Positions 1-64,000 of a stretch of 64,000 nucleotides of DNA are shown here, piece after piece. Source of the DNA: Halobaculum magnesiiphilum (GTDB lineage: Archaea; Halobacteriota; Halobacteria; Halobacteriales; Haloferacaceae); assembly GCF_019823105.1 (NCBI RefSeq), contig NZ_CP081960.1, forward strand, positions 372,001 to 436,000, written 5' to 3'. The notes beneath the pieces were generated by a model that saw only the letters and a program-made list of their open reading frames with translations, was not told the DNA's origin and searched no databases. The position numbers were made by a program, and so were the translations under genes. Within the stretch, counting starts at the first letter, position 1. The number at the start of each line of letters is the position of its first letter.

Positions 1-378
1 GAATCCCTTGCTCGCGCGCTCAATATTTATTTTAGGGTAGTTCGCCGAGAGCATCTCACGGTGTTGATTGTACCAGTGGTCATTGGGAAGCCCCCAAACG
101 AACTTCACGTGGCCTTCGTCGAACCAGATTTCAAATGAAAACGGGCCCGGAACTTCTTGCCGACCAAGAAGGTTCAATAGGCGGCTTTGAGAGACGCCGC
201 CTCTGAGGAACGTCTTAATTACTTCTGTCCCATATTCTTGGCCAGGACCTTCCTTGTACGGACGTGTCTGTACCAAAATGTTCTGCTGGTGGTTGAGCCG
301 ATTTTGCAGTGTACGAAAGAGTTCCCTGCTAATCTCCAGAGACTGGTAGCCGCCGGTGTTGAGAAACGGAATCTTCAT
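1..378 (-). CDS. N-terminal part of a possible conjugation-type ATPase (runs off left edge)
   Basis: An open frame of 126 codons starts with ATG at 378 (MKIPFLNTGGYQSLEIS) and is still open at base 1, so only the N-terminus is present. The segment ending FSFEIWFDEGHVKFVWGLP, followed by a line about a tyrosine-rich ANYPKINIE stretch, resembles the N-terminal domain that precedes the ATPase domain in archaeal conjugation or HerA/VirD4-like proteins; that assignment is inference because the P-loop would lie outside the window. If right, this is the edge of an integrative element. The CDS itself is secure; the function is not. Confidence 0.6.
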   Translation of the reverse strand, partial: MKIPFLNTGGYQSLEISRELFRTLQNRLNHQQNILVQTRPYKEGPGQEYGTEVIKTFLRGGVSQSRLLNLLGRQEVPGPFSFEIWFDEGHVKFVWGLPNDHWYNQHREMLSANYPKINIERASKGF

Positions 379-437
379 TAAGAATTTCTATCTAAAGGAT
401 GCGCGATACTGCATATAAAATTCTGTTTCTCTCGCTA

Positions 438-782
438 TCAAAGATGAAAGAACCAATACGATCCACGACAGGAGGGTGATATGAACAAATGAGTGATTAA
501 AAATATAAATATAAATAATAATGAAAACATACCTGAAAAAGGGATGGTCAACTTAAATACAGTCCACAGTCTAATATTCCAATCTGCATCTTTGACTTTT
601 CTTTGCAGTAATCTGTACAATATAGGGCTTGTAATTAATATTATGGGTAGATGTATAGCTCCATTAGTCCCAATTGCGTAAAGCCATGGAAATAGCCACC
701 CACAAGCGTATTCGAATTGGAGAACAACTGATGCAAATAATAAAGAAATACTGACGTCGTGCATAATTATCGATTTCAACAA
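438..782 (-). CDS. Small multi-pass membrane protein
   Basis: A 114-residue frame with at least three hydrophobic segments (roughly residues 9-30, 38-58 and 78-98) separated by short charged loops, consistent with an integral membrane protein. A second start (MHDVSISL) six codons in is equally possible. The DNA is more AT-rich than its neighbours, which is common for recently acquired genes in haloarchaea. I do not recognise the family and the neighbours give no functional clue. Confidence 0.5.
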   Translation of the reverse strand: MLKSIIMHDVSISLLFASVVLQFEYACGWLFPWLYAIGTNGAIHLPIILITSPILYRLLQRKVKDADWNIRLWTVFKLTIPFSGMFSLLFIFIFLITHLFISPSCRGSYWFFHL

Positions 783-1198
783 TGGTATTTAAAAGTGACT
801 GAAGTTAGGACTTTCTTATCGAAAGAGAGACAAATACAGTATGCTCTGCCGTGGAATGCGATTACCTGGGAATGAGCTATGCACCACTCAGAGAACTTGC
901 CGTTAACGTTCGTTGACGTAGATAACTGAGAGGAAGGTCGGTTGATCTAAGAAGGGGAAAAACCAGTAGTGCTACCCCTGACAGCTGGTGTGGGCCACAT
1001 TTCGTGACCACCTGCTTCGATCGTCGCCGCGATCCGTCGCTCGCGAAGTACACCCACAAGTAGTCGTCCCACGATAGTGGGGCGACGAGGGCGAGTAACC
1101 GCACCGGCGGGTGTGTTGAGTCAGTAGTGTGGCCGACTATATCCGCGTCAGCGGGCCAAGCTGACAGAGGAGACTACGTGTGGGGCTTCCACCAGGTG
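783..1198. other. Intergenic stretch, no convincing gene
   Basis: About 415 bases between the membrane protein and the coiled-coil gene. Short frames exist on both strands but show no acidic haloarchaeal composition or recognisable motif. I see no tRNA, strong repeat or insertion-sequence end. Confidence 0.4.
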
Positions 1199-2032
1199 TC
1201 AGCCAGCGCTGCGGGCCTCCTCGTCAGTCAGATACACGACGAGTCGATTGCGTCCCTTTCCACCCGTATCGGCCACGACTTTCCGCGGCGAATCACTCGC
1301 GAGGGAGGCGACCTTCTCGAACACGCGTCGCACCTCCGTCGAGGTGAGTTGCTCGTCACGTTTCAACCCGAGTTTCTCCTTCACCGTCGCTGCTGTGATC
1401 GTGATACGCCGGCCATAGGCGTCGTTTGCACTCGTGCCCCACTTGCCGAGATGACTGAGAAGGTCACGACAGCGATGGTGGACTGCGTACACGCGATCGG
1501 TGATGTCGCTTGGCCCGTACTTGAGTAGGCGCGTCAGGCGGTCTTCATCTGCACCGCCAAGTGCATCGTCAGTGTCGATACCGACCGTATCGGCGACGGA
1601 CTCAACGATCCGACGGAGGCGGGTCGTCTCGTGACGCTGGGACTCATCGGGTGTCGTGGTCTCCTCACTGGTGGACTGTGCGTGGAGACACTCGATGAGC
1701 GAGCCATGGTCGTCGAGGAACGCCTCTTGCTCATCGGTGAGGTAGCCACTCTCGTCGCCGACGATTAGTTCGTCCAACCATGAGAGGTGGCGGTCGTGTT
1801 TGATGTCGACCGTCCGTTCGAGACTACTGACCCGCTCGTCGAGCTCCGCTGTGTCGGTCACGCGGTCTTCGAGATCGTCGACGCGGTCAGTGAGTTCATC
1901 GAGAAGCTGTTGCTGCTTGTCGATTGTGTCGCGTTGCTCGGCGATCACGTCCCGTTGCTCGCGGACAAGTTCGGCGAGGTCCTCAGTCGTCGGCTGTGCG
2001 TCGGCGTCGATCTGATCAGCGTTGTCACTCAT
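1199..2032 (-). CDS. Coiled-coil protein with C-terminal basic, probably DNA-binding, domain
   Basis: 277 residues. Residues about 18-85 are a heptad-rich coiled coil (repeats like REQRDVIAEQRDTIDKQQQLLDEL). The last 100 residues are more basic and read like a winged helix (GRRITITAATVKEKLGL, then EVRRVFEKVASLASDSPRKVV). It is the last gene of a six-gene minus-strand operon starting at 4232 and sits 59 bases behind its neighbour. Proteins of this shape are frequent on haloarchaeal plasmids and viruses, where roles in replication or partitioning are guessed but not shown. Specific function unknown. Confidence 0.75.
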   Translation of the reverse strand: MSDNADQIDADAQPTTEDLAELVREQRDVIAEQRDTIDKQQQLLDELTDRVDDLEDRVTDTAELDERVSSLERTVDIKHDRHLSWLDELIVGDESGYLTDEQEAFLDDHGSLIECLHAQSTSEETTTPDESQRHETTRLRRIVESVADTVGIDTDDALGGADEDRLTRLLKYGPSDITDRVYAVHHRCRDLLSHLGKWGTSANDAYGRRITITAATVKEKLGLKRDEQLTSTEVRRVFEKVASLASDSPRKVVADTGGKGRNRLVVYLTDEEARSAG

Positions 2033-2091
2033 GGTGTCGGTGTATGGCGTTTATGTGCGGGCGGAACGGCGGACGCGGTGGTGTGGCGCGC

Positions 2092-2778
2092 CTACTCTGG
2101 GTCACCCCGCTGTGGCGTCAGTATGCACTCCGCTGGGCCCTCACCGTCTCCGGGGTCGAAGCGCGCAATCGCCCATCGAGCATCATACGCAATGTCGACG
2201 AGGGCCTTCGGAACCGCAGTCGTGTCTGCAGGGAGCGTGCAGACGATCGTGTCGTCCTTGGCGTCTGCATTGTCGACCGGCGTCTGGGACTCGAGGACGG
2301 TCACAAGGTCCTGGGTGGAAGGCATTCCAAAGCCGACCTGATACGCGGTCCAGCGATCATAGGTTTCGCGGACTAGAAGCAGTGACGACCGGGGTTCAGC
2401 GAGCATATCACTGATGCGATGGTTCATCTCCTCGACGGTCATGTCGAGGTCGGCCGCACAGGAGACAGCGGAGAACTCAGTTGGGAACTCGTAGGTGTCT
2501 GTGAGGTACTCCCAGAGCTCATCTGCCTCTTGCCAGCGGCGGGTTCCGATGATCGTCATCGATTCGAGTGGAGTGTCTTCGTCGGGGGGCATGAGGCCAT
2601 CAGGGCTGTTGGTGAGTCGGATGCGGTCGCAGGTTGGCGTCTCGACGATCGCCATACTCTCATGACATTCGACGACGGTGACTGGGTCGTTACGCCCATC
2701 CCACGTGAGGATGTACCCCTCACACAGATCCTCGACGGTGAGTGGAACGATCGCATAGGGTGCAGTGGGCGTGGTCAT
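2092..2778 (-). CDS. Hypothetical acidic protein of accessory operon
   Basis: 228 residues with no domain I recognise. An N-terminal beta-rich segment (YILTWDGRNDPVTVVECHESMAIVET) is followed by an alpha-helical part and a second beta part. Its ATG overlaps the stop of the upstream gene, pointing to translational coupling inside the operon 4232 to 1199. Composition is typical of haloarchaea, so the gene is probably real; function unknown. Confidence 0.7.
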   Translation of the reverse strand: MTTPTAPYAIVPLTVEDLCEGYILTWDGRNDPVTVVECHESMAIVETPTCDRIRLTNSPDGLMPPDEDTPLESMTIIGTRRWQEADELWEYLTDTYEFPTEFSAVSCAADLDMTVEEMNHRISDMLAEPRSSLLLVRETYDRWTAYQVGFGMPSTQDLVTVLESQTPVDNADAKDDTIVCTLPADTTAVPKALVDIAYDARWAIARFDPGDGEGPAECILTPQRGDPE

Positions 2779-3341
2779 TCGGTGTAGCGGTGGCTGCGTG
2801 CGAACGCGAGTTGCATCGCTTGGCGGATGTGATACCTGGCGTCGGCGTCTGCGGTTAGTTGGAGCGCTTTCCCGAGGCGATCAGTCAGTGGATCCGCATC
2901 GAGTGGCCCAGGGAGTTGACAGCCACACGGGCCTGCCCGGACGCAGCCTGGGCCGGCAACCGACAGTGACGTGACTGGATCCCCGCAATTGGGGCAACTC
3001 GGGAACGACTCACCGACGTCGTGAATCGCTGGATCGAGGACACTCCCGATGCGAGCGTACTCGATTTGGAGAAGGTGTTGGCCAGCATCGCTGACGACGT
3101 ACTTCCCATCGAAGTTGGCGAGCAGTCCCTTCTCGGTGAGGTCCTTGAGCGCCTCATTGTAGGGATCGAGGTCAGGGTCTGTCTCGGGAATGACGTGTCT
3201 GATCCCTCGCGTGAACGATTCCTCGGTAATTTCGCGCCGGTCGCGTTCGAGCCGGGCGATGAGATACAGCGTCGTGCGCTCGATTGCGGTGAGATCGGTC
3301 CAGGCGATGTCCTCGGTGTCATCGTCGTGTGGGTTGTTCAT
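2775..3341 (-). CDS. PadR-like winged-helix protein with zinc-binding C-terminal half
   Basis: 188 residues. Residues about 15-95 form a PadR-type winged helix (DLTAIERTTLYLIARLERD, then EALKDLTEKGLLANF). The C-terminal half has CPNCG at about 114-118, then further cysteines (GCVRAGPCGCQ), a likely zinc knuckle, before a helical tail. The N-terminus is clearly related to the next upstream gene (3338-3691), so the two probably arose by duplication, one gaining a metal-binding tail. The ATG overlaps the upstream stop. Likely DNA-binding regulator; target unknown. Confidence 0.75.
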   Translation of the reverse strand: MNNPHDDDTEDIAWTDLTAIERTTLYLIARLERDRREITEESFTRGIRHVIPETDPDLDPYNEALKDLTEKGLLANFDGKYVVSDAGQHLLQIEYARIGSVLDPAIHDVGESFPSCPNCGDPVTSLSVAGPGCVRAGPCGCQLPGPLDADPLTDRLGKALQLTADADARYHIRQAMQLAFARSHRYTE

Positions 3342-3691
3342 TCGTCCTCCTCCGTGAGCACGGCAGTGAGTTCGTCGCGGCGACGGCGGAGAAGCTCGTA
3401 GCCCGTGTCAGTGAGTTCGTATTCGTTCGTGCGATCGTCGACGCTCGTCTTCGTGATGAGACCCTGCTCAGCGAGATCGTCGAGCGTCGGGTAGAGTCGA
3501 CCGTGGTTGATCGGCTTGGTGTAGTAGCTTTCGAGGACATCGCGGATGGCGAGGCCATACGTAAGTGAGCCGTCGCGTTCGAGTCGGGCGATTACGTAGA
3601 GGACATTGCCCTCAAAGGCGGTGAGTTCCGTCCACGTGGGGTGGGTGATGGTGCCGCCATCTGGGATCGGTATGGTGGCGTGGGCGCTCAC
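3338..3691 (-). CDS. PadR family transcriptional regulator
   Basis: 117 residues with a full PadR winged helix: WTELTAFEGNVLYVIARLE, LTYGLAIRDVLE, the recognition segment NHGRLYPTLDDLAEQGLI, then the wing TNEYELTDTGYELL. PadR proteins are dimeric ligand-responsive repressors; this one lacks the long C-terminal dimerisation helix pair and is short. Start is GTG at 3691, overlapping the upstream stop in a GTGA arrangement. It probably regulates its own operon or other element genes. Confidence 0.85.
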   Translation of the reverse strand: MSAHATIPIPDGGTITHPTWTELTAFEGNVLYVIARLERDGSLTYGLAIRDVLESYYTKPINHGRLYPTLDDLAEQGLITKTSVDDRTNEYELTDTGYELLRRRRDELTAVLTEEDE

Positions 3692-3933
3692 GATACGATA
3701 CCTCCAGTGGCGGGAGTACGGGTACTGTGATGACGGCCTTGACCGTCTTCGGGGTCGATTCGAGAGGGGACGTGCTTGCCGGCGGCGCTGCCTCGTGAGA
3801 GGCGAGACATCGAGTCGCAGGCCTGACAGCGGTGGACGCGATCGACTTCATCGCCGAAGACGCGCGCGAACTGTTCGGAGACGTGGCCACCGCAGTAGCG
3901 GCACTCGGGGCGGTGGGTGGTGAGGCGATTCAT
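3688..3933 (-). CDS. Small zinc-finger protein (DUF7563-like)
   Basis: 81 residues with two CxxC knuckles: CRYCGGHVSEQFARVFGD, then VHRCQACDSMSRLSRGSAAG. This matches the layout of the small haloarchaeal zinc proteins called DUF7563, which occur widely on plasmids and in proviruses. Function unknown; the fold suggests nucleic-acid or protein binding. The ATG overlaps the previous stop (ATGA). Confidence 0.75.
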   Translation of the reverse strand: MNRLTTHRPECRYCGGHVSEQFARVFGDEVDRVHRCQACDSMSRLSRGSAAGKHVPSRIDPEDGQGRHHSTRTPATGGIVS

Positions 3934-4232
3934 TGGACCGCCTCCGTGTTCAGTGCGTCAGGGCTGGCGTGGCGAAGCTGGATGTAGAGGCTGTCGTACG
4001 TGTGGGGGTCGGGTGTGCACCACTGACAGATGGGGCCGTCGTACGCAGTGAGATCGACGGGTGTCCAATCGGTGTTGGTGTGCTGGAGCTCGGCGCGGCA
4101 GATCGGCGTGTCCGGGGCGTTCGGGTCGGGGTGGTGGGCTCGGGCGGCGCGGCGCGCGCCGATGAGGTAGTGTGCAGGCGAGTCGTCGTCGTGTCCGGCA
4201 CGTTGAAGCCGGGTGGGGCGTGTTGTGCTCAT
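3930..4232 (-). CDS. Small hypothetical protein with possible zinc ligands, first gene of operon
   Basis: 100 residues, with a CRAE...CQWC spacing (about residues 45 and 72-75) that could hold a metal. It opens the six-gene operon 4232-1199, in which nearly every gene overlaps the next by a stop/start tetranucleotide. No recognised family. Such chains of small coupled genes are usual for haloarchaeal mobile elements. Confidence 0.65.
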   Translation of the reverse strand: MSTTRPTRLQRAGHDDDSPAHYLIGARRAARAHHPDPNAPDTPICRAELQHTNTDWTPVDLTAYDGPICQWCTPDPHTYDSLYIQLRHASPDALNTEAVQ

Positions 4233-4381
4233 GTCGCTGAAGGGAGCCGAGTTTACGGCTCCTGTCAGGTTGCGACCCCACGCGGCGGTTCGGTGGACCT
4301 AGCACCGGATCGCCACAAACTGTGGGCGATGTGTAACCCGCGGAGCGTCGCATGTGGATTTCAAGATAGCCTCTACTTATA

Positions 4382-4412
4382 GTTGTTCCGGCACTATTCT
4401 AGTTCCGGAACA
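4382..4412. promoter_or_regulatory. Inverted-repeat operator upstream of winged-helix gene
   Basis: TGTTCCGG (4384-4391) faces CCGGAACA (4405-4412), and GTTCCGGAAC at 4402-4411 is itself a perfect palindrome. It lies 50-80 bases before the ATG at 4464, just behind a TATA-like CTTATA at about 4375. The same half-site recurs before the paralogous gene at 4924 (see 4938-4978), so this is probably an autoregulatory site. Confidence 0.6.
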
Positions 4413-4463
4413 GGGCTACAAATTCACCCTTCTTTTTGCAAACGTGTGAGGAATCAGTAGCAA

Positions 4464-4709
4464 ATGCCGGGTCCGAAGCCTGACGTTCCCGATCAAGAAG
4501 TGCTTCGAATGATAGCTTCGGCCCCAGACCCTGTAGTTACGTCGAGTGAACTTGCGGAGGCTCTGGATATGTCCCAGCAGGGAGCCTACAACCGGCTTTC
4601 CTCGCTGGAAGAGAATGGATTCGTACGAAGCAGAAAGGTCGGTGCGAGCGCCCGAGTATGGTGGATCACTGATACGGGTCGAAGTGAATTGCCTCCTCTC
4701 GGAAACTAA
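4464..4709 (+). CDS. Winged-helix DNA-binding protein, paralogue A
   Basis: 81 residues: VTSSELAEALDMSQQGAYNRLSSLEENGFV is a clear helix-turn-helix, followed by a wing ending in RKVGASARVWWITD. It is about 50% alike to the convergent gene 4706-4924, including the shared VGA(S/N)A.VWW end. The two genes overlap by four bases at their stops. Both carry GTTGTTCCGG-type repeats upstream, so mutual or self repression is likely. Confidence 0.85.
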   Translation: MPGPKPDVPDQEVLRMIASAPDPVVTSSELAEALDMSQQGAYNRLSSLEENGFVRSRKVGASARVWWITDTGRSELPPLGN

Positions 4710-4924
4710 TCGTCTACAAACCACCAAACGACTGCGTTGGCACCTACTTTCCGTTTCTTCACTACGCCTTGCTGGTATAGGCGGTTCAGTCGCTTGTAGC
4801 TCGCTTGCTGAGAGATCTCGAATTCGTCCATGAGATCTGAGGTAGTCATCACTGGACAGTCGAGTCTCCGAAACAATTCTTCTACGCTGGTATTGTCCGA
4901 ACTAGTTGTTTCTACGGTACTCAT
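4706..4924 (-). CDS. Winged-helix DNA-binding protein, paralogue B
   Basis: 72 residues: MTTSDLMDEFEISQQASYKRLNRLYQQGVV helix-turn-helix, then KKRKVGANAVVWWFVDD. It is the tail-to-tail partner of 4464-4709 and clearly homologous to it. The N-terminus differs (SVEELFRRLDCPV), which may separate dimerisation specificities. An inverted repeat lies 14-54 bases before its start. Confidence 0.85.
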   Translation of the reverse strand: MSTVETTSSDNTSVEELFRRLDCPVMTTSDLMDEFEISQQASYKRLNRLYQQGVVKKRKVGANAVVWWFVDD

Positions 4925-4937
4925 ACATGCTCAATTG

Positions 4938-4978
4938 GTTGTTCCGGGACAAAGAACTTATGGGTGTCCCGAAACAAC
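4938..4978. promoter_or_regulatory. Inverted-repeat operator upstream of paralogue B
   Basis: GTTGTTCCGGGAC (4938-4950) faces GTCCCGAAACAAC (4966-4978), 12 of 13 pairs matching, spacer 15 bases. The left arm differs in one base from GTTGTTCCGGCAC at 4382-4394 before paralogue A. It can also serve the rightward microprotein operon at 5080. Confidence 0.65.
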
Positions 4979-5027
4979 TTCGCAACGAGAACTTCCATCC
5001 CAGATTGGTGCCTTGACGGCGTAGGTA

Positions 5028-5049
5028 CCCGCGTGCTGCAACACGCGGG
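5028..5049. other. Perfect 8-bp hairpin before microprotein operon
   Basis: CCCGCGTG (5028-5035), loop of six bases, CACGCGGG (5042-5049). It lies 30 bases before the ATG at 5080. No T-run follows, so it could be an mRNA leader hairpin or a DNA site rather than a terminator. Confidence 0.4.
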
Positions 5050-5079
5050 CGATGGTTGTTCTCAGGAGAGAACTAACCG

Positions 5080-5157
5080 ATGTCAGATACGACTTTCAGC
5101 GGTGAAAACGGTATCGACGACAACCACATCCCAACGCCAGCGAGGTGGTCAGCGTGA
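5080..5157 (+). CDS. Putative 25-residue microprotein
   Basis: ATG frame MSDTTFSGENGIDDN...RWSA, whose TGA overlaps the GTG of the next frame (GTGA). The acidic composition and the coupling to two further overlapping frames are the only support. It may be a translated leader for the zinc-finger gene rather than a functional protein. Confidence 0.4.
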   Translation: MSDTTFSGENGIDDNHIPTPARWSA

Positions 5158-5276
5158 GTGCTCGCGTCTACGGCGTCACCTGCTCGGGCTGCGGCTCCTC
5201 GATGCTCCGCGGGGAGGGCGATGCCCGGATCTGCTCGCGGTGCGAGACCGAGCACGCAGTTCTTGCAGACCGATGA
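5154..5276 (+). CDS. 40-residue double zinc-knuckle protein
   Basis: Starts at GTG and reads ARVYGVTCSGCGSSMLRGEG then ARICSRCETEHAVLADR. Two CxxC pairs (CSGC, CSRC) spaced for one zinc ion are typical of haloarchaeal micro zinc-finger proteins. It overlaps both neighbours by four bases (GTGA in front, ATGA behind), so the three frames are translationally coupled. Confidence 0.65.
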   Translation: MSARVYGVTCSGCGSSMLRGEGDARICSRCETEHAVLADR

Positions 5277-5527
5277 GTACCTGCCGCGTTGAGCAGCGCC
5301 GGCAGGCCGATCGACTCGCCGACACGCTCGCGTTGAATCAGTCGGTCGTCGCCGTCGACGTGTTCGCTCCTGGTGTCGGCGCTCGCGAAGTCTGGGTCGT
5401 TGAGGCGACGTTAGATTGCGCATCGATCCCGACCGAGGTGCTGCGGACGTTGGCAGCTGGCGACGCGATCGTGGTGGATACGAGTCCGCAAGGGCCGGCG
5501 AACATGATCGTGACTGCGACGATCTGA
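5273..5527 (+). CDS. Small acidic hypothetical protein
   Basis: 84 residues from the ATG overlapping the zinc-finger stop; upstream in-frame starts are rejected because they would run through the coupled genes. The central part (VVAVDVFAPGVGAREVWVVE, then DAIVVDTSPQGPANMIVTATI) alternates hydrophobic and polar residues like a small beta-barrel or ferredoxin-like fold. No family recognised. Confidence 0.6.
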   Translation: MSTCRVEQRRQADRLADTLALNQSVVAVDVFAPGVGAREVWVVEATLDCASIPTEVLRTLAAGDAIVVDTSPQGPANMIVTATI

Positions 5528-5758
5528 GTCGGTCGCGCTTTTTTGAGTGGGGAGTTCGGTACCGGTGGTGGCACACCTGGTGGTGGGAGTGTAACCAGGA
5601 TGTATCCGGTGCGGAGAGTTCCGGACAATTCCGGAAGGTGGGAGGCACCTGTTAGCGTGCCTCAGTTGGCTGCCTGGTTCCAGATTCGGACAAACGTCTT
5701 CTGGAATGGTTTTATATTCTAAAGAATCTCCGGATAGGTTGGAACGCACATTCCAATT

Positions 5759-6177
5759 TCACCCTGACCAGAACAATTCAATCAGACCGATTGCTACTGT
5801 CGCAGCCGTCAACAGCAATATTACGATATCTTCATAGACGTCGTTGCTCGTTTCGGTCACCGGGACGCTGAGCCGGAGCGTCGACAGCTCGCTCGCCGGC
5901 GTCGGATCGATGCCGGTCTCCAGACAATACCGGAACTCTCGCCAGAAGTCGAAGTTGAAACAGGCGAGATCCCCGACTGGATAGTCCGACAGCTGGCGCG
6001 CTTGCCGGGCAAGTGGGGTGACGCGGCCGATGTGGGCGACGTCGACCGCGAGAACAGCCTCCTCGTCCCGTCGAAAGTGGGGCGTTGCGTAACCATCTCG
6101 GTCGCGACGGCGTCGTTGGCGGTTGCCTCCCACTCCAGGACACGACCGTCGTCTATAAAGTCGATGCTGAACGGCAT
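5759..6177 (-). pseudogene. Frameshifted gene of the 'M-x-FSIDF-x-DDGRV' family, copy 1
   Basis: Two frames joined near 6080 give one sensible protein of about 140 residues: it begins MPFSIDFIDDGRVLEWEA, crosses a one-base shift around TQRP/HFRRDEEAV, and ends with a membrane segment (DIVILLLTAATVAIGLIELF). The N-terminus is nearly identical to the gene at 55225. It is divergent from the winged-helix gene at 6315, exactly as copy 2 is from 54992. Function unknown; a single C-terminal anchor suggests a membrane-tethered small protein. Confidence 0.6.
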
Positions 6178-6203
6178 TTTATACGGGACTAGGCTGTCTG
6201 TTA

Positions 6204-6238
6204 GATATCCAGTGGCGTGTCGCTTCCGAATTTCAGGG
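6204..6238 (-). promoter_or_regulatory. Shared promoter element, copy 1
   Basis: Read on the minus strand it contains TGAAATTCGGAAGCGACACG followed by CCACTGGATATC. The 14-base core GGAARCGACACGCC recurs upstream of 8672 and 55225, each time followed by a TATC-containing box. It lies 27-60 bases before the ATG at 6177. Confidence 0.6.
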
Positions 6239-6314
6239 AAGCGTCCATCTATCGCGACTCACAGATATATGAGTAACACAAAGATATATTGATTGTTGGT
6301 CCGTACGTACCAGT

Positions 6315-6842
6315 ATGAGCGAGTTTGATCCAACTCCTGACTCAGCGCGTGAGCAGCCACGATGGCAGGAGGGAACGGACACATTTGGTCGCGTCTACGA
6401 CGTGGTGCTCGGGCTCAGCTCACCGACAGCATACACAGAGGTCGCTGAGCTCGCAGATTGCTCTCCGAACGCGGCGAAAAAGCACCTTGATCGCCTCACG
6501 GAGATGGGCATTGCTCGCGCCGATCACGAGGGTCGCCCAGCAACATACGAACGAAACGACGGCTATCTCGAATGGCAAGAGGCGAGTCAGATCGCCGCTG
6601 ACCTCTCTATCGAGGAGATCATCGACCGCGTCGAAGCGCTCGAAGAGCGACGCGCGGACTACGAGTCACAGTTTGGGACCACCGATCCGGCTACCGTTTC
6701 TGTGTTCGATGATGGGGATCACGAAACAATCCACGACCGAATGGACGCAGTGAGTGAGTGGCAGGGAGTGATTCGAGATCTCCGACTGTACGAGCTTGCC
6801 CGTCAACTCTCACAGAACGATGGCCACCTGATCCCTGCGTAA
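6315..6842 (+). CDS. Winged-helix regulator (DUF7342-like), copy 1
   Basis: 175 residues. Residues about 25-85 form a winged helix (AYTEVAELADCSPNAAKKHLDRLTEMGIA, then TYERNDGYLEW), followed by a helical segment (IEEIIDRVEALEERRADYESQFG) and a WQGVIRDLRLYELARQLS motif. The paralogue at 54402-54992 shares each of these parts in order. It is followed after one base by a partner gene, as in copy 2. Probably an autoregulatory DNA-binding protein. TATA-like AGATATATT lies about 30 bases before the ATG. Confidence 0.85.
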   Translation: MSEFDPTPDSAREQPRWQEGTDTFGRVYDVVLGLSSPTAYTEVAELADCSPNAAKKHLDRLTEMGIARADHEGRPATYERNDGYLEWQEASQIAADLSIEEIIDRVEALEERRADYESQFGTTDPATVSVFDDGDHETIHDRMDAVSEWQGVIRDLRLYELARQLSQNDGHLIPA

Positions 6843-6843
6843 G

Positions 6844-7284
6844 ATGAGTCCGCCTCCCGAGAATTCGGCGGCTGGCTCGACTGGCCCGCCTGATCGACAG
6901 ACCCTCCGCCTTCTTGAGCGACAGTTGATGTCGGATCCTCTCGTTGCTGAGACACGGTTCGAACCAGACTCGCACGAACCACGGTTGCTGCGGGCACTGC
7001 TCGACGCTGGACGGTACCCTGATGTGGTGGCCGCTGCCCGTGTTGATGTCCGGTGGTTCACGACTGGTGATTTCTCAATCCATTATTTCGAAAACCGAAA
7101 CGACGACAGTCTCTGGGAATGTCGCTGGGATCGACATCCAAACGCACACAACGACCGTCTCCACTTTCACGAACCACCTACGGGGGCTGAAATCTCAGAT
7201 CTTGACCTCCATTCGCTCCACCCACTCGATGTCTATTCGACAGCGTTCGAGGCGATTGAGCAGCGCATTGAGTCGCTATGGTGA
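6844..7284 (+). CDS. Partner protein of DUF7342-like regulator, copy 1
   Basis: 146 residues; the central WFTTGDFSIHYFENRNDDSLWECRWDRHPN corresponds to IKWTTRDDYKLHYTDTEGVNLRWGKHPH in the gene at 53916-54398, and both end with a helix. It starts two bases behind the regulator. The tight, repeated pairing suggests a toxin-antitoxin-like or sensor/regulator unit, but no catalytic motif is visible. Confidence 0.75.
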   Translation: MSPPPENSAAGSTGPPDRQTLRLLERQLMSDPLVAETRFEPDSHEPRLLRALLDAGRYPDVVAAARVDVRWFTTGDFSIHYFENRNDDSLWECRWDRHPNAHNDRLHFHEPPTGAEISDLDLHSLHPLDVYSTAFEAIEQRIESLW

Positions 7285-7413
7285 GCTCCACTAACAGCAA
7301 ACGGATTACCCAACGCCCTACGCGATGTATCCTGATGTTGGGTAATGCACGGTAGTTATTTGAGTGGACAGCTCTCTAGCGATCCCCGGCACGGATTCTA
7401 GAAGGCATCAGCG

Positions 7414-7731
7414 TTACTCACGCGATCTACTCTCCGTAGTGGACTCACTCACTGAGTCCGAATTTCCCTGCTCGATCGTCTGTTCCAGTTCCTGGAGGCG
7501 TTCCTCGTGGTCGTCGAGGCGGACCTCCTGTTCGAGATCGATGCTGAGTAGCGCCGGCAGCAGCGGGTTCTGGTGGTTCAACAGCCCGCTTGCGTCGGCG
7601 TGCTCGCGGGCGTACTCGAACAACCGGTCGAACAGCGGCTGATCGTGACGCCGCAGTGCCCGCCGGAACTCTGCCCAGCGCTCCTCGATGGCCCGCAGTG
7701 CATCACGGTAGGTTGGGTTCGTACGCCCCAT
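7414..7731 (-). CDS. Haloarchaeal conserved protein (DUF8156-like)
   Basis: I chose the start at MGRTNPTYRDALRAIEERW because this N-terminus is characteristic of a haloarchaeal family and because it begins two bases behind the stop of the upstream gene. 105 residues, mostly helical, with ADASGLLNHQNPLLPALLSI in the middle and a coiled-coil tail. Usually found beside the RecA-like gene that precedes it here; function unknown. Confidence 0.75.
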   Translation of the reverse strand: MGRTNPTYRDALRAIEERWAEFRRALRRHDQPLFDRLFEYAREHADASGLLNHQNPLLPALLSIDLEQEVRLDDHEERLQELEQTIEQGNSDSVSESTTESRSRE

Positions 7732-7733
7732 CG

Positions 7734-8672
7734 CTATCGGCCTCCTGTACCGCTCCCCGTCCACGCTTCGAGCAAGGGATCCGCGGTAGCCGACACCGTC
7801 TCACCGTCAGCTGTGACGCCCGTCCCGACGCCCTCCGGAGTCGGCGTCGACGGCGCCGGCGTCGTCTGTTCCACGCCGACCTGCGTGGCGCGTGCCGCGA
7901 GCAGCTGCCGCCAGTACGCGAACGTCGTCTGGTAGTACGCGCCGTCGTCGACGGGATAGATGAGCGTCTCGAAGTCCTCACCGACGACCCGTGGGCCCAT
8001 CCGCGTCTGCTCGCACTCCAGGTGGTGGTCGGCGACCGTCGCAACTGACTCGGTGAATTCGTTTCGTTCGTTTCGCGTACGAGTACGGGGATGTCATACC
8101 CCTCGGCGTAGGTCGCCAACCGGGCGAGAGTTCGAGCCTGAAGGGTTCTCGCGTGGGTTTCGCCGAGGGTATCGTCGGTGCGGTACTGGGCGTCGACGGC
8201 CGGCGCGACGATGAGGGCGGGTGTGTGGGGCGACGTGTCCTCGTCACGACTTGTTGCCCCACGACCGGCCGCCCCGGCGTCGGTGGTGGACATCTGGATC
8301 GACTTGTTCACTGCCGTCGGGAGATCACAGACGGCGCCGTAGTGCTGGTAGGCGGTGAATCCGCGGGCGACGTGAATTCGGTTGAGTAACCGTTGACTGG
8401 GCCTGGGGGAGTGACGTCGTCGTCGCGTGGCCGTTTGCGTCGACCCAGAAGGCGGGCCCGTCGTGCAGGAGGAGGTGGTCGAGCACGAGCGACTGCAGGA
8501 TCGGGACGCCGCGGCCTCCCTCGACGTCGAGCAGCGTGATGCCGTCGCCGAGTGACTGCAGCAGCATCTCGTCCGTAGCCGGATCGGCCTGGTCAGCGAG
8601 GGACCGATTGCGGTCGGCTCCCCGTGTCGGCTGGTCCACCGCCAATCGGTTCGACGTTGAGTGTTCTCCCAT
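7734..8672 (-). pseudogene. RecA/KaiC-like haloarchaeal ATPase gene broken by two frameshifts
   Basis: Three frames join into one protein: MGEHSTSNRLAVD...MLLQSLGDGITLLDVEGGRGVPILQSLVLDHLLLHDGPAFWVDANG (8672 to about 8390), then LLNRIHVARGFTAYQHYGAV...YRTDDTLGETHARTLQARTLARLATYAEGYDIPVLVRETNE (to about 8060), then MGPRVVGEDFETLIYPVDDGAYYQTT to 7734. This is the layout of a haloarchaeal RecA-fold family found next to DUF8156. Each shift is one base. Either the gene is decaying or the assembly carries errors here. Confidence 0.65.
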
Positions 8673-8696
8673 ACTCGACTAGAGGTCCACATTCCC

Positions 8697-8731
8697 GATA
8701 AGCCGCGGCGTGTCGCTTCCGCGTTTCAGGG
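8697..8731 (-). promoter_or_regulatory. Shared promoter element, copy 3
   Basis: Minus strand: CCTGAAACGCGGAAGCGACA continuing CGCCGCGGCTTATCGG. It has the same 14-base core GGAAGCGACACGCC as copies at 6204 and 55165 and the same following CTTATC box, which sits about 25 bases before the ATG at 8672 and so probably is the TATA element. Confidence 0.6.
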
Positions 8732-8823
8732 AATCGATCAGAATACAACGAGTGGTGTCGCTGTTTGCGTGTTTTTTCGTGTTAGGATGAACACTTCCGA
8801 GAACAATTCCGATATGAGGTGCC

Positions 8824-8879
8824 TCCTCCGTTAACCAACAATTGGATGCATGTGCCCTCTGTCTGTTGGTTAATACGTA
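8824..8879 (+). repeat. Direct repeat A with internal 10-bp inverted repeat
   Basis: TTAACCAACA (8831-8840) and TGTTGGTTAA (8864-8873) are perfect inverted arms around a 23-base loop; the flanks CCTCCG before and TACGT after, and TGGATG in the loop, are shared with repeat B at 11059. The two lie on either side of the DUF262/HNH gene. Confidence 0.75.
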
Positions 8880-8954
8880 AGGAGCTCAGTAGGCCGGTGT
8901 CTCAGTTTGATTTCTGTGAGAACTCTAAGGAAACTGCGACTTGCAGTTCTCTCT

Positions 8955-10868
8955 TTACTTCACGTATTTGTCTATCAAGTAATCGGTAATCTGTTCTTCG
9001 CGAGCCTGAATAAACGCCTGTGCGTTCTCCGGGGTCGGCTCGATATCGGGATACTGATTGACACGTTGGATACGCTCAGCCTCGGCGTTGCCGAGGTCGT
9101 CCAACCAGTCGTGGGGCCACTGGTCGCTTTTGATCTCTTCGTTCATCTCGTGTGGCAACAGCTGTAGATTCCCGATTCGATTAAGATCAACAGTCTCGCC
9201 AATAGATTCAGATACGGATTCTGCCCTGCTTTTCGGGTAGATGTGGTCAACCGAGTAGTCGCCAATACTGGTGGGCGTCGATTGTGTATATGATTCCTCA
9301 ATGAGGCCGAGTACTGCCGTGACATCTGTGTCGGTGAATACAGGCTCTCCTGGGCTGCTCTCGTAACGAGCGTTGGCTATGACTCGACGGATATCTTCAG
9401 CAGATGGGCTGATGTTCTCCGATTCAAATAGCTCCTCGCCTGGGAAAACGATGGGTTCGTTGGGTTCTGGTTCCCACTCGCGAAGGTATCGCATCCAGTT
9501 GCGGCACTTGCCGTAGGTCAGAACCTGGTAGTACTTGTTCAGCAAGAGGGCTCTTGCGACGAACTGGAAAACACTCTCGCGGTTCGCGTCGGAGACCTCA
9601 GCATCCGGATTCTGGTAATAGAACACGCCAAGTAGCGCGAAGATGGGCATCGTGTTCATAACCGAGCTCCGAATCCCGCTCTCGATTACTGTCTGGAAAG
9701 CCTTCTCGAGCGATGTCCGAAACCACTCGAATCGCCGTCCGGCGACAACGGGCTCATTATACAGCCATCGCTCGCGCATCTCGTCCATCCTTTCTTCGTC
9801 GATACTGCTAAGATTGCTGCGGAGGAGGTCCGTTCCGACTAAGTATGCTGTATATCGGAGGAACAGCTTCCGGTCAATTTCTTGCTCATACTCAGGGAAC
9901 TTCTGTTTAAATTCGTCAATCCAATCTTGGATGACCTCCCTAGGATTGATCCGCTCGTCCTCCTCTTCTGCGTACGGCCAATAACTCATTAGCTTTGAGA
10001 GGAGGAGCTGGTAGGGCTTCGGATCAGAGCCTTCCATGTTCAGCCTTGTGAATATCTCGGGGATTTCGGATCTATCCTTATTCGTATTGTCAGTTTCGAG
10101 ATCGTCCTGTAGAACGTTGCTCGTAATGTCTCTCGCGACGGCCATCGAAATACTGCGCAGCTGGTAGCGGGTTTCGTTGTCCGCCCTCAATTCGGCGGTG
10201 TCCACGTATTCATCGACGACTTCGCTAAGTGCTCTTCCCTCAAGTACCGTGGAGTTCCCGGAGCCCCCGTCGTTGCCTCCGTTCCATAACTCCCCGACCG
10301 GCATCCACAGGTGTCGCGTGTCGCCGGTCATGGTATAGCCGGTCTCGTCCGTTCCTCCAAACTTCCCTGTCGATTTGAATTCAAATCCGTAGTCGCCTGC
10401 TGTATCGTCGCGATCGTACTCTGGGTGACCGAATAGGTCAACACACAGCCGCTGGCCTTCCCAGTACTGGAGCTGATCACTGGGCTTCCCCCGTCCGCCA
10501 TTATATACTATAATTCCCCCCTCGACACCGATATAGAGCGAGTTCAAGCGCTGCTGGCCGTCTATAATCAGAATCTCCGGTTCTTTGTCTTCAACCTCTT
10601 GATTGTAGAGGTCGTATTCCGCCAAAACAGGATCCGGTGGCCGATAGTCATCGGCAACGTACATCCGCAGGAAATTATACGAGTTGTAGTCGCTGATATT
10701 GGCCGCTCGAACTCTCCATTCAGTTATGGCTCCGATTGGATAGTCTCGAATCAAGGAATCGAACAGTTCTTCAATCTGCCTGGGATTCCAGACAAACTCC
10801 CGCTGGAGGCCGGGAAGAAAGATATGGTCGTTTATTTCAGACAAATAATCCGAGACCTGTCTGGACAT
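8955..10868 (-). CDS. GmrSD/BrxU-like type IV restriction enzyme (DUF262 plus HNH)
   Basis: About 637 residues, full length for the family. N-terminal DUF262 (ParB-like NTPase) motifs: LPGLQREFVWNPRQIEELF near residue 20 and ILIIDGQQRLNSLY near 100-113. C-terminal DUF1524 HNH motif: YSVDHIYPKSRAES near residue 540, followed by NRIGNLQLLPHEMNEEIKSD. These enzymes use NTP and cut DNA with modified bases, typically glucosylated hydroxymethylcytosine of phages. I start at the ATG at 10868; a GTG two codons upstream is possible. It stands alone, flanked by direct repeats A and B, which suggests it was inserted as a cassette. Confidence 0.88.
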   Translation of the reverse strand: MSRQVSDYLSEINDHIFLPGLQREFVWNPRQIEELFDSLIRDYPIGAITEWRVRAANISDYNSYNFLRMYVADDYRPPDPVLAEYDLYNQEVEDKEPEILIIDGQQRLNSLYIGVEGGIIVYNGGRGKPSDQLQYWEGQRLCVDLFGHPEYDRDDTAGDYGFEFKSTGKFGGTDETGYTMTGDTRHLWMPVGELWNGGNDGGSGNSTVLEGRALSEVVDEYVDTAELRADNETRYQLRSISMAVARDITSNVLQDDLETDNTNKDRSEIPEIFTRLNMEGSDPKPYQLLLSKLMSYWPYAEEEDERINPREVIQDWIDEFKQKFPEYEQEIDRKLFLRYTAYLVGTDLLRSNLSSIDEERMDEMRERWLYNEPVVAGRRFEWFRTSLEKAFQTVIESGIRSSVMNTMPIFALLGVFYYQNPDAEVSDANRESVFQFVARALLLNKYYQVLTYGKCRNWMRYLREWEPEPNEPIVFPGEELFESENISPSAEDIRRVIANARYESSPGEPVFTDTDVTAVLGLIEESYTQSTPTSIGDYSVDHIYPKSRAESVSESIGETVDLNRIGNLQLLPHEMNEEIKSDQWPHDWLDDLGNAEAERIQRVNQYPDIEPTPENAQAFIQAREEQITDYLIDKYVK

Positions 10869-11056
10869 GGTCACCAGAACGGAAGATGAGTATTTATACT
10901 CTGTCGTCGCCCATCGAATTCCGGGTGTATTCTCCCCCGGATCAACTCGAAGGCCTGGCTGAGCTGCTGAGTTACGGTGTGGGTGAGTTAGTCGCCGAAT
11001 TTTGGGATCGTGCGTCCGGTTCTGTGAAGTTTCCAGAATCAGACTTGTCTAGTACT

Positions 11057-11109
11057 GCCTCCGTTAACCAACACTCTATGGATGAGGGAGCGTATGTTGG
11101 TTAAGTACG
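11057..11109 (+). repeat. Direct repeat B with internal 10-bp inverted repeat
   Basis: TTAACCAACA (11064-11073) and TGTTGGTTAA (11095-11104), loop 21 bases, same orientation as repeat A and with shared CCTCCG, TGGATG and TACGT. It lies between the DUF262/HNH gene and the SRAP gene. Confidence 0.75.
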
Positions 11110-11169
11110 TTGGTTCCACGAAGTTCCTGTGCGACCACGTTGAAGATGCCTCCCTCCGAACTCTCTGGT

Positions 11170-11856
11170 ATGTGTGGCCGGAACTCGCTCTTCATCGACC
11201 AAGCAGACCTCGAGGCCCGCTTCGATGCCGAGGTCGTCGCGGACGGCGGGTACACACCCCGATACAATATCGGGCCTGGCGACAACCTCCACATCGTCAC
11301 GAACGAGGCTCCAGATGAGATCGACGCCTCCCACTGGGGGCTGATTCCGTTCTGGGCGGATGAGCCCGAGGAGGGCATCATCAACGCCCGCTCCGAGACC
11401 GCCGCCGAGAAACGCGTCTTCCAAGAGGCGTGGGAATCCCGTCCCTGTTTGGCCCTCTCGTCGGGATTCTACGAGTGGAAATCGCCGAACGGCGGCTCGA
11501 AACATCCCTACCGGATTCACCGCGAGGACGACCCCGCGTTCGCGATGGCCGGGCTCTGGGACGTCAGGGCGGGCGAGGACGAGGCGATCTCGTGCGTCAC
11601 GATTCTCACGACGGAGCCGAACGACCTGATGAACTCAATCCACGACCGGATGCCGGTCGTCATCCCGAGGGACGCCGAATCCGACTGGCTCGCCGCAGAT
11701 CCGGACACCCGCAAGGAACTGTGTCAGCCGTATCCGAAGGACGATCTAGACGCTTACGAGATCTCGACGCGAGTTAACAACCCCGGCAACGACGATCCCC
11801 AGGTCATCGAGCCGCTGGACCACGAGCAATCGGGGCTCGGAGAGTTCAGTTCCTGA
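11170..11856 (+). CDS. SRAP-domain protein (HMCES/YedK family)
   Basis: 228 residues from the ATG that places Cys at position 2, the residue that forms a thiazolidine crosslink with abasic sites after removal of Met1. Other family hallmarks are present: GYTPRYNIGPG, HWGLIPFW, INARSET, SGFYEW and HDRMPVV. These proteins shield abasic sites in single-stranded DNA. Upstream in-frame TTG starts were rejected because they would bury Cys2. It neighbours repeat B and has no obvious operon partner; SRAP genes also occur in defence and mobile contexts. Confidence 0.92.
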   Translation: MCGRNSLFIDQADLEARFDAEVVADGGYTPRYNIGPGDNLHIVTNEAPDEIDASHWGLIPFWADEPEEGIINARSETAAEKRVFQEAWESRPCLALSSGFYEWKSPNGGSKHPYRIHREDDPAFAMAGLWDVRAGEDEAISCVTILTTEPNDLMNSIHDRMPVVIPRDAESDWLAADPDTRKELCQPYPKDDLDAYEISTRVNNPGNDDPQVIEPLDHEQSGLGEFSS

Positions 11857-11950
11857 TCGGTGGCGGCATCACGGTCACTGCATAGGCGACGCCGCTGCCG
11901 AATCTACGAGCGAGTACTCTCGATTCCGACTCGTGCAAGGAAGAATTCTG

Positions 11951-13693
11951 CTACGGTGGGAACCAACCTGCGAGGTCGCCTACGTGAATGTCGACTAACC
12001 CCAATACAGTTCCAACCAGTATCACCCCTACCAGTAGGTAGTAAACGAACAGGTCGTATGCGATAGTATATTCGAACTCGAACTTACCACGAGTCCACTC
12101 TATGCAGTCGAAGAACCACTGAAATCGAATATCGTCCACGTCAGCCTTCAGCTGGTATTCTTCTTTCTCGTTCTCGTTGAAGAACTTGCCATAGAAGTTC
12201 ACTGCGGAGCTTCTATCCTCAACCAGCATATCCAACTGGTGGTGAATTCCCCTTATTCTCCGAAGGACCACCAAGCCGTATATGAATATTAACGAGAGGA
12301 GAATCGTGAAGACGGTATTCGAATCGACCGACTCTGGAAGCCTGTAATATACTGTTGCTCCGATTACGAGTATGAATGCGATAGTCCTGAAGATGTCTCT
12401 CGACAAGCTGTTGATCAACTGAGAGCGGAGGTCAGAGAATCTACTGTTGGTCTCGAAAGCACTGTCGATCAACTCTTGACGAAACTCAAAGAAGTCGTCC
12501 GTGGTCTGCTCAACGTAGTACTTGTAATTCGATTTAATAGAGCCATGAATCTCGCTCATATTCCCAATCACGTTCGACAGATCCTGAGCGAACAGAGTGG
12601 TGACGTTTCTGACTATCGGTAGCCGTGTCTCTGGCTCGTTTCCTTTGATATACGTCCATTCGAATAGGGAGTGAAAGTCCTCAATATCCAAGTCTTCTAT
12701 CTGGAACGTTGTCTCTGATTGGTCAGCATCACGAACCAGAATCTCATCTGAAGAGGCTTGGATACGACCCTGAATTAATTGCTTCCCGCTAATCTGAAGC
12801 TCCCACATACCATCATCCTGCTGGGCACTACTGGTGATGGAGAGGATCGAGAACAAGATAGCATGGCTTTCGAATAGAGCTACAACCCGTTCTTCCTCAC
12901 TCGTGGCAGGATCCGAGCCGAATTTGAAGAAGGAGGGTGGAAGATACACCGACGACACGTTCTCGATGAGTGATTGTGTTGCGACAGAAGTAACGATATC
13001 CTCCCAAGTACTTCGACGACTCGTTACCCACTCCGATAGCTGGTCTACCGAACCCGATCCTGTAACAGCAAAGTCGTCACTGCTCATCATTGAGTCGAAC
13101 TCATGAATCACGAAAGCCAGCCTATCTCCGTCATCAAGATATTTTTCTCTGAAGTTCTCAAAAGACACGTTCGAGATACGTCTCTCGAAAAAATCGAATG
13201 AGAAGTAGAACTGCAGGCTCAGGTCTTCGAAGTTATACTCCTCCTCCAGCTCCCGCACGATTCCTTGCTTTTCGATTCCAAAGTCAACACTGAGTTCTAT
13301 ATCTTCCCGAGGAATCAGAACCTCTAATGTATCTATTAGATCGCTTACACTGCGAAGACGGTCATTTGACAGACTTCGAATGGCATTCTCAGTTGCCTCG
13401 TCATCGTCGTACAAGTCGCTGATATCATATCCGTCACCAGAAATGGGATCTGACTGGATAACGCCAAGATTCGGATCCCAGTCCACATCGTATCGATCTT
13501 CTCCAGCATCAACGTCTATCTCGAAAGAACCAGGATTGAACGACTCTGACAGTGTCTCAACATCCTCAATTAGCTCAGGTATCTGGTCTTCTTCAATTTG
13601 AGTCGAATCTATAGAATATCTGCTATTCTGTTCTGTCGAAAATTCGTCCCACTCTTCCAAGAACGTCGAGATAGCTAAATCTAATTCGAGCAT
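11951..13693 (-). CDS. Large membrane-anchored protein, partner of NdpA-like protein
   Basis: 580 residues. The first 420 are acidic and soluble, without a motif I recognise. Three hydrophobic segments follow near the end: IFRTIAFILVIGATVYYRL, TVFTILLSLIFIYGLVVL and a last one around YLLVGVILVGTVLGLV. A cytoplasmic or external sensor domain tethered by C-terminal helices is the simplest reading. It starts 14 bases behind 13708-14784, so the pair is an operon. The AT-rich DNA contrasts with the neighbours and suggests transfer. A two-gene membrane plus DNA-associated pair recalls the Kiwa defence system in outline only. Confidence 0.8.
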   Translation of the reverse strand: MLELDLAISTFLEEWDEFSTEQNSRYSIDSTQIEEDQIPELIEDVETLSESFNPGSFEIDVDAGEDRYDVDWDPNLGVIQSDPISGDGYDISDLYDDDEATENAIRSLSNDRLRSVSDLIDTLEVLIPREDIELSVDFGIEKQGIVRELEEEYNFEDLSLQFYFSFDFFERRISNVSFENFREKYLDDGDRLAFVIHEFDSMMSSDDFAVTGSGSVDQLSEWVTSRRSTWEDIVTSVATQSLIENVSSVYLPPSFFKFGSDPATSEEERVVALFESHAILFSILSITSSAQQDDGMWELQISGKQLIQGRIQASSDEILVRDADQSETTFQIEDLDIEDFHSLFEWTYIKGNEPETRLPIVRNVTTLFAQDLSNVIGNMSEIHGSIKSNYKYYVEQTTDDFFEFRQELIDSAFETNSRFSDLRSQLINSLSRDIFRTIAFILVIGATVYYRLPESVDSNTVFTILLSLIFIYGLVVLRRIRGIHHQLDMLVEDRSSAVNFYGKFFNENEKEEYQLKADVDDIRFQWFFDCIEWTRGKFEFEYTIAYDLFVYYLLVGVILVGTVLGLVDIHVGDLAGWFPP

Positions 13694-13707
13694 TGAATCC
13701 CACGACT

Positions 13708-14784
13708 CTATCCTTGGAAGTCTTGGTCGAGTTCGTCCCCACGGATGGTAACGACGTACTCTCCGTCTTCGTGTTCAGGTCGCTGTATATCTATTTTGTC
13801 TCCATCCGCATCAGACATCTTTGCCTTGATTTTTATTCCGTCGATATCGTACACGACGTACTTCGTGGTATTGTTTGGATCAATCTGAACTTCGGTCTCA
13901 CCTTCCTCGTAGAGCATTTCATCCACTTCATCCTCGTCGTAGTCTTCGCCAAGTGCTTGTTCCGCTGCTTCGTGGACAGTACCACCGTCCGCTACGCCAT
14001 CCGTGCCTTGGATGGTGGTTCTGGCATCCTGTACCTCATCAGGACCGAGCACAGTACCGTCTTGTTCCTGCTTGATTCCAGATAGTCCGTTCAGGATGGT
14101 CTGACTTTGCTCCCGACTCCCGCTGCTCGTTACGCAGCCCATAAATTCCTCGAAGTATTCAGAATCAGAGTCTTCCTGAAGGAACTTCACGTCTCCATCT
14201 AAATTGAACACATTGTCGTCGTTGAGGGGATCAAATATAGGGTATGTACAGCCTTTCTGAAGGTCATCTGTAGGAGGAAATGCGTTCTCAATCTCCTCAT
14301 ATTCTAACTGCCTGGTGTCTCGATCCAGTATCGGTCGTTCCTCACTATCCACGACATCCAGCTTGAGAATGCCAACAAACGGCTCACCATCGTTCACGGC
14401 CTGGATTGTAAACAGATACCCTCTGGATGTACGACCGTCCATGTGAGTGATTAGTCTGTTCTTCAGAGATTCGGATAAATCCTCGAACTCAGTATAATCA
14501 GAGCTATCCTCGTCATCCAAATCCAGATCCAGAATTCTATCTAAACGTTCCTGAGTTTGGTCTCCCGCATCGCTATCTCCAGCAGTACCGTTAGAAAAAT
14601 GCCCAACCGTTACTTTGCCATTGTCCTCTTTGTTGATCACACGAGTTACATAACCGACGAAGATTCCCATAACTCGGTCATCAATGTCGACTGTCCGAGT
14701 ACTCACCACCCAATCATCTTCGTCTCCAGATTCAATCTCGTTTGATACAGGCGAGAAAGCGACTGCGTTGATATTAATGACCAT
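13708..14784 (-). CDS. NdpA/nucleoid-associated-like protein
   Basis: 358 residues. The segment RTSRGYLFTIQAVNDGEPFV then GILKLDVVD resembles the central part of the nucleoid-associated NdpA/YejK family, which binds DNA; an N-terminal start MVININAVAFSP and a helix SLKNRLITHMDG fit that layout. The C-terminal 90 residues form a beta-rich domain (TKYVVYDIDGIKIKAKM, YVVTIRGDELD). It is the first gene of the pair with 11951-13693. The family call rests on motif reading alone. Confidence 0.65.
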   Translation of the reverse strand: MVININAVAFSPVSNEIESGDEDDWVVSTRTVDIDDRVMGIFVGYVTRVINKEDNGKVTVGHFSNGTAGDSDAGDQTQERLDRILDLDLDDEDSSDYTEFEDLSESLKNRLITHMDGRTSRGYLFTIQAVNDGEPFVGILKLDVVDSEERPILDRDTRQLEYEEIENAFPPTDDLQKGCTYPIFDPLNDDNVFNLDGDVKFLQEDSDSEYFEEFMGCVTSSGSREQSQTILNGLSGIKQEQDGTVLGPDEVQDARTTIQGTDGVADGGTVHEAAEQALGEDYDEDEVDEMLYEEGETEVQIDPNNTTKYVVYDIDGIKIKAKMSDADGDKIDIQRPEHEDGEYVVTIRGDELDQDFQG

Positions 14785-14869
14785 ATGTGGACCTCCTGTT
14801 GATTTGTTTTCGGATACTCTTCATCTGGACTACAGTACATTTATTCCTTGTGTTGTTCCCTCTAGCCAG

Positions 14870-15897
14870 CTACTCAGCGAGCGTGGGAGACGGGTTGTCG
14901 ATGGCTGTGTATTCCCGATCCCGGCTGGATCCGTTTGCTTCGAGGAGATTGTATTGAGTCATCTTCGACAGATACGCACGAACGGTTCGCTTGGTACGCG
15001 GATCACTGACCTCCTCCGTATAGCGCTCGCGAATCTCGCTCGGGCCGAGCGGGCCGTGCTCGCGCACGATGTCGTAGACGACCCGCTGGTGCGGCGTGAG
15101 TGAATCGAGGCTTTTCTGCTTGATTTGGGCCCGAGCATCCTCGGCGGCGTCAAGGAGAATGTCGTCGGTGATGCGCTCGTGGTTCTCACGGTCGGCCTTG
15201 CCAGCGGCCGTTCGGAGAATGCCGATTGCAATGCGGGCGTTGGCGGCGGCCGCGTCAGCGACCCGGTAGAGCTGGTCGTCGGTGATGGCGTCCTCGTCGA
15301 GCCCCCACTTCGCCCGCGCACTCAGAATGTCGTACAGCTGCTCGTCGTGGTACTTGTCCATCCGGACGTGTTCGCTGGAGCGCAGGCGGCTCACGAGGCG
15401 GTCGTCGACACGGCTGAACAGCTCCTCTTCCTTGTTCGCGATGCAGATGATCGCGAACTGAGGGAGGCTGTGGAGGTCGTAGATGACGCTGGGGTCCTCG
15501 AGCTGATCGACCTCGTCAAGGATGATGACCGTTCGCGGGCCGTCGTGTTGCTGGAGGCGGTCGACGAGTTCATCGTGTGGTGTCGACTGCCGGTGGATGT
15601 CAATGGTCGCGCCGAGGTCGTCGAGGATCTGGTAGAGCGTACGGAACCGGGTGTAGTTGCGCCAGCAGTTGACGTAGATGGCCTCGACGTCGAGGACTTC
15701 TTCCCGAAGTCGTTCCGTGACGAATTTCGAGATGCACGTCTTCCCCGTCCCGCTGGGTCCGGTGACGATAGCTGTGTCGGCTGGTTCTCCTTCGTGATGG
15801 GCTCGAGGACGCTAGAGAGGTGGTTGACTTCGGCGTCGCGATGCTCAACTTCCCGAGGGACGAACCCGGCCCGGAGAACGCGAGCATCGCGGATCAT
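14870..15897 (-). pseudogene. cdc6: orc1/cdc6 replication initiator with one-base frameshift
   Basis: The N-terminus MIRDARVLRAGFVPREVEHR...LEPIT (15897 to about 15795) and the rest are in different frames. After the shift the protein reads GEPADTAIVTGPSGTGKT (Walker A), VIILDEVDQL (Walker B), IICIANKEEELFSRVDDRLVSR (sensor 1 region) and a C-terminal winged helix (LTPHQRVVYDIVREHGPLG). All Orc1/Cdc6 parts are present, about 340 residues. One missing base near 15795 explains it. If the shift is real, the initiator is dead; if not, it is an intact replicon or element initiator. Confidence 0.85.
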
Positions 15898-15948
15898 CTG
15901 TTTCTGAAAGACTGATTTTCGGGCAAGTCATAAAAGCGTGACCGGGTC

Positions 15949-16044
15949 GTTTCCAGGAAGATGTTATATGGCTACTGAGAGCTGTTTTTCGACCGGACGC
16001 TGTCAGTTGATTCTTGTTCTCGGAAATCACCTACTTCCGGAAAC
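15949..16044. repeat. Possible origin-recognition-like inverted motifs
   Basis: GTTTCCAGGAA (15949-15959) and TTCCGGAAAC (16035-16044) form an inverted pair in the intergenic region beside orc1/cdc6. Haloarchaeal origin boxes also contain a GTTTCCA-like core and flank such genes, but neither the G-rich end nor a clear AT-rich unwinding region is seen here, so this is tentative. Confidence 0.25.
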
Positions 16045-16131
16045 ACATCTGAAGGTTCGAATGCGGTATTTGACGTTCCGAGGCACCTGATAGAGAACCT
16101 TTCATTTACTCCAGCCACCAACAAACCAGCA

Positions 16132-16776
16132 GTGAAGCACCGGCAAAGGGTCGAACACTTCCGCACAGACCTGCTTAACTGGGCGGAGGACAACCTGCGG
16201 TCATTCCCTTGGCGGGACACGACCGACCCGTACGAGGTCCTGGTCGCAGAGATCCTTCTCCAGAAGACAGCTGCTGAGAAGGTGGCACCCATCTATATCG
16301 AACTTCTCGCAACCTATCCCTCACTAAACGATCTCGCGGAGGCGGACCGGGAGCGTCTGGGGGACATCATCTATTCGCTCGGATTCCAGAACCAGCGGAG
16401 TGACGCCCTGATCAAGATTGGCCAAGAACTTCGAGACTCCGGTGTACCCAGCGAGTTCCAGGACCTATTGGAGCTTCCATACGTCGGCCGGTACGCAGCG
16501 AACGCAACTCTGTGCTTCGCATATGACGAGCCTCAACCGATTGTCGACGCGAACGTGGTCCGAGTTTACAACCGAATCTTCGACAAAGATTTCGACTACC
16601 GTGATGAGGATACATGGTCATTCGCTGCCGCCGTCCTCCCAGCGGAGGATGCTCGCAGGTTCAATCTCGCGATTTTGGACTTCGCCGCCATGGTCTGCCA
16701 TCCGAAGGTCCCAGACTGCGACAAGTGCTTCTTCACCGATTCCTGCCACTACTACCAGGCGAACAAGACCGGTTAG
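16132..16776 (+). CDS. Mig-type G/T mismatch DNA glycosylase (HhH-GPD, 4Fe-4S)
   Basis: 214 residues starting at GTG. HhH-GPD fold: helix-hairpin-helix LLELPYVGRYAANATLCFAY with Tyr121 where endonuclease III has Lys and MutY has Ser, then IVDANVVRVYNRIF with catalytic Asp139. Tyr plus VDAN is the signature of Mig thymine-DNA glycosylase of Methanothermobacter, whose pair is Tyr126/Asp144. The iron-sulphur cluster is Cys189-x6-Cys196-x2-Cys199-x5-Cys205. No MutY C-terminal domain. It would remove T from G/T mispairs caused by deamination of 5-methylcytosine, fitting the cytosine-5 methyltransferase 0.5 kb downstream. Confidence 0.88.
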   Translation: MKHRQRVEHFRTDLLNWAEDNLRSFPWRDTTDPYEVLVAEILLQKTAAEKVAPIYIELLATYPSLNDLAEADRERLGDIIYSLGFQNQRSDALIKIGQELRDSGVPSEFQDLLELPYVGRYAANATLCFAYDEPQPIVDANVVRVYNRIFDKDFDYRDEDTWSFAAAVLPAEDARRFNLAILDFAAMVCHPKVPDCDKCFFTDSCHYYQANKTG

Positions 16777-17146
16777 GAATCCACGTTCGCCGCTGGTTCC
16801 TTGACCTCCTCAAGCACAGCCCACTCCAGACCGGCAGCGAGGAACATGTACAGGTAGTCGTACCAGAACTCGAAATTCACGTCCTGCTCCGCATACTCCA
16901 TCAGGTGCTCGTTGGCTGCTCCCTTGTAGAACGCGTCTGGGTAGGCGTCGTCCAACTCCTGCAGTTCGTTAAGGACGTCGCTGGTCGTGTGCTTCAACAG
17001 GTACGAATTGTGGGTCAGGTTGTGCACGACGTCGTCGATATCCTTCTCTGTTCGTCTGCCCGTTTCTGCGCCAGCCGATCGAACTCCCGGACCTTCTCCT
17101 CCATCGAATCGGCGGTCATAACCGGCTCCCATTCGTCGTTGTACAT
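16773..17146 (-). pseudogene. Small acidic protein, apparently frameshifted
   Basis: A start at 17146 gives MYNDEWEPVMTADSMEEKVREFDRLAQKRADEQ, and the other frame then continues EKDIDDVVHNLTHNSYLLKHTTSDVLNELQEL...WYDYLYMFLAAGLEWAVLEE. Both halves have haloarchaeal composition while the alternatives do not, so one shift near 17050 is likely. About 125 residues, helical, no family recognised. It converges with the glycosylase (stops overlap by four bases) and lies between it and the methyltransferase. Confidence 0.5.
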
Positions 17147-17267
17147 CGTTACTTCCGTCTTGCTTTGCCGGTAACATGAATGTTCGCAGCCCAGGGTCTA
17201 TTCCACGGGTACGGGCCGCTGTGATTACCGGATTGATGCAAGACGGGCGTCAGACAGCGTCACCAAA

Positions 17268-17300
17268 CGTTTTATTATAAATCTAGTTCACGTTTGCCAC
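17268..17300 (+). promoter_or_regulatory. TATA promoter of methyltransferase operon
   Basis: ACGTTTTATTATAAAT is centred about 25 bases before the ATG at 17301, the spacing of a leaderless haloarchaeal transcript. It would drive the methyltransferase and the overlapping GHKL gene together. Confidence 0.65.
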
Positions 17301-18449
17301 ATGGATATTGCCGGCGTTGATTTGTTCTGCGGCGTCGGAGGGTTGACTCACGGGTTTGAGAGGGCTGGAATCCCTGTTGCTGCCGGAATTGACGTCGACC
17401 CCGACTGCCGGTATCCCTACGAGGAAAACAACGATGCAAAGTTCGTAGAGGCTGACGTCTCCGAGATGTCCAGCGAGGATGTTGCCGACCTGTTCCCGGA
17501 CGGCAGCTTCAAAATCCTCGCAGGCTGCGCGCCCTGCCAGCCGTTTTCGAACTACAACAATGGCGTGGATAGCTCGGAGATGGATGACTGGGCGTTACTC
17601 ACGGAATTCGGTCGCCTGGTACAGGATATCGAACCGGACATCGTGGCAATGGAGAACGTGCAGGAGATCCGCAATCACCGGGTGTACTCCGACTTCATAG
17701 ACACCCTGTTCAAAGCCGGATACGACATCTCCATCAACAAGGTGGACTGCGAGAAATACGGCGTCCCCCAATCCCGGCGGCGGCTCCTGGTGCTTGCCTC
17801 CAAGCACAGCGACATCAGCCTGATTGATCCGACGCATACCGGGTACAACGGCCACGTCACCGTTGAGGAGACGATCGGGAACGGCAAGCTGAATCCGATA
17901 GAAGCAGGCGAGGCCGATGACGAAGATCCGCTGCACCGGACGCAGACCTTATCCGAAATCAACCTGGAACGAATCCGGCAATCTACGCCCGGCGGGACAT
18001 GGCGGGACTGGGATGAGGAACTGATTCTGGACTGCCACAAGAAAGACAGCGGCAGTTCGTACGACAGCGTGTACGGCCGCATGGAATGGAAAGGCACCGC
18101 ACCCACCATCACCACGCAGTTCTACGGCTACGGTAGCGGCCGTTTCGGCCACCCGGAGCAGGACCGCGCGATCTCCCTCCGCGAGGGAGCAATGCTGCAG
18201 ACGTTTCCCAAAGACTATTCCTTCGTCGAGGAAGAAACAGACGAGATATCATTCAAGCAGATCGGGCGGTTCGTCGGCAACGCAGTACCCGTTCGGATTG
18301 CCGAAGTGGTCGGTGAAAGCATAAATCAACACCTCAACAATATCAATGTCACAGACAGAATCGAAACCCAAGACCGAGGAGGAAACGCCGTACGAGATGT
18401 CGCTCAGCCTCAACGTACTGAATCATCTGGGGCTGAACCTCTACAGTAA
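17301..18449 (+). CDS. DNA (cytosine-5) methyltransferase, DrmMII-like
   Basis: 382 residues with all conserved motifs in order: I GVDLFCGVGGLTHGF (residues 5-19), IV GCAPCQPFS with nucleophile Cys79, VI MENV (117-120), VIII QSRRR (157-161), a target-recognition region about 190-290, and X VGNAVPV near 330. It transfers a methyl group from S-adenosylmethionine to C5 of cytosine and should mark host DNA. DISARM class 2 uses such an enzyme (DrmMII), and drmA/B/C/E-like genes lie 12 kb downstream. The C-terminal 35 codons overlap the next gene by 104 bases, an unusually long overlap that ties the two genes together. Confidence 0.93.
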   Translation: MDIAGVDLFCGVGGLTHGFERAGIPVAAGIDVDPDCRYPYEENNDAKFVEADVSEMSSEDVADLFPDGSFKILAGCAPCQPFSNYNNGVDSSEMDDWALLTEFGRLVQDIEPDIVAMENVQEIRNHRVYSDFIDTLFKAGYDISINKVDCEKYGVPQSRRRLLVLASKHSDISLIDPTHTGYNGHVTVEETIGNGKLNPIEAGEADDEDPLHRTQTLSEINLERIRQSTPGGTWRDWDEELILDCHKKDSGSSYDSVYGRMEWKGTAPTITTQFYGYGSGRFGHPEQDRAISLREGAMLQTFPKDYSFVEEETDEISFKQIGRFVGNAVPVRIAEVVGESINQHLNNINVTDRIETQDRGGNAVRDVAQPQRTESSGAEPLQ

Positions 18450-20379
18450 CGTACCCGCCGTTCTCTCAGAGGCTGTTGCGAACGCATGGGACGCCGACGC
18501 CGAGAACGTTGACGTCTCGATCTATCCCGAGGAGGAACGCATCGAGATCGTTGACGACGGCCACGGCATGGACCTGTACGACGTGAACAATCGGTATCTC
18601 CGCGTCGGATACCGGCGGCGGGAGGACGAGGACCGGCCGAACCGAACACCGGAGCACAACCGGCCGGTTATGGGACGGAAGGGCATCGGGAAGCTCTCCC
18701 TGTTCTCCATCGCCGAGACCGTAGAGGTGTACACGACGAAGGACGGGGAGCAGCACGCCTTCCGGATGATTGTCGACGAGATCAAGGAGGCCATCGGGGA
18801 AGAAGAACCGGGGAACGATGCGATGCAGCCTCAGAGCTACGTGCCGACCCAGATCGATGACTTCCCCGACGACCACAATCAAGGGACCAAAATCGTTCTC
18901 AAGAACCTGAAGAAACGGGTTCACACAGCAGAAAGCGCCCTGCGGAAGCGTCTGGCCCGACGGTTCAGTATTCTCGGGTCGGAGTACGATTTCACCGTCC
19001 GGGTGAATGGCGAACCTATCGATATCACCGACCGCGACTACTTCCACAAAATCCAATTTCTCTGGACATTCGGTGATGACAGGTACGTCGACTACTGTCG
19101 CGACGCGAAGCTTGAGGAACACGAACACCGGTCCTCAACCACCGAGAGTGGGTACGAGGTGGAGGGTTGGATCGGGACGGTTGAGAAGCCGCGTGACCTC
19201 GTTGAGGATATCCCCGGCACTGGCTCGGAGACGGATGACCTGAACAAAATCTCGTTGATGGTCCGCGGGAAGATGGCGAAGGCCGATCTGATGGAGGATT
19301 TCAACGATAGCCGGATGGTCACGAAGTACCTCGTGGGCGAGATCCACGCCGACTTCCTGGACTACGACGACGAGGAGGACATCGCTACCTCGAACCGGGA
19401 GGACATGGTCAAGGACGATCCCCGGTACCAGGAACTGCTCGAATTCATCCGCGGCGAACTCAACCACATCGCGAACCGGTGGGGGCACCTCCGTAATGAG
19501 CAGGGTTCGGAAGAAGCGAGGCAGATCGGTGTAATCGATATGTGGTACGAAAGCCTGTCACCGGATAACCGGGAGCAGGCAAAGAAGCTGTTCGGGAAGA
19601 TCAACCAGATGGCGGTCAACGACGAGAACGATCGGAAGGAACTGTTCAAGTACGGCGTCCTCGCGTTTGAGAACCTGAAGTACAAGCAGAACCTGGAGCA
19701 ACTGGACTCCGCCTCGACCGAGGACGCCGGGAAGGTGGCCCGTATCTTGGAAGACCTGGAGGATATCGAATCCACCCGATTCCACCAGACCGTAACTCAG
19801 CGTCTTCGCGTGATCGAGAAACTGCAGCAGAAACTGGAGGACAACACCCTGGAGACAGTGCTGCAGGAACATATCGGCGAGCATCCGTGGCTATTGGATC
19901 CGTCGTGGGAACGTACCGCGGGCACCGATCTGATGGAGGACTGGGTTCGGATCGACTTCACCGAAGAAGAGGACGAGGCAGCCGGCCGGCTGGATTTGAA
20001 ACACATCCGCACCGCCGGGAAGCACGTCATTATCGACCTCAAGCGGCCAGACTACAAGCCTACCCAGTCCGAGCTCGAGGAGCACGCCGAACAGTACCGG
20101 GATACGATCAGTTCACTGCTCAGCAGGAGCGGCCGGGCGGACGAACCGGTGGAGGTCGTGTTCGTCGTCGGTACCCAGCCGGTAGACGAGGAAACCGAGG
20201 AACCGGTCCGTCACCCGAACAAATCGCTGGACGTGGACAACGCTCGGGTTCAGCTGTACGAGAACTTGCTCAAATCGTCCCGCGAGGCCTACGAGGAGTA
20301 CATTCAGAACCGGCCGGAGGCCGGCCGTGTGTCCCGGCTGCTTGACGAAATCGATGCAGGGGATACGCTGAACGACTGA
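18346..20379 (+). CDS. GHKL (MORC/MutL-like) ATPase fused to PD-(D/E)XK nuclease-like domain
   Basis: 677 residues. GHKL motifs: N-box SEAVANAWDADA (Glu42, Asn46, Asp49), G1 VDDGHGM (69-75), G2 MGRKGIGKLSLFS (109-121), followed by a transducer-like domain. Near residue 505 a nuclease-like domain begins with EHIGEHPWLLDPSWERT, then GRLDLKHI...KHVIIDLKRPDY, in which Asp and DxK have PD-(D/E)XK spacing as in Shedu/NucS-like enzymes. Prokaryotic MORC relatives in restriction loci are known; the ATPase probably clamps DNA and licenses cutting. It is translationally coupled to the methyltransferase by a 104-base overlap and converges on 20393. Confidence 0.85.
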   Translation: MSQTESKPKTEEETPYEMSLSLNVLNHLGLNLYSNVPAVLSEAVANAWDADAENVDVSIYPEEERIEIVDDGHGMDLYDVNNRYLRVGYRRREDEDRPNRTPEHNRPVMGRKGIGKLSLFSIAETVEVYTTKDGEQHAFRMIVDEIKEAIGEEEPGNDAMQPQSYVPTQIDDFPDDHNQGTKIVLKNLKKRVHTAESALRKRLARRFSILGSEYDFTVRVNGEPIDITDRDYFHKIQFLWTFGDDRYVDYCRDAKLEEHEHRSSTTESGYEVEGWIGTVEKPRDLVEDIPGTGSETDDLNKISLMVRGKMAKADLMEDFNDSRMVTKYLVGEIHADFLDYDDEEDIATSNREDMVKDDPRYQELLEFIRGELNHIANRWGHLRNEQGSEEARQIGVIDMWYESLSPDNREQAKKLFGKINQMAVNDENDRKELFKYGVLAFENLKYKQNLEQLDSASTEDAGKVARILEDLEDIESTRFHQTVTQRLRVIEKLQQKLEDNTLETVLQEHIGEHPWLLDPSWERTAGTDLMEDWVRIDFTEEEDEAAGRLDLKHIRTAGKHVIIDLKRPDYKPTQSELEEHAEQYRDTISSLLSRSGRADEPVEVVFVVGTQPVDEETEEPVRHPNKSLDVDNARVQLYENLLKSSREAYEEYIQNRPEAGRVSRLLDEIDAGDTLND

Positions 20380-20392
20380 AAAATCCCGAGTT

Positions 20393-20962
20393 TCACTCGG
20401 TGGCGTATCCGGGCCAGTCGGAATTGGTTTCGACCGTGAGCGAGCTCTCGCAGCACGGTGACTGGTACTCCTCGGGATTCTGCGTCCGGTCAGATGCCTT
20501 GTACAGCCCGTCGATCATCGCGCCACAATAGCTGCAATACAGCTGGTATCGATACGGGACGGGGTCTTCACCACGGATCGGTGCGTCCACCGATTCGGCG
20601 ACGTCCTGGAACTCGGGACCGTGCGCGGTCACGCCGTCCTCGTACTCTTCGTTGATGACGACATGGACGAGTTCGTGGCGGATGATGCCTTTCACCCGGT
20701 CCCATCCCCAGGACCGGTAACCGGGATAGGAGAGGACGATGGTGTGCTCCGGCGGGTCATCCAGTAGCGTTTCGCAGTACGCGCCTGCACGGCAAAGCTG
20801 GGGTGAGACCTTCCAGTCCACCCGGGCCAGCTCAACGTCGGCAATCGGACTGTTCTGATACGTTTCCTGGACTTCACAGGCGTAGCGTTCGGCTGTTTCC
20901 GCCAGTTCGGTACGGCTCAAGTTGTCGGAATCGTCCAGTACGACAGATTTTGTTATACTCAT
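20393..20962 (-). CDS. SprT-like zinc metalloprotease
   Basis: 189 residues. HELVH at 96-100 is the zinc-protease motif, with His114 as the probable third ligand (DGVTAHGPEF). A C-terminal zinc ribbon follows (Cys143, Cys146, Cys170, Cys171). SprT/Spartan proteins digest proteins crosslinked or trapped on DNA; in this locus it might remove stalled defence complexes, which is inference. AAAGGGG a few bases before the ATG is a good Shine-Dalgarno sequence. Last gene of the minus-strand operon, 45 bases behind its neighbour, whose expression it probably shares. Confidence 0.85.
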   Translation of the reverse strand: MSITKSVVLDDSDNLSRTELAETAERYACEVQETYQNSPIADVELARVDWKVSPQLCRAGAYCETLLDDPPEHTIVLSYPGYRSWGWDRVKGIIRHELVHVVINEEYEDGVTAHGPEFQDVAESVDAPIRGEDPVPYRYQLYCSYCGAMIDGLYKASDRTQNPEEYQSPCCESSLTVETNSDWPGYATE

Positions 20963-21007
20963 TATAATCCCCTTTCTAGTCGGTTTTCACCGGGGAATGG
21001 ACGCATT

Positions 21008-21718
21008 CTAGCTCAGATCGTCCTCGACTTCCGACAGGATGTCTTCGATGAGGGTGCGGATCTCGTCTTCGGACATCCCTTCGAGCTGGACCTTGCTCAG
21101 AGTTTCGCGGAACCGGAGCGTTGTCTGTTCGATGACGGTCGAACTGGCCTCCGCCTCCAGCAGCACCTCAGCGCACGCGACGGCCGCAGGCTTGTGCCGG
21201 GCGAACCACCGGTCGAAGATCTTGTTGGCCAGGGTCTGATTGGCGAGGACGTCCTCCGTAAGCGAGTAGTCCCGTTCCCCGTCACCGTCCATATCGTAGG
21301 TGAGTTCGGATATCCACCATAGCCGGTGCAGTGCGTTGGAGTAGATGTCCGTCCCGGCCTTGAGGAACTTTTCACGCATCGCTGTCTCGGTGGTGTACGG
21401 CCACCGGTACCGGACGAAATCGGGGAACTCGACGACGGTCAGGTAGTGCCAAACGCCGGGATCGCCTGCTTGCCGACGGGTGATGTCGACGAGTTGGTGG
21501 ACGTTAGGACCGGCAGCGCTGTCGATCATCGGGTCGTGCTCGTCGAAGTTGTTCATCACGTAATCAAGCACTCGGCGGAGTTCTTCCAGATCGCCGGTTG
21601 CGTTGACGGGTTCGATGTACGGTGAAAGGTCGTCGACCGTCAGGTCCTCGTCTCCGCGCAGGAATTCCTCGCTGATGTGGACGTGGCCGGACTGGTCGAG
21701 GCGTTTGAGTTGCGTCAT
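21008..21718 (-). CDS. Uncharacterised protein of GHKL operon (DUF6339-like?)
   Basis: 236 residues from the ATG at 21718, which overlaps the upstream stop (ATGA); longer in-frame starts run through the upstream gene and are rejected. Aromatic motifs RYRWPYTTETAMREKFLKAG and NALHRLWWISELTYD are distinctive and recall DUF6339, though I cannot confirm that. The C-terminus is a helical acidic tail (MSEDEIRTLIEDILSEVEDD). Found between a GHKL partner and a protease, so probably a structural subunit of the same complex. Confidence 0.75.
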   Translation of the reverse strand: MTQLKRLDQSGHVHISEEFLRGDEDLTVDDLSPYIEPVNATGDLEELRRVLDYVMNNFDEHDPMIDSAAGPNVHQLVDITRRQAGDPGVWHYLTVVEFPDFVRYRWPYTTETAMREKFLKAGTDIYSNALHRLWWISELTYDMDGDGERDYSLTEDVLANQTLANKIFDRWFARHKPAAVACAEVLLEAEASSTVIEQTTLRFRETLSKVQLEGMSEDEIRTLIEDILSEVEDDLS

Positions 21719-22725
21719 TTCAATCCCTCCTCGAGAAGGTTGATCAGTTGTTCTGGTGGTTCGGTCTTCTGTTGGACGGCGTCGTCGATGTGCTGCATCA
21801 GCGTCACCAGCTGATCCTCGTCGTTCACGTCCTCTCGCAGGTTCATCGCCGCCTCCTCTACGTCGGCGCCGTCGTACAGTTTGTCGTGGTACAGGTCGAG
21901 GACGTCGTCCTGCCAGTCGTACCGGGTTTCGCCGTCCTGGTTGATGTCGGTCGCTGTCCGGATGATCAGCTGCGGCCATACCGAGGCCTCTACTAGGTCG
22001 TAGATCGCGTCTCGCATCCGGGCGTCTGGCCCTGTCGACCCTCTGCTCTCCATCACGTTGATGATGGCGCTGTGGTCGCCGTTCAGGTAGAGCGTGGGTC
22101 GTTCGGCGTCGCTCATATCGAGGTAGTGCAGGTGGTCGCCGGACGGCAATTCGTTCATCTCGCTGAAGTTCTCGATGTGCGGCCGTAGCAGGCCATCCGG
22201 CAGGTCGGTGTCGTCGATCTCCAGCACCCACTCGTCGCCGCTGGCGAGACGAGCACCAATGTCGGTAGCGTACCGGCCGTCGACCTCACTCCGGTCGTCT
22301 GCCCGGACGAGATATGGCTGGAGTTCGACGCCTCCACGGATCATCGCGCGGTTCAGATCGAACTCGAAGGGGTACTCGTCGGGTGGGACAGAGTCCTCTT
22401 TGACGACCTCACGGTCGCGGAGGATGGTCTGCTGGCATCGGATAGCGACGAACAGGTTGCCGGGCGGGTCATCCTGCTCGTCGTCCGGGAAAACGTAGTT
22501 GACGAGGTCCTCGGAGACGTCGATGGTTCCCTTGACCGTCGCTTGGTCCCACTCGGTCAGGCTGGTAAGTTGGATCAAGCGGCTGCTCGACCGGATATCG
22601 ACCTCGCGGTCGTTGTCCAGCGTGCAGTCCGTTACCGTGAACTCCAACCCGGTTTCGCGGTACGGGTGCGGGAGGGCGGTTGTGCGAAGTCGCTGGGTCC
22701 GGGTTTCTATCTCTTCCGTCGACAT
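21715..22725 (-). CDS. Uncharacterised protein coupled to GHKL ATPase
   Basis: 336 residues; the ATG overlaps the stop of the GHKL gene and the stop overlaps the next ATG. The first 250 residues look beta-rich (ATVKGTIDVSEDLVNYVFP, then GGVELQPYLVR), the last 90 helical. The middle part YLDMSDAERPTLYLNGDHSA is a possible catalytic or binding loop but matches nothing I know. The overlaps on both sides imply fixed stoichiometry with the ATPase. Confidence 0.75.
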   Translation of the reverse strand: MSTEEIETRTQRLRTTALPHPYRETGLEFTVTDCTLDNDREVDIRSSSRLIQLTSLTEWDQATVKGTIDVSEDLVNYVFPDDEQDDPPGNLFVAIRCQQTILRDREVVKEDSVPPDEYPFEFDLNRAMIRGGVELQPYLVRADDRSEVDGRYATDIGARLASGDEWVLEIDDTDLPDGLLRPHIENFSEMNELPSGDHLHYLDMSDAERPTLYLNGDHSAIINVMESRGSTGPDARMRDAIYDLVEASVWPQLIIRTATDINQDGETRYDWQDDVLDLYHDKLYDGADVEEAAMNLREDVNDEDQLVTLMQHIDDAVQQKTEPPEQLINLLEEGLK

Positions 22726-24587
22726 CAGTCGTCACCTCCAAGCTGAACCGTGCCTTCAACCTCGAGCCGTGTCTCGCCCTCGCGAGGATCGGTTTCCGAG
22801 TATCCCTCGAACCGGATGCCGTCAACGGTTTCGTCGGCCTCCAGGCTGCCCTTTCCGTCCGAGGTGCCATGTGTGACGGACAGGTCGTCGGGTTGGATCG
22901 AGACCACGGGGATGAAGTCCTCGGTCGGACCGTCCTCGGCCATCCGGCGAAGCGAGACAGTGGCCGACCAGCTACGGTGGTCGTCAACCGTCGGCTCCAG
23001 GTAGCCGGAGAACTCCCACCGGTCGGTATCGTTGTCGAACCCGACGGTCGTGTCTCCGTCGATGACGCGTCCCATTGTCGGTGAGTCGCTGCGGCGACTG
23101 CTGCCGTGGCCGATGGGGAACCGTTTCGCGAGCCGTTTCGGTCCTAGCTTGCCGCGGCTTCTGCTCTGCTGTACCAGTTTCCGGAGGCTTTCGGTGACGT
23201 CGTCGTGCAGGCCGTCCACCGTTGTAGGCCCACCGAGCATGTACCCGTCTTTCAGGTTCTCGGTTGATGTCCACTTATCGTGCTCCGGCGGTTCCGCTGC
23301 CCTGAGGAACTTCTCGATATCCTCGTCGGCTTCGGTAGGTTCGCCATTACCCCATGCACGGGCACGGCCGCAGACGAGAGCAGCGTAGAAGTCCCGGTCA
23401 CCGAGTACAACCCGATCCCGGTCCCAGTACCGTACGACCATTCCAGCGCCGCGGAAGAACGCGACCTTGTTCACGAGTTCCTCGTCGTCGTCCGGGCCAG
23501 CCAATCGGACACTCAGGGATACCGAGCCATCCTCAGTGGGCCTGCCGTCGTACTCGTCCGGCATCTCCACCGGGACTTCCTTCTTTGCGACGTCACCGGG
23601 GTCGTCCAGGTCGTCGTCGGCATCGAACCGTTCGTCGACACATTTGACGAACGGGTGGACTGCGGGGACCTCGTCGATGTCGGCTTCGCGGACACCGTCA
23701 GGGGTTTCCACAGAGACCTCGAGATCGCCGAAGTGGATGGCCGGCCAGAAGTACTTGACCGAGGCTTCGATGATGTCGTCCGCGAGGTCGTCCACGCTCG
23801 GTTGTTCCTCGGCGGTCGGATCGCGGAATCCAACGACCGTAGCGCTGGTACCACTTGCGTCGGGCCGATCGATGTGGAGGGCCTCTGCCAGGTCCTCGGC
23901 CTCGCCGTTCCAGATGGACCGGGGAATTTCGTCGTCGTCGGAGTCGAAGTGGCCGAACCATCCGGGGCCTTGATAGATGGTATCTCCGTCTTCGGAGCGG
24001 TGAGTGGGCAGCCGGGTACGGCCGATCAGCCGCGGTGACTCGTACTCTTCCGGATCCTCGGCCAGTTGCGAGTTGAATATGACCGTGGAGACGCCGGAGA
24101 ACGCCCAGAGGACAGCCTTACCCAGGCCGTAGCTGCCTCCCGAGGTGCCGTCGTCCGGCTTGCTGCTGAAGAGGACGTCGCGGACGAGCGCCCGGAAATT
24201 AGAACTCTCGTCGTCGTCTGAGCCGATGAGACCGGTAGTGTTCCGGTCTTCCACGGTCAGCAGCAGTAGGTCGTCTTCCTCCTCGATACGGTTCAAATAC
24301 CGCCGATATCCGCCGCCCTTGTCCATATCAGCCACCGTTTCGAGGTGGCCGTGGAGTGTGTCCCAGTCGATGGCCTCCTTGAACTGATTCAGGTCGTCGC
24401 CGGAGAGAGGTGTAAGCCGGAAGGTGACCTCAACGGGACCGTCGTCTTCGGGTCCCTGGTCGTTCGCGTTCTGCAGGACCTCACGGGTGAAGATGCTTAT
24501 CTCCTTGTCCAACGCGTATTTCGTTGGGTCTCCACCCGACCATTCGCCGCGGCGGTTGGCTCTGGAGAACCCCCATCCGTTCGTCAT
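22725..24587 (-). CDS. Second GHKL (HSP90-like) ATPase
   Basis: 620 residues. GHKL motifs: N-box FTREVLQNANDQG (Glu36, Asn40, Asp43), G1-like LLTVEDRNTTGL (109-120) and G2 GTSGGSYGLGKAVLWAF (147-163). The rest is a long beta-rich C-terminal region with no nuclease motif that I can find, unlike the GHKL-nuclease fusion at 18346. The two ATPases are only distantly alike. Start and stop overlap both neighbours (ATGA). Probably the motor of the seven-gene operon, using ATP-driven dimer closure to sense or hold DNA. Confidence 0.85.
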   Translation of the reverse strand: MTNGWGFSRANRRGEWSGGDPTKYALDKEISIFTREVLQNANDQGPEDDGPVEVTFRLTPLSGDDLNQFKEAIDWDTLHGHLETVADMDKGGGYRRYLNRIEEEDDLLLLTVEDRNTTGLIGSDDDESSNFRALVRDVLFSSKPDDGTSGGSYGLGKAVLWAFSGVSTVIFNSQLAEDPEEYESPRLIGRTRLPTHRSEDGDTIYQGPGWFGHFDSDDDEIPRSIWNGEAEDLAEALHIDRPDASGTSATVVGFRDPTAEEQPSVDDLADDIIEASVKYFWPAIHFGDLEVSVETPDGVREADIDEVPAVHPFVKCVDERFDADDDLDDPGDVAKKEVPVEMPDEYDGRPTEDGSVSLSVRLAGPDDDEELVNKVAFFRGAGMVVRYWDRDRVVLGDRDFYAALVCGRARAWGNGEPTEADEDIEKFLRAAEPPEHDKWTSTENLKDGYMLGGPTTVDGLHDDVTESLRKLVQQSRSRGKLGPKRLAKRFPIGHGSSRRSDSPTMGRVIDGDTTVGFDNDTDRWEFSGYLEPTVDDHRSWSATVSLRRMAEDGPTEDFIPVVSIQPDDLSVTHGTSDGKGSLEADETVDGIRFEGYSETDPREGETRLEVEGTVQLGGDD

Positions 24588-25669
24588 TCGAAGGTCACCT
24601 CGGTGTCGTTGAGCAGGGATTCTCCTGTCTCAGTAAGATTGTAGGCGATACCACGCTGGCCGACTCGTTCGCGGTTGATTAACCCTAGTTCGTACATTCT
24701 GCTAACCAGTCCGGACCGCATCGTATCCGCTTGTGACTGACTCCATTCTTCGTTCAGTTCCGAGACATGTTCGCTGAGCGAGGTAGGACGGTTATTTCCT
24801 TCGCTGATGGCCTCGGCCGTCGTCACCATCGCCTCGTATTCGGCAGGAAGGTTGTCCCGAGTGTGGTCTATGTAGAACTCTCTCTCGTCCGGTGACAGTG
24901 ACTCGTCAGCGTCAGGCCCGTCATCCAGCAACGGGTTGTACAGCTCGGCGAATTCGAGTCCGGCCTCGGTAATCCCGATCCGGGACACGTCCTCGTCGCT
25001 GATATCGACAAAGAGCAGGTTCGGCGGTGCTCCGGTGAGCTTGTTATTCCGATCCGAGTATCCGATGAAGTGGGTCTCGAACCGGTCCTTGGACTTATCT
25101 GCGTCATCGCCGGTAGGCAGGCCTGACGCGATCTTTTCACCCCTGCCGCGCGACTTCTTCTGGTCGAACTCTTTGATCGTCAGCCCGTAATTGCGAGCGA
25201 GCTGCGCCGCGTCATCCTGGAAATGGTCCAGTTCGATCCATCGTAGGCCGTTCCCCGACGGGCTACTGTTCTCGTTCTGCTCCCGGACCATGTTCGCTAA
25301 GCGGCGGACTACGATCTTCGCAGGGAACACACGGTTGTACTGCCCCCATAGCGGCCCGTCTGCTAACCGGTCCTGGTCGGGAGGTGGCACGGTTGAGACA
25401 GCATCGTACTCTTGCCGGCCAAGACCGTCCGTAAGGAGGTCGTCCGGGTCTCCGTTTTCCTCCGGTTCCTCCGGTTCGGGCTCCGAATCGTCCAACTCCT
25501 TGATGGCTTCGTCAAGTGTCTTGAACTCGTCGTCCCCGTACTCCTCCAGTTCCAGCTGGTTTTCAATCGCCGTGTTCACAAACTCCTGGGCGTTTTCGTA
25601 TCCGCCGTTCTCGACAGTGTCCTTGATCTGGCTGACGAGGGGGTCTGGAACGTCGATCACGAGTTTCAC
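24584..25669 (-). CDS. Ribbon-helix-helix plus winged-helix DNA-binding protein
   Basis: 361 residues starting at GTG. The N-terminus MKLVIDVPDPLVSQIKDTV then YENAQEFVNTAIENQLELEE is a ribbon-helix-helix unit. An acidic linker (EPEPEEPEENGDPDD) leads to a middle domain, and the C-terminal 80 residues are a winged helix (MRSGLVSRMYELGLINRERV then GIAYNLTETGESLL). Two DNA-binding modules on one chain suggest a site-specific DNA recogniser or the regulator of the operon. It has its own TATA-like box, and its stop overlaps the GHKL start. Confidence 0.8.
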   Translation of the reverse strand: MKLVIDVPDPLVSQIKDTVENGGYENAQEFVNTAIENQLELEEYGDDEFKTLDEAIKELDDSEPEPEEPEENGDPDDLLTDGLGRQEYDAVSTVPPPDQDRLADGPLWGQYNRVFPAKIVVRRLANMVREQNENSSPSGNGLRWIELDHFQDDAAQLARNYGLTIKEFDQKKSRGRGEKIASGLPTGDDADKSKDRFETHFIGYSDRNNKLTGAPPNLLFVDISDEDVSRIGITEAGLEFAELYNPLLDDGPDADESLSPDEREFYIDHTRDNLPAEYEAMVTTAEAISEGNNRPTSLSEHVSELNEEWSQSQADTMRSGLVSRMYELGLINRERVGQRGIAYNLTETGESLLNDTEVTFE

Positions 25670-25827
25670 ACGTACTTCCTCGGACCCCTCTTCTTAGCCG
25701 GGGTTCATAAGCGTATCGGGAGTACGTGGCCACTCTGGCACAAACTCCTCCTGAAGAATGTGGTGTCCGAGGGGAGATTTGTGGGAGTATGTAGAGAGGG
25801 GAAAAGTTGGAGGGATTGTGCTGCCGG
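25670..25827 (-). promoter_or_regulatory. Internal promoter region of GHKL operon
   Basis: 158 bases separate the EVE-like gene from the RHH gene, the only real gap in the operon. On the minus strand ACGCTTATGAACC lies about 40 bases before the GTG at 25669 and could be a TATA element, allowing the last five genes to be expressed separately from the first two. Confidence 0.4.
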
Positions 25828-26253
25828 CTATGGATTCTGTAGAAGACTAGTCTCATCAGCGGCCCGGAGGATGGCGGTGAAATCGTCACGGCTGATCTCG
25901 TAAATACTGTTCTGCGGGACGCCGCGAAGTCCATCACGGTCCCGTAAGAACGAAATCTTGTCCTTGATCTCTCGTACCTGCACAGGCGGATCGAACGCGA
26001 CGTACGTGTCGATGTGTGCATTATAGCCGGTCAGATTCCCGCCGTCCTGACCGCCGGCGAGGTCATTGGTTTCTATGTCGCCGATGACGACGGCCCCGAA
26101 TAGGACGTACTCACCCGGCCAGTAGTACACGAACCAGTCGTCTGCGGACAGTTTCCTGTGCCCGGGGACGTTGCTCCGATAGTTGTAGACCTCGCCTATC
26201 ACGTCGCTATATCCCTGCGAATCCTTATGCTGGTTCAGCCCAAAATACGCCAT
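25828..26253 (-). CDS. EVE/PUA-like domain protein, predicted modified-base reader
   Basis: 141 residues. VYNYRSNVPGHRKLSADDWFVYYW then GEYVLFGAVVIGDIE is the pattern of EVE/PUA-like modules in McrB-type and HNH restriction proteins (a Y-x-YP-like strand, a strand ending in YY, then F-G-hydrophobic-I). Such domains bind flipped modified bases such as 5-methylcytosine. It begins four bases behind the methyltransferase-like gene, so the two form a unit. The assignment is by pattern, not by search. Confidence 0.6.
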   Translation of the reverse strand: MAYFGLNQHKDSQGYSDVIGEVYNYRSNVPGHRKLSADDWFVYYWPGEYVLFGAVVIGDIETNDLAGGQDGGNLTGYNAHIDTYVAFDPPVQVREIKDKISFLRDRDGLRGVPQNSIYEISRDDFTAILRAADETSLLQNP

Positions 26254-26256
26254 CGG

Positions 26257-27210
26257 TCAGTCGTCGTCCTCGGATTCCTCCTTGTTCTCGGAATCTGCCT
26301 CGCCGTCCGCGAACGAGTCAAGCGTACGGTCCATCTGCGGATCACCGTCCACGTACTTGTATATGGATTCGTTGTCCTCTGCACGGCGTCTGCTCTCCAT
26401 CCGTTCATCGTAATTGGAGTAGTCCGGTCGATCCACTGTTTCGCCGTTCGCGGCCTCGTACACTCTGAGCCAGTCACGGCAGATGTGGTGGATGTACGGC
26501 GCCGGGATGGAGTTCTTCGCCAGGTGCTCTTTGGGGTATCGGCGTTCGCGGTATCCTTTCACGGAACCCCACCAGCGGCGGGATCGCTCGGAGAAGAAAT
26601 ACGGTGAGGTCTCTACTTTGGTACCGCCGTGGCTGAACCGCTTTTGTCGTGGCGGCTGGGTTACGGGGAACGATGTCTCGAACGCCCGTTCATAGTCGAT
26701 TGGGAGGCCGAACATCTTCCCGTCAAGGTAGACTGGGTCTTTCAACGGCGCGTTTGGTTTGTTCTCGATGACGTAGTGGTCACAGTACTGCTGGGCGATT
26801 TCACGGGCTTGCGGGATCTGATTTGGGTGGTCGTCGGGGTTGCCCGAGAGGCTCGTCAGTTCCGCCCATCGTTTGCAGATCGGGTGGAATACGCCGAGGT
26901 TGAACGTTACGTCGTCAGCAATCGGGACGTCGTAGGCATCTGCTTTGATCGGGATGCTCTCGTTGGTGTCCATTGCGTCGATACCGACACGAACGACATT
27001 TCCGTAGCAGGCCAAGGCTTCGCTTTCGACGCCGTAGTCGGCGAAGCAGTGGAGGATAAGCGGTTCCTCCCTGTCTTCTCCGTATTCAGGTGTCACGGAA
27101 TCACCTCGCACAGATACTGTGGACTTCGGTTGTTTCTGGACGGGTGGAATATGTCTACCGTCGCTAAGAAGAGTATGTCGAAGGTTCGACGGGAAAGAGA
27201 CGTTCACCAC
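26257..27210 (-). CDS. Diverged cytosine-5 methyltransferase-like protein
   Basis: 317 residues starting at GTG. LILHCFADYGVESEALACYG (residues 51-70) corresponds to motif I, NVVRVGIDAMD to motif II, VFHPICKRWAEL with Cys112 to motif IV and DHYVIENKP with Glu149 to motif VI. The overall order matches phage-type C5 methylases, but the PCQ triad reads PIC-K and the SAM loop lacks the usual GxGG. It may be a slow or inactive methylase or may act on another base. First gene of the operon with a TATA-like CTTTATT about 25 bases upstream. Confidence 0.6.
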   Translation of the reverse strand: MVNVSFPSNLRHTLLSDGRHIPPVQKQPKSTVSVRGDSVTPEYGEDREEPLILHCFADYGVESEALACYGNVVRVGIDAMDTNESIPIKADAYDVPIADDVTFNLGVFHPICKRWAELTSLSGNPDDHPNQIPQAREIAQQYCDHYVIENKPNAPLKDPVYLDGKMFGLPIDYERAFETSFPVTQPPRQKRFSHGGTKVETSPYFFSERSRRWWGSVKGYRERRYPKEHLAKNSIPAPYIHHICRDWLRVYEAANGETVDRPDYSNYDERMESRRRAEDNESIYKYVDGDPQMDRTLDSFADGEADSENKEESEDDD

Positions 27211-27391
27211 TCATCAATTCTTAGTCTGAGGGAATAAAGGTCGTTATGTGGACTGCCCTAGCTCGCATAATGACTGCTGCTCTTAGATGGTGTTGAAATA
27301 CCCCCTCTTTGGCATCGCCAGCAATCGTCTGATTCCGAACAGGAGCTTTATCAGGGTCTGAAAGATAGTATGTTTTGAATTACCGATTGGC
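27211..27391. promoter_or_regulatory. Divergent promoter region: GHKL operon and STAND gene
   Basis: 181 bases between two outward genes. For the minus-strand operon CTTTATT lies near 27233, about 25 bases before its GTG. For the STAND gene, TATGTTTTGAATTACC just before the ATG is AT-rich. Co-location implies coordinated control of both units. Confidence 0.45.
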
Positions 27392-29752
27392 ATGATTGGG
27401 TTGGAGCCGGTGGTCACCGGCCTGATTGCTAACGCGCTGTACGACGAGCTCACTGGGAGAGCCGAAGAGAACAAACGCAAAGTCGTCCGACGTCCAGAGG
27501 TTGTGGAAGATATCGGTTCAGCATATCTTCAGACCCTGAAGACGAACCTTGAGAGCACCATCGGGGAAGGTGCTGACGTAGATCTCCAGGCGGTACATCG
27601 AGAACTTGACGAGGACTACGACGACGTCTACGAACAGCTCGTGATGGCATCGAATGAGGAAAAAATCCGCGAAGCCCTTGTGGATGCCATTCTGAAGTCC
27701 GTCTCACCCGGAGGAAAGGAGTATCAGTTGGACCGCTCCGCTATTGAAGACGCCGTGGAATACTCGTTGGATACCGGTTTCCGAGCATTCGTCCAAAGCA
27801 TTGATCAAGCAGGGCTGACAGAGGAGGTCGAGTTAGAACTTGATGTGGAGATTCTGAAGCGCGTAACTAAGATTTCACGAGGGGTTGAGGCGACAGAGCG
27901 GCGACACCAGAACGAACACTTCACCATTCAAGAAGAGCCTGACACGGTGACAGAGGCAGATAGCGCTACACTGATTGGAGTCCCAGAGCCGTCCGCCGAA
28001 TTTGTCCAGCTTCCCTCATTGGTGGACGTAGAATATGAGACGAGTCGGATTGTTGTCGGGAAGAAAGGTGCGGGCAAGTCACGGACACTCGCGTATTTGA
28101 TTAGCGAAGTCTGCGAGCGGGCCGCAGTGGACTATTTGGTAAACTTAGAGGACTCGTTCAGAGTTGACGACATTGAGGACATCTTAATCAAAGGGCTTGA
28201 TGGCACCGTGTTATTGGTTTGTGACGACGTACATCGTCTTGAAGGACCGAGAAACATCCATCCATTTCGTCGACTTGTTAAGCGTCTCCAAACGGAGATG
28301 CAAAGCGATAGCCGTCTTATTGCCCTGTGTGGAGTACGTTCAAAGAGAGTTGACTCGTTACCTCACATAAAGCGGTTAAATGACGATCCAGTATGGGGTG
28401 AGTTCGAGAAAACTCGTCTCAAGTCGCTTGATCCAGAGTCTGTCAAAGCAATTCTACAATCTACTCTGGAGGCGTTGGATAGAGATTCCTCACCGTCCAC
28501 TATTGAGGCTCTGACCCGGGCGGTACTGGCGATTGATCCGACTCCTTTGTACACTGTCACCATCGCTCAACAGTTCGGCTCCGGTAGTGTAGACGCGGAG
28601 ACGGATTTTGAAGAACTCCTGCCAAAGGATATCAGCACAGCATGGAAAGACGACTATCAGGTCCTCTTTGAAGAGTCTCCAAAGATGGTAAGTCTTCTTC
28701 GAACCCTCAAAGTCTTCGACCGTCTCTATCTGCCAACTATCGAGGATCTTGTTAGAGAAGTCTTCCGGGGTGCATTCGACGCGTCCTTCATTGAATTCGA
28801 AAGAGCACTATCGATGTTGATCCAGAGACACTGGGTCGAATATCGTGAATTAGAATATTCCGATGGCATAAAAAAGCGACTCGTCACGCATCAAGCCCAA
28901 TTAGAGAGTATTCCGAGGGTTCCGAAATCTGTGATTGTCAACCTGACCGACCATCTGCATGGGTGGGAACCGACCAGTCTTGATATAGAAGACGAGGGAA
29001 TGGCTCGAATCCACACTCGTGCATTCAAGTACAGCCGTCTACACCCGGAAATCGACCACTCTGAGTTGGAGAAGCACGTTGAGGAAGCAATTAAACTGGC
29101 GCCCGATGATCCAGCTGTACAGACTTGTGCTGCTGTCTTCTATGCAGAAATCGGGCGAAGAGATCGTGCGTTAGAATGGGTCACAAAAGCGGCAGACGCG
29201 AAACCGGACCACCCAGTGTTAAATTATAACTGCGGAAATTTTCTAAACAAGATCTGCGAACCCAAGCGCGCAGAGCAGTATTTACAAAGAGCTGTTAATG
29301 AAGAACCAGAAAATCCAGTATTTTTACATTCACTTGGAGCAGCGCTTGTAGGAAGCGGCAGAGTTGAGGAAGGACTTGAACGCTTACAGCACGCACGGGA
29401 TCAAGGATCGTTTACTTTTGGTGAGATTTTCTTCTCGATCGGCGATGCTCACAATATCCTCGGAAATTATGATCGGTCCGTGGAAAATTCATGTGAGTCT
29501 ATCGATATCTTCGAAGAAACTCAACAGTGGATCAATTTGTCCAATGCGTATAGCCTCCTCGCGATTGCACACTTTAACCATGAAGCATACGAAGACTGCG
29601 TAGATGCCACTGAGAAGGGTTACGAATTGACGGAACGGATCCTTGATGGTGAACTCTCGGACACTCCTATTCGAAACGACGAGACACTAGATCCAGAACA
29701 GATACAACGAGAGCTCGTAATCCTGCAGTCCAGAGCGCTTGTCCAGATGTAG
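27392..29752 (+). CDS. STAND-type NTPase with TPR-like C-terminus (Avs-like)
   Basis: 786 residues. A helical N-terminal domain (MIGLEPVVTGLIANALYDEL) is followed by a P-loop VVGKKGAGKSRT near 220-230, a Walker B VLLVCDDVH near 274-281 and a winged-helix-like region. From about residue 560 a TPR-like solenoid begins: repeats such as HPEIDHSELEKHVEEAIKLA, AVFYAEIGRRDRALEWVTKA, NYNCGNFLNKICEPKRAEQY and FFSIGDAHNILGNYDRSVEN. This is the plan of antiviral STAND NTPases, which recognise phage proteins by the solenoid and trigger an N-terminal effector. The effector domain here is short and not identified. The gene has lower GC than its neighbours. Confidence 0.8.
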   Translation: MIGLEPVVTGLIANALYDELTGRAEENKRKVVRRPEVVEDIGSAYLQTLKTNLESTIGEGADVDLQAVHRELDEDYDDVYEQLVMASNEEKIREALVDAILKSVSPGGKEYQLDRSAIEDAVEYSLDTGFRAFVQSIDQAGLTEEVELELDVEILKRVTKISRGVEATERRHQNEHFTIQEEPDTVTEADSATLIGVPEPSAEFVQLPSLVDVEYETSRIVVGKKGAGKSRTLAYLISEVCERAAVDYLVNLEDSFRVDDIEDILIKGLDGTVLLVCDDVHRLEGPRNIHPFRRLVKRLQTEMQSDSRLIALCGVRSKRVDSLPHIKRLNDDPVWGEFEKTRLKSLDPESVKAILQSTLEALDRDSSPSTIEALTRAVLAIDPTPLYTVTIAQQFGSGSVDAETDFEELLPKDISTAWKDDYQVLFEESPKMVSLLRTLKVFDRLYLPTIEDLVREVFRGAFDASFIEFERALSMLIQRHWVEYRELEYSDGIKKRLVTHQAQLESIPRVPKSVIVNLTDHLHGWEPTSLDIEDEGMARIHTRAFKYSRLHPEIDHSELEKHVEEAIKLAPDDPAVQTCAAVFYAEIGRRDRALEWVTKAADAKPDHPVLNYNCGNFLNKICEPKRAEQYLQRAVNEEPENPVFLHSLGAALVGSGRVEEGLERLQHARDQGSFTFGEIFFSIGDAHNILGNYDRSVENSCESIDIFEETQQWINLSNAYSLLAIAHFNHEAYEDCVDATEKGYELTERILDGELSDTPIRNDETLDPEQIQRELVILQSRALVQM

Positions 29753-29774
29753 CAATTCGATTGTACCCCCTGTT

Positions 29775-30749
29775 TCATACGGGGACAGCACGCCGGAACA
29801 TGGCGTCGAAAACCTTCACGACGTCTTCTACCGCGGGTCCTTCCATGAGGACGCCCAGCTCGAAGTTCGAGGTAAGCGCGGTCTGGATGAGGTTAGCGGA
29901 GCCGAGGTAGCATCGACTCCCGTCGACGATCACGGCCTTGGCGTGGATCGCTTCTTCCTGGCCGCCGGGACCCTTCTCGTACAGGTCACGGACCTCAAAC
30001 AGGTCTCGTGCCGAGGCGGACATGTTCTCACGTAGCCGGTCGATAGCGGCCCGTGTATCAGGGTCTCCGTGTGCCGGTCGTACTTCCCGCGTCAGGACAC
30101 GGGTCTCGACGCCTCGTTCGGGCAGTGCGACGATGGCCTCGAATACCCGTTCGTCAGGGTCGAAGTATGGAGCGGCGATACGGGCGATATCGTCCGCACG
30201 GTTCAGCAGTGTCTGGAGTTGCAGGTCGGTCCGATCAACGGCTTGGCGAGCGACCGGATCAGCGTCTGGAGGGAGCGTCGCGACCAGCGACGATTCGGTA
30301 GGCTCCGGCTGCCGGGCTGCGTCGACGGCCTTGTTCGTGGCTGCGGCTATCCACTGGTCGAAGTAGGACTGTGCGAGGTGGAGGTCGACGGCGAACGTGT
30401 AGCGGGCATAGCTGCTTGCTCCGGTATCGTATTCGACAGCGGCGTCGCCATCGATCAGCGATGTTACCAATGTCGTGAACTCCTGGGCGGAGAGCAGGCG
30501 GTCAGCCGATGTGTGCTGCTCCAAGCGTTCGTTTAATCCGGATAAGTCGATTTCGACCACCGTCGGGTCGCTGCTTCCGTCGTCCGGCGACGATGAGGGC
30601 GGGAGTTGGGTGCCATCGTCCCCGTAAGTTGCGAGTGCGTCCCTGATATGGCCGAGCCGTTCGGGAGATTCGATGATGCGGACGGGTGTCCAGTCAGAGA
30701 CGAGGGGAGTCCCATCAGAGAGTTCGTGCGGCGGATCTGCACCTGTCAT
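29775..30749 (-). CDS. drmC: DrmC: phospholipase D-family protein of DISARM
   Basis: 324 residues with one HKD motif near residue 268: HAKAVIVDGSRCYLGSANL, the PLD nuclease/phosphodiesterase signature. A single HKD means it must dimerise for a full active site. In DISARM the PLD protein is dispensable in some tests but conserved. It starts 20 bases behind drmB. The N-terminal 150 residues are helical with the acidic bias of haloarchaea. It converges with the STAND gene (22 bases between stops). Confidence 0.88.
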   Translation of the reverse strand: MTGADPPHELSDGTPLVSDWTPVRIIESPERLGHIRDALATYGDDGTQLPPSSSPDDGSSDPTVVEIDLSGLNERLEQHTSADRLLSAQEFTTLVTSLIDGDAAVEYDTGASSYARYTFAVDLHLAQSYFDQWIAAATNKAVDAARQPEPTESSLVATLPPDADPVARQAVDRTDLQLQTLLNRADDIARIAAPYFDPDERVFEAIVALPERGVETRVLTREVRPAHGDPDTRAAIDRLRENMSASARDLFEVRDLYEKGPGGQEEAIHAKAVIVDGSRCYLGSANLIQTALTSNFELGVLMEGPAVEDVVKVFDAMFRRAVPV

Positions 30750-30769
30750 GAGAGAGGGGTTATCACCGG

Positions 30770-32758
30770 TTAGTCTGCCGTGTTGCCTGCCTCGGCCTCC
30801 TGGATCGCTTGTTCGACCGCGTTCGACCGTTGCGGCACGTTGTCGTCGATTTCGTCGTCGTAGAACCCGACGGTGTCGCGGGAGCCGGTGAGAAGACGCC
30901 GATCCAGGTGGCGGTTCATCGCTTCACAGCTGGTGAGGTTGACGTGGATACAGGCGTCGCAGGCAGCACTCTCGGGGTCCTCGCGGCATGCAGGGTCAAG
31001 GATGCACTGTTCCGCGACGCTTCGTGCATCGCCGAGCCACGGGTGGAGCCGGGTCTTGAACAGGGTGAACATGGCGCCGAGGGAGAAGCTCTCGGTGGAC
31101 GCCGCGTAGATGACGGTGGCTGGCACGACCGGGAGGATTCGCTCGCTCAGGCTTCCGACCGAGAGGCCGCACTGTTCGGGTGCTGCGTCCATCAGCGTGT
31201 GGCTGATGGTGTGGAGCAATCGGTAGATGTCGCTGGTTATCGGGTCCTCGATGCTCGTGAACCCGGTTTCGAGGTCGGTGGTCTCGATGTGATTGATGAA
31301 CCACCTCTTTAGCTCTACCTCGCTGTCGGTGTCGGGTGCCTCTTCCTCGGTGATCCGGTCGTTGGCGAGAAGCCAGTTGATGATCGCTGCCCGGTCGATC
31401 TCGAAGATGATGGCCTCGCTCGGGGTCCGGTCGCCGAACAGGGGGATGGTCGGCTTCTTGAACGGGTGGTCGAACGCGTGGAGATCCGTGTCCCGTGGAC
31501 GGGGTGAAGCTCGTGTACGGCCGTAGAGGATGTTCAGAAGTGGGAACTGGTCGACGACCCACGCGTTCCGGAAGTGGCTGTCTGCCAGCTGGTCGTGGTA
31601 CCGCTTCGCTTGTGGATGCCGGTCGATGAATCCGGGGTTGGTCAGATAGTCGTCCAACGAGTCGGGAACCGGGTGACGGCTGTCTTGCCGGTCGTCTTCA
31701 TCGCCCTCGTAGCCTTCTGTGGACCGGATGAACGTGAACAGTTGCTGGGCGACGTTCGCCCATGCGAGGTTCGTCTCGCTGCCTTCCGGCTGGGCCTGGT
31801 CGCTGTCGACGTCCGGCGGAACGATGTCGTCGGTAACCTCGGCAGCGTATCCACGGCCGCGGAACGGGACGCCCAGTTCTTTGAGGCGGTCGCGGAGTTC
31901 CTCGCGGTTGTCACCGCCGAAGTCGTCCAGGAGTCCTTGGACCATATCCATCTGCCCCTCGTTCGTGGCCAAGCTTTCGAGGGTGTGGTCCTCGTCGGTG
32001 TCCATCAGTCCGAGGTGGACTGCCGCGAGGGTTCGTGCCCAGGGTTCCCCGCCGGGGACGTCTTCGGGATCTTCGTCGAGGAACGGGATGTCGACCATGA
32101 CGACTGTCTGGGCGTACTGCACCCGGTTGGAACTGGCCGGGAGTGGGCCGTCCATCGGGTCGCCGCAGACCTCGCAGATGGTCGAGAATCCGCCCATCCG
32201 TTCACCGCACTTGCGGCACCGGTAGTACCAGGTGCCCGGGCCGCCGCTTGTGCGGACCAGCCGGTAGTCGTCGAGGCCGTGCGAAGGGCATCGGTCCTGC
32301 CAGTCCGGTTCTGGCCCTTCGATATGGCCGCAGGTGTGGACGTTTACGAAGGTGAGCTGGGTGAGGTCGGTTCCGCAGGCGTAGCAGTTCCCATCGGACG
32401 TAAGATGGTCCGGGCTGTTGGCGGTGTGGACCTTTCGGCACTCGGGGTCCTCGCAGTAGAACACCAGGGGGAAGAGTTCGGTGGTGACGCCGTGGGGCTT
32501 GAACACGTTGAGGGCGCTGGCCTGGAGGCGTTCCCATTTCCCGCTGGTTGTCCGGTTGCGGAAGCGGGATACTCGGCCTTTCAGGATGGTGGCCACGCGG
32601 TCCATGTCGATGTTCTCGAGCTCTTCCGGGTTGTCGAAGGAATCGACCTGGGTGGTGACGCCGACCTGGCCGAAGTTCACGACCTCGCCGGGAGTGTAGT
32701 TGTGCAGGACCTGCGAGAGGCCTCGCGGGAGTTCGTAGTCGTTGTCGCCGGCACTCAT
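30770..32758 (-). CDS. drmB: DrmB: DUF1998 zinc protein of DISARM
   Basis: 662 residues. Cysteine-rich N-terminal third: CEDPECRKVH, CYACG, HTCGH, CPSHG, YRCRKCG and ICEVCGDPM make several zinc knuckles. The C-terminal DUF1998 region has the conserved cluster CREDPESAACDACIHV and a nearby AMNRHLDRRLL. In DISARM, DrmB forms a complex with the DrmA helicase that loads on DNA and is triggered by free 5' single-stranded ends. It lies between drmA (91 bases upstream) and drmC. Confidence 0.9.
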   Translation of the reverse strand: MSAGDNDYELPRGLSQVLHNYTPGEVVNFGQVGVTTQVDSFDNPEELENIDMDRVATILKGRVSRFRNRTTSGKWERLQASALNVFKPHGVTTELFPLVFYCEDPECRKVHTANSPDHLTSDGNCYACGTDLTQLTFVNVHTCGHIEGPEPDWQDRCPSHGLDDYRLVRTSGGPGTWYYRCRKCGERMGGFSTICEVCGDPMDGPLPASSNRVQYAQTVVMVDIPFLDEDPEDVPGGEPWARTLAAVHLGLMDTDEDHTLESLATNEGQMDMVQGLLDDFGGDNREELRDRLKELGVPFRGRGYAAEVTDDIVPPDVDSDQAQPEGSETNLAWANVAQQLFTFIRSTEGYEGDEDDRQDSRHPVPDSLDDYLTNPGFIDRHPQAKRYHDQLADSHFRNAWVVDQFPLLNILYGRTRASPRPRDTDLHAFDHPFKKPTIPLFGDRTPSEAIIFEIDRAAIINWLLANDRITEEEAPDTDSEVELKRWFINHIETTDLETGFTSIEDPITSDIYRLLHTISHTLMDAAPEQCGLSVGSLSERILPVVPATVIYAASTESFSLGAMFTLFKTRLHPWLGDARSVAEQCILDPACREDPESAACDACIHVNLTSCEAMNRHLDRRLLTGSRDTVGFYDDEIDDNVPQRSNAVEQAIQEAEAGNTAD

Positions 32759-32849
32759 GAGTGGATACCCTCCTGTGTTGCGGTTATGGTGATCTGTCCG
32801 GTTCGTCGCTGCCCGTCCGTTGGCCGCCGTCCCGGGGGTGGCGATGTCA

Positions 32850-35800
32850 TCATTCGTCGTCCCCCCGTGATTGGTGGAGTCCGGTGATTACCTGGTTGGT
32901 TTTTCCACCGATCCCGACCAGGATCTGCTCGTCGATATCACGGAGACTCCGCATCGGCTTGCGAGCGTCTTCATCCCGTTCGAGCAGGCCAGACAGGAAG
33001 TTCGACTTGTTGTTGTCGGCCTTCTGCTCGTACTCGTCCAGCCGGTTCTCGTCCTTGAACAGGGCCTCCCAGACCTTCTCGAACTCCGTTCCGATCTTCC
33101 GCTCGTAGATCTCGATAGCGCTCGTGTCAGCGAGCAACGGATCGCGGTCAGCGTCCGGTGAGGGAGCGAGGCCGTACGCTTCCCGGACGAACGTGTACAG
33201 GCTTTCGTAGGTGAGGACGCCGGCGTCGCTGGCCTCGTCCAGTCCCTCGCCCATGTAAAGCCGGGGTGAATCGATGTCGGGCTCGGCGTAGTAGTCAACC
33301 CACTGCAGCAAGGTGCTCGTGACGATTCCGGGAAGGGAGCATTCGATCGCGTACTCCGCCCACCGTTCGAGCGGGGTGGCTTCGACCAGCAGGTCCTGGT
33401 AGGCCTGGTGGTGCTGGAACCGACGGTAGTACGACCGGTCCCGTGACCGGAGCGGGTAGTGGAGCATAAACACTGTTCCCGGCCACTTCCGTCCGACCCG
33501 GGAGTAGGTCTGGATGTACTCGGCGGTCTCCCGTGGCAGGCCGAAGAAGCTGATGAAGTTCAGCACGGGCTGGTCGACGCCGTGGCTGATCATCGACGTC
33601 GCGATGAGCATCCGGATGTCGTCCGGACCGGGCCGGTGGAACGTGTCCGGGTCCAGTGCCGACATCACCTGCTGCACCGTGTCGAGCGTCGTCTCCCCCG
33701 TCATCAATTGGCCCTCAATCCTGTCGTAGTCCTCCATGTCGTCAGCGAGGTGCTGGTTGATCATGGTCCGGAGGACACGCATCATGAGGTCGGTGTTGTC
33801 CTTCGAATGGTGGTACGACACCTGGACCTCGTAGTCGTCCATGACGTCCCCGAGCACCTCCTCGCGGTCGTCCGGGTCGCTCGGGAGGGCCGCATCGGAT
33901 AGGTCGAACGGATCGTCGGCCGCGGCACGTTGCACGGCATCGTAGAGGTCGTCCGGGTTACGGCGGAAGTCCTGGACGATCCGCGCCCACTCCTCGTGGA
34001 CGCGTTCGATCGCGTACGTCCGGCTCACCGTTCGGGGGATGGCCCCGACCATCTGTCGCTGCGTCCGCTTTGGATGGGCGTACGCGTAGAACGATTGTCG
34101 GAGGCGCGGTCCGTCGCTGGGGAACTGTATCGTCTCCCGCTGGTAGAGCGCTCGGACCTGGTTCTCCGCGCCCTGGATCGTTGCCGTTGCGGCGACGACC
34201 TTGGTTTGCCAGCCCGGGGCGATGCGGTCGTAGTATGCTTCCAGCAGGGTCTCGTAGTGGGAGTCGAACGCACCGAACTCCTCCCGGAGAAGGTGCAGCT
34301 CGTCCTGGATCAACAACGATGGCGGGTCGGTTGATTCGACCTCCGTCCAGTCGTCTTCGTCGCATTGGCCTTCCGTGGAAAGTGCGGAGCTCTGGACGGT
34401 GCACTCCGATTCGCCGGAGTAGCCGTGCTTCGCACAGCGGATCTTGGCCTGACCGAACAGGGTACGCATCCGCCGCTGCATCCCGACGATCGAGATCTTG
34501 TCGATGGTGGAGACGACGAAGGTCGGGGCGAACCGGTACACCTCGCGGTCGGTGAGGTAGACCGGAAGCACGTCTTCGTCGCAGTCCGGGTCGGTGCACC
34601 GGTGAACGATCCGGCCCTGAACCGGGTCGCCGTCGACGATAACCGATTTCTCACCGCAGAATGGGCACTCCTCGAGGTGCAGCATCTCCTCCTTGTAGTC
34701 CTCGTCGTACTGGGCGAGTTCGACGTAGTTGTTACCGTCGTCGTAGAGGGCGTTCGGGGTGTTGCCCTTCCCGACGAAGTAGCCGACGCTGAACTCTTCA
34801 CCCTCGCTGGTTACCGGGTGGTCGCGCCGGATCAGCTCTGCTTTGGCGAGCAGCCCGGTGATGCGTTCGAGCTGCTCCAATGAGAGGAACCGCAGCGGGA
34901 ACTTGGTGAACGCCGTCATCCCGAAGTGTTTCCCGCGCAGCCGGTCGTGGAACGCGGTGAACACCACGAGCCCAAAGTACGCCTCGGTCTTGCCCCCGCC
35001 GGTCGGGAAGTAGATGACGTCGGCAGCGTCCAGATAGTGGTCGAAGTCGACGTCGGGCTCCAAGTCCTCGAGCGGTACCCGTTGCTCCCAGTCGGTTGCC
35101 CGCTCGTCCTGCGGGCTGATCGGTGGCGGGCCGCCCGATGTCTTCGCCTGCGCCACCATGTCCGGGACGGCCATGACGATGAACACGATCTGAAACGTCC
35201 GCCAGCGGTCGTATCCGAGGTCGGCGAACGCCTGGTTCATCATCGTGAACGCTTCGTACGCTTGCTCGTTGTCGCGGAGCAGGTCGATCCCTGTCTCGAA
35301 CCGTTCGCGCTCGCGTTCGAAGTCGTCGATGGCTTCCCGGAAGGAGCTCTGCGCACCGGAGGGCTTCTTGGACACGACCTCGTCTTCGATCGCCTCGTAA
35401 TCCTCTTGGGCCTCCTCCATGGCGGACGCGATATCGGTGAGCGTGTTGAACACCTCCTCGCGGCCGTTGTTCCCGGCCAGTGCGTCGAACGGGGCAGCGA
35501 TTTCCTCGGGATTCCGGGAGAGGTACCGGGCCTGGTGGTACGTGGGAACCGTTCGCGTCTGAACACCGATGGCAGGTGCGCCGACGACGGAGTGACCGCC
35601 CTCCGGATAGACCGGATCGACAGCGCAGTTCTCGCCGACGCCGTATATGGTTCCGTCGTACTGGTATTCGTCCTCGATCTTCTCGGACTCGAACCCGATG
35701 AGCGTAGGCGTATCCCTGTCGTCGCGGTGGAGCGTTGCCTCCACACCGACATCGAACAGGGTCGCTCGCCATGCTTCGAACTCGGGGTCGGTTGCTTCGT

Positions 35801-36815
35801 CGTAGTCCTCTCCCTGGGTGTTGACCATTCGGACGACGACCGTGGTGTAGTTGTCGCCGTCGTCGCGTCGGGCTTCCAGTTCGAGCCGCGCGTCCCAGAG
35901 CGGGTCCAGTTCCTCACCAGAGAACGTTTCGTCGAGGTACGTCTGGAACGTGTCCTCGTCCTCCAGTCGGGGAACGGGGATGGCGTTGGCTTCAGATGCG
36001 GCAAGGCCGCTTGCACGTTCCCGGAACCGGTTGTCGATGGCTCTTGCTTGGGCTTTGGCGTCGCGGATGGTATCTGTCAGTGGAACGTGGCGAGGAGAAT
36101 CCGACTCCACGAGGTTCTGGATTTCGGCCACGCTCAGTGCGAGCGTATCGAACTCGAACGGGATCCGTTCGTACACGCGTACGAGTTCTTGCGTGTCGCT
36201 GGGACCGTCGCTGTCCGGCGATGCAGCAGTAGTTCCGCCGTCAGCTACTGCTTCGCCCTCGTCATCAGTCTCCGGTTCGTCAGGCTTCTCCTCTTCTATC
36301 CGTTGACCGCCACGACCGTCGTCAACGGCCTCGAAGAGAACATCGGCGTTGTCCTCCGCGTTCGAGTGCGTCCGCTGTTCGTCCAATGTGGGGAAGCGGC
36401 GCTGGTAGCCTTTCGCCTGCGGGTCGAACTGGATAGTGACGTCCTCGGGCAGGTCGGTCGGGATGCGGAAGCGGACGCCGATGGTGAACGGTGCGACGTC
36501 CTCAGCGAATTCCTTGAAAGCGTCGTCCTCGGCCTGTGCTTCCCGATACGCGTACTGGCTGGAGAGCGCACCGCCGAACAGGTGTTTGCTGGGCTGGCTT
36601 CCGAACAGAGTCTCGGTGTCCTCACCGCGGCCGGTCAACTTCTCGATCAGCCGCGTGGTGATCGCGTCGTTGACGAATTGGTGACGGATGTATGACTCTG
36701 CGAAGTCTCGTTCCTCCGCGTCGTAGTCCACGTGCGGGTCGTCGTATGCGTCGTCCGGCGGTCGAGTGAATGCCGGTGTATCCCGCGGTGGTATTGGTCG
36801 TCTGTTCCCCGCCAT
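32850..36815 (-). CDS. drmA: DrmA: DISARM helicase
   Basis: 1321 residues. A long N-terminal domain precedes an SF2 core: Walker A VIYFPTGGGKTEAY near 600-612, Walker B LLIQDELHLL near 832-841, and the C-terminal RecA-like half with ATSMISHGVDQPVLNFISFF near 1070 and TYSRVGRKWPG. Between them is a zinc knuckle (CPFCG...CTDPDCD) and CAKHGYSGESEC. This matches DrmA/MrfA-type helicases that pair with DUF1998 proteins. A TATA-like GTTTAAGT about 37 bases upstream on the minus strand suggests its own promoter. Confidence 0.92.
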   Translation of the reverse strand: MAGNRRPIPPRDTPAFTRPPDDAYDDPHVDYDAEERDFAESYIRHQFVNDAITTRLIEKLTGRGEDTETLFGSQPSKHLFGGALSSQYAYREAQAEDDAFKEFAEDVAPFTIGVRFRIPTDLPEDVTIQFDPQAKGYQRRFPTLDEQRTHSNAEDNADVLFEAVDDGRGGQRIEEEKPDEPETDDEGEAVADGGTTAASPDSDGPSDTQELVRVYERIPFEFDTLALSVAEIQNLVESDSPRHVPLTDTIRDAKAQARAIDNRFRERASGLAASEANAIPVPRLEDEDTFQTYLDETFSGEELDPLWDARLELEARRDDGDNYTTVVVRMVNTQGEDYDEATDPEFEAWRATLFDVGVEATLHRDDRDTPTLIGFESEKIEDEYQYDGTIYGVGENCAVDPVYPEGGHSVVGAPAIGVQTRTVPTYHQARYLSRNPEEIAAPFDALAGNNGREEVFNTLTDIASAMEEAQEDYEAIEDEVVSKKPSGAQSSFREAIDDFERERERFETGIDLLRDNEQAYEAFTMMNQAFADLGYDRWRTFQIVFIVMAVPDMVAQAKTSGGPPPISPQDERATDWEQRVPLEDLEPDVDFDHYLDAADVIYFPTGGGKTEAYFGLVVFTAFHDRLRGKHFGMTAFTKFPLRFLSLEQLERITGLLAKAELIRRDHPVTSEGEEFSVGYFVGKGNTPNALYDDGNNYVELAQYDEDYKEEMLHLEECPFCGEKSVIVDGDPVQGRIVHRCTDPDCDEDVLPVYLTDREVYRFAPTFVVSTIDKISIVGMQRRMRTLFGQAKIRCAKHGYSGESECTVQSSALSTEGQCDEDDWTEVESTDPPSLLIQDELHLLREEFGAFDSHYETLLEAYYDRIAPGWQTKVVAATATIQGAENQVRALYQRETIQFPSDGPRLRQSFYAYAHPKRTQRQMVGAIPRTVSRTYAIERVHEEWARIVQDFRRNPDDLYDAVQRAAADDPFDLSDAALPSDPDDREEVLGDVMDDYEVQVSYHHSKDNTDLMMRVLRTMINQHLADDMEDYDRIEGQLMTGETTLDTVQQVMSALDPDTFHRPGPDDIRMLIATSMISHGVDQPVLNFISFFGLPRETAEYIQTYSRVGRKWPGTVFMLHYPLRSRDRSYYRRFQHHQAYQDLLVEATPLERWAEYAIECSLPGIVTSTLLQWVDYYAEPDIDSPRLYMGEGLDEASDAGVLTYESLYTFVREAYGLAPSPDADRDPLLADTSAIEIYERKIGTEFEKVWEALFKDENRLDEYEQKADNNKSNFLSGLLERDEDARKPMRSLRDIDEQILVGIGGKTNQVITGLHQSRGDDE

Positions 36816-36901
36816 CTAAATACGTGACTACAGACTAAAACGTGCGACTTAAACCTAGCCACAGTTAGAACTCATCGATGGATGGCGGTTTCGAGGGGGG
36901 T

Positions 36902-39523
36902 TCAGTCGGGTCGATGCCGCCACCGCCCGACGTAGCTTACAGGCCGTTCGACATCGTCGACGACCGTTTGGATCGTGTGCTGTTCGACGAGCGCCCGGCC
37001 TTCGTGGTCGGTCGGGTCGAAGTCCGAGAGGCGGACGTCGAGGTCGTCATGGAGGACGATGTCTTCGTTGGGGTCGTGGTCGGCCAGGGCGTCGGCTGCC
37101 TGCCGTTTGAGCTGCTTGATCACCTCTCGTTTGATCTTCCGGATCTTCCAGTTGGCGTCCCAGACGTCGTTGATGTGTTCGGCCACCTCCTCCATGTCGT
37201 ACGCGTCGACGATCGCGCGGAGGTTGGCTTTCGACCGGGGCATGTTCACCTCGCCGGTGTACCAGCCCTCGAAGGTGCCCTCGGAGGAGGCCGTTGCACC
37301 GGCGGCTTCCACTTTCTCTCTGAACTCGTGGAGCGAGTCACCGCTATCCTCGAGTTCGATGTCGAGTTGCTGGTGCCACATGTGGGCGCGGACAAAGATA
37401 TCGATCTCGCCCATGTTCATCAGGTGGTCTTCCACCGCCTGCCGGACTGCCTGGTAGTCCCGGACGAGGACGACGCGTTCACCGCTCTTCACGTCGCTAA
37501 GCTTCTTTTCTACGGTCGTTCCTTCGCCCATGCGGACGACCTCGACCGTGTCGGATGGTTCGCCGGCGTAGGCATAGCCGTCGTCGGTTTGTGCTTCGAC
37601 GAGGCCATCGATGCGGCGTGTCTCGTGGGGACCGCTACGTCCACCGCCGCCTCCACCGATCGGTGGAATACCGCCACCACCACCGCCGCCACCGTTGCCA
37701 CCGCTGCTGCCGAAGTTTTCGACTGCCGAGCGGTGTTCACCGACCGTGTCACGGACGAGGTCGTCCAGGGATTCGTCACTGTCCCCGCCGACGATCGTGT
37801 ACCGGTCGACAGGTGAGTCGGTATCATCGTCGTCCTCGCCGCCGAACACGACCTCGGGCGTATCGAATTCCGCGACCTCCTCTGGATCAGGGATGTCCAG
37901 GGAAACACCCTCGTACGGCCCGACTTGCCGGGTCGGGGAATACTCCCCGTCGTCGGACTTGCCTCCACTGTTGAGCGAGGGAACAGCTCCGTCCAATGCG
38001 GTGTTGCGCCGTACCGACTCCGTGTCGGTCGTGTCCGGGTCGGTGACTTCGACCGGTGTGAAATCGGCGATCGCCTCGTTGAGTGAGCGGACCTGGTAGT
38101 GCAGTAACCCGAGTTCGTGCGGGTACGCGAGGATGGTTAGACGCTTCGCGTGTGGTGTCCGGAGGATCCACAGGTCACCGCGCCGCGGCGGACCGTACAG
38201 GATGAGCTCGTCGGCGACAGGTGCTTGGGCGAGCGTCGCCGGGCTGTGAATGTCCACCCGGCTTTTCGCCCGGCCCCAGAGACTGCCCCGGTTCAACTGG
38301 AGGTCGGCGCGGACAGCTTTCCGGGCTGGCTCGTCCGGTGCCACGATGTGCAGCGTCTGCTCCTCGTTGTCGACGATCGACTGGATGGCCCGCAGCACCG
38401 AGCCGCGCTTCCAGTCGCCCAAGTTGTCTTCGTCGTTGACGGCGTCCCGGATGTCTTCCAGTCTCCGGACACCCTTCCGGAGGGAATTGGCGATGGCGCC
38501 TGCGTCGCCAGTGAGTCCATCGGCGACCGCTTCCAATTGGCCGATCCGGACGTCGTGCGGTTTGGCGCGGCCGTGACCGACCCGGTAGTTCCGACTGTAT
38601 TCGGGGTCGGCGATCAGTCGGGAGTACCCGTTGATAGCCCGTTCGACGCCTTTTACTGCGGTGACGGTGTCGTCATCCCCGATCTTGTACGCGGATTCTT
38701 TCAGTGAGTCGTGCCTGTTCCAGGCGGCCGATAGGGCTTCGGCGACATCGCCGGAGGGGAGGATTTGCAGGTCGAACGTCACGCCCTGTGCCCGTTGCTG
38801 GAGGAGTTCCTGGTCGCGGAGCGTGGTTTCGGGGACGATGCCGGCACCGTCCGATGCCGCGGACGTGTCCACGCCTCCATGGCCGTTGTCGTACATGTCG
38901 GCTATCGCTGACGGTGTCCATCCCCACGTCGTATCGACCTCGTCGAGAACCTGGTCGGCGACCGGGCTGGTCGGGTCGCGGCAGAAGTACACGACGCTCG
39001 CGATATCGTGTTCCTCTCGCCACTCGGTGAATTCGGTCCAGCGATCCCAGTCGAAGGTGACCGTGCTGTCGTAGATGACGGTGTGCACCCGGTCGGCGTC
39101 TTCACCCTGTGGGAGGCGGGTGCTGTACTTGGCGTAGAGGAACTGGGGGTAGCCGTCCTGGTCGGTGTAGAGCTCGGTTTTCTGCGCCAGGTCGCCTCCT
39201 GCTTTGACGCTGGCCAGTGTCCAGTGCGTTTCGCTGTAGATGAGGTGAGGGCCGCGAAGCCCGACGTCCTTGTATCGTCGGCGGACCCCGGCGTTCGACG
39301 ACATCACCATGACGCTGGTGTTCTGGGGTGAGGTGAACAGGGCGGTCAACGCATGGTACTCGAGGTAGTCCGGGTGGAGCGTGGGGACGAGGATGCACGC
39401 ATCGACTTCCTGTTGAGTGGCGTTGCCGACGATGCGGGCGTGCGTGTACTCGGTTTCGGGTACCTCGTAGTCTGCACCGTCGATTTCCAGGTCGGGAGGG
39501 AGCTGCGTTTTACCCCGGGGCAT
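36902..39523 (-). CDS. drmE: DrmE-like protein of class 2 DISARM
   Basis: 873 residues from ATG 39523 (MPRGKTQLPPDLEIDGADYE); a longer frame would start upstream of the promoter TTTTTAATG at about 39590 and is rejected. The C-terminal half before the linker reads LYTLHIVAPDE...ARKAVRADLQ, then DELILYGPPRRGDLWILRTP, like the second RecA-like half of a helicase without a P-loop. A glycine/proline linker near residue 600 contains two polyglycine runs. Size, lack of recognisable enzyme motifs and position directly before drmA fit DrmE; identity is inferred from context as much as from sequence. Confidence 0.65.
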   Translation of the reverse strand: MPRGKTQLPPDLEIDGADYEVPETEYTHARIVGNATQQEVDACILVPTLHPDYLEYHALTALFTSPQNTSVMVMSSNAGVRRRYKDVGLRGPHLIYSETHWTLASVKAGGDLAQKTELYTDQDGYPQFLYAKYSTRLPQGEDADRVHTVIYDSTVTFDWDRWTEFTEWREEHDIASVVYFCRDPTSPVADQVLDEVDTTWGWTPSAIADMYDNGHGGVDTSAASDGAGIVPETTLRDQELLQQRAQGVTFDLQILPSGDVAEALSAAWNRHDSLKESAYKIGDDDTVTAVKGVERAINGYSRLIADPEYSRNYRVGHGRAKPHDVRIGQLEAVADGLTGDAGAIANSLRKGVRRLEDIRDAVNDEDNLGDWKRGSVLRAIQSIVDNEEQTLHIVAPDEPARKAVRADLQLNRGSLWGRAKSRVDIHSPATLAQAPVADELILYGPPRRGDLWILRTPHAKRLTILAYPHELGLLHYQVRSLNEAIADFTPVEVTDPDTTDTESVRRNTALDGAVPSLNSGGKSDDGEYSPTRQVGPYEGVSLDIPDPEEVAEFDTPEVVFGGEDDDDTDSPVDRYTIVGGDSDESLDDLVRDTVGEHRSAVENFGSSGGNGGGGGGGGIPPIGGGGGGRSGPHETRRIDGLVEAQTDDGYAYAGEPSDTVEVVRMGEGTTVEKKLSDVKSGERVVLVRDYQAVRQAVEDHLMNMGEIDIFVRAHMWHQQLDIELEDSGDSLHEFREKVEAAGATASSEGTFEGWYTGEVNMPRSKANLRAIVDAYDMEEVAEHINDVWDANWKIRKIKREVIKQLKRQAADALADHDPNEDIVLHDDLDVRLSDFDPTDHEGRALVEQHTIQTVVDDVERPVSYVGRWRHRPD

Positions 39524-39583
39524 TGTTCGGACCGGCTCCACAGTTCCGGTTGGTTGTGGTGCTACCGTAGTAAATTGACAGCG

Positions 39584-39745
39584 GACATTAAAAATGCTAG
39601 CCTCGGGTAAATGAGCGAATTGAACGTGTTCGGCCCGGGGCCATCCGGTCGTGGTGGAACGTGGACGGTATCGGTCTGGGCCGATTGACACGTATCGGCC
39701 CCCCAACAGCGACGGCGGTTGAGCGAACCGTTATTTACCAACGGT
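39584..39745. promoter_or_regulatory. Bidirectional promoter of drmE block and endonuclease gene
   Basis: On the minus strand TTTTTAATG at about 39586-39594 is a TATA box for the DISARM block. On the plus strand GTTATTTACC lies about 25 bases before ATG 39760 and is bracketed by the perfect inverted repeat ACCGTT (39727-39732) / AACGGT (39740-39745), a likely operator over the TATA box. Confidence 0.5.
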
Positions 39746-39759
39746 AGCGAACTGCAGCT

Positions 39760-40944
39760 ATGGATAAACTCGAGTGGGCCGTCGACACCGTCGACGGAAC
39801 AACCTTCGAGAAGATTGCCGGCGAGGTACTGCGGAACGAAGGCTACGATGTCCACGAAAGCGGCGTTATCGGGACCGACGGCGGATGGGATGCACGGATC
39901 GAGATCAACGGCCGGAAGGGAATCGGCCACGCCAGCGTCGACAACAACTGCCGCGGGAAGCTGCGGGACGATGCCGAGAGCGTGGAGGAACTTGAGGACG
40001 AACAGGACGAGTCCTTCGCCCTCCTGGTGTTCATCACGAACCAGCGCGTCACCGGGCAGCAGGAACTGGACATGGAGACGGAGATCGAAGAAGAGTACGG
40101 ATGGGATCTGAAAATCCTGCACCGGCGGCATATCATCGGGATTACCGGTCACGAACGACCGGACCTCGCGGAGCGGCACTTCGGATTCAACCCGAAGCGG
40201 AACGACGACCACTTGGACCAGATCATCGATATACGGGACGAACGCCTTGACCTGATTTCCAACCGGGAAGGCGTGGCCAGCGACTTGGAGGACGGCCCGA
40301 CAGCGGTCGTCAACCTGATTCCGAACGGCGTTTTCAGCGGGAACTACGTCCAACGATCCGACGATCTCCCCGGACTTCCCCGGATGGGCAAGCTGAACGT
40401 CCATCCCGGCACCGAGACCGTGGGGAAAGGGAAGCTGAACGCGGGCGGACGGATGGGACAGCCGTACAAGTCCTACACGTACCTCCGGAAGGACGGACTG
40501 TACGAAGCGGTCGATACGTGGGTATTCCGAGAGGACGAGGGCGTCGGTCTTCAGTTAAATAATTACCGTGATACCGACAAGTCGCTGGACTGCAAGGCGG
40601 GCATCGCGGTGCAGGCCGGGATCCGCGCATTGAAGATGATGGGTGTGACCGGAACCGTGTTCTGCTTCATCAGCCTGCTGGACGCACAGGGTGCGACCAT
40701 CGCGTACGAAACTCGGATATCGGGACCGGCGGTGCAGCAGCCGTTGCGGACGGACCGGTACACGACCGACCTGGCTGAAATCCCGTTGGCCGAGGCCGAC
40801 GTCACCGACTCGATACGCAACCCGCTCACGGAGATTTGGCAGGAACTGGGCTGGAACGTCAACCTCCATTACGACGAAGATGGGAACTGGATGGGACCGA
40901 CCGTCCGGTTCGGGGATATTGTCCAGTTCCCTTCTGGGGGCTGA
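39760..40944 (+). CDS. Mrr-like restriction endonuclease (PD-(D/E)XK), C-terminal domain unknown
   Basis: 394 residues. The N-terminus FEKIAGEVLRNEGYDVHESG then TDGGWDARIEINGRKGIGHA matches Mrr-type restriction folds: an early helix with Glu, GG-x-D (Asp44) and a following strand with Glu48. The usual QxK is replaced by HAS, with a lysine only later (RGKL), so the active site may have moved. Residues 190-394 form a beta-rich domain (GKGKLNAGGRMGQPYKSYTYL). It is divergent from the DISARM block and probably its accessory nuclease or a separate system. Confidence 0.65.
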   Translation: MDKLEWAVDTVDGTTFEKIAGEVLRNEGYDVHESGVIGTDGGWDARIEINGRKGIGHASVDNNCRGKLRDDAESVEELEDEQDESFALLVFITNQRVTGQQELDMETEIEEEYGWDLKILHRRHIIGITGHERPDLAERHFGFNPKRNDDHLDQIIDIRDERLDLISNREGVASDLEDGPTAVVNLIPNGVFSGNYVQRSDDLPGLPRMGKLNVHPGTETVGKGKLNAGGRMGQPYKSYTYLRKDGLYEAVDTWVFREDEGVGLQLNNYRDTDKSLDCKAGIAVQAGIRALKMMGVTGTVFCFISLLDAQGATIAYETRISGPAVQQPLRTDRYTTDLAEIPLAEADVTDSIRNPLTEIWQELGWNVNLHYDEDGNWMGPTVRFGDIVQFPSGG

Positions 40945-41009
40945 ACGGCCGACTTAGAAATCGCTGTGAACCGTAGGAGTTCGATGGGTGCCACTCCGAT
41001 TGCCGAAAC

Positions 41010-41684
41010 TCATGACTGGACTCGCTCAGTCTTCCTGTCGGTGATACCGAGATCGAGGTCTTCGTACATCCGGTTGAGCATTGCCAGCGCCGATTGGAAC
41101 TGGGCGTAGTTCTCGCGCATATACTCGATTGTCTCTGCTCTCGGGATCACCGGGTACCCTTCGACGTGCTCAATATCGAGTGACGCGCGTGGCTCGAGGA
41201 CGATCTGCAGCGGTCCGTCCAGCTCGTCACCGGGCTGTCGCTCGAAAGCAGTGGGGAGGCCGAATGACTCGAAAAACGCTTCCCAGGCGTCGACGTCCCG
41301 CTCACGGACGGCCAGGAACAGCGGATAGTCATCTGGATTCCGCCCAACTTGGTAGCCGCCTTGGGTCCACACGTAGACGGCGTCGATACGTGTGAACGCG
41401 AACGGCCAATCGCCGAATTGTGGGATGACGTAGGACTCCTGGATGGTGGGTAGACTGACACCGGCGCTGGCAGCGACGAGCTCGAAGGCTGCGTCGCGTA
41501 CGCGCTCGTCGACGACCGTGAGGCCGTCGTCATAGGTGACGTAGCCTGCGTCTTCCAGCCGATTGACGGCCTGTCGCACCGTTTCGTAGGGCGTGTGGAG
41601 GTGTTGGGCGACACGGCGGATGGAGTCACCACCCTCGATGGCGAGGATAGTCTGTGCCGCCGTGTCGTCAAGCACCTCATACAC
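41010..41684 (-). CDS. Winged-helix regulator with sensor-like C-terminus
   Basis: 224 residues. Residues 10-60 are a winged helix (AQTILAIEGGDSIRRVAQHL then YETVRQAVNRLEDAGYVTYDD). The rest (DAVYVWTQGGYQVGRNPDDYPLFLAVRERD, then DGPLQIVLEPRASLDIE) resembles the C-terminal part of haloarchaeal AbiEi-type or nucleotidyltransferase-associated regulators, without catalytic motifs I can name. A palindrome between TATA box and ATG indicates autoregulation. Confidence 0.8.
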   Translation of the reverse strand: MYEVLDDTAAQTILAIEGGDSIRRVAQHLHTPYETVRQAVNRLEDAGYVTYDDGLTVVDERVRDAAFELVAASAGVSLPTIQESYVIPQFGDWPFAFTRIDAVYVWTQGGYQVGRNPDDYPLFLAVRERDVDAWEAFFESFGLPTAFERQPGDELDGPLQIVLEPRASLDIEHVEGYPVIPRAETIEYMRENYAQFQSALAMLNRMYEDLDLGITDRKTERVQS

Positions 41685-41690
41685 CTGTCC

Positions 41691-41716
41691 GTTACCAATA
41701 ATCCGGTAACTATTAA
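41691..41716 (-). promoter_or_regulatory. Palindromic operator and TATA box of 41684 gene
   Basis: GTTACC (41691-41696) and GGTAAC (41705-41710) form an inverted repeat; TTTTAATAG lies directly upstream (minus strand, about 41711-41719), 27-35 bases before the ATG at 41684. A repressor here would block the start site. Confidence 0.55.
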
Positions 41717-41912
41717 AAGTCTAACTCGACGGGGATGAAGCACTATCTCTCGATTCGTCTCGAAGGTAGCGGTGAATCTCCGCGTACTTCAAGACGACTC
41801 GATGTGCGAACTACTGGAGAACCTCGTCACGGAACCCTGTCTCTGCCCGGAAGCGAATCAGGACCGTTGTACAGCACATGTACACTGATTCGAACAAACC
41901 AGGGGAACCACC

Positions 41913-42137
41913 CTACGTACTGTTTCGATATTTGAAATAATAGGTGAAGACCCCGAAGGCCAACCCACCAACCGCTCCCGGTATCGCAGCAGAAGTTACA
42001 TTTCCATCAGAAAGTAGCACATCTATCGAAATCCACAATAGTACCCAAATGGCGACGTTCATCGAGATATATAGCCACGGATTCGAGAACCGATTCCATA
42101 CTCCTTCAGACATCTTCTCGTCTTTTCCGCTCGTCAC
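41913..42137 (-). CDS. Small two-helix membrane protein
   Basis: 74 residues with two hydrophobic helices (WLYISMNVAIWVLLWISIDV and AAIPGAVGGLAFGVFTYYF) and charged ends. A start at MSEGVW eight codons in is possible. No family recognised; small two-helix proteins often accompany defence or toxin genes but nothing proves it here. Confidence 0.5.
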   Translation of the reverse strand: MTSGKDEKMSEGVWNRFSNPWLYISMNVAIWVLLWISIDVLLSDGNVTSAAIPGAVGGLAFGVFTYYFKYRNST

Positions 42138-42184
42138 GTAGTTCTTCTGAAACTATCGCATTCAATTATTGACACTTCGAAACA

Positions 42185-42461
42185 CTACACCTCGTATTCG
42201 GTTCATCAACCGCGACGTGTCCGGGTCGGCGCCGTCGAACGGCTGTCGATCTGCCGTCTGTGCTCAGTTGTGTACAGTGGATCGACAGCGATCGACACCC
42301 AACATATCGAGAATAGAGATGGAATCCGAACGTGATAGCCCAGCCAAATGGAGTCGGATACCGAGCGTCATCGCTGGCTCGGGTGTCGCCTCTCGCTCCA
42401 CAATATCTAACTCAAAGTAACCCCTATCGCCGCTAAGGGGGTCGAATTTGAGCTTGAGCAC
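42185..42461 (-). pseudogene. IS6-family (ISH15-like) transposase N-terminal relic
   Basis: The frame reads FELDIVEREATPEPAMTLGI, RLHLAGLSRSDSISILDMLG, VDRCRSTVHN and then a stop. Haloarchaeal IS6 transposases continue STVHNWVQKADLQP...HVAVDE. Here TGG has become TGA, AQTADRQPFDGADPD follows, and a further shift gives HVAVDE in another frame. The catalytic DDE part is missing. A degraded fragment; nothing downstream resembles the rest of the element. Confidence 0.75.
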
Positions 42462-42553
42462 TCAGAAACCGTACCCCCTCACTCTTCATCCTTCTCTGAA
42501 CACTGTCCCCGCTACCAGCAGTTTCTTATCGGTTATAGAACATGGTGCTGACA

Positions 42554-43030
42554 ATGTCGCTGACACGTCGAGAGACCATCGGATCTATCGTGCTCGCCGG
42601 CCTCTCCGGGTGTGTCGGATTCGGGTCGAACGGTGGCGACGAGGAGACACCAACTCCCATCGAGGTAGGACCCAGCGGTGGCGGAGTCTCGCTTGTTCGT
42701 CATCACTTTGAGTATCCCGATTCCGGTCCGAAGCTGTTCGCGACGCTCCAGAATACTCGCGACGCCGGGTTCGAGCTCGCAGATATGCAGTGTTATGTGT
42801 ACGAGGGCGACACGTTGCTCGCTGAAACGTTCCGGACGATCTCCATGGACGGGAATGCGACCACAGAATTCAGTCTCGGCTTCAACATCGGAAGCAAACA
42901 AGTGGACTTCCAATCGTCGACGCGATACACCATCACTGTCGATGTCCCCTACGAAAACGGCGTCACCGACAAGCTAGAGAAGGAGTTCGATCAGCCCGTC
43001 CAATTCATCCAGACAACCAGTACCGAGTGA
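42554..43030 (+). CDS. Tat-exported lipoprotein of unknown function
   Basis: 158 residues from MSLTRRETIGSIVLAGLSGC: the twin-arginine TRRET, hydrophobic stretch and lipobox LSGC are the standard haloarchaeal lipoprotein signal. The mature part is acidic and beta-rich (a TATLQN-like FxATLQNTRDAGFELADMQC motif) and resembles the FxLyD-type domain of surface proteins. An ATG four codons earlier is possible. It follows the transposase relic and precedes the AddAB-like genes without a clear link. Confidence 0.85.
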   Translation: MSLTRRETIGSIVLAGLSGCVGFGSNGGDEETPTPIEVGPSGGGVSLVRHHFEYPDSGPKLFATLQNTRDAGFELADMQCYVYEGDTLLAETFRTISMDGNATTEFSLGFNIGSKQVDFQSSTRYTITVDVPYENGVTDKLEKEFDQPVQFIQTTSTE

Positions 43031-43165
43031 CCTGACTGCGTCCTCAAGGGGACGAAGAACTCGTTCTGAAGCCAACGCAACGCCGCACAGACATAGGCAG
43101 CTTGTGTGGACCCGACGCGTTCACCACGACGACACATTGAAACAGCACCTCCGTGACACCAACGC

Positions 43166-45745
43166 GTGCCACTTCGGGAGGCAAAATCCATCGATACCCT
43201 CGCCGCCGAAACGCGCGATGCCGATCTCACACTCTCTGCGGACCCACCACTCACGCTCGCGCTCGACCGACACACCAGTACTCCACGCCTCGGTCGCGCC
43301 AGCGCAACGCCGCGAAGTCACGCCGCAAACGAGTTCGTCCCCAGTGACCGCCGTCGCCTGTTCACCGAGCTCATCACCCAGACGGACCTCACGTGGAAGC
43401 AGGCCCACCGGGCACTCGATCGCTGCCTCCAGTGTTGGGACAAGACCGGCGCCCTCGACACGATCACCGACTATCCAGAGTTCGATACGCCGCAGTTCCA
43501 TACCACCCGCGACATCCTCCACGAGGCCGACTCAAGCTACCATGACCTCGAAGACACGACACTCCCCGACAGTACCGATGTGGCGGTGATCAACAAGGCC
43601 GGACTGAGTCCACTCGATCGTACTATCCTCACCGATTCATACCAGCAGGTCGACCCCTTCACAGGCGACACGACCTCCCTCCCGGAGTTTCACGTCTTCC
43701 CCTCCACCTCGGCGATCGTCGACGCGCTCATCACACAACTCGATCCGCACACTGCCGAGGCCGTCGGCATCGTCCTCGACGAGTCGAGCCTTCTCAGTCC
43801 CCTCGTCGAGTCCGCACTCGAAACTGCCGGCATTCCGTATCAGGGTGGCCCGGGATTCATCGACGACGTAGATGTCCGGACGTTCCTTCGACTCGCCGAC
43901 GCGGTCTTCACCGGCAGTGATCTGCGTGTCGCCGACCTGCGCCCGCTCGTCGAACGACTCGGCATCGACCTCGACAGGACCGCGGATCACCGGCGTGTCG
44001 ATAGTGTCGATGTCGGCCCTGCCTACGAGCAGTTCGCCGACGCGCTCCACACAGGCACCGTCGACGACGCGATCTCGGCGTACGAACGCGCCGCCGCGAG
44101 CTCACTCTCCCAACTTCGCGAGGAGTGCGACAAGCTCGGTCTCCTCTCAACAGCGTTCACGCCGCAGCGACTCACCCAACTCCAGTACTATATCGAGTCG
44201 TTCGATATCCCGGTCGACCAGCCGAACGAGGGCGTATTGCTCACGGACGGCGCGGCGACCAGCTACATCGACCGCCCGGTCGTGTTCTATCTCGGCCTCG
44301 GAGACGGCTGGACCCAACAACCCTCCGACCGCCCCTGGGTTGACCCGGTTGAACACGTCCAACAGGACCTCAGCCGCTTCGAGATCCTCCTGCAGAACGG
44401 TCAGGAACGACAGTTCCTCGTGCAAGCCTCCCAGGCTGACGCAGACAGCTCCCCGTGCGTGTACTTCCAAGACCTCGTTGATCATCCCGTCGAGTCATTC
44501 AGCGATCTCCCGCACACGACACACGGCGCCGATGCGACTCGTGACAGCGTCGGTACGCCGTTCGTCGCTCCTGAGACACCAGACGGAGAACAAGAGCCAC
44601 CGGCAACAATCAGTCAGTCCACACTGCAACGCCTTACTAACTGTCCACGTGAGGAGTTCTTTCATCGACTCGTCGAGTCACCAACGACAATTCCGATGGC
44701 CCGCGGCACCGTGATCCACGAAGCCGCGGAGGTATGCGTCACACATCCAGAGACGGTTCGCGAGCGACAGAGGGATGTCGTCGACGCGATGGTCGACCAG
44801 ATCCGTGCGTACGCAACAACGGCCCGTGAACGGGTCGAACGAACGCAGTGTGTACTTGCACTCGAGACGATCCAGCGGTATCTCGACGCGCACCCTCCAA
44901 CCGATACGACGTACGAAACGTACACCGACCGCTCGCAGTCCAACGACCTCGCCGAGCGCCTCGGACTCACCGTCGACTCCACACTAACCGAGCGATGGTT
45001 TCAGGCGCCGGACGTCGGGCTGCATGGCTTCGTCGATCTGCTTCACTCGGAGACGACACTCGTCGACTACAAGACCGGCTCTCAATCGACCGCTGGAAAG
45101 CTTCGCCAGCAGGCGTCACTCGACCCACTTCACGACGAGTCGAATTTCCAAGCGGCGGCGTATCTCGCCAAACACCGCCGTGAAAACCCGAACCAGCCAC
45201 TGGAGATCCGGTTTCTCCATCTCCTCGAACACGACACCCGACTGGCCCGTGGCGACACCGTCCCGCTCGACGATCTGGTCACCACGGTGGAGTACCTGCC
45301 CTGCACGTTCGGTGAGTTCGCCGCACACCGCGAGACGTTCGACGCCGTCACCGACTACGCCGACTCCAACGACCGCGTGAAAGCGCTTGACCCGCTTGGC
45401 TACGAAGCATACCGCGAGTTCTTCGAGTCACATGAGCTCCCACGAGAGGGAGTAAACCCTGAGAAGCGGGAGGCGATCATCCAGTCGTTCATCGAGTATA
45501 CCATAACCCGCGTCAAGGACACGAAATACGTCGAACGCGGTTGCCGCTCCGCGGTCGATGACATCGATGGCCTCGTGGGTGAACGATATCTCACGGAAGA
45601 CTTGGACGCCTTCGAAGCGTTCGTCGCCACCCAACGTGAGCGTCTTGCCGTCTACCGCGACGAGGGATTCCCCGTTCGGACCCGCGAAGACGGTCCCAAT
45701 TGGGATCGGGTCGACGCACAGGAGTTGGTGATCGACGATGTCTGA
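43166..45745 (+). CDS. AddB/RecB-like PD-(D/E)XK nuclease protein
   Basis: 859 residues starting at GTG. The C-terminal third has a RecB-type nuclease: CPREEFFHRL (possible Fe-S or zinc cysteine), HGFVDLLHSETTLVDYKTGS near 618-640 (catalytic Asp and DYK), and SNFQAAAYLAKH. The N-terminal part contains degenerate helicase-like segments (VGIVLDESSLLSPLVESAL, FYLGLGDGWTQQ) as in AddB. It overlaps the helicase at 45738 by eight bases, so both form one operon. Such pairs process double-strand ends and degrade invading linear DNA. Confidence 0.85.
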   Translation: MPLREAKSIDTLAAETRDADLTLSADPPLTLALDRHTSTPRLGRASATPRSHAANEFVPSDRRRLFTELITQTDLTWKQAHRALDRCLQCWDKTGALDTITDYPEFDTPQFHTTRDILHEADSSYHDLEDTTLPDSTDVAVINKAGLSPLDRTILTDSYQQVDPFTGDTTSLPEFHVFPSTSAIVDALITQLDPHTAEAVGIVLDESSLLSPLVESALETAGIPYQGGPGFIDDVDVRTFLRLADAVFTGSDLRVADLRPLVERLGIDLDRTADHRRVDSVDVGPAYEQFADALHTGTVDDAISAYERAAASSLSQLREECDKLGLLSTAFTPQRLTQLQYYIESFDIPVDQPNEGVLLTDGAATSYIDRPVVFYLGLGDGWTQQPSDRPWVDPVEHVQQDLSRFEILLQNGQERQFLVQASQADADSSPCVYFQDLVDHPVESFSDLPHTTHGADATRDSVGTPFVAPETPDGEQEPPATISQSTLQRLTNCPREEFFHRLVESPTTIPMARGTVIHEAAEVCVTHPETVRERQRDVVDAMVDQIRAYATTARERVERTQCVLALETIQRYLDAHPPTDTTYETYTDRSQSNDLAERLGLTVDSTLTERWFQAPDVGLHGFVDLLHSETTLVDYKTGSQSTAGKLRQQASLDPLHDESNFQAAAYLAKHRRENPNQPLEIRFLHLLEHDTRLARGDTVPLDDLVTTVEYLPCTFGEFAAHRETFDAVTDYADSNDRVKALDPLGYEAYREFFESHELPREGVNPEKREAIIQSFIEYTITRVKDTKYVERGCRSAVDDIDGLVGERYLTEDLDAFEAFVATQRERLAVYRDEGFPVRTREDGPNWDRVDAQELVIDDV

Positions 45746-48632
45746 GCCGACCCCGAACGACAACCAACAGCGACTCATTGAGTCCACCGAGGGGATCTAC
45801 CGTGTCGATGCCGGCGCCGGGACGGGCAAGACGTTCGCGATCACCCGGCGATACGCCCACATCTTGGAGTCGACCGACGCGACGCCGGATGATATCCTGC
45901 TGGTCACGTTCACTCGCAACGCCGCTCGCGAGATGCGTGAGCGCATCGTCCAGCAAACCGACTACGACCTGCGAGAACTCCAAGGCGCGCCTATCAGTAC
46001 ATTCCACGCCTACTGTTTCCGACTGCTACGCCGCTATGGTCACACCGTCCCGGAGACGCTGGGCATCGACGACCAGATTCCCGACTCGATCGACCTCATC
46101 GAGGAGCCGGTCCGCGAGAAGCAGTTGTTTCAGCGATTCATGTCGACCTTCGCCGACGAACACCCAGAATACGCGGACATGCTCCGTATGTTCCGTGACC
46201 CTGCCACGCTCCACACCCTCATCGGCGAACTCGCTGCGAAAGGTGTCATCCCCACTCGTGACGGGTGGTTCCGCTCGAGCGACGCTCCCCTCGAAGGCGA
46301 CCGCGAGGCGTTCTTCGAGACGGTCGCCGATGCGAACTCACCCGGAGAGGGTGCCTCCGGTCCGACCAACAGCGACGCCCGGGCGGCAGTCGGCGGGTGG
46401 GACGCGAGCGAGTACGCGCCGGACTCCCCCTCGAAAGCCGAGGTCCACGACGATCCACAAGTCGATCGCGGCGTCATCGAACGCGCCTACGACGAAGATC
46501 GAACGGCCCTGCGGACGTTCGTCCACGACGTCTACTACGAGTATCTCACGTTTGCCCTCCGGAACAACTACCTCACGCAGGGGTTGATGCTGGCGCTGGC
46601 GTTCGTCATGCTGTGTGACCGGCCGCAGGTTCGCGAGCAGGATGCCCACGAGTACGTGATGGTCGATGAGTTTCAGGACACGAACGAGCTCCAGTTCAAG
46701 ATCGCGTTGCTGCTCGCGATCACGAACAACCTCTGTGTTGTCGGGGACTGGAAACAGTCGATCTACGGCTTCCAACACACCAGCGTCGAGAACATCACGG
46801 CGTTCGATGACCGGCTCCAGCGCTTCACCCGCGAGTTGAACGCCGACCGGACGCGGATAGCGTACCCCGTCGATTCGGTCACCACGATTCCGCTGTACGA
46901 GAACTACCGCTCCTCGTCCTCGATCCTTGCATTCGCGGAGCAGAGTCTCTCGATTCCGGCGACGTACAGCGAGGACATCGACGATCCACTCGCAGGCGAG
47001 CGCTCGCTCGCGGCGACGAACCACGTCGACAACGCACAGATCGACGCGTATCAGGCGCCGAACGAGCACGAACTCCTCCTCGATCGGATCCAGATGGTCG
47101 TCGATAACGACGACTACGCAGTCGAGGTCACCGATGAACCACAACCAGACCCTGGCGCCACCACTGCACAGCAGGAAGCTGCCGAGCGCGAGCGATTGGG
47201 TGCGCCTTCGTACGGAGACATCGCTGTGTTCACCCGAACACGTGCGTTCGCTCGGGAGTTCCTTACCGTCGTCGACGAGTACGGTGTCCCGGTCGCCTAC
47301 GACGGCGGAGTTGAGCTGTTCGACACGCCAGAAGCCAAACTCGCACTCGCGTGGCTACGCATCGCCGAATCGAACGCCCGTCGTGGTTGGGCCGTCGTCC
47401 TCGAGCGCGCTGGCTACTCGTTCGATGACACGGAGACGATTCTGGACACCGAAGCGTATCCCGATGCAATGGTGCAGTTCCGCGAGGAACTCGCTGCGAT
47501 CGACACACTTGGGGGCTTCCTTCGACGCGTCTTCGACCGCTACGGCCGTACGAGCGCATACGCTGATGCGCTCGTCGATCACCTCACGAGTCTCTACGAG
47601 AATAGCACGCTCACGCGGGGAGAGGCGATCCAGTACATCGAGGCCAACCTCGATGCAGGAACCACCGTCGATATTGAAACCAGCCCGGGTGAGGACGCGG
47701 TGACCCTCCAAACAATCCACGGTGCAAAGGGACTCGAGTACCCGATCGTCATCCTCGCGAATCTCAACGACCGCGCGTTCCCCCACTACGGTCAACCGCC
47801 AGCCTGTCCGATCATCTACGACGACGAGTTGGGGCTTCGCCAAACCCGGGCATACAGCGAGGCGGGCGACTATCCGCACGTCTACCAGCATTGGCCGACG
47901 AAGCTGTTGCAGTCGATTCAACCGTCAACGTACGATGAAGAGCGGCGCTTGCTGTACGTCGCGATGACTCGTGCAAAACGGCATCTCCTGTTCACCTCTG
48001 GGGACGACCCAAGTCGCTTCATGGACGGCCTCTCGATCGACGCGATTGAACTCGAACCGACACCCGAGCCCGTCACGGTTGCCCGCGAGTCTACTGCTCC
48101 GTTCGTGACAACGATCCCAGACAGTAGCACAGTTCCCCGCCGGCTCAGCGTCCACGATATCATGGACGACAGCGTCTATGACGAGCGCAATGGTGGTCGT
48201 GGGACCGACTTCGGAACCGAACTGCACGACTTCGCCGAGGCGTACGCACTCGACGAGCCAGTCGAACCGAGTAACGACGACGAGCGCGCGGTGGCGACGC
48301 TCATCGATGACCTTGATGGGAAACTCATCCCGGAAGAGCCGGCGTTGCTCCCGCTGCCCGGAGAACCACAGGTGACGCTCGCGGGGATCATTGACCTCGT
48401 CCACGTAACGGACGACAGCGTCGAGATCATCGATTACAAGACCGACCCCGACCGGCTGGCCCACGATGAGTACCGAACGCAGCTGAGTGTGTACTACCAC
48501 GTGCTTGCGAGTGTGTACCCCGACCGACCGATTCAGGCGACTGTCTTCTACACACAGACCGCTACTCCGGTCACTATCGACCCGGTTTCGATCGACGCGC
48601 TCGACCGGCTGTCGAGATCGCGCCACGCGTAA
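45738..48632 (+). CDS. AddA-like UvrD/Rep SF1 helicase with C-terminal nuclease
   Basis: 964 residues. SF1A motifs: I DAGAGTGKTFAITRRY (24-39), Ia LLVTFTRNAAREM, II MVDEFQDTNELQ, III GDWKQSIYGFQ, IV ENYRSSSSIL, V TLQTIHGAKGLEYPIVIL, VI LLYVAMTRAKRHLLF. A RecB nuclease domain ends the protein: GTELHDFAEAYA, LAGIIDLVHVTD, VEIIDYKTD near 895-905, RTQLSVYYHVL. Helicase-nuclease fusion plus the upstream nuclease protein is the AddAB plan. It could serve recombination or act as an antiviral nuclease. Confidence 0.93.
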   Translation: MSEPTPNDNQQRLIESTEGIYRVDAGAGTGKTFAITRRYAHILESTDATPDDILLVTFTRNAAREMRERIVQQTDYDLRELQGAPISTFHAYCFRLLRRYGHTVPETLGIDDQIPDSIDLIEEPVREKQLFQRFMSTFADEHPEYADMLRMFRDPATLHTLIGELAAKGVIPTRDGWFRSSDAPLEGDREAFFETVADANSPGEGASGPTNSDARAAVGGWDASEYAPDSPSKAEVHDDPQVDRGVIERAYDEDRTALRTFVHDVYYEYLTFALRNNYLTQGLMLALAFVMLCDRPQVREQDAHEYVMVDEFQDTNELQFKIALLLAITNNLCVVGDWKQSIYGFQHTSVENITAFDDRLQRFTRELNADRTRIAYPVDSVTTIPLYENYRSSSSILAFAEQSLSIPATYSEDIDDPLAGERSLAATNHVDNAQIDAYQAPNEHELLLDRIQMVVDNDDYAVEVTDEPQPDPGATTAQQEAAERERLGAPSYGDIAVFTRTRAFAREFLTVVDEYGVPVAYDGGVELFDTPEAKLALAWLRIAESNARRGWAVVLERAGYSFDDTETILDTEAYPDAMVQFREELAAIDTLGGFLRRVFDRYGRTSAYADALVDHLTSLYENSTLTRGEAIQYIEANLDAGTTVDIETSPGEDAVTLQTIHGAKGLEYPIVILANLNDRAFPHYGQPPACPIIYDDELGLRQTRAYSEAGDYPHVYQHWPTKLLQSIQPSTYDEERRLLYVAMTRAKRHLLFTSGDDPSRFMDGLSIDAIELEPTPEPVTVARESTAPFVTTIPDSSTVPRRLSVHDIMDDSVYDERNGGRGTDFGTELHDFAEAYALDEPVEPSNDDERAVATLIDDLDGKLIPEEPALLPLPGEPQVTLAGIIDLVHVTDDSVEIIDYKTDPDRLAHDEYRTQLSVYYHVLASVYPDRPIQATVFYTQTATPVTIDPVSIDALDRLSRSRHA

Positions 48633-48661
48633 GAACCTCGCCGATCCGACCGAAATCAGAT

Positions 48662-48707
48662 ACAGATCAGACCGGATCCGACACCGCGCTCAGCAGATCT
48701 GATCTGT
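48662..48707. other. Perfect 10-bp inverted repeat behind helicase gene
   Basis: ACAGATCAGA (48662-48671) and TCTGATCTGT (48698-48707), loop 26 bases. It lies 30 bases behind the helicase stop. The loop is long and no T-run follows, so a protein-binding site or an old element end is as likely as a terminator. Confidence 0.4.
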
Positions 48708-48973
48708 GGGTGCTTCAGGTGCTCTGTCGATAGCGGGATAGAACTCCTCGGCTGGAACGGTGTCGATGGACTGGAACCGAAGATCGATGAACTGTGCGAT
48801 TCGGTCCGGCTCCAGCCCGGACTTCTCCACGATCAGATCTTGGTAGGTCCTGATTTCGTCGTGGACGAAGGCAGGTGTCAGCAGGTCAGGCTCGAGCGTG
48901 ACGATGAGTTCCCGCGTTTCGAATCGGCGATGAGTGCAGAGATGGCGACGTTGGCGTCGATGACCAGCTTCAT
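48690..48973 (-). pseudogene. vapC: VapC-like PIN-domain toxin, frameshifted and truncated
   Basis: MKLVIDANVAISALIADSK starts at 48973 with the PIN Asp; after one shift the protein continues RELIVTLEPDLLTPAFVHDE, IRTYQDLIVEKSGLEPDRIA and ends early after EAPTDQIC. The C-terminal PIN motif with the acidic residues near DPDDVPFLALA is absent. Both a shift and a missing end mean it is not a functional RNase as written. It sits ten bases behind the antitoxin gene. Confidence 0.75.
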
Positions 48974-48982
48974 TCGTCGTGT

Positions 48983-49213
48983 CTACGCTGATTCCTCGTC
49001 AACACGCCTGCGCCCGCTTTCGTTGATCCTCTGGGCGATTTCATGGACGTCGCCCTCGGTGAGGTCACTCCGGCTGGTGAGTTCGTCCATAACTTCCAGT
49101 GTCTCGACCTTCTCTTGAATGGCTTGGCGCGTGACTTCGCTCCAGTTGATCTCGGGGTGGTTCTCCATTCGCTCTTTGAGGGCGTCGTCTACGTTGACGG
49201 TGATCGTAGGCAT
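48983..49213 (-). CDS. vapB: VapB-like antitoxin
   Basis: 76 residues: MPTITVNVDDALKERMENHP, INWSEVTRQAIQEKVETLEV is a ribbon-helix-helix unit, followed by an acidic helical tail (TEGDVHEIAQRINESGRRR) that would wrap the toxin. It precedes the broken VapC. An intact antitoxin beside a dead toxin may survive as a regulator. Confidence 0.8.
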   Translation of the reverse strand: MPTITVNVDDALKERMENHPEINWSEVTRQAIQEKVETLEVMDELTSRSDLTEGDVHEIAQRINESGRRRVDEESA

Positions 49214-49459
49214 ACAGAAATATATGAATACACAGATTCCTGTGCTTTCCGGTGTATCTCAGATCCGCTGATTTTGGCCGCCTGACAGCCTCCAAGGGGA
49301 ATCGATCGCCACTCGAACAGAAGACTGCAGAACGTCGGTGATCTCGGGGAGGAACACGAGAGTGATCTGCTCACAGCTGCTGATAAAGAGAAAATTGAGC
49401 GGCTATCCTAGATACTCAACTCACCCGACATTTTTCGCAGTGGTGGTCGTTGGTGACGT

Positions 49460-50365
49460 ATGGATTTGGATCGGGCGCGCGGTGTTGTTCTTGGATTGGC
49501 GTGTGGGGATGCGCTTGGCCGGCCAGTTGAGTTTGCGTCTGCGTCGGAGATTAGCGCTGAGCACGGACGACTTGACGAGATGGTCGGGCACGGCACGTGG
49601 AATCAGCCGGCGGGGACGATTACGGACGACACCGAGCAGGCGCTGTGCATCGCGCAGAGTCTCGTCGAACACCAAGCGTTCGATCCGGCGGATGTCGCTG
49701 AGCGGTTCGTCGCGTGGTACGACAGTGGCCCGTTCGACATTGGAGGCATGACGAGGCGGTCGCTCACCCGGCTCAAACGCGGCGACGCGTGGGACGAGGC
49801 AGGTCAGCACGTGTGGGAGAACAGTCCGGAAGGGCAGAACGCGGGGAACGGGAGTGTAATGCGGTGTCCACCGCTCGCCATCCCGTACATGACGGCGTGG
49901 GATCGACTCGCCGAAGTGAGCCGGCAGTCCTCGCAGATCACGCATGCTGACCCGCGGTGTACTGAAGGCTGCGCTGTCCTGAATCTCACAGTGGCTGGCC
50001 TCCTCGACGACTCGGACGCGCCGTTGCAGGATGCCCTCGACTACGTCGGTGCAGACGCGCCTGGCGAGCTCGTGGCGGCGCTCGAACCGGTCGCTCGTGG
50101 TGAGTCGCCCGACACGCTGGAAACGTCAGGGTATGTCGTGCATTCACTGCAGACGGCACTCCACGATGGCCTCGTCGCGGAGAGTGCCGAGGACGCGATT
50201 GTGACGGCGGTGAATCGTGGCGGTGATACGGATACGATTGGGGCGATCGCGGGTGCAGTCGCTGGCGCGCGGTTCGGGGCGTCACAGCTTCCGGATCGAT
50301 GGCTGAGTGTTATCGACGAGACCGACGAACTCGAAACGCTGGCCGAGCGACTCGCGGCGGTATGA
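49460..50365 (+). CDS. ADP-ribosylglycohydrolase family protein
   Basis: 301 residues. Family motifs: GLACGDALGRPVEF near 11-24, ITDDTEQ (54-60) with the two metal-binding Asp, SPEGQNAGNGSVMRCPPLA, and NRGGDTDTIGAIAGAVAGA near 252-270 with the second Mg site. These enzymes remove ADP-ribose from proteins or small molecules using two magnesium ions. It stands alone beside toxin-antitoxin genes; a role in reversing ADP-ribosylation is plausible but its substrate is unknown. Confidence 0.92.
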   Translation: MDLDRARGVVLGLACGDALGRPVEFASASEISAEHGRLDEMVGHGTWNQPAGTITDDTEQALCIAQSLVEHQAFDPADVAERFVAWYDSGPFDIGGMTRRSLTRLKRGDAWDEAGQHVWENSPEGQNAGNGSVMRCPPLAIPYMTAWDRLAEVSRQSSQITHADPRCTEGCAVLNLTVAGLLDDSDAPLQDALDYVGADAPGELVAALEPVARGESPDTLETSGYVVHSLQTALHDGLVAESAEDAIVTAVNRGGDTDTIGAIAGAVAGARFGASQLPDRWLSVIDETDELETLAERLAAV

Positions 50366-50414
50366 TACAGGTGACGGAAGGAACACTCCTGTTTTGTGTC
50401 GGTGTCGAAGACAT

Positions 50415-50531
50415 ATTTAGAGTCTATGTATTCTGAGCGGCTGTGAAGACGACTTTCATCAAAATGACTCTCAACGACCACCTTTATCCCGAGGGAGATT
50501 TAGACTCTATGTACGCTGAGCGGCTATGAAG
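50415..50531 (+). repeat. Tandem duplication of AbiE promoter and start region
   Basis: 34 bases at 50415-50448 recur at 50498-50531 with four mismatches, 83 bases apart. Each copy contains ATTTAGA-x-TCTATGTA, then CTGAGCGGCT and a start codon followed by GAAG (GTG in the first, ATG in the second). The second copy supplies the start of abiEi. Confidence 0.75.
50443..50529 (+). CDS. Putative 28-residue leader ORF before abiEi
   Basis: It begins with the duplicated start codon (GTG) and ends with a TGA overlapping the ATG of abiEi (ATGA). The reading frame MKTTFIKMTLNDHLYPEGDL is in frame to that stop without interruption. Coupled translation could tune AbiE expression; alternatively it is just a by-product of the duplication. 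Confidence 0.35.
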   Translation: MKTTFIKMTLNDHLYPEGDLDSMYAERL

Positions 50532-51359
50532 TCAACAAACGACGAAGAGACTCAACGGAAGAGCCTGTCGACGCGTGAGTCGCAGGCACTGTCACAGCTC
50601 GCAAGCGAGAACCGGCAGGTCATCAGTATTAGTGACATCGCGGACGCGCTTGACATTCCGCAGAAGTCAGCCAAGGACATGGCGTATGCGCTTAAGGAGA
50701 AAGGGTGGCTTGAGCGGATCGCGCACGGGAAATATCTGATTCTTCCGCTCGCTGCGGGTGAGAACGCCGTGTATACCGCACACGAGTTCGTGATCGCGTC
50801 AGCACTCGTAGAGCCGATGTACATCGGGTACTGGAGTGCGTTGAATCACCACGGGCTGACGGAGCAGATGTCCCGCACGGTGTATGTCGTGACGACAGAG
50901 CGCGCCCAGGAACGTGAAATCCACGGGGTTACGTATCGTCCGGTGACGGTCACGGAGCAGAAGTTCTTCGGGTATCAACCGACTGCGGTCGGGTCGAACA
51001 AGGTGAACATTTCGAGTATCGAAAAGACACTGGTCGATTGTGCCGACCATCCGGAGTTCTGCGGGGGTATCAGCGAGCTTACGAAGGCAATGCAGAACGC
51101 TGTCGACACACACTGTTCGTGGGAACGCATCGTCGAGTACCTGCGGCGGGTTGGGAACGGCGCTGCAACGAAACGACTCGTGTACCTCGCCGATCAGTTG
51201 GGCATCGATCTTCCGGAGTACCGGGACCTCGTCGAGAACTTCACGACCGGGTACCCGCTGCTCGACCCGACGAGAGAAGCGACGGGAACCCGGGATAGCA
51301 CGTACCAACTCCGCCTAAATGTTGACCCCGAATCGTTCCTCCCTGGTGACTTCTCATGA
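50526..51359 (+). CDS. abiEi: AbiEi-type antitoxin
   Basis: 277 residues. N-terminal winged helix of the AbiEi type (SQLASENRQVISISDIADAL, KSAKDMAYALKEKGWLERIA, then GKYLILP), followed by the C-terminal domain with SALVEPMYIGYWSALNHHGL and IEKTLVDCADHPEFCGGISE. AbiEi represses the abiE promoter and counters AbiEii in a type IV-like manner. Its stop overlaps the toxin start (ATGA). Confidence 0.92.
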   Translation: MKSTNDEETQRKSLSTRESQALSQLASENRQVISISDIADALDIPQKSAKDMAYALKEKGWLERIAHGKYLILPLAAGENAVYTAHEFVIASALVEPMYIGYWSALNHHGLTEQMSRTVYVVTTERAQEREIHGVTYRPVTVTEQKFFGYQPTAVGSNKVNISSIEKTLVDCADHPEFCGGISELTKAMQNAVDTHCSWERIVEYLRRVGNGAATKRLVYLADQLGIDLPEYRDLVENFTTGYPLLDPTREATGTRDSTYQLRLNVDPESFLPGDFS

Positions 51360-52150
51360 TTTCCGAAGCGCAACTCCGACGGCTGGCCAGACAGCTGGAT
51401 GTTCGACTTGGGTACGCGGAGAAGAACTACGTCAATTCGTGGATTCTGTGGGCGATTTACACGAGTCCCTACGGAGACAACCTGCTGTTCAAGGGCGGCA
51501 CTGCGCTCAGCAAGTTGTATTTCCCAGAGACGTGGCGCTACTCGGAAGACCTCGATTTCGGTGTCGATGGAGAGTATCACGGGAGCGAAGCGGAGTTGCA
51601 AAGCACATTGGAAGACGCGACCATCGACTTCGAGGTGACCAAACACCGCGAACTGCAGAAAGAAGCGTATCCGACGCACTACGTTGATATCGATATTCAG
51701 TACGACGCTGTGCTCGGTCACAAGAACACGACAAGTCTGGACGTGATGATCGATGAATACGTGGCGTTTGACTCGGTCCATCATCATCACAGCTACGAGG
51801 ATGTCCCGGAATTCGAGTTGACCGCGTACAGTCTGGAGGAAATCTTCGCAGAGAAGTTGCGAGCGCTCTATCAGCGGTCACAGGCGCGTGACTACTACGA
51901 CCTGTATCGGATGCTTACGGAGGCTGACGTTGATGACTCGGATATTCTTCCGGCATTCACGCGGAAGTGTGAACACGACGGCCTGGACATTGACCTTCGG
52001 GAAGGGCTTCCCGGAGAGAAACGGAATGAGATTCGTGACGGCTGGCAGAACACGCTTCCCGATTTGGTTGCAGACCTCCCCGAGTTCGGTCCCGTGTATG
52101 ACACACTCGAAGATTACGTCGATTCGCTAGTAGACGAGCAGCAACGCTAG
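51356..52150 (+). CDS. abiEii: AbiEii-type nucleotidyltransferase toxin
   Basis: 264 residues. LLFKGGTALSKLYFPETWRY gives the GGxA/T-S-like nucleotide motif (Gly47-Gly48-Thr49), followed by SEDLDFGVD with the metal ligands Asp65 and Asp67, and FAEKLRALYQRSQARDYYDL near the centre. AbiEii proteins are GTP-using nucleotidyltransferases that halt growth and give abortive infection. All motifs are intact, so the pair should be functional. Confidence 0.92.
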   Translation: MISEAQLRRLARQLDVRLGYAEKNYVNSWILWAIYTSPYGDNLLFKGGTALSKLYFPETWRYSEDLDFGVDGEYHGSEAELQSTLEDATIDFEVTKHRELQKEAYPTHYVDIDIQYDAVLGHKNTTSLDVMIDEYVAFDSVHHHHSYEDVPEFELTAYSLEEIFAEKLRALYQRSQARDYYDLYRMLTEADVDDSDILPAFTRKCEHDGLDIDLREGLPGEKRNEIRDGWQNTLPDLVADLPEFGPVYDTLEDYVDSLVDEQQR

Positions 52151-52392
52151 TTCCGGAAATGGGCGACGGCAGGACCGAGTGTCCGGGCGTGTTCGCTCTC
52201 GGCCACATCGTACCGCTCTTCTATGTTAATGCGCCGGTGTCTTCGGCGAAAAACCGTTCCAGCTTCACAGACAGGGCATTGTTCGTCGGCGAGTTCATCA
52301 ATGGTCTTGACCGCGTTCGACCGGCGTCTCGGCCGTCGTAGCGGCCCTATCGAGCCAGCCGCCCCGTGGTTCGGACCCCGGCGACGATTCAC
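52147..52392 (-). CDS. Small basic hypothetical protein with a CxxC motif
   Basis: 81 residues; the C-terminal half (VKTIDELADEQCPVCEAGTV then NIEERYDVAESEHARTLGPA) has haloarchaeal composition, while the first 25 residues look like read-through of a GC-rich region, so the true start may be inside. It converges with abiEii, stops overlapping by four bases. Function unknown. Confidence 0.4.
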   Translation of the reverse strand: MNRRRGPNHGAAGSIGPLRRPRRRSNAVKTIDELADEQCPVCEAGTVFRRRHRRINIEERYDVAESEHARTLGPAVAHFRN

Positions 52393-52594
52393 GCCGGGGT
52401 CTCGTATCGGTGATCACAGACAGTGAAAGACTGCAAGAGGGGATATGCCTCAGCCATCTAGAGTGAAGTAGTCCAGGGGGTCAGACCGCATCGAGATCCG
52501 GCTTTTGGTATGGTCGAATGCCGTTCCACAGCAGTTCCGTACGAACTGTCAATAGCGCATATCGGAGTCGCTGACGGGTGAAAGTAGATTCCGC

Positions 52595-52935
52595 TCACGA
52601 AGAGATGTAGCCGACCGTTTGCGTTGCCACGTCCGCTATCCGTTCGTCGACAAGCGAGGTCAGATGATATTCAACGCCTGCAGAGCTGTTGAGCGTCGCG
52701 AGCGACCACGGGAGGACGTGACTTCGTTTCGCGAGTGGCTCACCCGCGTAGTCGTCATCGTGGAGCGTGAGCGATTCCTCGTGATAGGTCTTCGAAGAGA
52801 TCAAGACGGTGATGAGTTGGACGCCGTGGGCTGGGAACCGTGGGCTCCCAAGATGAGCATTGGGCGACCCTTCTCGGAGAGTGGGTCAGTCTCCCAGATG
52901 ATGTCGCCGCGTTCGAGGTCATCGAACGCGGTCAC
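52595..52935 (-). pseudogene. MazF/PemK-like toxin with one-base frameshift
   Basis: Starts at GTG 52935 overlapping the antitoxin stop (GTGA): TAFDDLERGDIIWETDPLSE, then RPMLILGAHG, and after one lost base FPAHGVQLITVLISSKTYHE, LAKRSHVLPWSLATL. RPxLIL and the later SHVLPWSLATL are the two halves of the MazF/PemK ribonuclease fold in the haloarchaeal family. One T added in the ACGGTTCCC run would restore the frame. So the toxin is either decayed or misread. Confidence 0.7.
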
Positions 52936-53318
52936 TGCACCCGCTCCATGTCGTCGGTCTGGAGCTCTTCGAGTTGCTCCTCGCCATACTGCTCGGCTGC
53001 AGTCTCGTGATGCTCGTGCAGCCGGTAGGCAGCTTGCAGCCGCTCTTCATCGTCCGTTATCGCCCAGTACGGACGCTTGTGTCGGACGAGCCCGCGTTCT
53101 TTGAGTCGTGAGAGAATCGCACTGACGGCGTCGGTATCCAGTTCAAGTTCTGCTGCGATTGTCGCCGCCTTCCACGCCCGGTCGTCGTTTTCATCGAGAA
53201 ACAGCACGATGCGCTCGGTGTCAGTCCGCCCTTCGAATTCGTCGGGATCGGCGTCCTCAAACTCGTCGATATCGATGGTGCCGCTCGACATGAGTGAGTG
53301 TTGGTACTGTTTGGACAT
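52932..53318 (-). CDS. Winged-helix antitoxin of MazF/PemK-like pair
   Basis: 128 residues. After an acidic N-terminus (IDIDEFEDADPDEFEGRTDT) comes a MarR-like winged helix: AWKAATIAAELELDTDAVSA, ILSRLKERGLVRHKRPYWAI. This protein regularly precedes a MazF/PemK-like gene in haloarchaea; here the toxin starts on its stop codon. A start at MSSGTID nine codons in is also possible. Confidence 0.8.
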   Translation of the reverse strand: MSKQYQHSLMSSGTIDIDEFEDADPDEFEGRTDTERIVLFLDENDDRAWKAATIAAELELDTDAVSAILSRLKERGLVRHKRPYWAITDDEERLQAAYRLHEHHETAAEQYGEEQLEELQTDDMERVQ

Positions 53319-53447
53319 GGCTGTTTGGACTGTTGAATCACTGGCTCTGATGCATCCATAGTATCGTCGCGTCGCTGCTGAAACAACTGATAGGAAGGAG
53401 CTGCGAACGTACCAAAAGAATTTGAGAACCCCGACGGAATACTGTGC

Positions 53448-53639
53448 ATGCAGCTCCCCGTAAAGACCCTCGTCCTCACGGTCGCCCTTCTCATAGTCTC
53501 ACAGTTCTTCGCAGTATTCGTAGAATCACAACTTGCTGCACTCCTTTCGTGGTATCTCATCTACGCACTCATTATCCTTATTCCGCTGACCCTCCTGTAT
53601 GAAGGATACACTCGGTTTTATCCAAAAAATCCCTCTTGA
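53448..53639 (+). CDS. Small membrane protein with two helices
   Basis: 63 residues with two hydrophobic segments (TLVLTVALLIVSQFFAVFV and LLSWYLIYALIILIPLTLLY) and a short polar C-terminus. Probable integral membrane protein of unknown role. Confidence 0.6.
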   Translation: MQLPVKTLVLTVALLIVSQFFAVFVESQLAALLSWYLIYALIILIPLTLLYEGYTRFYPKNPS

Positions 53640-53683
53640 GAACGCTCTATTCAATTAACCGTCTGTACCTATCGCTTGCACCC

Positions 53684-53712
53684 ACCCCTGAAAGAGTGGG
53701 CTTCCGCTAGCA
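53684..53712 (+). mobile_element. Eroded IS200/IS605-type left-end hairpin
   Basis: ACCCACCCCTGAAAGAGTGG has the same hairpin plan as the left end of the intact element (CCGCCCTGAAGGGCG near 58153) and is followed by a gene fragment, as at 58196 and 61239. It is degenerate, so this is a weak call. Confidence 0.35.
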
Positions 53713-53722
53713 CCGTGTCACC

Positions 53723-53863
53723 GCATGGAAGGAGGGCGCCTACGAGCCACTCATCATCCACAACGTCGCCGATGTCCGACGAACTCGAGAGTTGATAGAT
53801 ATTGCAGAACGGTATTGCTCAAAGTCAGATTTCTCGATGAAGTCGCTGGAGCCTATCGCTTGA
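53723..53863 (+). pseudogene. C-terminal fragment of RNase H-like (YprB-type) protein
   Basis: AWKEGAYEPLIIHNVADVRR then TRELIDIAERYCSKSDFSMK ends with TGA. HNVADVRRTREL is the last motif of YprB/RNase H-like exonuclease domains in haloarchaeal proteins. No start codon or N-terminal part is present; the fragment begins right behind the IS-end relic. Confidence 0.6.
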
Positions 53864-53915
53864 AGAAATCGCTTCTCAGTGGGGGGTTCGTGGAGGAAAG
53901 CACTCGGATTGGTTC

Positions 53916-54398
53916 CTACGGCGGGTTACGACCTGTATTTAACGGCTCATACGAGTCCGTGTGGTAGGCGACCCGCCAGAGTTTGAGGACGGCGCGAGTG
54001 ACTAACTCTTCGGGAGACTGTGTGATACAAGACGCTTCGACCTCGTCTGGATCAGAACTCGCATCGGGCGGTGGGTGATAGTGTTCTAATCCGGAGACGT
54101 GGATGTAGTCTCCTGCGTGTGGGTGCTTTCCCCAGCGCAGATTCACACCTTCCGTGTCCGTATAGTGGAGCTTGTAATCATCTCGTGTCGTCCACTTGAT
54201 GTCGATTCGGGCCTCATCGGCCGCACACAGTCCGTCGTCAAGCACGACTTCGAGGACGGATGGATTGAGAAAGTCGTCGAGTTCAGCTGTTGCGAGCGGT
54301 TCCATCTCCTCGACGACGTCACGAATCGTCAGTAGCGCCGGTCGATCCGTAGCCCCCCGAAGAGTATGGGTTTCGGCTTGGTCAGGAGAATCCCGCAT
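53916..54398 (-). CDS. Partner protein of DUF7342-like regulator, copy 2
   Basis: 160 residues. RIDIKWTTRDDYKLHYTDTE then VNLRWGKHPHAGDYIHVSG aligns with the gene at 6844 (WFTTGDFSIHYFENR...WECRWDRHPN). It follows the winged-helix gene after three bases, as copy 1 does. No enzyme motif is visible. The pair is preserved intact in both copies, which argues for selection on the pair. Confidence 0.75.
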   Translation of the reverse strand: MRDSPDQAETHTLRGATDRPALLTIRDVVEEMEPLATAELDDFLNPSVLEVVLDDGLCAADEARIDIKWTTRDDYKLHYTDTEGVNLRWGKHPHAGDYIHVSGLEHYHPPPDASSDPDEVEASCITQSPEELVTRAVLKLWRVAYHTDSYEPLNTGRNPP

Positions 54399-54401
54399 TA
54401 C

Positions 54402-54992
54402 TCAGGCAGGGACGCTGTCGTCAGTCGACCGACGGTCACTGTCGACGAATTGCTCGGCGTTGCCGATCGAGAGGGCGGCGTTCGCAAATGCGAGATTCCG
54501 ACGGAGCGTCTTCCACTCACGAATGGTCTCTGGGTCGATCTCGTCCTGTGGGGATCCGGTCTCGCTGAGCGCCTGGTTCGTCTGGTTGACCGCCAATTCT
54601 TCGGGGGAATCAACACCGAATTCGGACCGATACTCGGTGAGCTGCTCGCGCATCTCCTGAATTCGGGTGACGAGTTCATCGGTCGAGACGTGCTCAAGAA
54701 TGTCGGCAGCCTGTTCGACGACGAGTGATTCAGGGGAGCGCCGATAGAGCGTGCCACCCTGTTCGCCGGGTGTCGTCTCGACAAACCCCTCGTCTGCGAG
54801 TGTGTTCAGGTGCTTTCGTGCGGTCTTTGGAGCCGTCCGTGCATCGTCAGCTACGGCATCAGCTGAGACGGGGCTGTACGTATGCGCAACGACGTGTCGA
54901 ATGCGCTCATAGGGTGTTGTTTCTGCTTCCCATTCCTCACCAACCGATTCGTTGACGTCTGCAAACTCATCTGGTGGGTTTCGGTCGGTCAT
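54402..54992 (-). CDS. Winged-helix regulator (DUF7342-like), copy 2
   Basis: 196 residues from MTDRNPPDEF; a start four codons upstream is less likely. The winged helix is YSPVSADAVADDARTAPKTA then RKHLNTLADEGFVETTPGEQ, and the helical WKTLRRNLAFANAALSIGN part corresponds to WQGVIRDLRLYELARQLS of copy 1. The paralogy extends to the partner gene and to the divergent FSIDF gene, so a three-gene cassette is duplicated in inverted orientation. Confidence 0.85.
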   Translation of the reverse strand: MTDRNPPDEFADVNESVGEEWEAETTPYERIRHVVAHTYSPVSADAVADDARTAPKTARKHLNTLADEGFVETTPGEQGGTLYRRSPESLVVEQAADILEHVSTDELVTRIQEMREQLTEYRSEFGVDSPEELAVNQTNQALSETGSPQDEIDPETIREWKTLRRNLAFANAALSIGNAEQFVDSDRRSTDDSVPA

Positions 54993-55164
54993 ATAGAAAC
55001 GCACGTCTCAGAGGAACATAGTTCTTTGGCAAATTCCTATATTCCTCCCGATGGTGAGTACACCGGCTGAATCCACAAAGGTGAATTCCTGATATCGTTC
55101 AGAGATAACGGAGAACAGACAAACGGTTAGAAAACACCAGTAGAGTCGTTCTTGGGGCCATACG

Positions 55165-55197
55165 TTGAAGTCAGGAAACGACACGCCACAGCTTATC
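55165..55197 (+). promoter_or_regulatory. Shared promoter element, copy 2
   Basis: TTGAAGTCAGGAAACGACAC then GCCACAGCTTATC, 28-60 bases before ATG 55225. The core GGAAACGACACGCC is the same as at 6204 and 8697 (one base differs), and CTTATC lies at the TATA distance. Confidence 0.6.
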
Positions 55198-55224
55198 GGC
55201 GGCTCGAACATCAGAGAGACCTAG

Positions 55225-55516
55225 ATGGCGTTCAGTATCGATTTCCTGGACGACGGCCGCGTCACAGCGAAACACATTTGCAGCAGCCACTCAAAGCTAA
55301 TCGCGAGGATAATCCTCGGTCCCTTCTTTGCTCACCCATCGGTCCGCCGCTGTCAAGGCGTCCATCGATGGCACTGCTCTGAGATGCGCCGTGCCGGATG
55401 CCGACCCGGTCGCGGTACCGTCGGGTTCCTTCGACGGGATCGAGTGCACCTCAGAATCCACATATGAACGAACTAGCCATCTCCCGTTCGAACTGCGGGA
55501 CCGACCTCATCACTGA
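55225..55516 (+). pseudogene. Gene of the 'M-x-FSIDF-x-DDGRV' family, copy 2, degraded
   Basis: Starts MAFSIDFLDDGRV, as copy 1 at 6177, but diverges after codon 13. A second frame from about 55340 (AAVKASIDGTALRCAVPDAD then VPSGSFDGIECTSESTYERT) looks like the real continuation, so at least one shift has occurred. The copy keeps the promoter element and the divergent neighbour but not the reading frame. Confidence 0.5.
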
Positions 55517-55701
55517 AGAACCCGGCACTGAACGACAGTGGTTCCGACAGAACAGAGCGAAACCCTCCATTTCAAACCGTGCCCCGGGTGTGAGTACCCG
55601 TATTTTCTTGAGTAGATCTGTCATCCCCTGCCAATGGGACATTCCCCGTTTCGCGTCCGTGGAGGTGCAGGGCGGACAGGTAATAGTTAACTATCTGATG
55701 C

Positions 55702-58057
<2,356 letters not shown>

Positions 58058-58118
58058 CTATGTATACTATCACGGACAGACGTGTTAAAGACTACGTTGT
58101 AACCCCGTCTGTGCCATT

Positions 58119-58188
<70 letters not shown>

Positions 58189-58195
58189 CGTAAAG

Positions 58196-58596
58196 AGAAC
58201 TTCTTCCCGGTCGTCACTGGTCATCAAGGCGAACCGCGTGCAATGCTCACGCGAATGGGACGTGGGGAGACACCCTACGACCTCGACGAAGGGGACAAGG
58301 TGATCTTCTCGGCGCGAGTAATCCCGGAACCGACGAACGAGGGGCAACGCTACCAGTCCGAGCGTCTCCTGAAGATGCAGGGTGCACGCATCTACGACGA
58401 CGTTCACGTCTCCGGCCACCTCTCACAAGAGGGCCATTACGAGATGCTCGATGCGCTTCAACCACAGCACGTGATTCCCGCCCACCAAGACATGACTGGA
58501 TTTTCGAGCTACGTCTCCCTCGCAGCCGGTAAGGGATACAAGATCGGCAGGGACGTTCACGTCACTGCCAACGGGAATATCCTCCAACTCGTGTAG
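58196..58596 (+). pseudogene. rnj: 5'-truncated archaeal RNase J gene
   Basis: The frame reads [80 protein letters not shown] to a normal stop. These are the C-terminal metallo-beta-lactamase/beta-CASP parts of RNase J (VTGHQGEP, then [10 protein letters not shown] and PAHQD). The N-terminal 300 residues with the HxHxDH motif are absent; the fragment begins within ten bases of the IS end. Confidence 0.85.
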
Positions 58597-58672
58597 GCGC
58601 CAACGTACCGGTTGATTGCCCTTCTGTCCGGAAGTCAGTGGATTTTATGAGAAAGACTCCGAACACACGAGT

Positions 58673-58855
58673 ATGGGTTTTGGAAGCTACGATGAGTCCG
58701 AGCAGCAGAACCACGAGGTAGAAACGGACGACGATTCGGAGGGAGTCGACGTGCATGAAAACGATCACGAAGGAGAAGCTCGCTTCGAAGCGGGAGCCTC
58801 GACCGACGATCTCGTCTCCCAATTGAAGGACATGAAGTCGGAAGACGACGAGTGA
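58673..58855 (+). CDS. DUF5786 family small acidic protein
   Basis: 60 residues beginning MGFGSYDESEQQNHEVETDD, the conserved start of haloarchaeal DUF5786, and ending in a helix STDDLVSQLKDMKSEDDE. Function unknown; the family is nearly universal in Halobacteria. The upstream in-frame start is rejected because the conserved N-terminus begins here. Confidence 0.88.
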   Translation: MGFGSYDESEQQNHEVETDDDSEGVDVHENDHEGEARFEAGASTDDLVSQLKDMKSEDDE

Positions 58856-59049
58856 GGAACTGAGTAGTTCTTCGTGGAACTACAATTTTGAGTTCCTCTC
58901 TCAGGCAACACGCCATTGATGTCGGGCAAGATCAACGGTTGCAGATTACCGCTTCGAAAACTCAATGCAGGCAGCAAGAGAAGGTGCCTGAAACTTCGAC
59001 GGATCGGAAGTTAACACATATATCCGACACCCGTACATTCCTACAGTAT

Positions 59050-59367
59050 ATGCGATTCTGTGACGGGTGTGGTTCGATGATGCACACGGAGGGCGACACG
59101 TGGGTGTGTCGCGCCTGTGAGAACGAGGAGCTTCGGGACTCGCAAGCGGAAGCGGCGATGACGACCAAAGACGGACAGCGGGACGACGGGGCGCCCACCG
59201 TGGCCGACGCGACCCGGAGCTCCACCGAGACGATGCAAGAGTCCTGTCCTGCGGACGGCTGCGACAGCGACCGGGCCGACTACGAGATGATACCGAAGCC
59301 GGGCGGCTCCTACGAAGTTCGGCTGTTCACCTGCGTCGAGTGCGGCCACAGGTGGCGTGAGTCCTGA
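59050..59367 (+). CDS. TFS/RpoM-like zinc protein without the catalytic DE pair
   Basis: 105 residues starting MRFCDGCGSMMHTEGD. The N-terminal ribbon has Cys4, Cys7, Cys20, Cys23; the C-terminal ribbon has CPADGC and TCVECGHRW. Transcription cleavage factors carry an acidic Asp-Glu loop between the C-terminal pairs (QTRxxDE); here the loop reads DYEMIPKPGGSYEVRL with no DE. The paralogue may therefore bind RNA polymerase without stimulating cleavage, as inhibitory TFS variants do in Sulfolobus. TATA-like ACACATATATCC lies about 30 bases upstream. Confidence 0.8.
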   Translation: MRFCDGCGSMMHTEGDTWVCRACENEELRDSQAEAAMTTKDGQRDDGAPTVADATRSSTETMQESCPADGCDSDRADYEMIPKPGGSYEVRLFTCVECGHRWRES

Positions 59368-59468
59368 CTCCCCGGGTACCCGAACAACTCAATTCGCAGC
59401 GTTCCTCTATCGATTCCATCAGCCGTTCCCGTGAGGCGCACAGAGAGTCGCCGGTATATGCAGGGAAA

Positions 59469-59804
59469 CTATCCCTGGGCTGGTTCGGCGACCTGAACCC
59501 ACCCGTCCCCGCGGACGGTGATACGATACCTGCGGTACTCGAAGTCGAAACTGGAACCGGTCGCACCACGAATGTTGGGTTCCGTCCCCCCGAACAGCGC
59601 GTCTTTGACGGCGGCGATATCAACGACTTCGTACAACGGTGGCTCTCTGATGCTCGTCTTCTCCACACCGTCGGCGGTGGCGACTGCCTCGATGATGACG
59701 GTCGTCAGGTCGGAACCGTCCGCCGGGTCGTACGCTCGCTGTTCGACCACGTGATACTCTGTCTGCTTTCCAGTAGTAGGGTCAGAATCGTTCCGCTCGC
59801 TCAT
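59469..59804 (-). CDS. HalOD1 output-domain protein
   Basis: 111 residues with the HalOD1 pattern: TTVIIEAVATADGVEKTSIR, PPLYEVVDIAAVKDALFGGT, then FDFEYRRYRITVRGDGWVQV. HalOD1 is a small haloarchaeal domain of unknown function, often downstream of a DUF7344 gene. Here the start overlaps the DUF7344 stop by four bases, so the two are co-translated. Confidence 0.9.
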   Translation of the reverse strand: MSERNDSDPTTGKQTEYHVVEQRAYDPADGSDLTTVIIEAVATADGVEKTSIREPPLYEVVDIAAVKDALFGGTEPNIRGATGSSFDFEYRRYRITVRGDGWVQVAEPAQG

Positions 59805-60289
59805 GAATTACGGTCAGTACCTGGGTCGCTGTCGTACGCACGGCCGGCGTGATGTTCCTGTGCGTGGTCGAGACTTCCGCCTGCGCCCGCAAGCATAGCA
59901 AGGACCTGTTCGGCATGTTCCGCCCGGGTTATGGTCTCGGTCTCGGAATCGAACGCGACGATGTCCTCGTCAACGAGTTTCGGGACGTGCGTGTGATACA
60001 GCGAAACGTAGACCCGGTCGCGACGGTTGGCGTCAACGGTCGCTTCGTCTACGTCCTCCTCCCACGCCGCCAGTTTTGTCGCCAAGGCATCGAGAATCCA
60101 TTCAGAGTTCTCTGCGAGGGCGTACATGACATATCGCCGTCTTGGGTTGCTCAACGCCGAAAAAACGTGATCTAACTCCAGGATGGCCGGGTCGATAGAT
60201 ACCCGGCCATCACCAGTGGCGATATCGCTGTCTGAGGGGCTCGACTCATTTAGATCGTCATCCTCCGACTGGCCTCTCTCAGAAACCAT
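59801..60289 (-). CDS. DUF7344-type winged-helix protein
   Basis: 162 residues: LELDHVFSALSNPRRRYVMY, DRVYVSLYHTHVPKLVDEDI, VAFDSETETITRAEHAEQVL is the typical DUF7344 domain (ArsR-like winged helix). Coupled to HalOD1. Probably a signalling output regulator. Confidence 0.9.
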   Translation of the reverse strand: MVSERGQSEDDDLNESSPSDSDIATGDGRVSIDPAILELDHVFSALSNPRRRYVMYALAENSEWILDALATKLAAWEEDVDEATVDANRRDRVYVSLYHTHVPKLVDEDIVAFDSETETITRAEHAEQVLAMLAGAGGSLDHAQEHHAGRAYDSDPGTDRNS

Positions 60290-60504
60290 ATTCCCACTTA
60301 CCGAGCTAGACTCATAATTCTAGGGCCTGAGAATATATATCTAGGAAATATATTATTAATAATTACTTCGTAAAAGATAGATTACAGCCAATCTGCAAGA
60401 GACCACCTGAGGCTAGTGGTGAGTCAGACGATGATAGAAATGCACTCTTCAGCGACCGGCTGTTTCAGACATAAAGTATCTGAAATATAGGATTTCAACA
60501 GAGC
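60290..60504. promoter_or_regulatory. AT-rich intergenic region
   Basis: Contains an AT-rich run (AATATATTATTAATAATTAC around 60344-60366) upstream of the minus-strand DUF7344 gene, probably including its promoter. I see no small gene here. Confidence 0.4.
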
Positions 60505-61081
60505 CACCTCACCCAGATCGGAGCCGGCGAGAAGCCGGCCGAGCAGATATACCAGTCGCTCGAGAGCCGGTACCGGATCGGCTTCCCGAACCACGCCGGG
60601 TTCCTGACCTACATCGAGAACCACGACGAGGATCGCTACGTCGAAACGCCCGGTCGCCACGGCGTCGAAGCAGCCGCCACAGCGTCGTTCACGCTCCCCG
60701 GCGCGCCGATGATATACGCCGGCCAGGAGATCGGTGAGCACTGGGGGGCGCGGGAAAATCCACCAGGAAGACGCCGACGAGGACCTGCTGGCGTTCTATT
60801 AAAGTTAACAGCTCGGTCGGGTGCGTGGCGAGTTCGACGCGCTCGGCTATCGAGCCGACTTCGAAGAAGTACAGGTGGAGTCGACCTCCGAGAACGTCGT
60901 GGCCTACGCCCGCGAGAGCGACGGCGAGCGGGTCGTCGTCGTGTTGAACTTCGGCCACGAACCCGAGGAGGTCGGACTGCCAGGGGAGCGTACCGAGGCG
61001 AGTGACCGACTCCGCGGCGAGCGCGTCGCTTCGGAGGGCGGTGTCTACGTGGAAAACGCGGTCATTCTGCCCGCGGGGTGA
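60505..61081 (+). pseudogene. GH13 alpha-amylase-family remnant
   Basis: QIGAGEKPAEQIYQSLESRY, IGFPNHAGFLTYIENHDEDR, HGVEAAATASFTLPGAPMIY, AGQEIGEHWGARENPPG are the C-terminal catalytic-barrel motifs of alpha-amylase-family enzymes (ENHDEDR carries the conserved His-Asp). An internal shift or deletion near 60810 leads to the beta-sandwich part DFEEVQVESTSENVVAYARE, RVVVVLNFGHEPEEVGLPGE. The N-terminal two-thirds are missing. Confidence 0.8.
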
Positions 61082-61129
61082 ACCGCAAGCAACACGACCA
61101 GCTCCGGGACCGGATTATGGAAGTTTCAA

Positions 61130-61178
61130 GGGCTAAAAACCCCCCCTTCAGGGCGGGGATACAGCCGACAACTCCTAT
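61130..61178 (+). mobile_element. Solo IS200/IS605-type left end
   Basis: CCCTTCAGGGCGGGGATACA then GCCGAC matches the left end of the intact element (minus strand: CCCTTCAGGGCGGGGATGAA GCCGAC) in 23 of 26 positions or better. No transposase is attached. It separates the GH13 remnant from the truncated cupin. Confidence 0.6.
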
Positions 61179-61238
61179 ACAAGCCACCGTCGATAGCAAG
61201 GCGGATATTCCACCCCAACCAACACTATTAAGAAAACA

Positions 61239-61526
61239 CTGTTCACAACCGTTCAGCTCGAAGACGAACGTCACACACTCACGTCAGGCGGGTACGCGAT
61301 GGCTCCTCGTGAGGTTCCACACACCTACCGGAACTCGGGCGACGATCCCGCCCGCGTCCTGTTCATCTATACGCCGGGGAACCACTGGCGATACCTCGAG
61401 GCGGCAGCAGAACAGAGCCCCGTCGAGGACGAGTCCGACATCGATCGGATGCTCCCGATACTCGAACCCTACGGTATCGAAATGGTCGGGCCGCCGCTCG
61501 ACGTGGACGACGCGACGGTGAGTTAG
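61239..61526 (+). pseudogene. 5'-truncated cupin-domain gene
   Basis: FTTVQLEDERHTLTSGGYAM, APREVPHTYRNSGDDPARVL, FIYTPGNHWRYLEAAAEQSP are the second half of a cupin barrel (PREVPHTYRN holds the motif 2 histidine). The first half with the HxH motif is missing at the side of the IS end. Stop at 61526 overlaps the next start (TAGATG). Confidence 0.7.
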
Positions 61527-62775
61527 ATGACAACGAACGAGGAGTCTCGGCGGGAGTTCGGCGGGAGGCTGTCGAACCGCATCTCAGTTCGACGGGGTGC
61601 ATTCTACACCGTGGTCGTGGGGACACTCGGGCTCTACGCCGTCCTCATGCGCGACCTCTTACCACTGGCCGCCACAGCGTGGGTCGTCGATACCGGTAGT
61701 CACCGGTTCCACGATCTGAATCTCTTTGCGCTGATCTGGATTGCGATCCTCGGACTCGCAGTCCAGCTCTACAGGCCCGACAGGCGTGTCACTGCAGCCA
61801 TCGTACCGGCGCTCGTGATGGCACCGCTCGCCGTCGTCGCGATCTCGACGAACTCGCCGATCGCGACGATGCCGATCCTCTTTACTGTCCTCGGAGTCGT
61901 CGTCGTTGCGCTCCATCCGGCCGGCCGGTCGATCCTGAAGATCCGGCGCGTGCAATCGGTCGATCGGGTGCCGTCAGGGCTCGTGAGTGCCGCCGTCGTT
62001 CCGTTGTTGGTATATGCGAGTGACCAGGTCGCAAAGCAGTACACGGTCGTCGACGACCACGCCGCGCTGGTCCATTACGGATCCATGGCTCTGATCGCCG
62101 TCTTCGTCCTCGTCATGGGGACGTCGGCGGTTCTTCGGAGGCGTGACTGGCGGTTCGCGGCGTGGACTGCCGGCGTCCTCGCCGTCTACCTCGGGGCGAG
62201 TTCGGTCGCCTTCCCCGGCCTGGCGTCGAGCGCCGGTCCGGTTTGGGGTAGCCTGGCCGTCGGCTGGGGCCTCGGGTTCGTCGCAGCCGTCGAGCGGGGA
62301 CGCGACAACGGGTTCATGCGCGTCGAATCGACGATCGAAATCGACGCGCCGATCGAGACCGTGTGGGAGGTTACGACCGATCCGGGGACGTTCGTTGAGG
62401 GGATCAACTGGGTGTACGAGACGTGGTGGGAGGACGACGGTCCCCTCGGGGAAGGGTAGCGTCTACATCGAGCGGGCCGAGCCCGGCCTCACGGAGGACA
62501 CCTACCGCTGGGAGATCACGGCCTTCGAGCCGCCGAACCGGATCGTCCACTACCACGAGGGCGGCGAACTCGAGGCCGAACTCGACGTACTCACGGAGGC
62601 GATCGACGAGGAGACGACCCGCTACACGCAGGTCGTGCGCTACCGGGCACTTCCGGCGTTCCAACCGCTGGGGTACGTCCTCGAACGCACCGTGATGAAA
62701 CGGAGGATGCAGCGGGACTTCGACGAGATGATCCTCCCGAACTTCAAGCGAATCGGCGAGGAGCGGGCGAGGTGA
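61527..62775 (+). pseudogene. Multi-pass membrane protein fused to SRPBCC domain, frameshifted
   Basis: The first frame has seven hydrophobic segments (for example AFYTVVVGTLGLYAVLM, LNLFALIWIAILGLAVQL, TAAIVPALVMAPLAVVAIST) and then begins an SRPBCC domain: MRVESTIEIDAPIETVWEVT. At about 62455, in a GGGGAAGGG run, the frame shifts by one base and the domain continues GSVYIERAEPGLTEDTYRWE, FQPLGYVLERTVMKRRMQRD to 62775. Correcting one base gives a protein of about 415 residues. A homopolymer error is the simplest explanation. Confidence 0.75.
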
Positions 62776-62838
62776 CGCCGTGAACGGTTTCGTCACACGC
62801 CGAGTGGGCGTCGCTGAAACGGTCACCCGAGTTCTCGG

Positions 62839-63312
62839 TCACGAGCGGCCCGCGATGGACTGCAATCCCTGGTAGGCCCGTACTCCCCCGACGAGGACTA
62901 AGAGAGTGACCAGTAGGCTCGGCGCGATATGGATCACCCAGTCGTATCCGAACCCTGGGCGGTAGTGAACCAGAACGTTCGTCGCGAGAGCGATCAGCGC
63001 GATACCGAGACTCGTCGTCACCGCCCATCGGTATCCACGTTGGATCCCGTACCAGCCGAGGGCGATCAGTGTGATGCCGAGCGCGACGAGGAGACCACCG
63101 AGGCCGACGTGCAGGTGGTCCATATAATGAAGCATCTCCGGGTTGCTCGCTTCGAGATCGGTTCTCGTGACGCCACCGAGGGTGTCCACACCCAACTCGA
63201 ATTCGGTCCCCAAGTAGGCGGTGTACAGGAAGGTCAAACCGTACCCGACGATCCCACATCCAGTGGCGGCTATCAGTATCGCTCCCTGTCGCAGTTTCGG
63301 CTCGGTGATCAC
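62839..63312 (-). CDS. Four-helix membrane protein
   Basis: 157 residues with four predicted membrane helices (GAILIAATGCGIVGYGLTFL, GLGGLLVALGITLIALGWY, AVTTSLGIALIALATNVLVH, IAPSLLVTLLVLVGGVRAY) and a loop between helices 1 and 2 containing GVDTLGGVTRTDLEA. No family recognised. Confidence 0.75.
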   Translation of the reverse strand: MITEPKLRQGAILIAATGCGIVGYGLTFLYTAYLGTEFELGVDTLGGVTRTDLEASNPEMLHYMDHLHVGLGGLLVALGITLIALGWYGIQRGYRWAVTTSLGIALIALATNVLVHYRPGFGYDWVIHIAPSLLVTLLVLVGGVRAYQGLQSIAGRS

Positions 63313-63363
63313 TGGAGTATGGCCCCAAGTACGTGGGTCGCTATCATGTGAGTGTGCGCTCTC

Positions 63364-63672
63364 TCAGATCGTGATCTCTCCCGCGACACGGTTCGGGTCA
63401 GTACTCGGGGATTCGACCCGGCGAATACCGCCAATCGGGAGGCGTGCACGGACGGCGAGCCAGCCCACATGGCCTTCCGTCGGCGCAGCATACCGGGATG
63501 TGCCTTCGGATATCGTCCCGTCTGCACTGAGCGTGACTGTCCCACCGAGGTGCGTGATTTCGTTCGTTTGGGCCTGCAGGTCGGCCAGTGTTTCGAATGA
63601 CCGTTCGATCACCTCTGTTGGCGTCCCTGTGTAGTGACCATCGAACGTATAGGTGACTTCGTAGGTCGGCAT
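63364..63672 (-). CDS. Small hypothetical protein
   Basis: 102 residues, beta-rich: MPTYEVTYTFDGHYTGTPTE, VIERSFETLADLQAQTNEIT, GGTVTLSADGTISEGTSRYA. The start is supported by the conserved-looking MPTYEVTY strand. Function unknown. Confidence 0.6.
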   Translation of the reverse strand: MPTYEVTYTFDGHYTGTPTEVIERSFETLADLQAQTNEITHLGGTVTLSADGTISEGTSRYAAPTEGHVGWLAVRARLPIGGIRRVESPSTDPNRVAGEITI

Positions 63673-63782
63673 GAGTGCCCAGCGAGGAGTAGCGCAGGTG
63701 AGACGGTAACGATTCCCGCTGCAACGATTCCACTAGGTGGATTCAGTTCACATCGTGGACAGGCACCCGGAACAGGACGCCA

Positions 63783-64000
63783 TCACTCTGCGAGGGTGTT
63801 GGCGCGTATTTGCTCGGCCTCACGGCGATGCTCCTCGATCGTCGACACAACCCACGAACACACGTACCGGTCATCAGTTTCGAACTGGGCACGCTGGTTC
63901 CCATCCCGATCGATCTGCGTAATCACCGCCACCGTCTCGTCCGCGACCCCAAGCGTCTGCGAAACGCTGCCGTCGTAGCGATAGAACTCGGCGCTCCCCG
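63783..64000 (-). CDS. C-terminal part of hypothetical protein (runs off right edge)
   Basis: The minus-strand frame reads SAEFYRYDGSVSQTLGVADE, TVAVITQIDRDGNQRAQFET, DDRYVCSWVVSTIEEHRREA, EQIRANTLAE to a stop at 63783, with no start inside the window. A beta-rich segment followed by one long helix; no family recognised. Confidence 0.6.
   Translation of the reverse strand, partial: GSAEFYRYDGSVSQTLGVADETVAVITQIDRDGNQRAQFETDDRYVCSWVVSTIEEHRREAEQIRANTLAE

Follow-up and report, generated by a model that had tools for sequence, protein, structure and literature searches.

A two-gene unit of 2.8 kb in the window, that is, the whole 64,000-nucleotide stretch of Halobaculum magnesiiphilum DNA analysed here, encodes a protein of the NA37 (YejK/NdpA) family and a membrane protein with three transmembrane helices, and the two genes recur side by side and in the same order in defence islands and in distantly related archaea (Table 1). 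Based on this context we consider it probable that the pair has a defence function as such; location in a defence island is by itself no proof of defence. The original prediction had described an AT-rich unit comprising an NdpA-like protein and a three-helix membrane protein next to restriction and SRAP genes, and had proposed it as a new candidate defence pair. The profile matches, hydropathy, base composition and recurrence reported below uphold that description. The prediction had named a failure of the pair to recur elsewhere as a ground for refutation, and the pair does recur, in order, in distant archaea and in defence islands.

Table 1. Positions of the pair, of associated genes and of related genes in the window and in other loci (L numbers).
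Locus	Feature	Coordinates	Strand	Remarks
Window	NA37 (YejK/NdpA family) protein gene	13708..14784	(-)	358 aa; first in pair
Window	Membrane partner gene	11951..13693	(-)	580 aa; second in pair
Window	Intergenic gap of pair	13694..13707	(-)	14 bp
Window	GmrSD-type restriction enzyme (PADLOC HEC-05)	8955..10874	(-)	Neighbour, outside pair
Window	Type II RM: HhH-GPD/nicking endonuclease-like gene, C5 DNA methylase, BbrUII/HgiDII-family restriction enzyme	16132..20379	(+)	Neighbour, outside pair
Window	Orc1/Cdc6-like gene	14870..15960	(-)	Lid and C-terminal part, 14870..15394
L025	HEC-05			Neighbours of pair
L027, L032	Type I RM			Neighbours of pair
L028	Type IIG with SNF2 helicase			Neighbours of pair
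L029	HmaB-like methylase with OLD/GajA-like ATPase			Neighbours of pair
L030	Interval between second brxC copy and pglX	8491..11239		Holds the pair
L030	Type 5 BREX			Neighbours of pair
L031	HEC-06 with methylase			Neighbours of pair
L059	Type IIG			Neighbours of pair
L060	STAND-type nuclease-NTPase-TPR-like ORF	10300..12876		Right after the pair of G434
L062	Solo NA37 gene	3803..4846		Clostridial phage-like plasmid
L063	Solo NA37 gene	4983..5915		Clostridial phage-like plasmid

The membrane gene of the window copy starts 14 bp downstream of the NA37 gene, and in the 11 other loci the two genes overlap by as much as 11 bp or lie as much as 14 bp apart (-11 to +14 bp across the 12 loci in all), from which we infer that the two genes are probably co-transcribed. 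A Shine-Dalgarno-like AGGAGGT lies upstream of the ATG of the NA37 gene. GC content is 0.468 in the pair and 0.583 in the window as a whole; among the relatives, the GC content of the pair was below that of its flanks in all nine cases checked (0.44-0.52 versus 0.54-0.59). Since the window copy shares 96% DNA identity over 2.9 kb with the copy of Halorussus litoreus, which belongs to another family, the pair has undergone recent horizontal transfer. The dN/dS values between relatives, wherever dS could be estimated, were 0.05-0.23, and both genes are therefore under purifying selection. The Orc1/Cdc6-like gene of the window appears to be broken: the open frame covers just the lid and C-terminal part, and what seems to be the N-terminal part is in a different frame. 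This region has 90% DNA identity with Halorussus litoreus.

The 358-aa protein scores 33.1 bits with the Pfam family NA37 (PF04245), to which Escherichia coli YejK/NdpA belongs and whose gathering cut-off is 24.6 bits, and all ten of its relatives that were scanned also exceeded the PF04245 cut-off. Its identity to YejK is about 13%. In a structural comparison of its predicted model (pLDDT 71.0, built with 10 sequences), YejK (9be2) was the top match and the sole one with a Foldseek E-value under 0.001 (3.9e-5), and VIA aligned the two over 267 residues (Z 13.7, rmsd 8.2). The next three VIA ranks were all chains of KwaB, the DNA-binding component of the Kiwa defence system (9mtn_B, Z 5.2; 9mrx_D, 5.0; 9nyu_A, 4.5), followed by a non-KwaB chain at 4.1. 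Residues 1-216 of the model pair with KwaB residues 16-194, and 9mtn_B aligned over 132 residues with an rmsd of 4.0, a weak match on a model of pLDDT 71. We regard this likeness as weak but specific, and as a lead: YejK-type NA37 proteins and KwaB may have a common fold, with no KwaB signal in the sequence of the NA37 protein (hhalign probability 0.1%). No evident catalytic motif was seen on inspection of the sequences and alignments of the NA37 protein and the membrane protein. Two characterized NA37 proteins, YejK and StaR, are nucleoid-associated and modulate topoisomerases (PMC10053502), and a third, NdpA2, modulates chromatin on the mobile element ICE PAPI-1 and controls that element's own transfer (PMC8565334). 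Solo NA37 genes, which have no membrane partner, also occur on clostridial phage-like plasmids (L062 and L063), near genes for a single-strand binding protein and for terminase or RusA.

The 580-aa partner had no match in Pfam, NCBIfam, PADLOC (E up to 5) or PHROGs (E up to 0.1). It consists of a soluble part of about 430 residues, a long helix and three membrane helices, with hydrophobic segments by hydropathy at approximately residues 434-452, 459-477 and 549-567, all within the last 150 residues and at equivalent positions in all of its relatives. The charge distribution suggests that the N-terminus lies inside. The AlphaFold2 model of this protein (pLDDT 71.6) gave nothing with Foldseek at E <= 0.001. 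A GHKL ATPase in the N-terminal part was considered, as several topoisomerase II/MORC chains aligned at Z ~3, but was dropped since the alignment showed no conserved nucleotide-binding motif.

In VIA the long helix and transmembrane hairpin of this model aligned with the divalent-cation channel CorA over 126 residues (Z 8.5, rmsd 3.8), a Z value that for helical arrangements is in the chance range according to VIA's own note. We reject homology to CorA based on that helical background, on the lack of a match to a CorA profile in Pfam and on the absence of a GMN motif from the TM1-TM2 loop in the alignment. The CorA-like passage of a long helix into a transmembrane hairpin would, however, fit a mechanism of abortive infection, in which the NA37 protein, on sensing viral DNA or an altered DNA topology, would activate the membrane protein, and the latter would oligomerize via the long helix and open or disrupt the membrane. 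Since StaR and YejK modulate topoisomerases (PMC10053502), DNA topology is a plausible signal for such a mechanism. Against it are the points just named, together with the third transmembrane helix, and we consider abortive infection unlikely.

Among 341 haloarchaeal genomes the membrane gene was found in 11 and the NA37 gene in 11, with both present in nine (hypergeometric P ~2e-14 for such co-occurrence by chance), and in each of these nine genomes, which represent different families, the genes were adjacent and in the same order. Relatives of the membrane protein span 10 haloarchaeal genera. The exceptions to this pairing were in part decayed or incomplete copies, namely an NA37 gene truncated at about residue 230 (G114), a membrane gene fragment with a stop (G072) and a short fragment (G331). 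The other exception (G173) was a weak NA37-like match (E 1e-8) with no membrane partner by tblastn, which was left out of the pair count. Nine further genomes sampled from the genus of the window lacked the pair. The family name and the nucleoid association of YejK (PMC10053502) would be consistent with a housekeeping role for the pair, in attaching the nucleoid or replicating DNA to the membrane, but a unit that is carried by only about 3% of haloarchaeal genomes, is missing from those nine congeners, is AT-rich and horizontally moved, and has decayed in G114 and G072 does not have the distribution expected of such a role, which we regard as highly improbable.

The pair also extends beyond the haloarchaea, in three genomes of the same phylum (G450, G434 and G631). 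In G450 it is complete, with identities of about 20-26%. In G434 the NA37 gene is followed, at a 1-bp overlap, by the gene for a 574-aa membrane protein that scored 16.7 bits with the HMM as compared to no more than 2.4 bits for 200 decoys derived from its own sequence by shuffling (199) or reversal (one), and 40.4 in hhalign as compared to no more than 21.5 for 100 shuffles. This protein has three transmembrane helices at matching positions and is, by sequence comparison, a distant relative. In G631 the NA37 gene is followed by the start of a membrane protein, similar by eye, at the contig end. NA37 genes are uncommon in the phylum, with 5 of 393 genomes having one. In G640 the place of the membrane gene downstream is taken by what, by eye, is a RelA/SpoT-like gene. 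The sole plasmid record found was from Haloarcula marina, a plasmid of which carries the pair with 84-86% identity; the membrane proteins of G450 and G434 gave no matches when used as plasmid queries. Viral contigs and phage records contained no relatives of either protein, a result that is neutral for the defence reading.

The genes around the pair are those of defence systems (Table 1). In the window the restriction and SRAP genes were confirmed by profile matches, the BbrUII/HgiDII-family enzyme at 1e-240 with NCBIfam and the HhH-GPD gene as a nicking endonuclease with PADLOC, and a SprT-like gene is also present. With a threshold of E <= 1e-30, the 54 neighbour proteins taken from eight pair loci gave matches to 153 PADLOC models. 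As a control, eight further loci were picked by hand in the same genomes with their content unseen, and none of their 67 proteins had a match. The surroundings of the pair in G450 are mainly ordinary genes, with one PDDEXK gene close by. The ORF directly after the G434 pair resembles, by eye, a STAND-type protein; its one match in PADLOC was weak (PDC-M54A, 2.4e-6).

This context also bears on the possibility that the NA37 protein is an accessory chromatin regulator of islands or plasmids with a membrane tether, comparable to NdpA2, and that the pair has no direct immune role. Precedents for this are the control by NdpA2 of the transfer of its own element, PAPI-1 (PMC8565334), the solo NA37 genes of the clostridial plasmids and the presence of one archaeal pair on a plasmid. 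However, what the pair loci have in common is defence genes and not transfer genes, with partners that vary by locus, and at one locus the pair is cargo within a BREX operon. We therefore consider regulation of this kind improbable, if less so than housekeeping.

At that locus (L030) a type 5 BREX operon holds the pair between its second brxC copy and pglX. A survey of the brxC-pglX interval in 20 haloarchaeal BREX loci found it to be empty or short in some and to hold varied cargo in others. Judged from the opening stretch of each sequence, the cargo is an OLD-like ATPase at L084, a PIN/AbrB toxin-antitoxin-like pair at L080 and an HD hydrolase at L079. Two loci (L083 and L085) have true Kiwa in this slot. 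In Kiwa, a membrane complex, the KwaB component binds injected DNA and, without cutting it, halts replication and late transcription (review, PMC12904381). As both Kiwa and the NA37 pair are found in the brxC-pglX slot, the two can occupy equivalent positions, and the common slot is circumstantial support for a role similar to that of Kiwa. In haloarchaea a KwaB match was present in 12 of 194 genomes, with a KwaA-like gene just upstream in most of those read; for the copy at L044, both KwaA and KwaB were confirmed with the PADLOC models.

Of the possible defence mechanisms, a membrane-tethered block of DNA is the best fit because the pair combines a protein of a DNA-associated type with a membrane protein that has a large cytoplasmic domain. 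The pair would be a mobile accessory module directed against viruses or plasmids. By analogy with YejK and StaR, its NA37 protein would associate with DNA, and the large cytoplasmic domain of the membrane partner may interact with the NA37 protein and keep it on the inner side of the membrane. With a trigger, a point of action and an antiviral effect all presumed, both proteins would then act on DNA that enters the cell or replicates near the membrane, and its replication or transcription would be blocked. Such a module, with a membrane-anchored, DNA-associated NA37 protein and Kiwa-like in outline, is a reading that we put forward tentatively and place below a defence function as such. We are doubtful about a broader proposal, namely that the pair is a novel archaeal immune system of two genes, built on a nucleoid-protein fold that YejK and KwaB would share and that would have become linked on two or more occasions to unrelated membrane proteins, as a general strategy against incoming DNA. 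If these expectations are correct, the pair would add a so far undescribed member to the few non-CRISPR defence systems that have been characterized in archaea, and would give an immune role to the poorly understood NA37/YejK family. It would also point to Kiwa as a single instance of a broader scheme that ties DNA-associated proteins to the membrane. At 2.8 kb the pair is small, its natural hosts are cultivable haloarchaea, and the two genes are amenable to testing jointly and singly.

Of the known systems, Kiwa is the one that the original prediction had named as a parallel in outline, with the reservation that sizes and sequences differ. The reservation was correct and the outline stands, with KwaB the next-best structure after YejK (Z 5.2, weak), but membership of Kiwa is rejected for both proteins by profiles and hhalign. 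The pair had no match to DUF4868 (PF16162) or to PADLOC KwaB, there is no KwaB in the window's genome, and the membrane protein had no PADLOC KwaA match and an hhalign probability of 1% against haloarchaeal KwaA. The likeness is that of two genes, for a membrane protein and a putative DNA-associated protein, that can occupy the same slot in haloarchaeal type 5 BREX; in addition, the NA37 model weakly resembles KwaB in structure over its residues 1-216. The differences are that neither protein is related by sequence to KwaA or KwaB, that the membrane protein has a large soluble part and 580 residues whereas KwaA has about 190, and that the order is reversed, with KwaA before KwaB in Kiwa but the NA37 gene first in the pair.

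Neither protein matched a family in PADLOC-DB 2.0.0 at E up to 5, a comparison that covers catalogues up to 2023, and searches of a largely open-access literature turned up no paper that connects NdpA/YejK with a defence pair. The CorA channel resembles the predicted membrane protein in its long helix running into a transmembrane hairpin; the membrane protein differs in having three transmembrane helices and a larger, unrelated soluble part, and in lacking the profile match and the GMN motif. NdpA2, likewise of the NA37 family, is carried by a mobile element, ICE PAPI-1 (PMC8565334), but its partner is the ribbon-helix-helix regulator TprA and not a membrane protein. The NA37 protein is closest to E. 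coli YejK/NdpA and Streptococcus pneumoniae StaR, based on its PF04245 score and on YejK as its best structural match. Unlike these chromosomal housekeeping proteins, it is accessory and has a fixed membrane partner. The pair is thus a candidate membrane-plus-DNA-protein defence pair, distinct from Kiwa, one component of which belongs to the known NA37 family.

Follow-up and report, generated by a model that had tools for sequence, protein, structure and literature searches.

The question raised by this locus is whether a dense run of defence genes, at positions 16132 to 40944 of the 64,000-nucleotide stretch of Halobaculum magnesiiphilum DNA analysed here (the window), forms one system or several. 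The original prediction had tentatively joined a DISARM block, a methyltransferase with a GHKL-nuclease, an operon with a second GHKL ATPase and a STAND gene into a combined system, in which one methyl mark may license self for two or three effector modules. All genes it named (drmE, drmA, drmB, drmC, the C5-cytosine methyltransferase, both GHKL genes, the seven-gene operon and the STAND gene) are present; the first gene of the span, a Mig-like glycosylase (16132-16776), was not named in it. The following features were assigned:

16132 to 16776, plus strand: Mig-like T:G mismatch glycosylase, HhH-GPD (Pfam HhH-GPD 1.5e-15; PADLOC PDLC03398, type II nicking enzyme, 1.7e-42)
16773 to 17177, minus strand: ORF of 134 aa, convergent with the glycosylase gene (tblastn relatives in G194, Haloterrigena sp. 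H1 and Haloplanus GX21; no match in PADLOC and Pfam family searches)
17301 to 18449, plus strand: C5-cytosine methyltransferase (Pfam PF00145, 183.9 bits; best PADLOC model DrmMII, 7.2e-102)
18346 to 20379, plus strand: GHKL ATPase with a C-terminal PD-(D/E)XK-like region, recognised by eye, HgiDII/BbrUII family (NCBIfam NF050001, 800.8 bits with a cut-off of 550, 1e-240; PADLOC REase_II 9.6e-89)
20393 to 20962, minus strand: SprT-like metalloprotease at the end of the M33 operon (Pfam SprT-like 1.7e-9; HELVH motif)
21008 to 21718, minus strand: M33C, DUF6339, all-helical (Pfam DUF6339 1.6e-21 and PADLOC PDC-M33C 7e-20, both computed on the longer ORF 21008-22231)
21715 to 22725, minus strand: M2, third member of the trio, counterpart of PDC-M33B by position (own profile and model)
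22725 to 24587, minus strand: M33A, GHKL ATPase, paraMORC2-like (PADLOC PDC-M33A, PDLC04582, 1.1e-30; no Pfam match)
24584 to 25669, minus strand: M4, uncharacterised (cluster of four)
25828 to 26253, minus strand: M5, weakly EVE-like (Pfam EVE 0.019)
26257 to 27210, minus strand: M6, putative C5-methyltransferase-like protein and marker of M33 arrays (motif alignment)
27392 to 29752, plus strand: STAND-like P-loop/TPR gene (Walker A GKKGAGKS, TPR repeats)
29775 to 30749, minus strand: drmC, PLD nuclease (PADLOC DrmC 4.3e-44; Pfam PLDc_2 1.2e-18; HxK(x4)D motif)
30770 to 32758, minus strand: drmB (PADLOC DrmB 9.5e-130)
32850 to 36815, minus strand: drmA, YprA-family helicase (PADLOC DrmA, 1084 bits, E 0)
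36902 to 39706, minus strand: drmE (PADLOC DrmE 6.5e-91; Pfam DrmE_C 7.2e-10)
39760 to 40944, plus strand: Mrr-type restriction endonuclease at the edge of the span (Pfam Mrr_cat 5e-4, 20.6 bits, just below the cut-off of 21)

The span resolves into three separable modules: type II restriction-modification genes, comprising the glycosylase, the C5-methyltransferase and the GHKL-nuclease; the PADLOC candidate PDC-M33 in an enlarged version; and the genes drmE-A-B-C. Most of this arrangement is seen again in other genomes and is therefore more than chance; most likely it represents a recurrent modular hub built around one m5C mark. All three modules occur together in Halarchaeum acidiphilum, where the nuclease and methyltransferase are 59-61% identical to those of the window, and in Haloplanus sp. 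GX21. The Mrr-type gene also adjoins the array in GX21, and a 91% identical copy is present in L115. The replicon carrying the locus is probably extrachromosomal.

The M33 operon (27210-20393, minus strand) comprises M6, M5, M4, M33A, M2, M33C and the SprT-like gene with intergenic gaps of 3, 158, -4, -1, -4 and 45 bases; the copy in the window contains the GHKL ATPase, M2 and the DUF6339 protein plus the methyltransferase-like M6. M33A is the second GHKL ATPase of the original prediction; its residues E36, N40, D43, G119, G151 and G154 as well as the ExxxH pair E432/H436 are invariant in all 28 aligned sequences, and ExxxHxxW occurs in 60 of 60 sequences. The M2 model (pLDDT 86.6, pTM 0.57) shows a beta-sandwich plus a helical domain. 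Window M2 gave no match to the PADLOC models and is linked to M33B only via its own profile, which also reaches the proteins at the M2 position in Synechococcus (3.3e-21) and in Deinococcus (9.1e-5). The Deinococcus protein itself matches PDC-M33B at 7.2e-28. M33C was modelled by AlphaFold2 at a pLDDT of 95.6 and found nothing in the PDB with Foldseek at E<=0.001. Family searches indicated no nuclease in M33A, M2 or M33C.

Among the added genes, M4 has relatives in G266, G274 and G298, likewise within M33 arrays, and its N-terminus resembles ParD very weakly (0.027). M5 is a possible reader of modified bases; its GX21 relative matches Pfam EVE at 3.9e-4, with both scores below the curated cut-off. 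The SprT-like gene was found again, among the loci mapped, only in the close relative GX21. M6 carries the motifs FAD.G, HPxC, IEN.P and G.MFG, identified by eye and invariant in an alignment of 14 sequences, and could add a mark of its own. Matches to M6 below 1e-130 turned up in 21 of the 391 genomes, in every case within an M33 locus.

For two of the modules originally proposed, membership of a combined system is not supported. The STAND gene is incidental: it is AT-rich (GC 0.495 vs 0.56-0.64 in the other genes of the span), window positions 27259-29771 are missing from the collinear GX21 plasmid locus, and it is probably a later insertion, a passenger. The GHKL-nuclease, present in five of 29 M33 genomes, is an occasional partner. 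A close homologue was found in six of the haloarchaeal genomes sampled, and in five of these the HgiDII/BbrUII-type set sits with M33.

We tabulated the linkage of DISARM and M33 in 391 haloarchaeal genomes, taking at least 43% identity to window DrmA as the close DrmA type. Of these genomes, 29 carry M33A, 20 carry the close DrmA type and 13 carry both, always physically linked within about 5 kb; M33 occurs in 13/20 close-DrmA genomes vs 16/371 others (Fisher p 6e-12, kinship ignored). The expected recurrence of DISARM with the second-GHKL operon is thus supported. The modules also occur apart: 15 of 29 M33 genomes lack DrmA, and seven of the 20 close-type genomes lack M33. Together with G115, which has another DrmA type, 14 loci combine DISARM and M33, at gaps of 0.7-5.2 kb. 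Generic clustering in islands is a poor explanation, because only one of 32 genomes with other strong DrmA types has M33 (p 1.4e-6). On the DrmA tree, however, only five changes explain the linkage (four to five independent contrasts), which is too few for significance, and the combined system of the original prediction is not supported as a single obligate unit.

The neighbourhood of DISARM and M33 suggests that the two may share a "self" mark, and the distribution of methyltransferases makes a common m5C mark plausible, because the combined loci have none beside the drm genes. A C5-methyltransferase within 2.5 kb of drm was found in 0 of 14 DISARM+M33 loci vs five of seven close-type loci without M33 (p 0.001), those five lying within 2.2 kb of drmC; by independent contrasts the difference falls short of significance (best p 0.25). 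Every C5-methyltransferase found in the 14 loci belongs to the M33/restriction clade. In 27 of 29 M33 genomes one lies at most 0.64 kb from an M33 gene (2.6 kb in the window), while in G261, on an 8.5-kb contig, M33 was seen and no C5-methyltransferase was found. As for deamination repair, a Mig-profile match occurs in the loci of 23 of 29 M33 genomes, the bacterial M33 loci of Deinococcus and Arthrobacter have a Vsr gene beside the methyltransferase instead, and a Synechococcus plasmid has the trio plus methyltransferase.

The methyltransferase of the window had been described as the kind that class 2 DISARM needs, and its best PADLOC model is DrmMII. In the tree, which included three methyltransferases adjacent to GHKL-nucleases of the HgiDII/BbrUII type, it instead groups (98/87) with these, away from the drmC-linked ones, and is probably the partner of the HgiDII/BbrUII-type nuclease rather than a displaced DrmMII. 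Its recognition region is 50-60% identical to M33-linked enzymes, except 28% to the outlier G013_23, and 36-38% identical to four drmC-linked enzymes and 30% to a fifth. A DrmMII-type gene beside another copy of this DISARM block, named originally as a finding that would count against the idea, is seen only in a more distant relative, G194 (DrmA 59% identical), and not in G345 (88%) or GX21 (96%). From the HgiDII/BbrUII family, with homologues named in part of PMC5867850, the target site of the window methyltransferase is probably GTCGAC; this site is not avoided within the window (73 observed vs 72.5 expected).

We lean, with modest confidence, towards a compound defence locus of three separable modules that would all rely on an m5C self mark, with DISARM borrowing the methylation of its neighbour. 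The C5-methyltransferase would mark host DNA, probably at GTCGAC, and the Mig-like glycosylase would clear the T:G mismatches left by deamination of m5C. Incoming unmethylated DNA would be cut by the GHKL-nuclease and would also be open to DrmA-DrmB, whose ATPase is lowered by m5C DNA in a Serratia system, as stated in part of PMC9142583. M33, for which we infer a candidate antiviral role, may act through its GHKL, M2 and DUF6339 proteins as an ATP-driven clamp on unmethylated DNA, and DISARM without its own DrmMII would use the methylation from the neighbouring module. One mark for several modules is plausible for DISARM and M33, given their co-occurrence without a drm-adjacent methyltransferase. 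Weighing against this reading are the genomes in which the modules occur apart, the small number of independent contrasts, the interrupted M33 frames of GX21, the DrmMII model match of the window methyltransferase, the undepleted GTCGAC sites, the absence of a nuclease match in the M33 trio and the mark that M6 could itself supply.

The strongest alternative, though in our view unlikely, is that uncoupled systems gathered in the defence island of a mobile replicon and co-occur through common transfer routes. The modules found apart, the STAND gene inserted between them, the few changes on the DrmA tree, the further defence-like genes in the window flanks and the IS6 transposase genes flanking the DISARM+M33 block of GX21 are all consistent with it. 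However, the rarity of M33 beside other strong DrmA types and the 14 of 14 linked loci without a drm-adjacent methyltransferase argue against it, as does GX21 itself, where drmE through the SprT-like gene run in the same direction, tightly packed, and drmC is separated from M6 by about 0.1 kb. We regard as doubtful a broader scheme with exchangeable effectors, in which one m5C mark, guarded by Mig in archaea and Vsr in bacteria, would license self for GHKL/M2/DUF6339 clamps that pass unmethylated DNA to DISARM, a GHKL-PD-(D/E)XK enzyme, a GmrSD-type enzyme or the 508-aa c10, and haloarchaeal class 2 DISARM would repeatedly have lost its own methyltransferase after joining. It is improbable that M6 takes the place of DrmMII while the methyltransferase-Mig-nuclease set serves itself alone. 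In favour of this, M6 comes directly after drmC in GX21, as it does in the layout inferred for the window before the STAND insertion, and lies one ORF away in G215; its methyltransferase-like motifs are invariant, and of four distant relatives two gave sub-threshold matches to PF00145. But M6 itself has no Pfam match and reaches 0.2% probability in hhalign against a C5-methyltransferase profile, its frame is interrupted in GX21, and it tracks M33, because 11 M33 loci that lack DISARM contain it and four of the 14 DISARM+M33 loci do not. Least probable is one obligate composite whose GHKL trio would load DrmAB onto unmethylated DNA or gate it there: the recurrent adjacency, the co-directional packing in GX21 and the GHKL-helicase-methylase-Vsr neighbourhoods described for restriction loci in part of PMC2292703 (Iyer, Abhiman and Aravind 2008) fit it, but each module also occurs without the other, and in GX21 the M6, M4 and M33A frames are interrupted beside drmE-A-B-C genes that read through, so that DISARM may be kept where M33 is not, unless the assembly is in error.

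If DISARM does borrow the self mark of a neighbour, catalogues made system by system overlook dependence between defences, and seemingly incomplete DISARM cores without drmMII may work. Moreover, the PDC-M33 candidate can now be approached with a specific hypothesis, namely that it is a GHKL clamp licensed by m5C and accompanied by a deamination-repair enzyme, open to trial in genetically tractable haloarchaea such as Haloferax volcanii.

Class 2 DISARM consists of drmE, drmA, drmB, drmC and drmMII. The window has four of these five genes in the order E-A-B-C and differs in lacking an adjacent drmMII, with the nearest C5-methyltransferase 11.3 kb from drmC and in the restriction/M33 clade; its DISARM is a core without an adjacent modification gene of its own. 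The restriction set resembles HgiDII/BbrUII type II systems in its C5-methyltransferase gene overlapping that of an above-cut-off GHKL-nuclease, and differs by the Mig-like glycosylase alongside. This glycosylase has 1KEA (a possible G-T mismatch repair enzyme, Mig.MthI) as its nearest solved structure by sequence (E 3.7e-41; second a MutY-type structure, 3.9e-29) and, aligned with it, carries Ala, Leu and Tyr where MutY has Val45, Gln182 and Ser120. These three recognition-pocket residues form the Mig.MthI pattern according to part of PMC2714593, where Tyr is also found in a MutY and is insufficient alone; T:G activity is predicted for the window protein. M33A is placed with the paraMORC2-type GHKL ATPases of PMC2292703 from motif only; the likeness lies in the GHKL motifs, the conserved ExxxH, which paraMORC2 proteins have C-terminally within the S5 domain, and the cytosine methylase/Vsr neighbourhoods, and sections 4 and 5 of that paper do not name DISARM, Mig or a DUF6339 partner. 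We found no paper using the terms PDC-M33 or DUF6339. Finally, the window resembles PDC-M33 (parts A, B and C) in that a single operon unites the GHKL gene, a gene at the M33B position and the DUF6339 gene. In haloarchaea this candidate is often enlarged with M6, M5, M4 or the 508-aa c10, the trio is often present two to four times, and 14 of the 29 genomes have it linked to DISARM.

The host genome is haloarchaeal, 3.73 Mb in size, and the window is part of its 487-kb contig G000:C3. The locus is composed of four blocks:

16132-20379, + strand: Mig-like glycosylase, C5-methyltransferase, GHKL-nuclease
27210-20393, - strand: operon M6-M5-M4-M33A-M2-M33C-SprT
27392-29752, + strand: STAND-like gene
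39706-29775, - strand: drmE-A-B-C

The genes and the arrangement described in the original prediction proved right: drmE-A-B-C, the GHKL operon and the methyltransferase with a GHKL-nuclease are present. The GHKL-nuclease is a restriction enzyme of the HgiDII/BbrUII family (800.8 bits versus a cut-off of 550), the glycosylase has 1KEA as its best match and shows Mig-type residues, and the GHKL and DUF6339 proteins of the operon match the PADLOC candidates PDC-M33A (1.1e-30) and PDC-M33C (7e-20), respectively; with M2 in the M33B position they form the trio called M33 here. M5 is EVE-like with sub-threshold scores. M6 shows methyltransferase-like motifs, but its profile test against C5-methyltransferases was negative, so that it cannot count as a proven methyltransferase. 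Elsewhere in the window, we noted an ORF resembling by eye the C-terminal part of Orc1/Cdc6 (14870-15394), the upstream part apparently being out of frame; an AddAB-like pair (43166-48632), made up of an 859-aa PD-(D/E)XK protein and, after it, a 964-aa UvrD helicase that also has PD-(D/E)XK; two overlapping genes which, by eye only, have the look of an AbiE-type toxin-antitoxin pair (50526-52150); and adjoining transposon genes, TnpA-like and TnpB-like by eye (56406-58057).

It had been proposed to tabulate the neighbourhoods of DrmA and both GHKL proteins, where repeated presence of all modules in one span would speak for one combined system. Four queries (DrmA, M33A, M6 and the GHKL-nuclease) were searched against one set of 391 genomes of the class. 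DrmA was detected in 62 of them, with 20 genomes carrying the close type (at least 43% identity to the window DrmA), 32 other strong types and 10 weak matches, and M33A was detected in 29. Both were present in 14 genomes, 13 with close-type DrmA plus G115 with DrmA of another type, and the distance between DrmA and M33 is 0.7-5.2 kb in all 14. With relatedness ignored, co-occurrence with M33 gave Fisher p values of 1.9e-5 for all DrmA and 6e-12 for the close type, and M33 accompanies 13/20 close-type versus 1/32 other strong DrmA (p 1.4e-6); the count tests also include seven G373-like loci that nearly duplicate one another. The other strong types served as control, the 10 weak genomes (best E above 1e-10) being left out. 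For all 32, M33 status comes from searching the whole class with M33A. Mapping of G115 was part of the main set; of the other 31 loci, 20 were fetched and mapped, in which none of the M33 genes sought was found (0/20) and a C5-methyltransferase lay within the stretch in 15. When mapped onto a 41-row DrmA tree, which takes in GX21 and a Haloquadratum MAG as additions but neither G238 nor G212, the M33 label needed 5 changes versus a mean of 12.9 after shuffling, hence the label is clustered, yet several gains or losses are implied. Reading frames of the relatives were chosen by a simple length-and-composition script, whereas the locus-wide gene scans of haloarchaeal loci and bacterial relatives took in every ORF from 120 or 100 aa upwards.

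M6 matched 40/391 genomes at E<=0.001, and the 21 matches below 1e-130 all fall within M33 loci; weaker ones (1e-70 to 1e-47) occur in G146, G203, G260 and G367, all without an M33A match, and as a second match in G184. The GHKL-nuclease matched 75/391 genomes at E<=0.001, with six close homologues, five of them in M33 loci; around the sixth (G250), methyltransferase and nuclease were the only sought genes in the stretch fetched. The proposed recurrence was thus borne out for DrmA with M33A, but for the GHKL-nuclease it is limited to these few loci. Among 50,697 phage records, a single and partial M33A relative was found.

According to Ofir and colleagues, class 2 DISARM is reportedly a five-gene system, and the C5-methyltransferase of the window (17301-18449, +) had been taken as being of the kind that this class needs. 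Its best PADLOC model is indeed DrmMII, but the idea of a displaced DrmMII was rejected, because a tree of 41 sequences (those of G140 and G319 left out owing to ORF picking) places it with restriction partners. It clusters with the three GHKL-nuclease-adjacent methyltransferases present in the tree (support 98/87), and window, M33-linked and nuclease-linked enzymes form one group of 35 (100/99), except for a second G013 methyltransferase, 2.8 kb past its trio, which falls with that of G357. Four of the five drmC-linked methyltransferases belong to another group (97/95), the fifth (G357) being more distant. In the target-recognition region, the window enzyme is 68-70% identical to nuclease-linked, 50-60% to M33-linked (28% for the G013 sequence G013_23) and 30-38% to drmC-linked methyltransferases. 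Tree and recognition region together mean that, as far as sequence tells, it is best read as the partner of the restriction enzyme first. Passages of PMC5867850 describe Haloferax volcanii HVO_C0040 as a homologue of M.HgiDII (m5C at GTCGAC) and M.BbrUII, and by analogy we infer GTCGAC as the putative target of the window methyltransferase. Avoidance of GTCGAC as a sign of restriction was not seen in the window (73 sites versus 72.5 expected).

The distribution of methyltransferases around DISARM bears on a shared mark. Among the seven close-type loci without M33, five have a C5-methyltransferase at a distance of 0.1-2.2 kb from a drm gene, and the other two, G238 (truncated at the contig end) and G355, have a gene of cluster c27; the G155 representative of that cluster has matches to mad2 of MADS (1.1e-12) and, weakly, to type II methyltransferase models. 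In contrast, none of the 14 loci with DISARM and M33 has a C5-methyltransferase within 2.5 kb of drm; those found there, at nearest 5.0-11.3 kb away, are without exception members of the group of 35. This complementarity between M33 and a drm-adjacent methyltransferase (p 0.001, or 9e-5 without G238 and G355, relatedness ignored) is the pattern expected if methylation is shared. Phylogenetically independent contrasts were discarded as a test, because with only 4-5 pairs significance is out of reach; the expected direction was obtained in 2.6/4 on average and never the reverse. Passages of PMC9142583 report a lower DrmAB ATPase activity on m5C DNA. DISARM and the GHKL operon plausibly share the m5C mark.

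A close relative of the locus is found on plasmid NZ_CP147875.1 of Haloplanus sp. GX21, with 93-98% identity for the drm proteins, 89-94% for the trio and 92% for nuclease and methyltransferase. This array lacks STAND, window positions 27259-29771 being cleanly missing. The STAND gene is AT-rich (GC 0.495) and had been named as part of the super-locus; it was dismissed as a component, since it is absent in GX21 and had no tblastn match in 20 mapped DrmA loci. All genes from drmE through SprT point the same way in GX21 and form one block. Identity drops to 64-78% for M6, M5 and M4, against about 90% in the flanks on either side, hence this stretch looks exchangeable. The M6, M4 and M33A frames are interrupted in GX21; unless the assembly is wrong there, this speaks for DISARM being able to persist in the absence of M33. 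In Halarchaeum acidiphilum (L110), the methyltransferase, nuclease, Mig, M6, trio and drm genes also occur together, with far lower identity, a further and independent case of all three modules combined. As side observations, IS6-family transposase genes (L115 6737-7372 and 24273-24908) bracket the drmE-to-SprT block of GX21 like a composite transposon, and an annotated orc1/cdc6 gene lies near its array copy.

The DISARM loci also contain variable genes. A drmE match is present in 14/20 close-type genomes, and in the other six (G037, G101, G155, G215, G238, G355) a different large protein, c15 (1144-1396 aa), adjoins drmA in its place. Its similarity to HEAT repeats and DrmE is faint, and it possibly substitutes for DrmE; in G215 there is also a shorter second copy at another place. 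Next to drmC, on its downstream side, G101, G155 and G355 have c32, possibly a membrane effector, with pentapeptide-repeat and ion-channel domains in the G101 member scanned. Between drmC and trio, c17 (about 335 aa) and c19 (about 254 aa) occur in G008, G058, G264, G281, G295 and G373; the two G008 proteins hit no Pfam family, and c17 is also found in G079, a DISARM locus without M33.

A typical M33 locus contains two to four GHKL-M2-DUF6339 trios, and a GHKL tree (fasttree, long branches) groups many copies by position, with a clade of 23 rows mostly divergent from a C5-methyltransferase and one of 16 rows, including the window copy, mostly downstream of M6 and c10. In c10, a GIY-YIG nuclease was suspected by eye, but the suggestion was dropped because Pfam returned nothing of this kind. 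The gene c33, GmrSD/Orf5-like in the G188 member scanned, recurs in the M33 loci of G188, G243, G330 and G155, trio-adjacent in all four. M33C is confidently predicted as a helical protein and M2 as a beta-sandwich plus helices. Foldseek gave no PDB match for M33C at E<=0.001 and best matches at low TM-scores for the N-terminal sandwich of M2; the best VIA-align hits (M33C, Z 6.3 over 63 residues; M2, Z 8.4 over 99 residues) fall within the helical-model background and among many unrelated sandwiches, respectively. Solved-structure searches with M6, M2, M33C and GHKL profiles yielded no convincing relative. Naming M2 or M33C by fold was therefore abandoned, as the structure matches reveal neither function nor a new fold.

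In 27/29 M33 genomes, no more than 0.64 kb separates an M33 gene from a C5-methyltransferase (2.6 kb in the window; no C5-methyltransferase on the 8.5-kb contig of G261), and 23/29 have a Mig-profile match. Outside the archaea, we found the trio with a methyltransferase on a Synechococcus elongatus plasmid, with methyltransferase and Vsr in Deinococcus, and in Arthrobacter following dcm, vsr and a restriction nuclease, together with a Shedu nuclease gene. M33A and M33C were profile-confirmed in all three, M2/M33B by one or other profile; an M33A relative in Lactococcus has none of the other sought genes around it, in a stretch cut short by the record end. Bacterial relatives retain much of the haloarchaeal gene syntax and, given these methyltransferase, Mig and Vsr neighbourhoods in both domains, M33 itself appears to constitute a separate m5C-associated system.

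Among the papers searched, we found none mentioning PDC-M33 or DUF6339, and no DISARM-M33 link in titles and abstract openings on DISARM and haloarchaea or, among the matches listed, on DISARM, GHKL ATPases and defence islands and on paraMORC, Mig, haloarchaea and m5C. The words GHKL, MutL and DrmMII do not occur in PMC12458937, and PDC candidates in archaea are discussed in PMC12988326, M33 not being among the passages covered. Of the combined system, what stands is that DISARM repeatedly occurs next to the GHKL operon, with a plausibly shared mark; they look like interchangeable modules, and one obligate system is not supported. M33A retains the motifs of GHKL ATPases together with an ExxxH pair, all invariant in 28/28 aligned sequences, and ExxxHxxW is present in 60/60. 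In PMC2292703, the ExxxH pair is the mark of paraMORC2, and restriction neighbourhoods in which GHKL ATPases accompany cytosine methylases, Vsr and helicases are already described.

Follow-up and report, generated by a model that had tools for sequence, protein, structure and literature searches.

A three-gene GHKL ATPase module and its C5-methyltransferase partners in a haloarchaeal defence-type region

We found that the conserved haloarchaeal unit within a seven-gene operon of Halobaculum magnesiiphilum consists of gene A, a divergent virus-type C5-methyltransferase homologue, and the triad D-E-F, and that the genes B, C and G of the same operon are local additions. Judged by its profile matches, D-E-F is most likely the PADLOC-DB phage defence candidate PDC-M33 A-B-C, which comprises the same three genes in identical order. 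We propose that the triad may form a mobile, restriction-type module with antiviral function, in which a nuclease-less ATPase clamp, licensed by methylation, acts on unmarked DNA either alone or with neighbouring restriction machinery, and we consider the chances of this proposal evenly balanced. The computed evidence behind it comprises the triad, its gene order and co-evolution, its linkage to C5-methyltransferases, to A and to DISARM, and the intact motifs of its ATPase.

Gene content of the operon

The window, a stretch of 64,000 nucleotides of the H. magnesiiphilum genome, carries the seven open reading frames of this operon on its minus strand, which we confirmed and named A to G in the order of transcription. 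An earlier note on this DNA had described seven tightly packed minus-strand frames; all lie where it had placed them, with an overlap or a gap of less than five bases at four of the six junctions (A-B +3, B-C +158, C-D -4, D-E -1, E-F -4 and F-G +45 bp). The seven genes recur in unchanged order on a plasmid of Haloplanus sp. GX21, where A, C and D contain frameshifts. Ratios of dN/dS between 0.07 and 0.14 for all seven genes against this plasmid copy reflect purifying selection, which, together with the identical gene order, identifies the frames as genuine genes. Synonymous divergence from GX21 reaches 1.3-1.8 in the A-B-C half and 0.35-0.6 in the E-F-G half, a contrast as expected for a mosaic.

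The tight operon and its seven-gene counterpart in GX21, with the signature of purifying selection, would agree with one dedicated system of writer or mimic, reader, DNA binder, clamp and protease, the unit that the earlier note had suggested. However, the GX21 copy is the same locus, with 68-94% protein identity to the window, and hence no independent case, and the co-occurrence check across 292 haloarchaeal genomes revealed that B, C and G do not accompany D-E-F. Given how these three are distributed among the genomes, we rejected the unity of the seven genes and regard a single seven-gene system as very improbable.

B (25828-26253), an EVE/PUA-like protein, occurs in 3 of the 292 genomes, and in the other two, which lack D, it is located beside a glycosylase and a C5-methyltransferase. 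C (24584-25669), with ribbon-helix-helix (RHH) and winged-helix-like parts and probably a regulator, was detected in 8 of the 292 genomes and lies near D in three of these. The family of G (20393-20962), a SprT-like metalloprotease with the HExxH motif in the form HELVH, is present in 176 of the 292 genomes, with identities not exceeding 39%, and a close orthologue was found only in GX21, which makes G a local passenger. Earlier domain labels hold for G (PF10263, 1.7e-9), for D as a GHKL ATPase by its motifs and PADLOC match, and for A as C5-methyltransferase-like by way of its viral and phage homologues; those of B (EVE, 0.019) and C (weak ParD and PaaX matches) rely on matches below the cut-off. 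As local accessories, B could be reader-like, C regulator-like and G similar to DNA-protein-crosslink proteases.

The D-E-F triad

D (22725-24587) has no match in Pfam, but matches the PADLOC profile PDC-M33A (PDLC04582) with 1.1e-30. The GHKL ATP-binding motifs are intact throughout its family, with the N-box residues E, N and D in 107 of 107 aligned sequences and the G2 glycines in 105-108 of 108 homologues. An ExxxH motif is invariant (E432 and H436; 108/108 homologues), as is Arg379, in the region after the GHKL domain where the S5 fold of paraMORC2 would be expected. The paraMORC2 proteins were described in 2008 as a GHKL family of restriction-modification neighbourhoods, whose defining ExxxH motif follows the ATPase part (Iyer, Abhiman and Aravind; main text of PMC2292703). 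By this motif, by its ATPase motifs and by its gene context, D fits the paraMORC2 family.

The earlier note had listed the other two triad members as unknown proteins. For F (21008-21718) this no longer applies, as it belongs to PF19866 (DUF6339; 4e-22) and matches PADLOC PDC-M33C (PDLC04586; 1.7e-20). E (21715-22725) has no direct PADLOC match; an Arthrobacter protein encoded between D and F matches PDC-M33B (6e-30), and the E family aligns with this M33B-type family in hhalign (probability 90, E 1.6e-6), with the position between D and F conserved. Both proteins were modelled with AlphaFold, using alignments from which the sequences of the plasmid collection were left out. The model of E combines a beta-sandwich with a helical part (pLDDT 92) and that of F is all-helical (pLDDT 97).

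A nuclease of known type in E or F was considered and dismissed, as none emerged from Pfam, NCBIfam, PADLOC, or PDB sequence or fold matches; the fold matches hardly extended into the helical half of E or the greater part of F, and a nuclease of novel fold is conceivable. The folds matched by E (UNC119, RhoGDI, RbmA and adhesin repeats) are generic beta-sandwiches with Z of about 8, and those matched by F are short helical stretches with Z of 6.4 or less; neither set was used for functional assignment. Searches of solved structures with A, D, E, F and a GIY-YIG-like neighbour (see below) returned nothing useful. The statement that no nuclease motif was found in the operon stands for D-E-F, in which no nuclease was recognisable (D by sequence only, E and F by sequence and fold matches), but it does not extend to the surrounding DISARM/C5-methyltransferase locus, which includes nuclease-bearing neighbours.

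A genome scan with the D alignment yielded 297 relatives. The 73 best loci come from groups that include haloarchaea, actinobacteria such as Streptomyces, myxobacteria, Chloroflexota and planctomycetes, and the locus counts are inflated by close relatives, above all in Streptomyces. Plasmid copies of the module were found in Synechococcus, Deinococcus, Arthrobacter and Lactococcus. The order D-E-F is fixed in haloarchaea, actinobacteria, myxobacteria, cyanobacteria and firmicutes, and in one divergent group E falls into a separate sequence cluster that hhalign joins to the E family. The three proteins co-evolve, with correlations of 0.97-0.99 between their distance matrices (Mantel p 0.001; E versus D, r 0.98-0.99). 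D itself is patchy, being present in 22 of 292 haloarchaeal genomes, mostly as a cluster of two to four copies, and in 24 of 111 Streptomyces genomes. Viral contigs contained only five relatives of D, all of them distant, and F was not found in phages.

Paired methyltransferases at D loci

The triad is closely linked to C5-methyltransferases. Of the 22 haloarchaeal genomes with D, 21 encode a PF00145 enzyme no more than 10 kb away from it, the exception being located on a small contig, and 29 of the 37 C5-methyltransferases of these genomes fall within this distance, compared to a chance expectation of about 0.4. Gene A (26257-27210) is a strict haloarchaeal partner: counting matches at full strength, it was detected in 16 of 22 genomes with D and in none of 270 without D (p 8e-22), and in all 16 it is linked to D at a distance of 0.2-2.9 kb. 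When A and PF00145 genes are counted together, 19 of the 22 haloarchaeal D loci contain two, two contain three, and one, on a truncated contig, contains a single gene. The six D loci that lack A each possess two DCM genes instead (Fisher p 4e-4). The tree of D reflects this arrangement, with a D1 clade beside DCM and a D2 clade downstream of A; the D of the window is sister to D2 (93/84). The phylogeny of D thus tracks the methyltransferase partner. Between A and D2 lies a gene for a protein of 520 amino acids that appears GIY-YIG-like, as judged solely from its motifs (GLY...YVG, R, E, N).

A has no match in Pfam, PF00145 included, and its alignment with the C5-methyltransferase profile in hhalign scored weakly, with the motifs in register. 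Its homologues include ORFs of pleolipoviruses (HRPV9, 40% identity, 1e-36; His2) and mycobacteriophage methyltransferases, and it is on these phage homologues, after the weak hhalign score, that we classify A as a C5-methyltransferase homologue. The catalytic cysteine C112 and E149-N150 of the ENV motif are invariant in 13 homologues. The SAM motif is altered to FADYG instead of FCGxGG, so that A may not methylate.

A related arrangement exists in Streptomyces, where two methyltransferases adjoin F, one with the catalytic cysteine and one in which this cysteine is replaced by arginine (25/25), with the SAM motif and ENV retained. The orthologue of this arginine protein is present in 23 of 24 Streptomyces genomes with D versus 2 of 87 without (p 2e-20), mostly at 3.2 kb from D. 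It has no detectable similarity to A. A fixed pair of methyltransferases would be expected if the recognition site were asymmetric and each strand had its own enzyme, or if a writer worked together with a reader. In a bolder version, which we consider doubtful, the canonical C5-methyltransferase would write, and the non-canonical homologue, no longer writing normally, would recognise the site as the specificity subunit of a GHKL restriction machine that has no nuclease, a second role filled by the virus-derived A in haloarchaea and by the Cys-to-Arg pseudo-methyltransferase in Streptomyces. If true, the genetic link between a defence ATPase and a conserved methyltransferase that lacks its catalytic cysteine would represent a new way of reading DNA marks.

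The pairing is not universal. Most myxobacterial D loci have no methyltransferase within the flank retrieved, which suggests that methylation is sometimes unneeded or encoded elsewhere. Moreover, D-E-F may merely share islands with restriction-modification genes, and linkage is no proof of joint function.

Genomic neighbourhood, proposed action and known systems

The genes around the operon, which the earlier note had not covered, include the DISARM genes drmE-A-B-C on one flank and, on the other, genes for a C5-methyltransferase, a GHKL-nuclease and a protein resembling mismatch glycosylases. On the minus strand, PADLOC identified drmC (29775-30749; 4e-44), drmB (30770-32758; 9.5e-130), drmA (32850-36815; E 0) and drmE (36902-39706; 6.5e-91). 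The C5-methyltransferase on the plus strand (17301-18449) is drmMII-like (PADLOC DrmMII, 7e-102) and, with PCQ and ENV present, is the putative canonical writer. It overlaps a gene for a GHKL ATPase with a PD-(D/E)xK-like C-terminus (18346-20379, plus strand; REase_II 9.6e-89; LDLK-x12-DLK), probably its partner, at the place where relatives have a D1-E1-F1 triad; such DCM-GHKL pairs also occur inside other D-E-F loci.

This neighbourhood raises the question of whether D-E-F could be an accessory embedded in DISARM, without activity of its own, that would extend or regulate this system, for instance through DNA remodelling on behalf of DrmAB. In the window, the triad sits between drmC and the drmMII-like gene, and full-length drmA of the window's type occurs in 10 of the 22 haloarchaeal genomes with D, always within 10 kb of D, versus 6 of 270 without D (p 4e-9); DrmA/DrmB-type genes are also found near many Streptomyces copies. 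Yet in the remaining 12 of the 22 haloarchaeal genomes D has no full-length drmA nearby, and plasmid and myxobacterial copies of D-E-F stand alone or beside Dcm, Vsr or REase genes, which makes a mere accessory role unlikely.

Further neighbours point to methylation at these loci. In most haloarchaeal D loci, DCM has a MIG/MutY-like HhH-GPD gene as its neighbour, and so it does in the window (16132-16776, plus strand; 1.7e-73 with an HMM built from five Pfam HhH-GPD relatives), where it is probably involved in the repair of deaminated 5mC, and Vsr adjoins bacterial D-E-F copies. HhH-GPD glycosylases of the MIG/MutY type and Vsr are answers to deaminated 5mC, and as neighbours of D they may be read as signs of real methylation. 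The same genes, along with the GHKL kinship to MutL and the SprT protease of the window operon, could also speak for a role in maintenance, in which D-E-F and the second methyltransferase would sustain the methylated state through MMR- or VSR-like repair, or provide safety against 5mC deamination and methyltransferase-DNA crosslinks, rather than serve in defence. We consider this improbable, as D-E-F is patchy, multi-copy, plasmid-borne and located inside defence islands, SprT is not conserved with the module, and a methyltransferase is missing beside most myxobacterial copies in the flank retrieved.

The restriction-type module proposed here could work as follows. The canonical C5-methyltransferase of the locus would mark host DNA by C5 cytosine methylation, and the second, often non-canonical homologue, in the window A, would most likely recognise or mark the same or a paired site. 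D, as a paraMORC2-like GHKL ATPase, probably closes on DNA as an ATP-driven clamp or looping engine, with E and F as its presumptive constant subunits. On unmarked DNA, the clamp would engage, and D-E-F would either block this DNA or pass it to neighbouring machinery, which could be DISARM in the window and Vsr, REase, Z1 or GIY-YIG-like proteins elsewhere. Antiviral function, DNA binding, clamp action and self/non-self recognition via 5mC would thus be joined in one module, to which A and, locally, B, C and G may contribute. This is in line with the earlier view of a defence-type region that combines an ATPase with a C5-methyltransferase-like writer or mimic.

The designation as an undescribed system holds insofar as no characterised named system covers the region, but D-E-F is catalogued as PDC-M33 and D fits paraMORC2. 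In the literature searched, we found no text on DUF6339 or PDC-M33, and the ARMADA/YprA paper contains no reference to HATPase proteins. The PDC-M33 entry is a bare candidate; the methyltransferase pairing, the duplicated triads of haloarchaea, the partner A and the DISARM link are absent from that literature. With paraMORC2, D shares intact GHKL motifs, a conserved ExxxH after the ATPase part and a sporadic distribution, and D-E-F shares neighbourhoods with Dcm, Vsr, REase and helicase genes, whereas the main text of the 2008 description (PMC2292703) contains neither E and F as constant partners, nor a link to DISARM, nor the methyltransferases that act as partners in haloarchaea and Streptomyces. 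DISARM class 2 differs in another way: its genes (drmE, drmA, drmB, drmC and a drmMII-like methyltransferase) flank the operon, but none of its components is among A to G, where PADLOC gave no Drm match, and D-E-F is also found without DISARM. The GHKL-type Shedu protein VcSduA (PMC12137116) is likewise an antiviral GHKL ATPase, with a layout like that of the neighbouring gene at 18346-20379, but it is a single protein with a fused PD-(D/E)xK nuclease, which is not recognisable in D-E-F. MZA also places a MutL-like GHKL ATPase in a C5-methyltransferase/Vsr context, and Z1 proteins of the MzaC type adjoin D-E-F in Streptomyces; D matched none of the MZA models, and the window proteins scanned with PADLOC included no Mza protein.

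PDC-M33 and paraMORC2 were thus known already, and the DISARM-linked haloarchaeal setting and the paired-methyltransferase pattern, not found in the literature searched, appear to be new. The main text of the 2008 study (PMC2292703) proposed a DNA looping model for paraMORC ATPases, and saw in the GHKL ATPases of restriction systems the source of the eukaryotic MORC chromatin proteins. With only three proteins, no recognisable nuclease and a defined methyltransferase partner, D-E-F would make this proposal testable in a minimal setting, and the PADLOC candidate gains concrete predictions on its subunits, its partners and its dispensable genes.

Composition of haloarchaeal loci

The core triad comprises a GHKL ATPase (D), a beta-sandwich and helical protein (E) and a DUF6339 protein (F). 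Between the divergent methyltransferase homologue A and the second D-E-F triad, locus L004 and 11 further haloarchaeal loci encode a protein of 520 aa (12336-13862 in L004) that shows GIY-YIG-like motifs and for which Pfam gave no match; the window operon does not include it. The locus L096-L097 (G274:C1:2503000-2532000) packs four D-E-F triads, two C5-methyltransferases (PF00145), A, a glycosylase and the RHH/winged-helix-like gene C into about 23 kb. Gene C also occurs as a second copy within one genome, upstream of a PbeA-like helicase (L090, G000:C2:8000-26000), in a conserved cluster that L090 has in common with L091 and L093.

An altered C5-methyltransferase homologue in Streptomyces

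All 25 copies of the C5-methyltransferase homologue in Streptomyces loci L044-L081 carry a Cys-to-Arg change (for example L080:15022-16077). This homologue, which adjoins D-E-F and a second, intact C5-methyltransferase, is nearly limited to genomes with D.

Neighbourhood of the window operon

An AAA/TPR gene of lower GC (about 0.50; window 27392-29752, plus strand) is an insertion separating drmC from the operon, and is absent from the plasmid copy in Haloplanus sp. GX21. In that plasmid (L002:11456-15982), frameshifts, reflecting either sequencing error or decay, break A, C and D, and E, F and G are intact.

The window also encodes a GmrSD/DUF262-type protein (8955-10874, minus; PADLOC match HEC-05-like, 5.6e-66), an AddAB-like pair of overlapping PD-(D/E)xK and UvrD helicase-nuclease genes (43166-48632, plus), an ADP-ribosylglycohydrolase followed by an AbiEi-type antitoxin (49460-51359, plus) and an IS605 OrfB/TnpB-like gene (56406-57680, minus).

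Overlapping the drmMII-like gene, a GHKL ATPase with a PD-(D/E)xK-like C-terminus (18346-20379, plus) is likely its restriction partner. The MIG/MutY-like HhH-GPD glycosylase adjoining the C5-methyltransferase (16132-16776, plus) is probably a haloarchaeal counterpart of Vsr.
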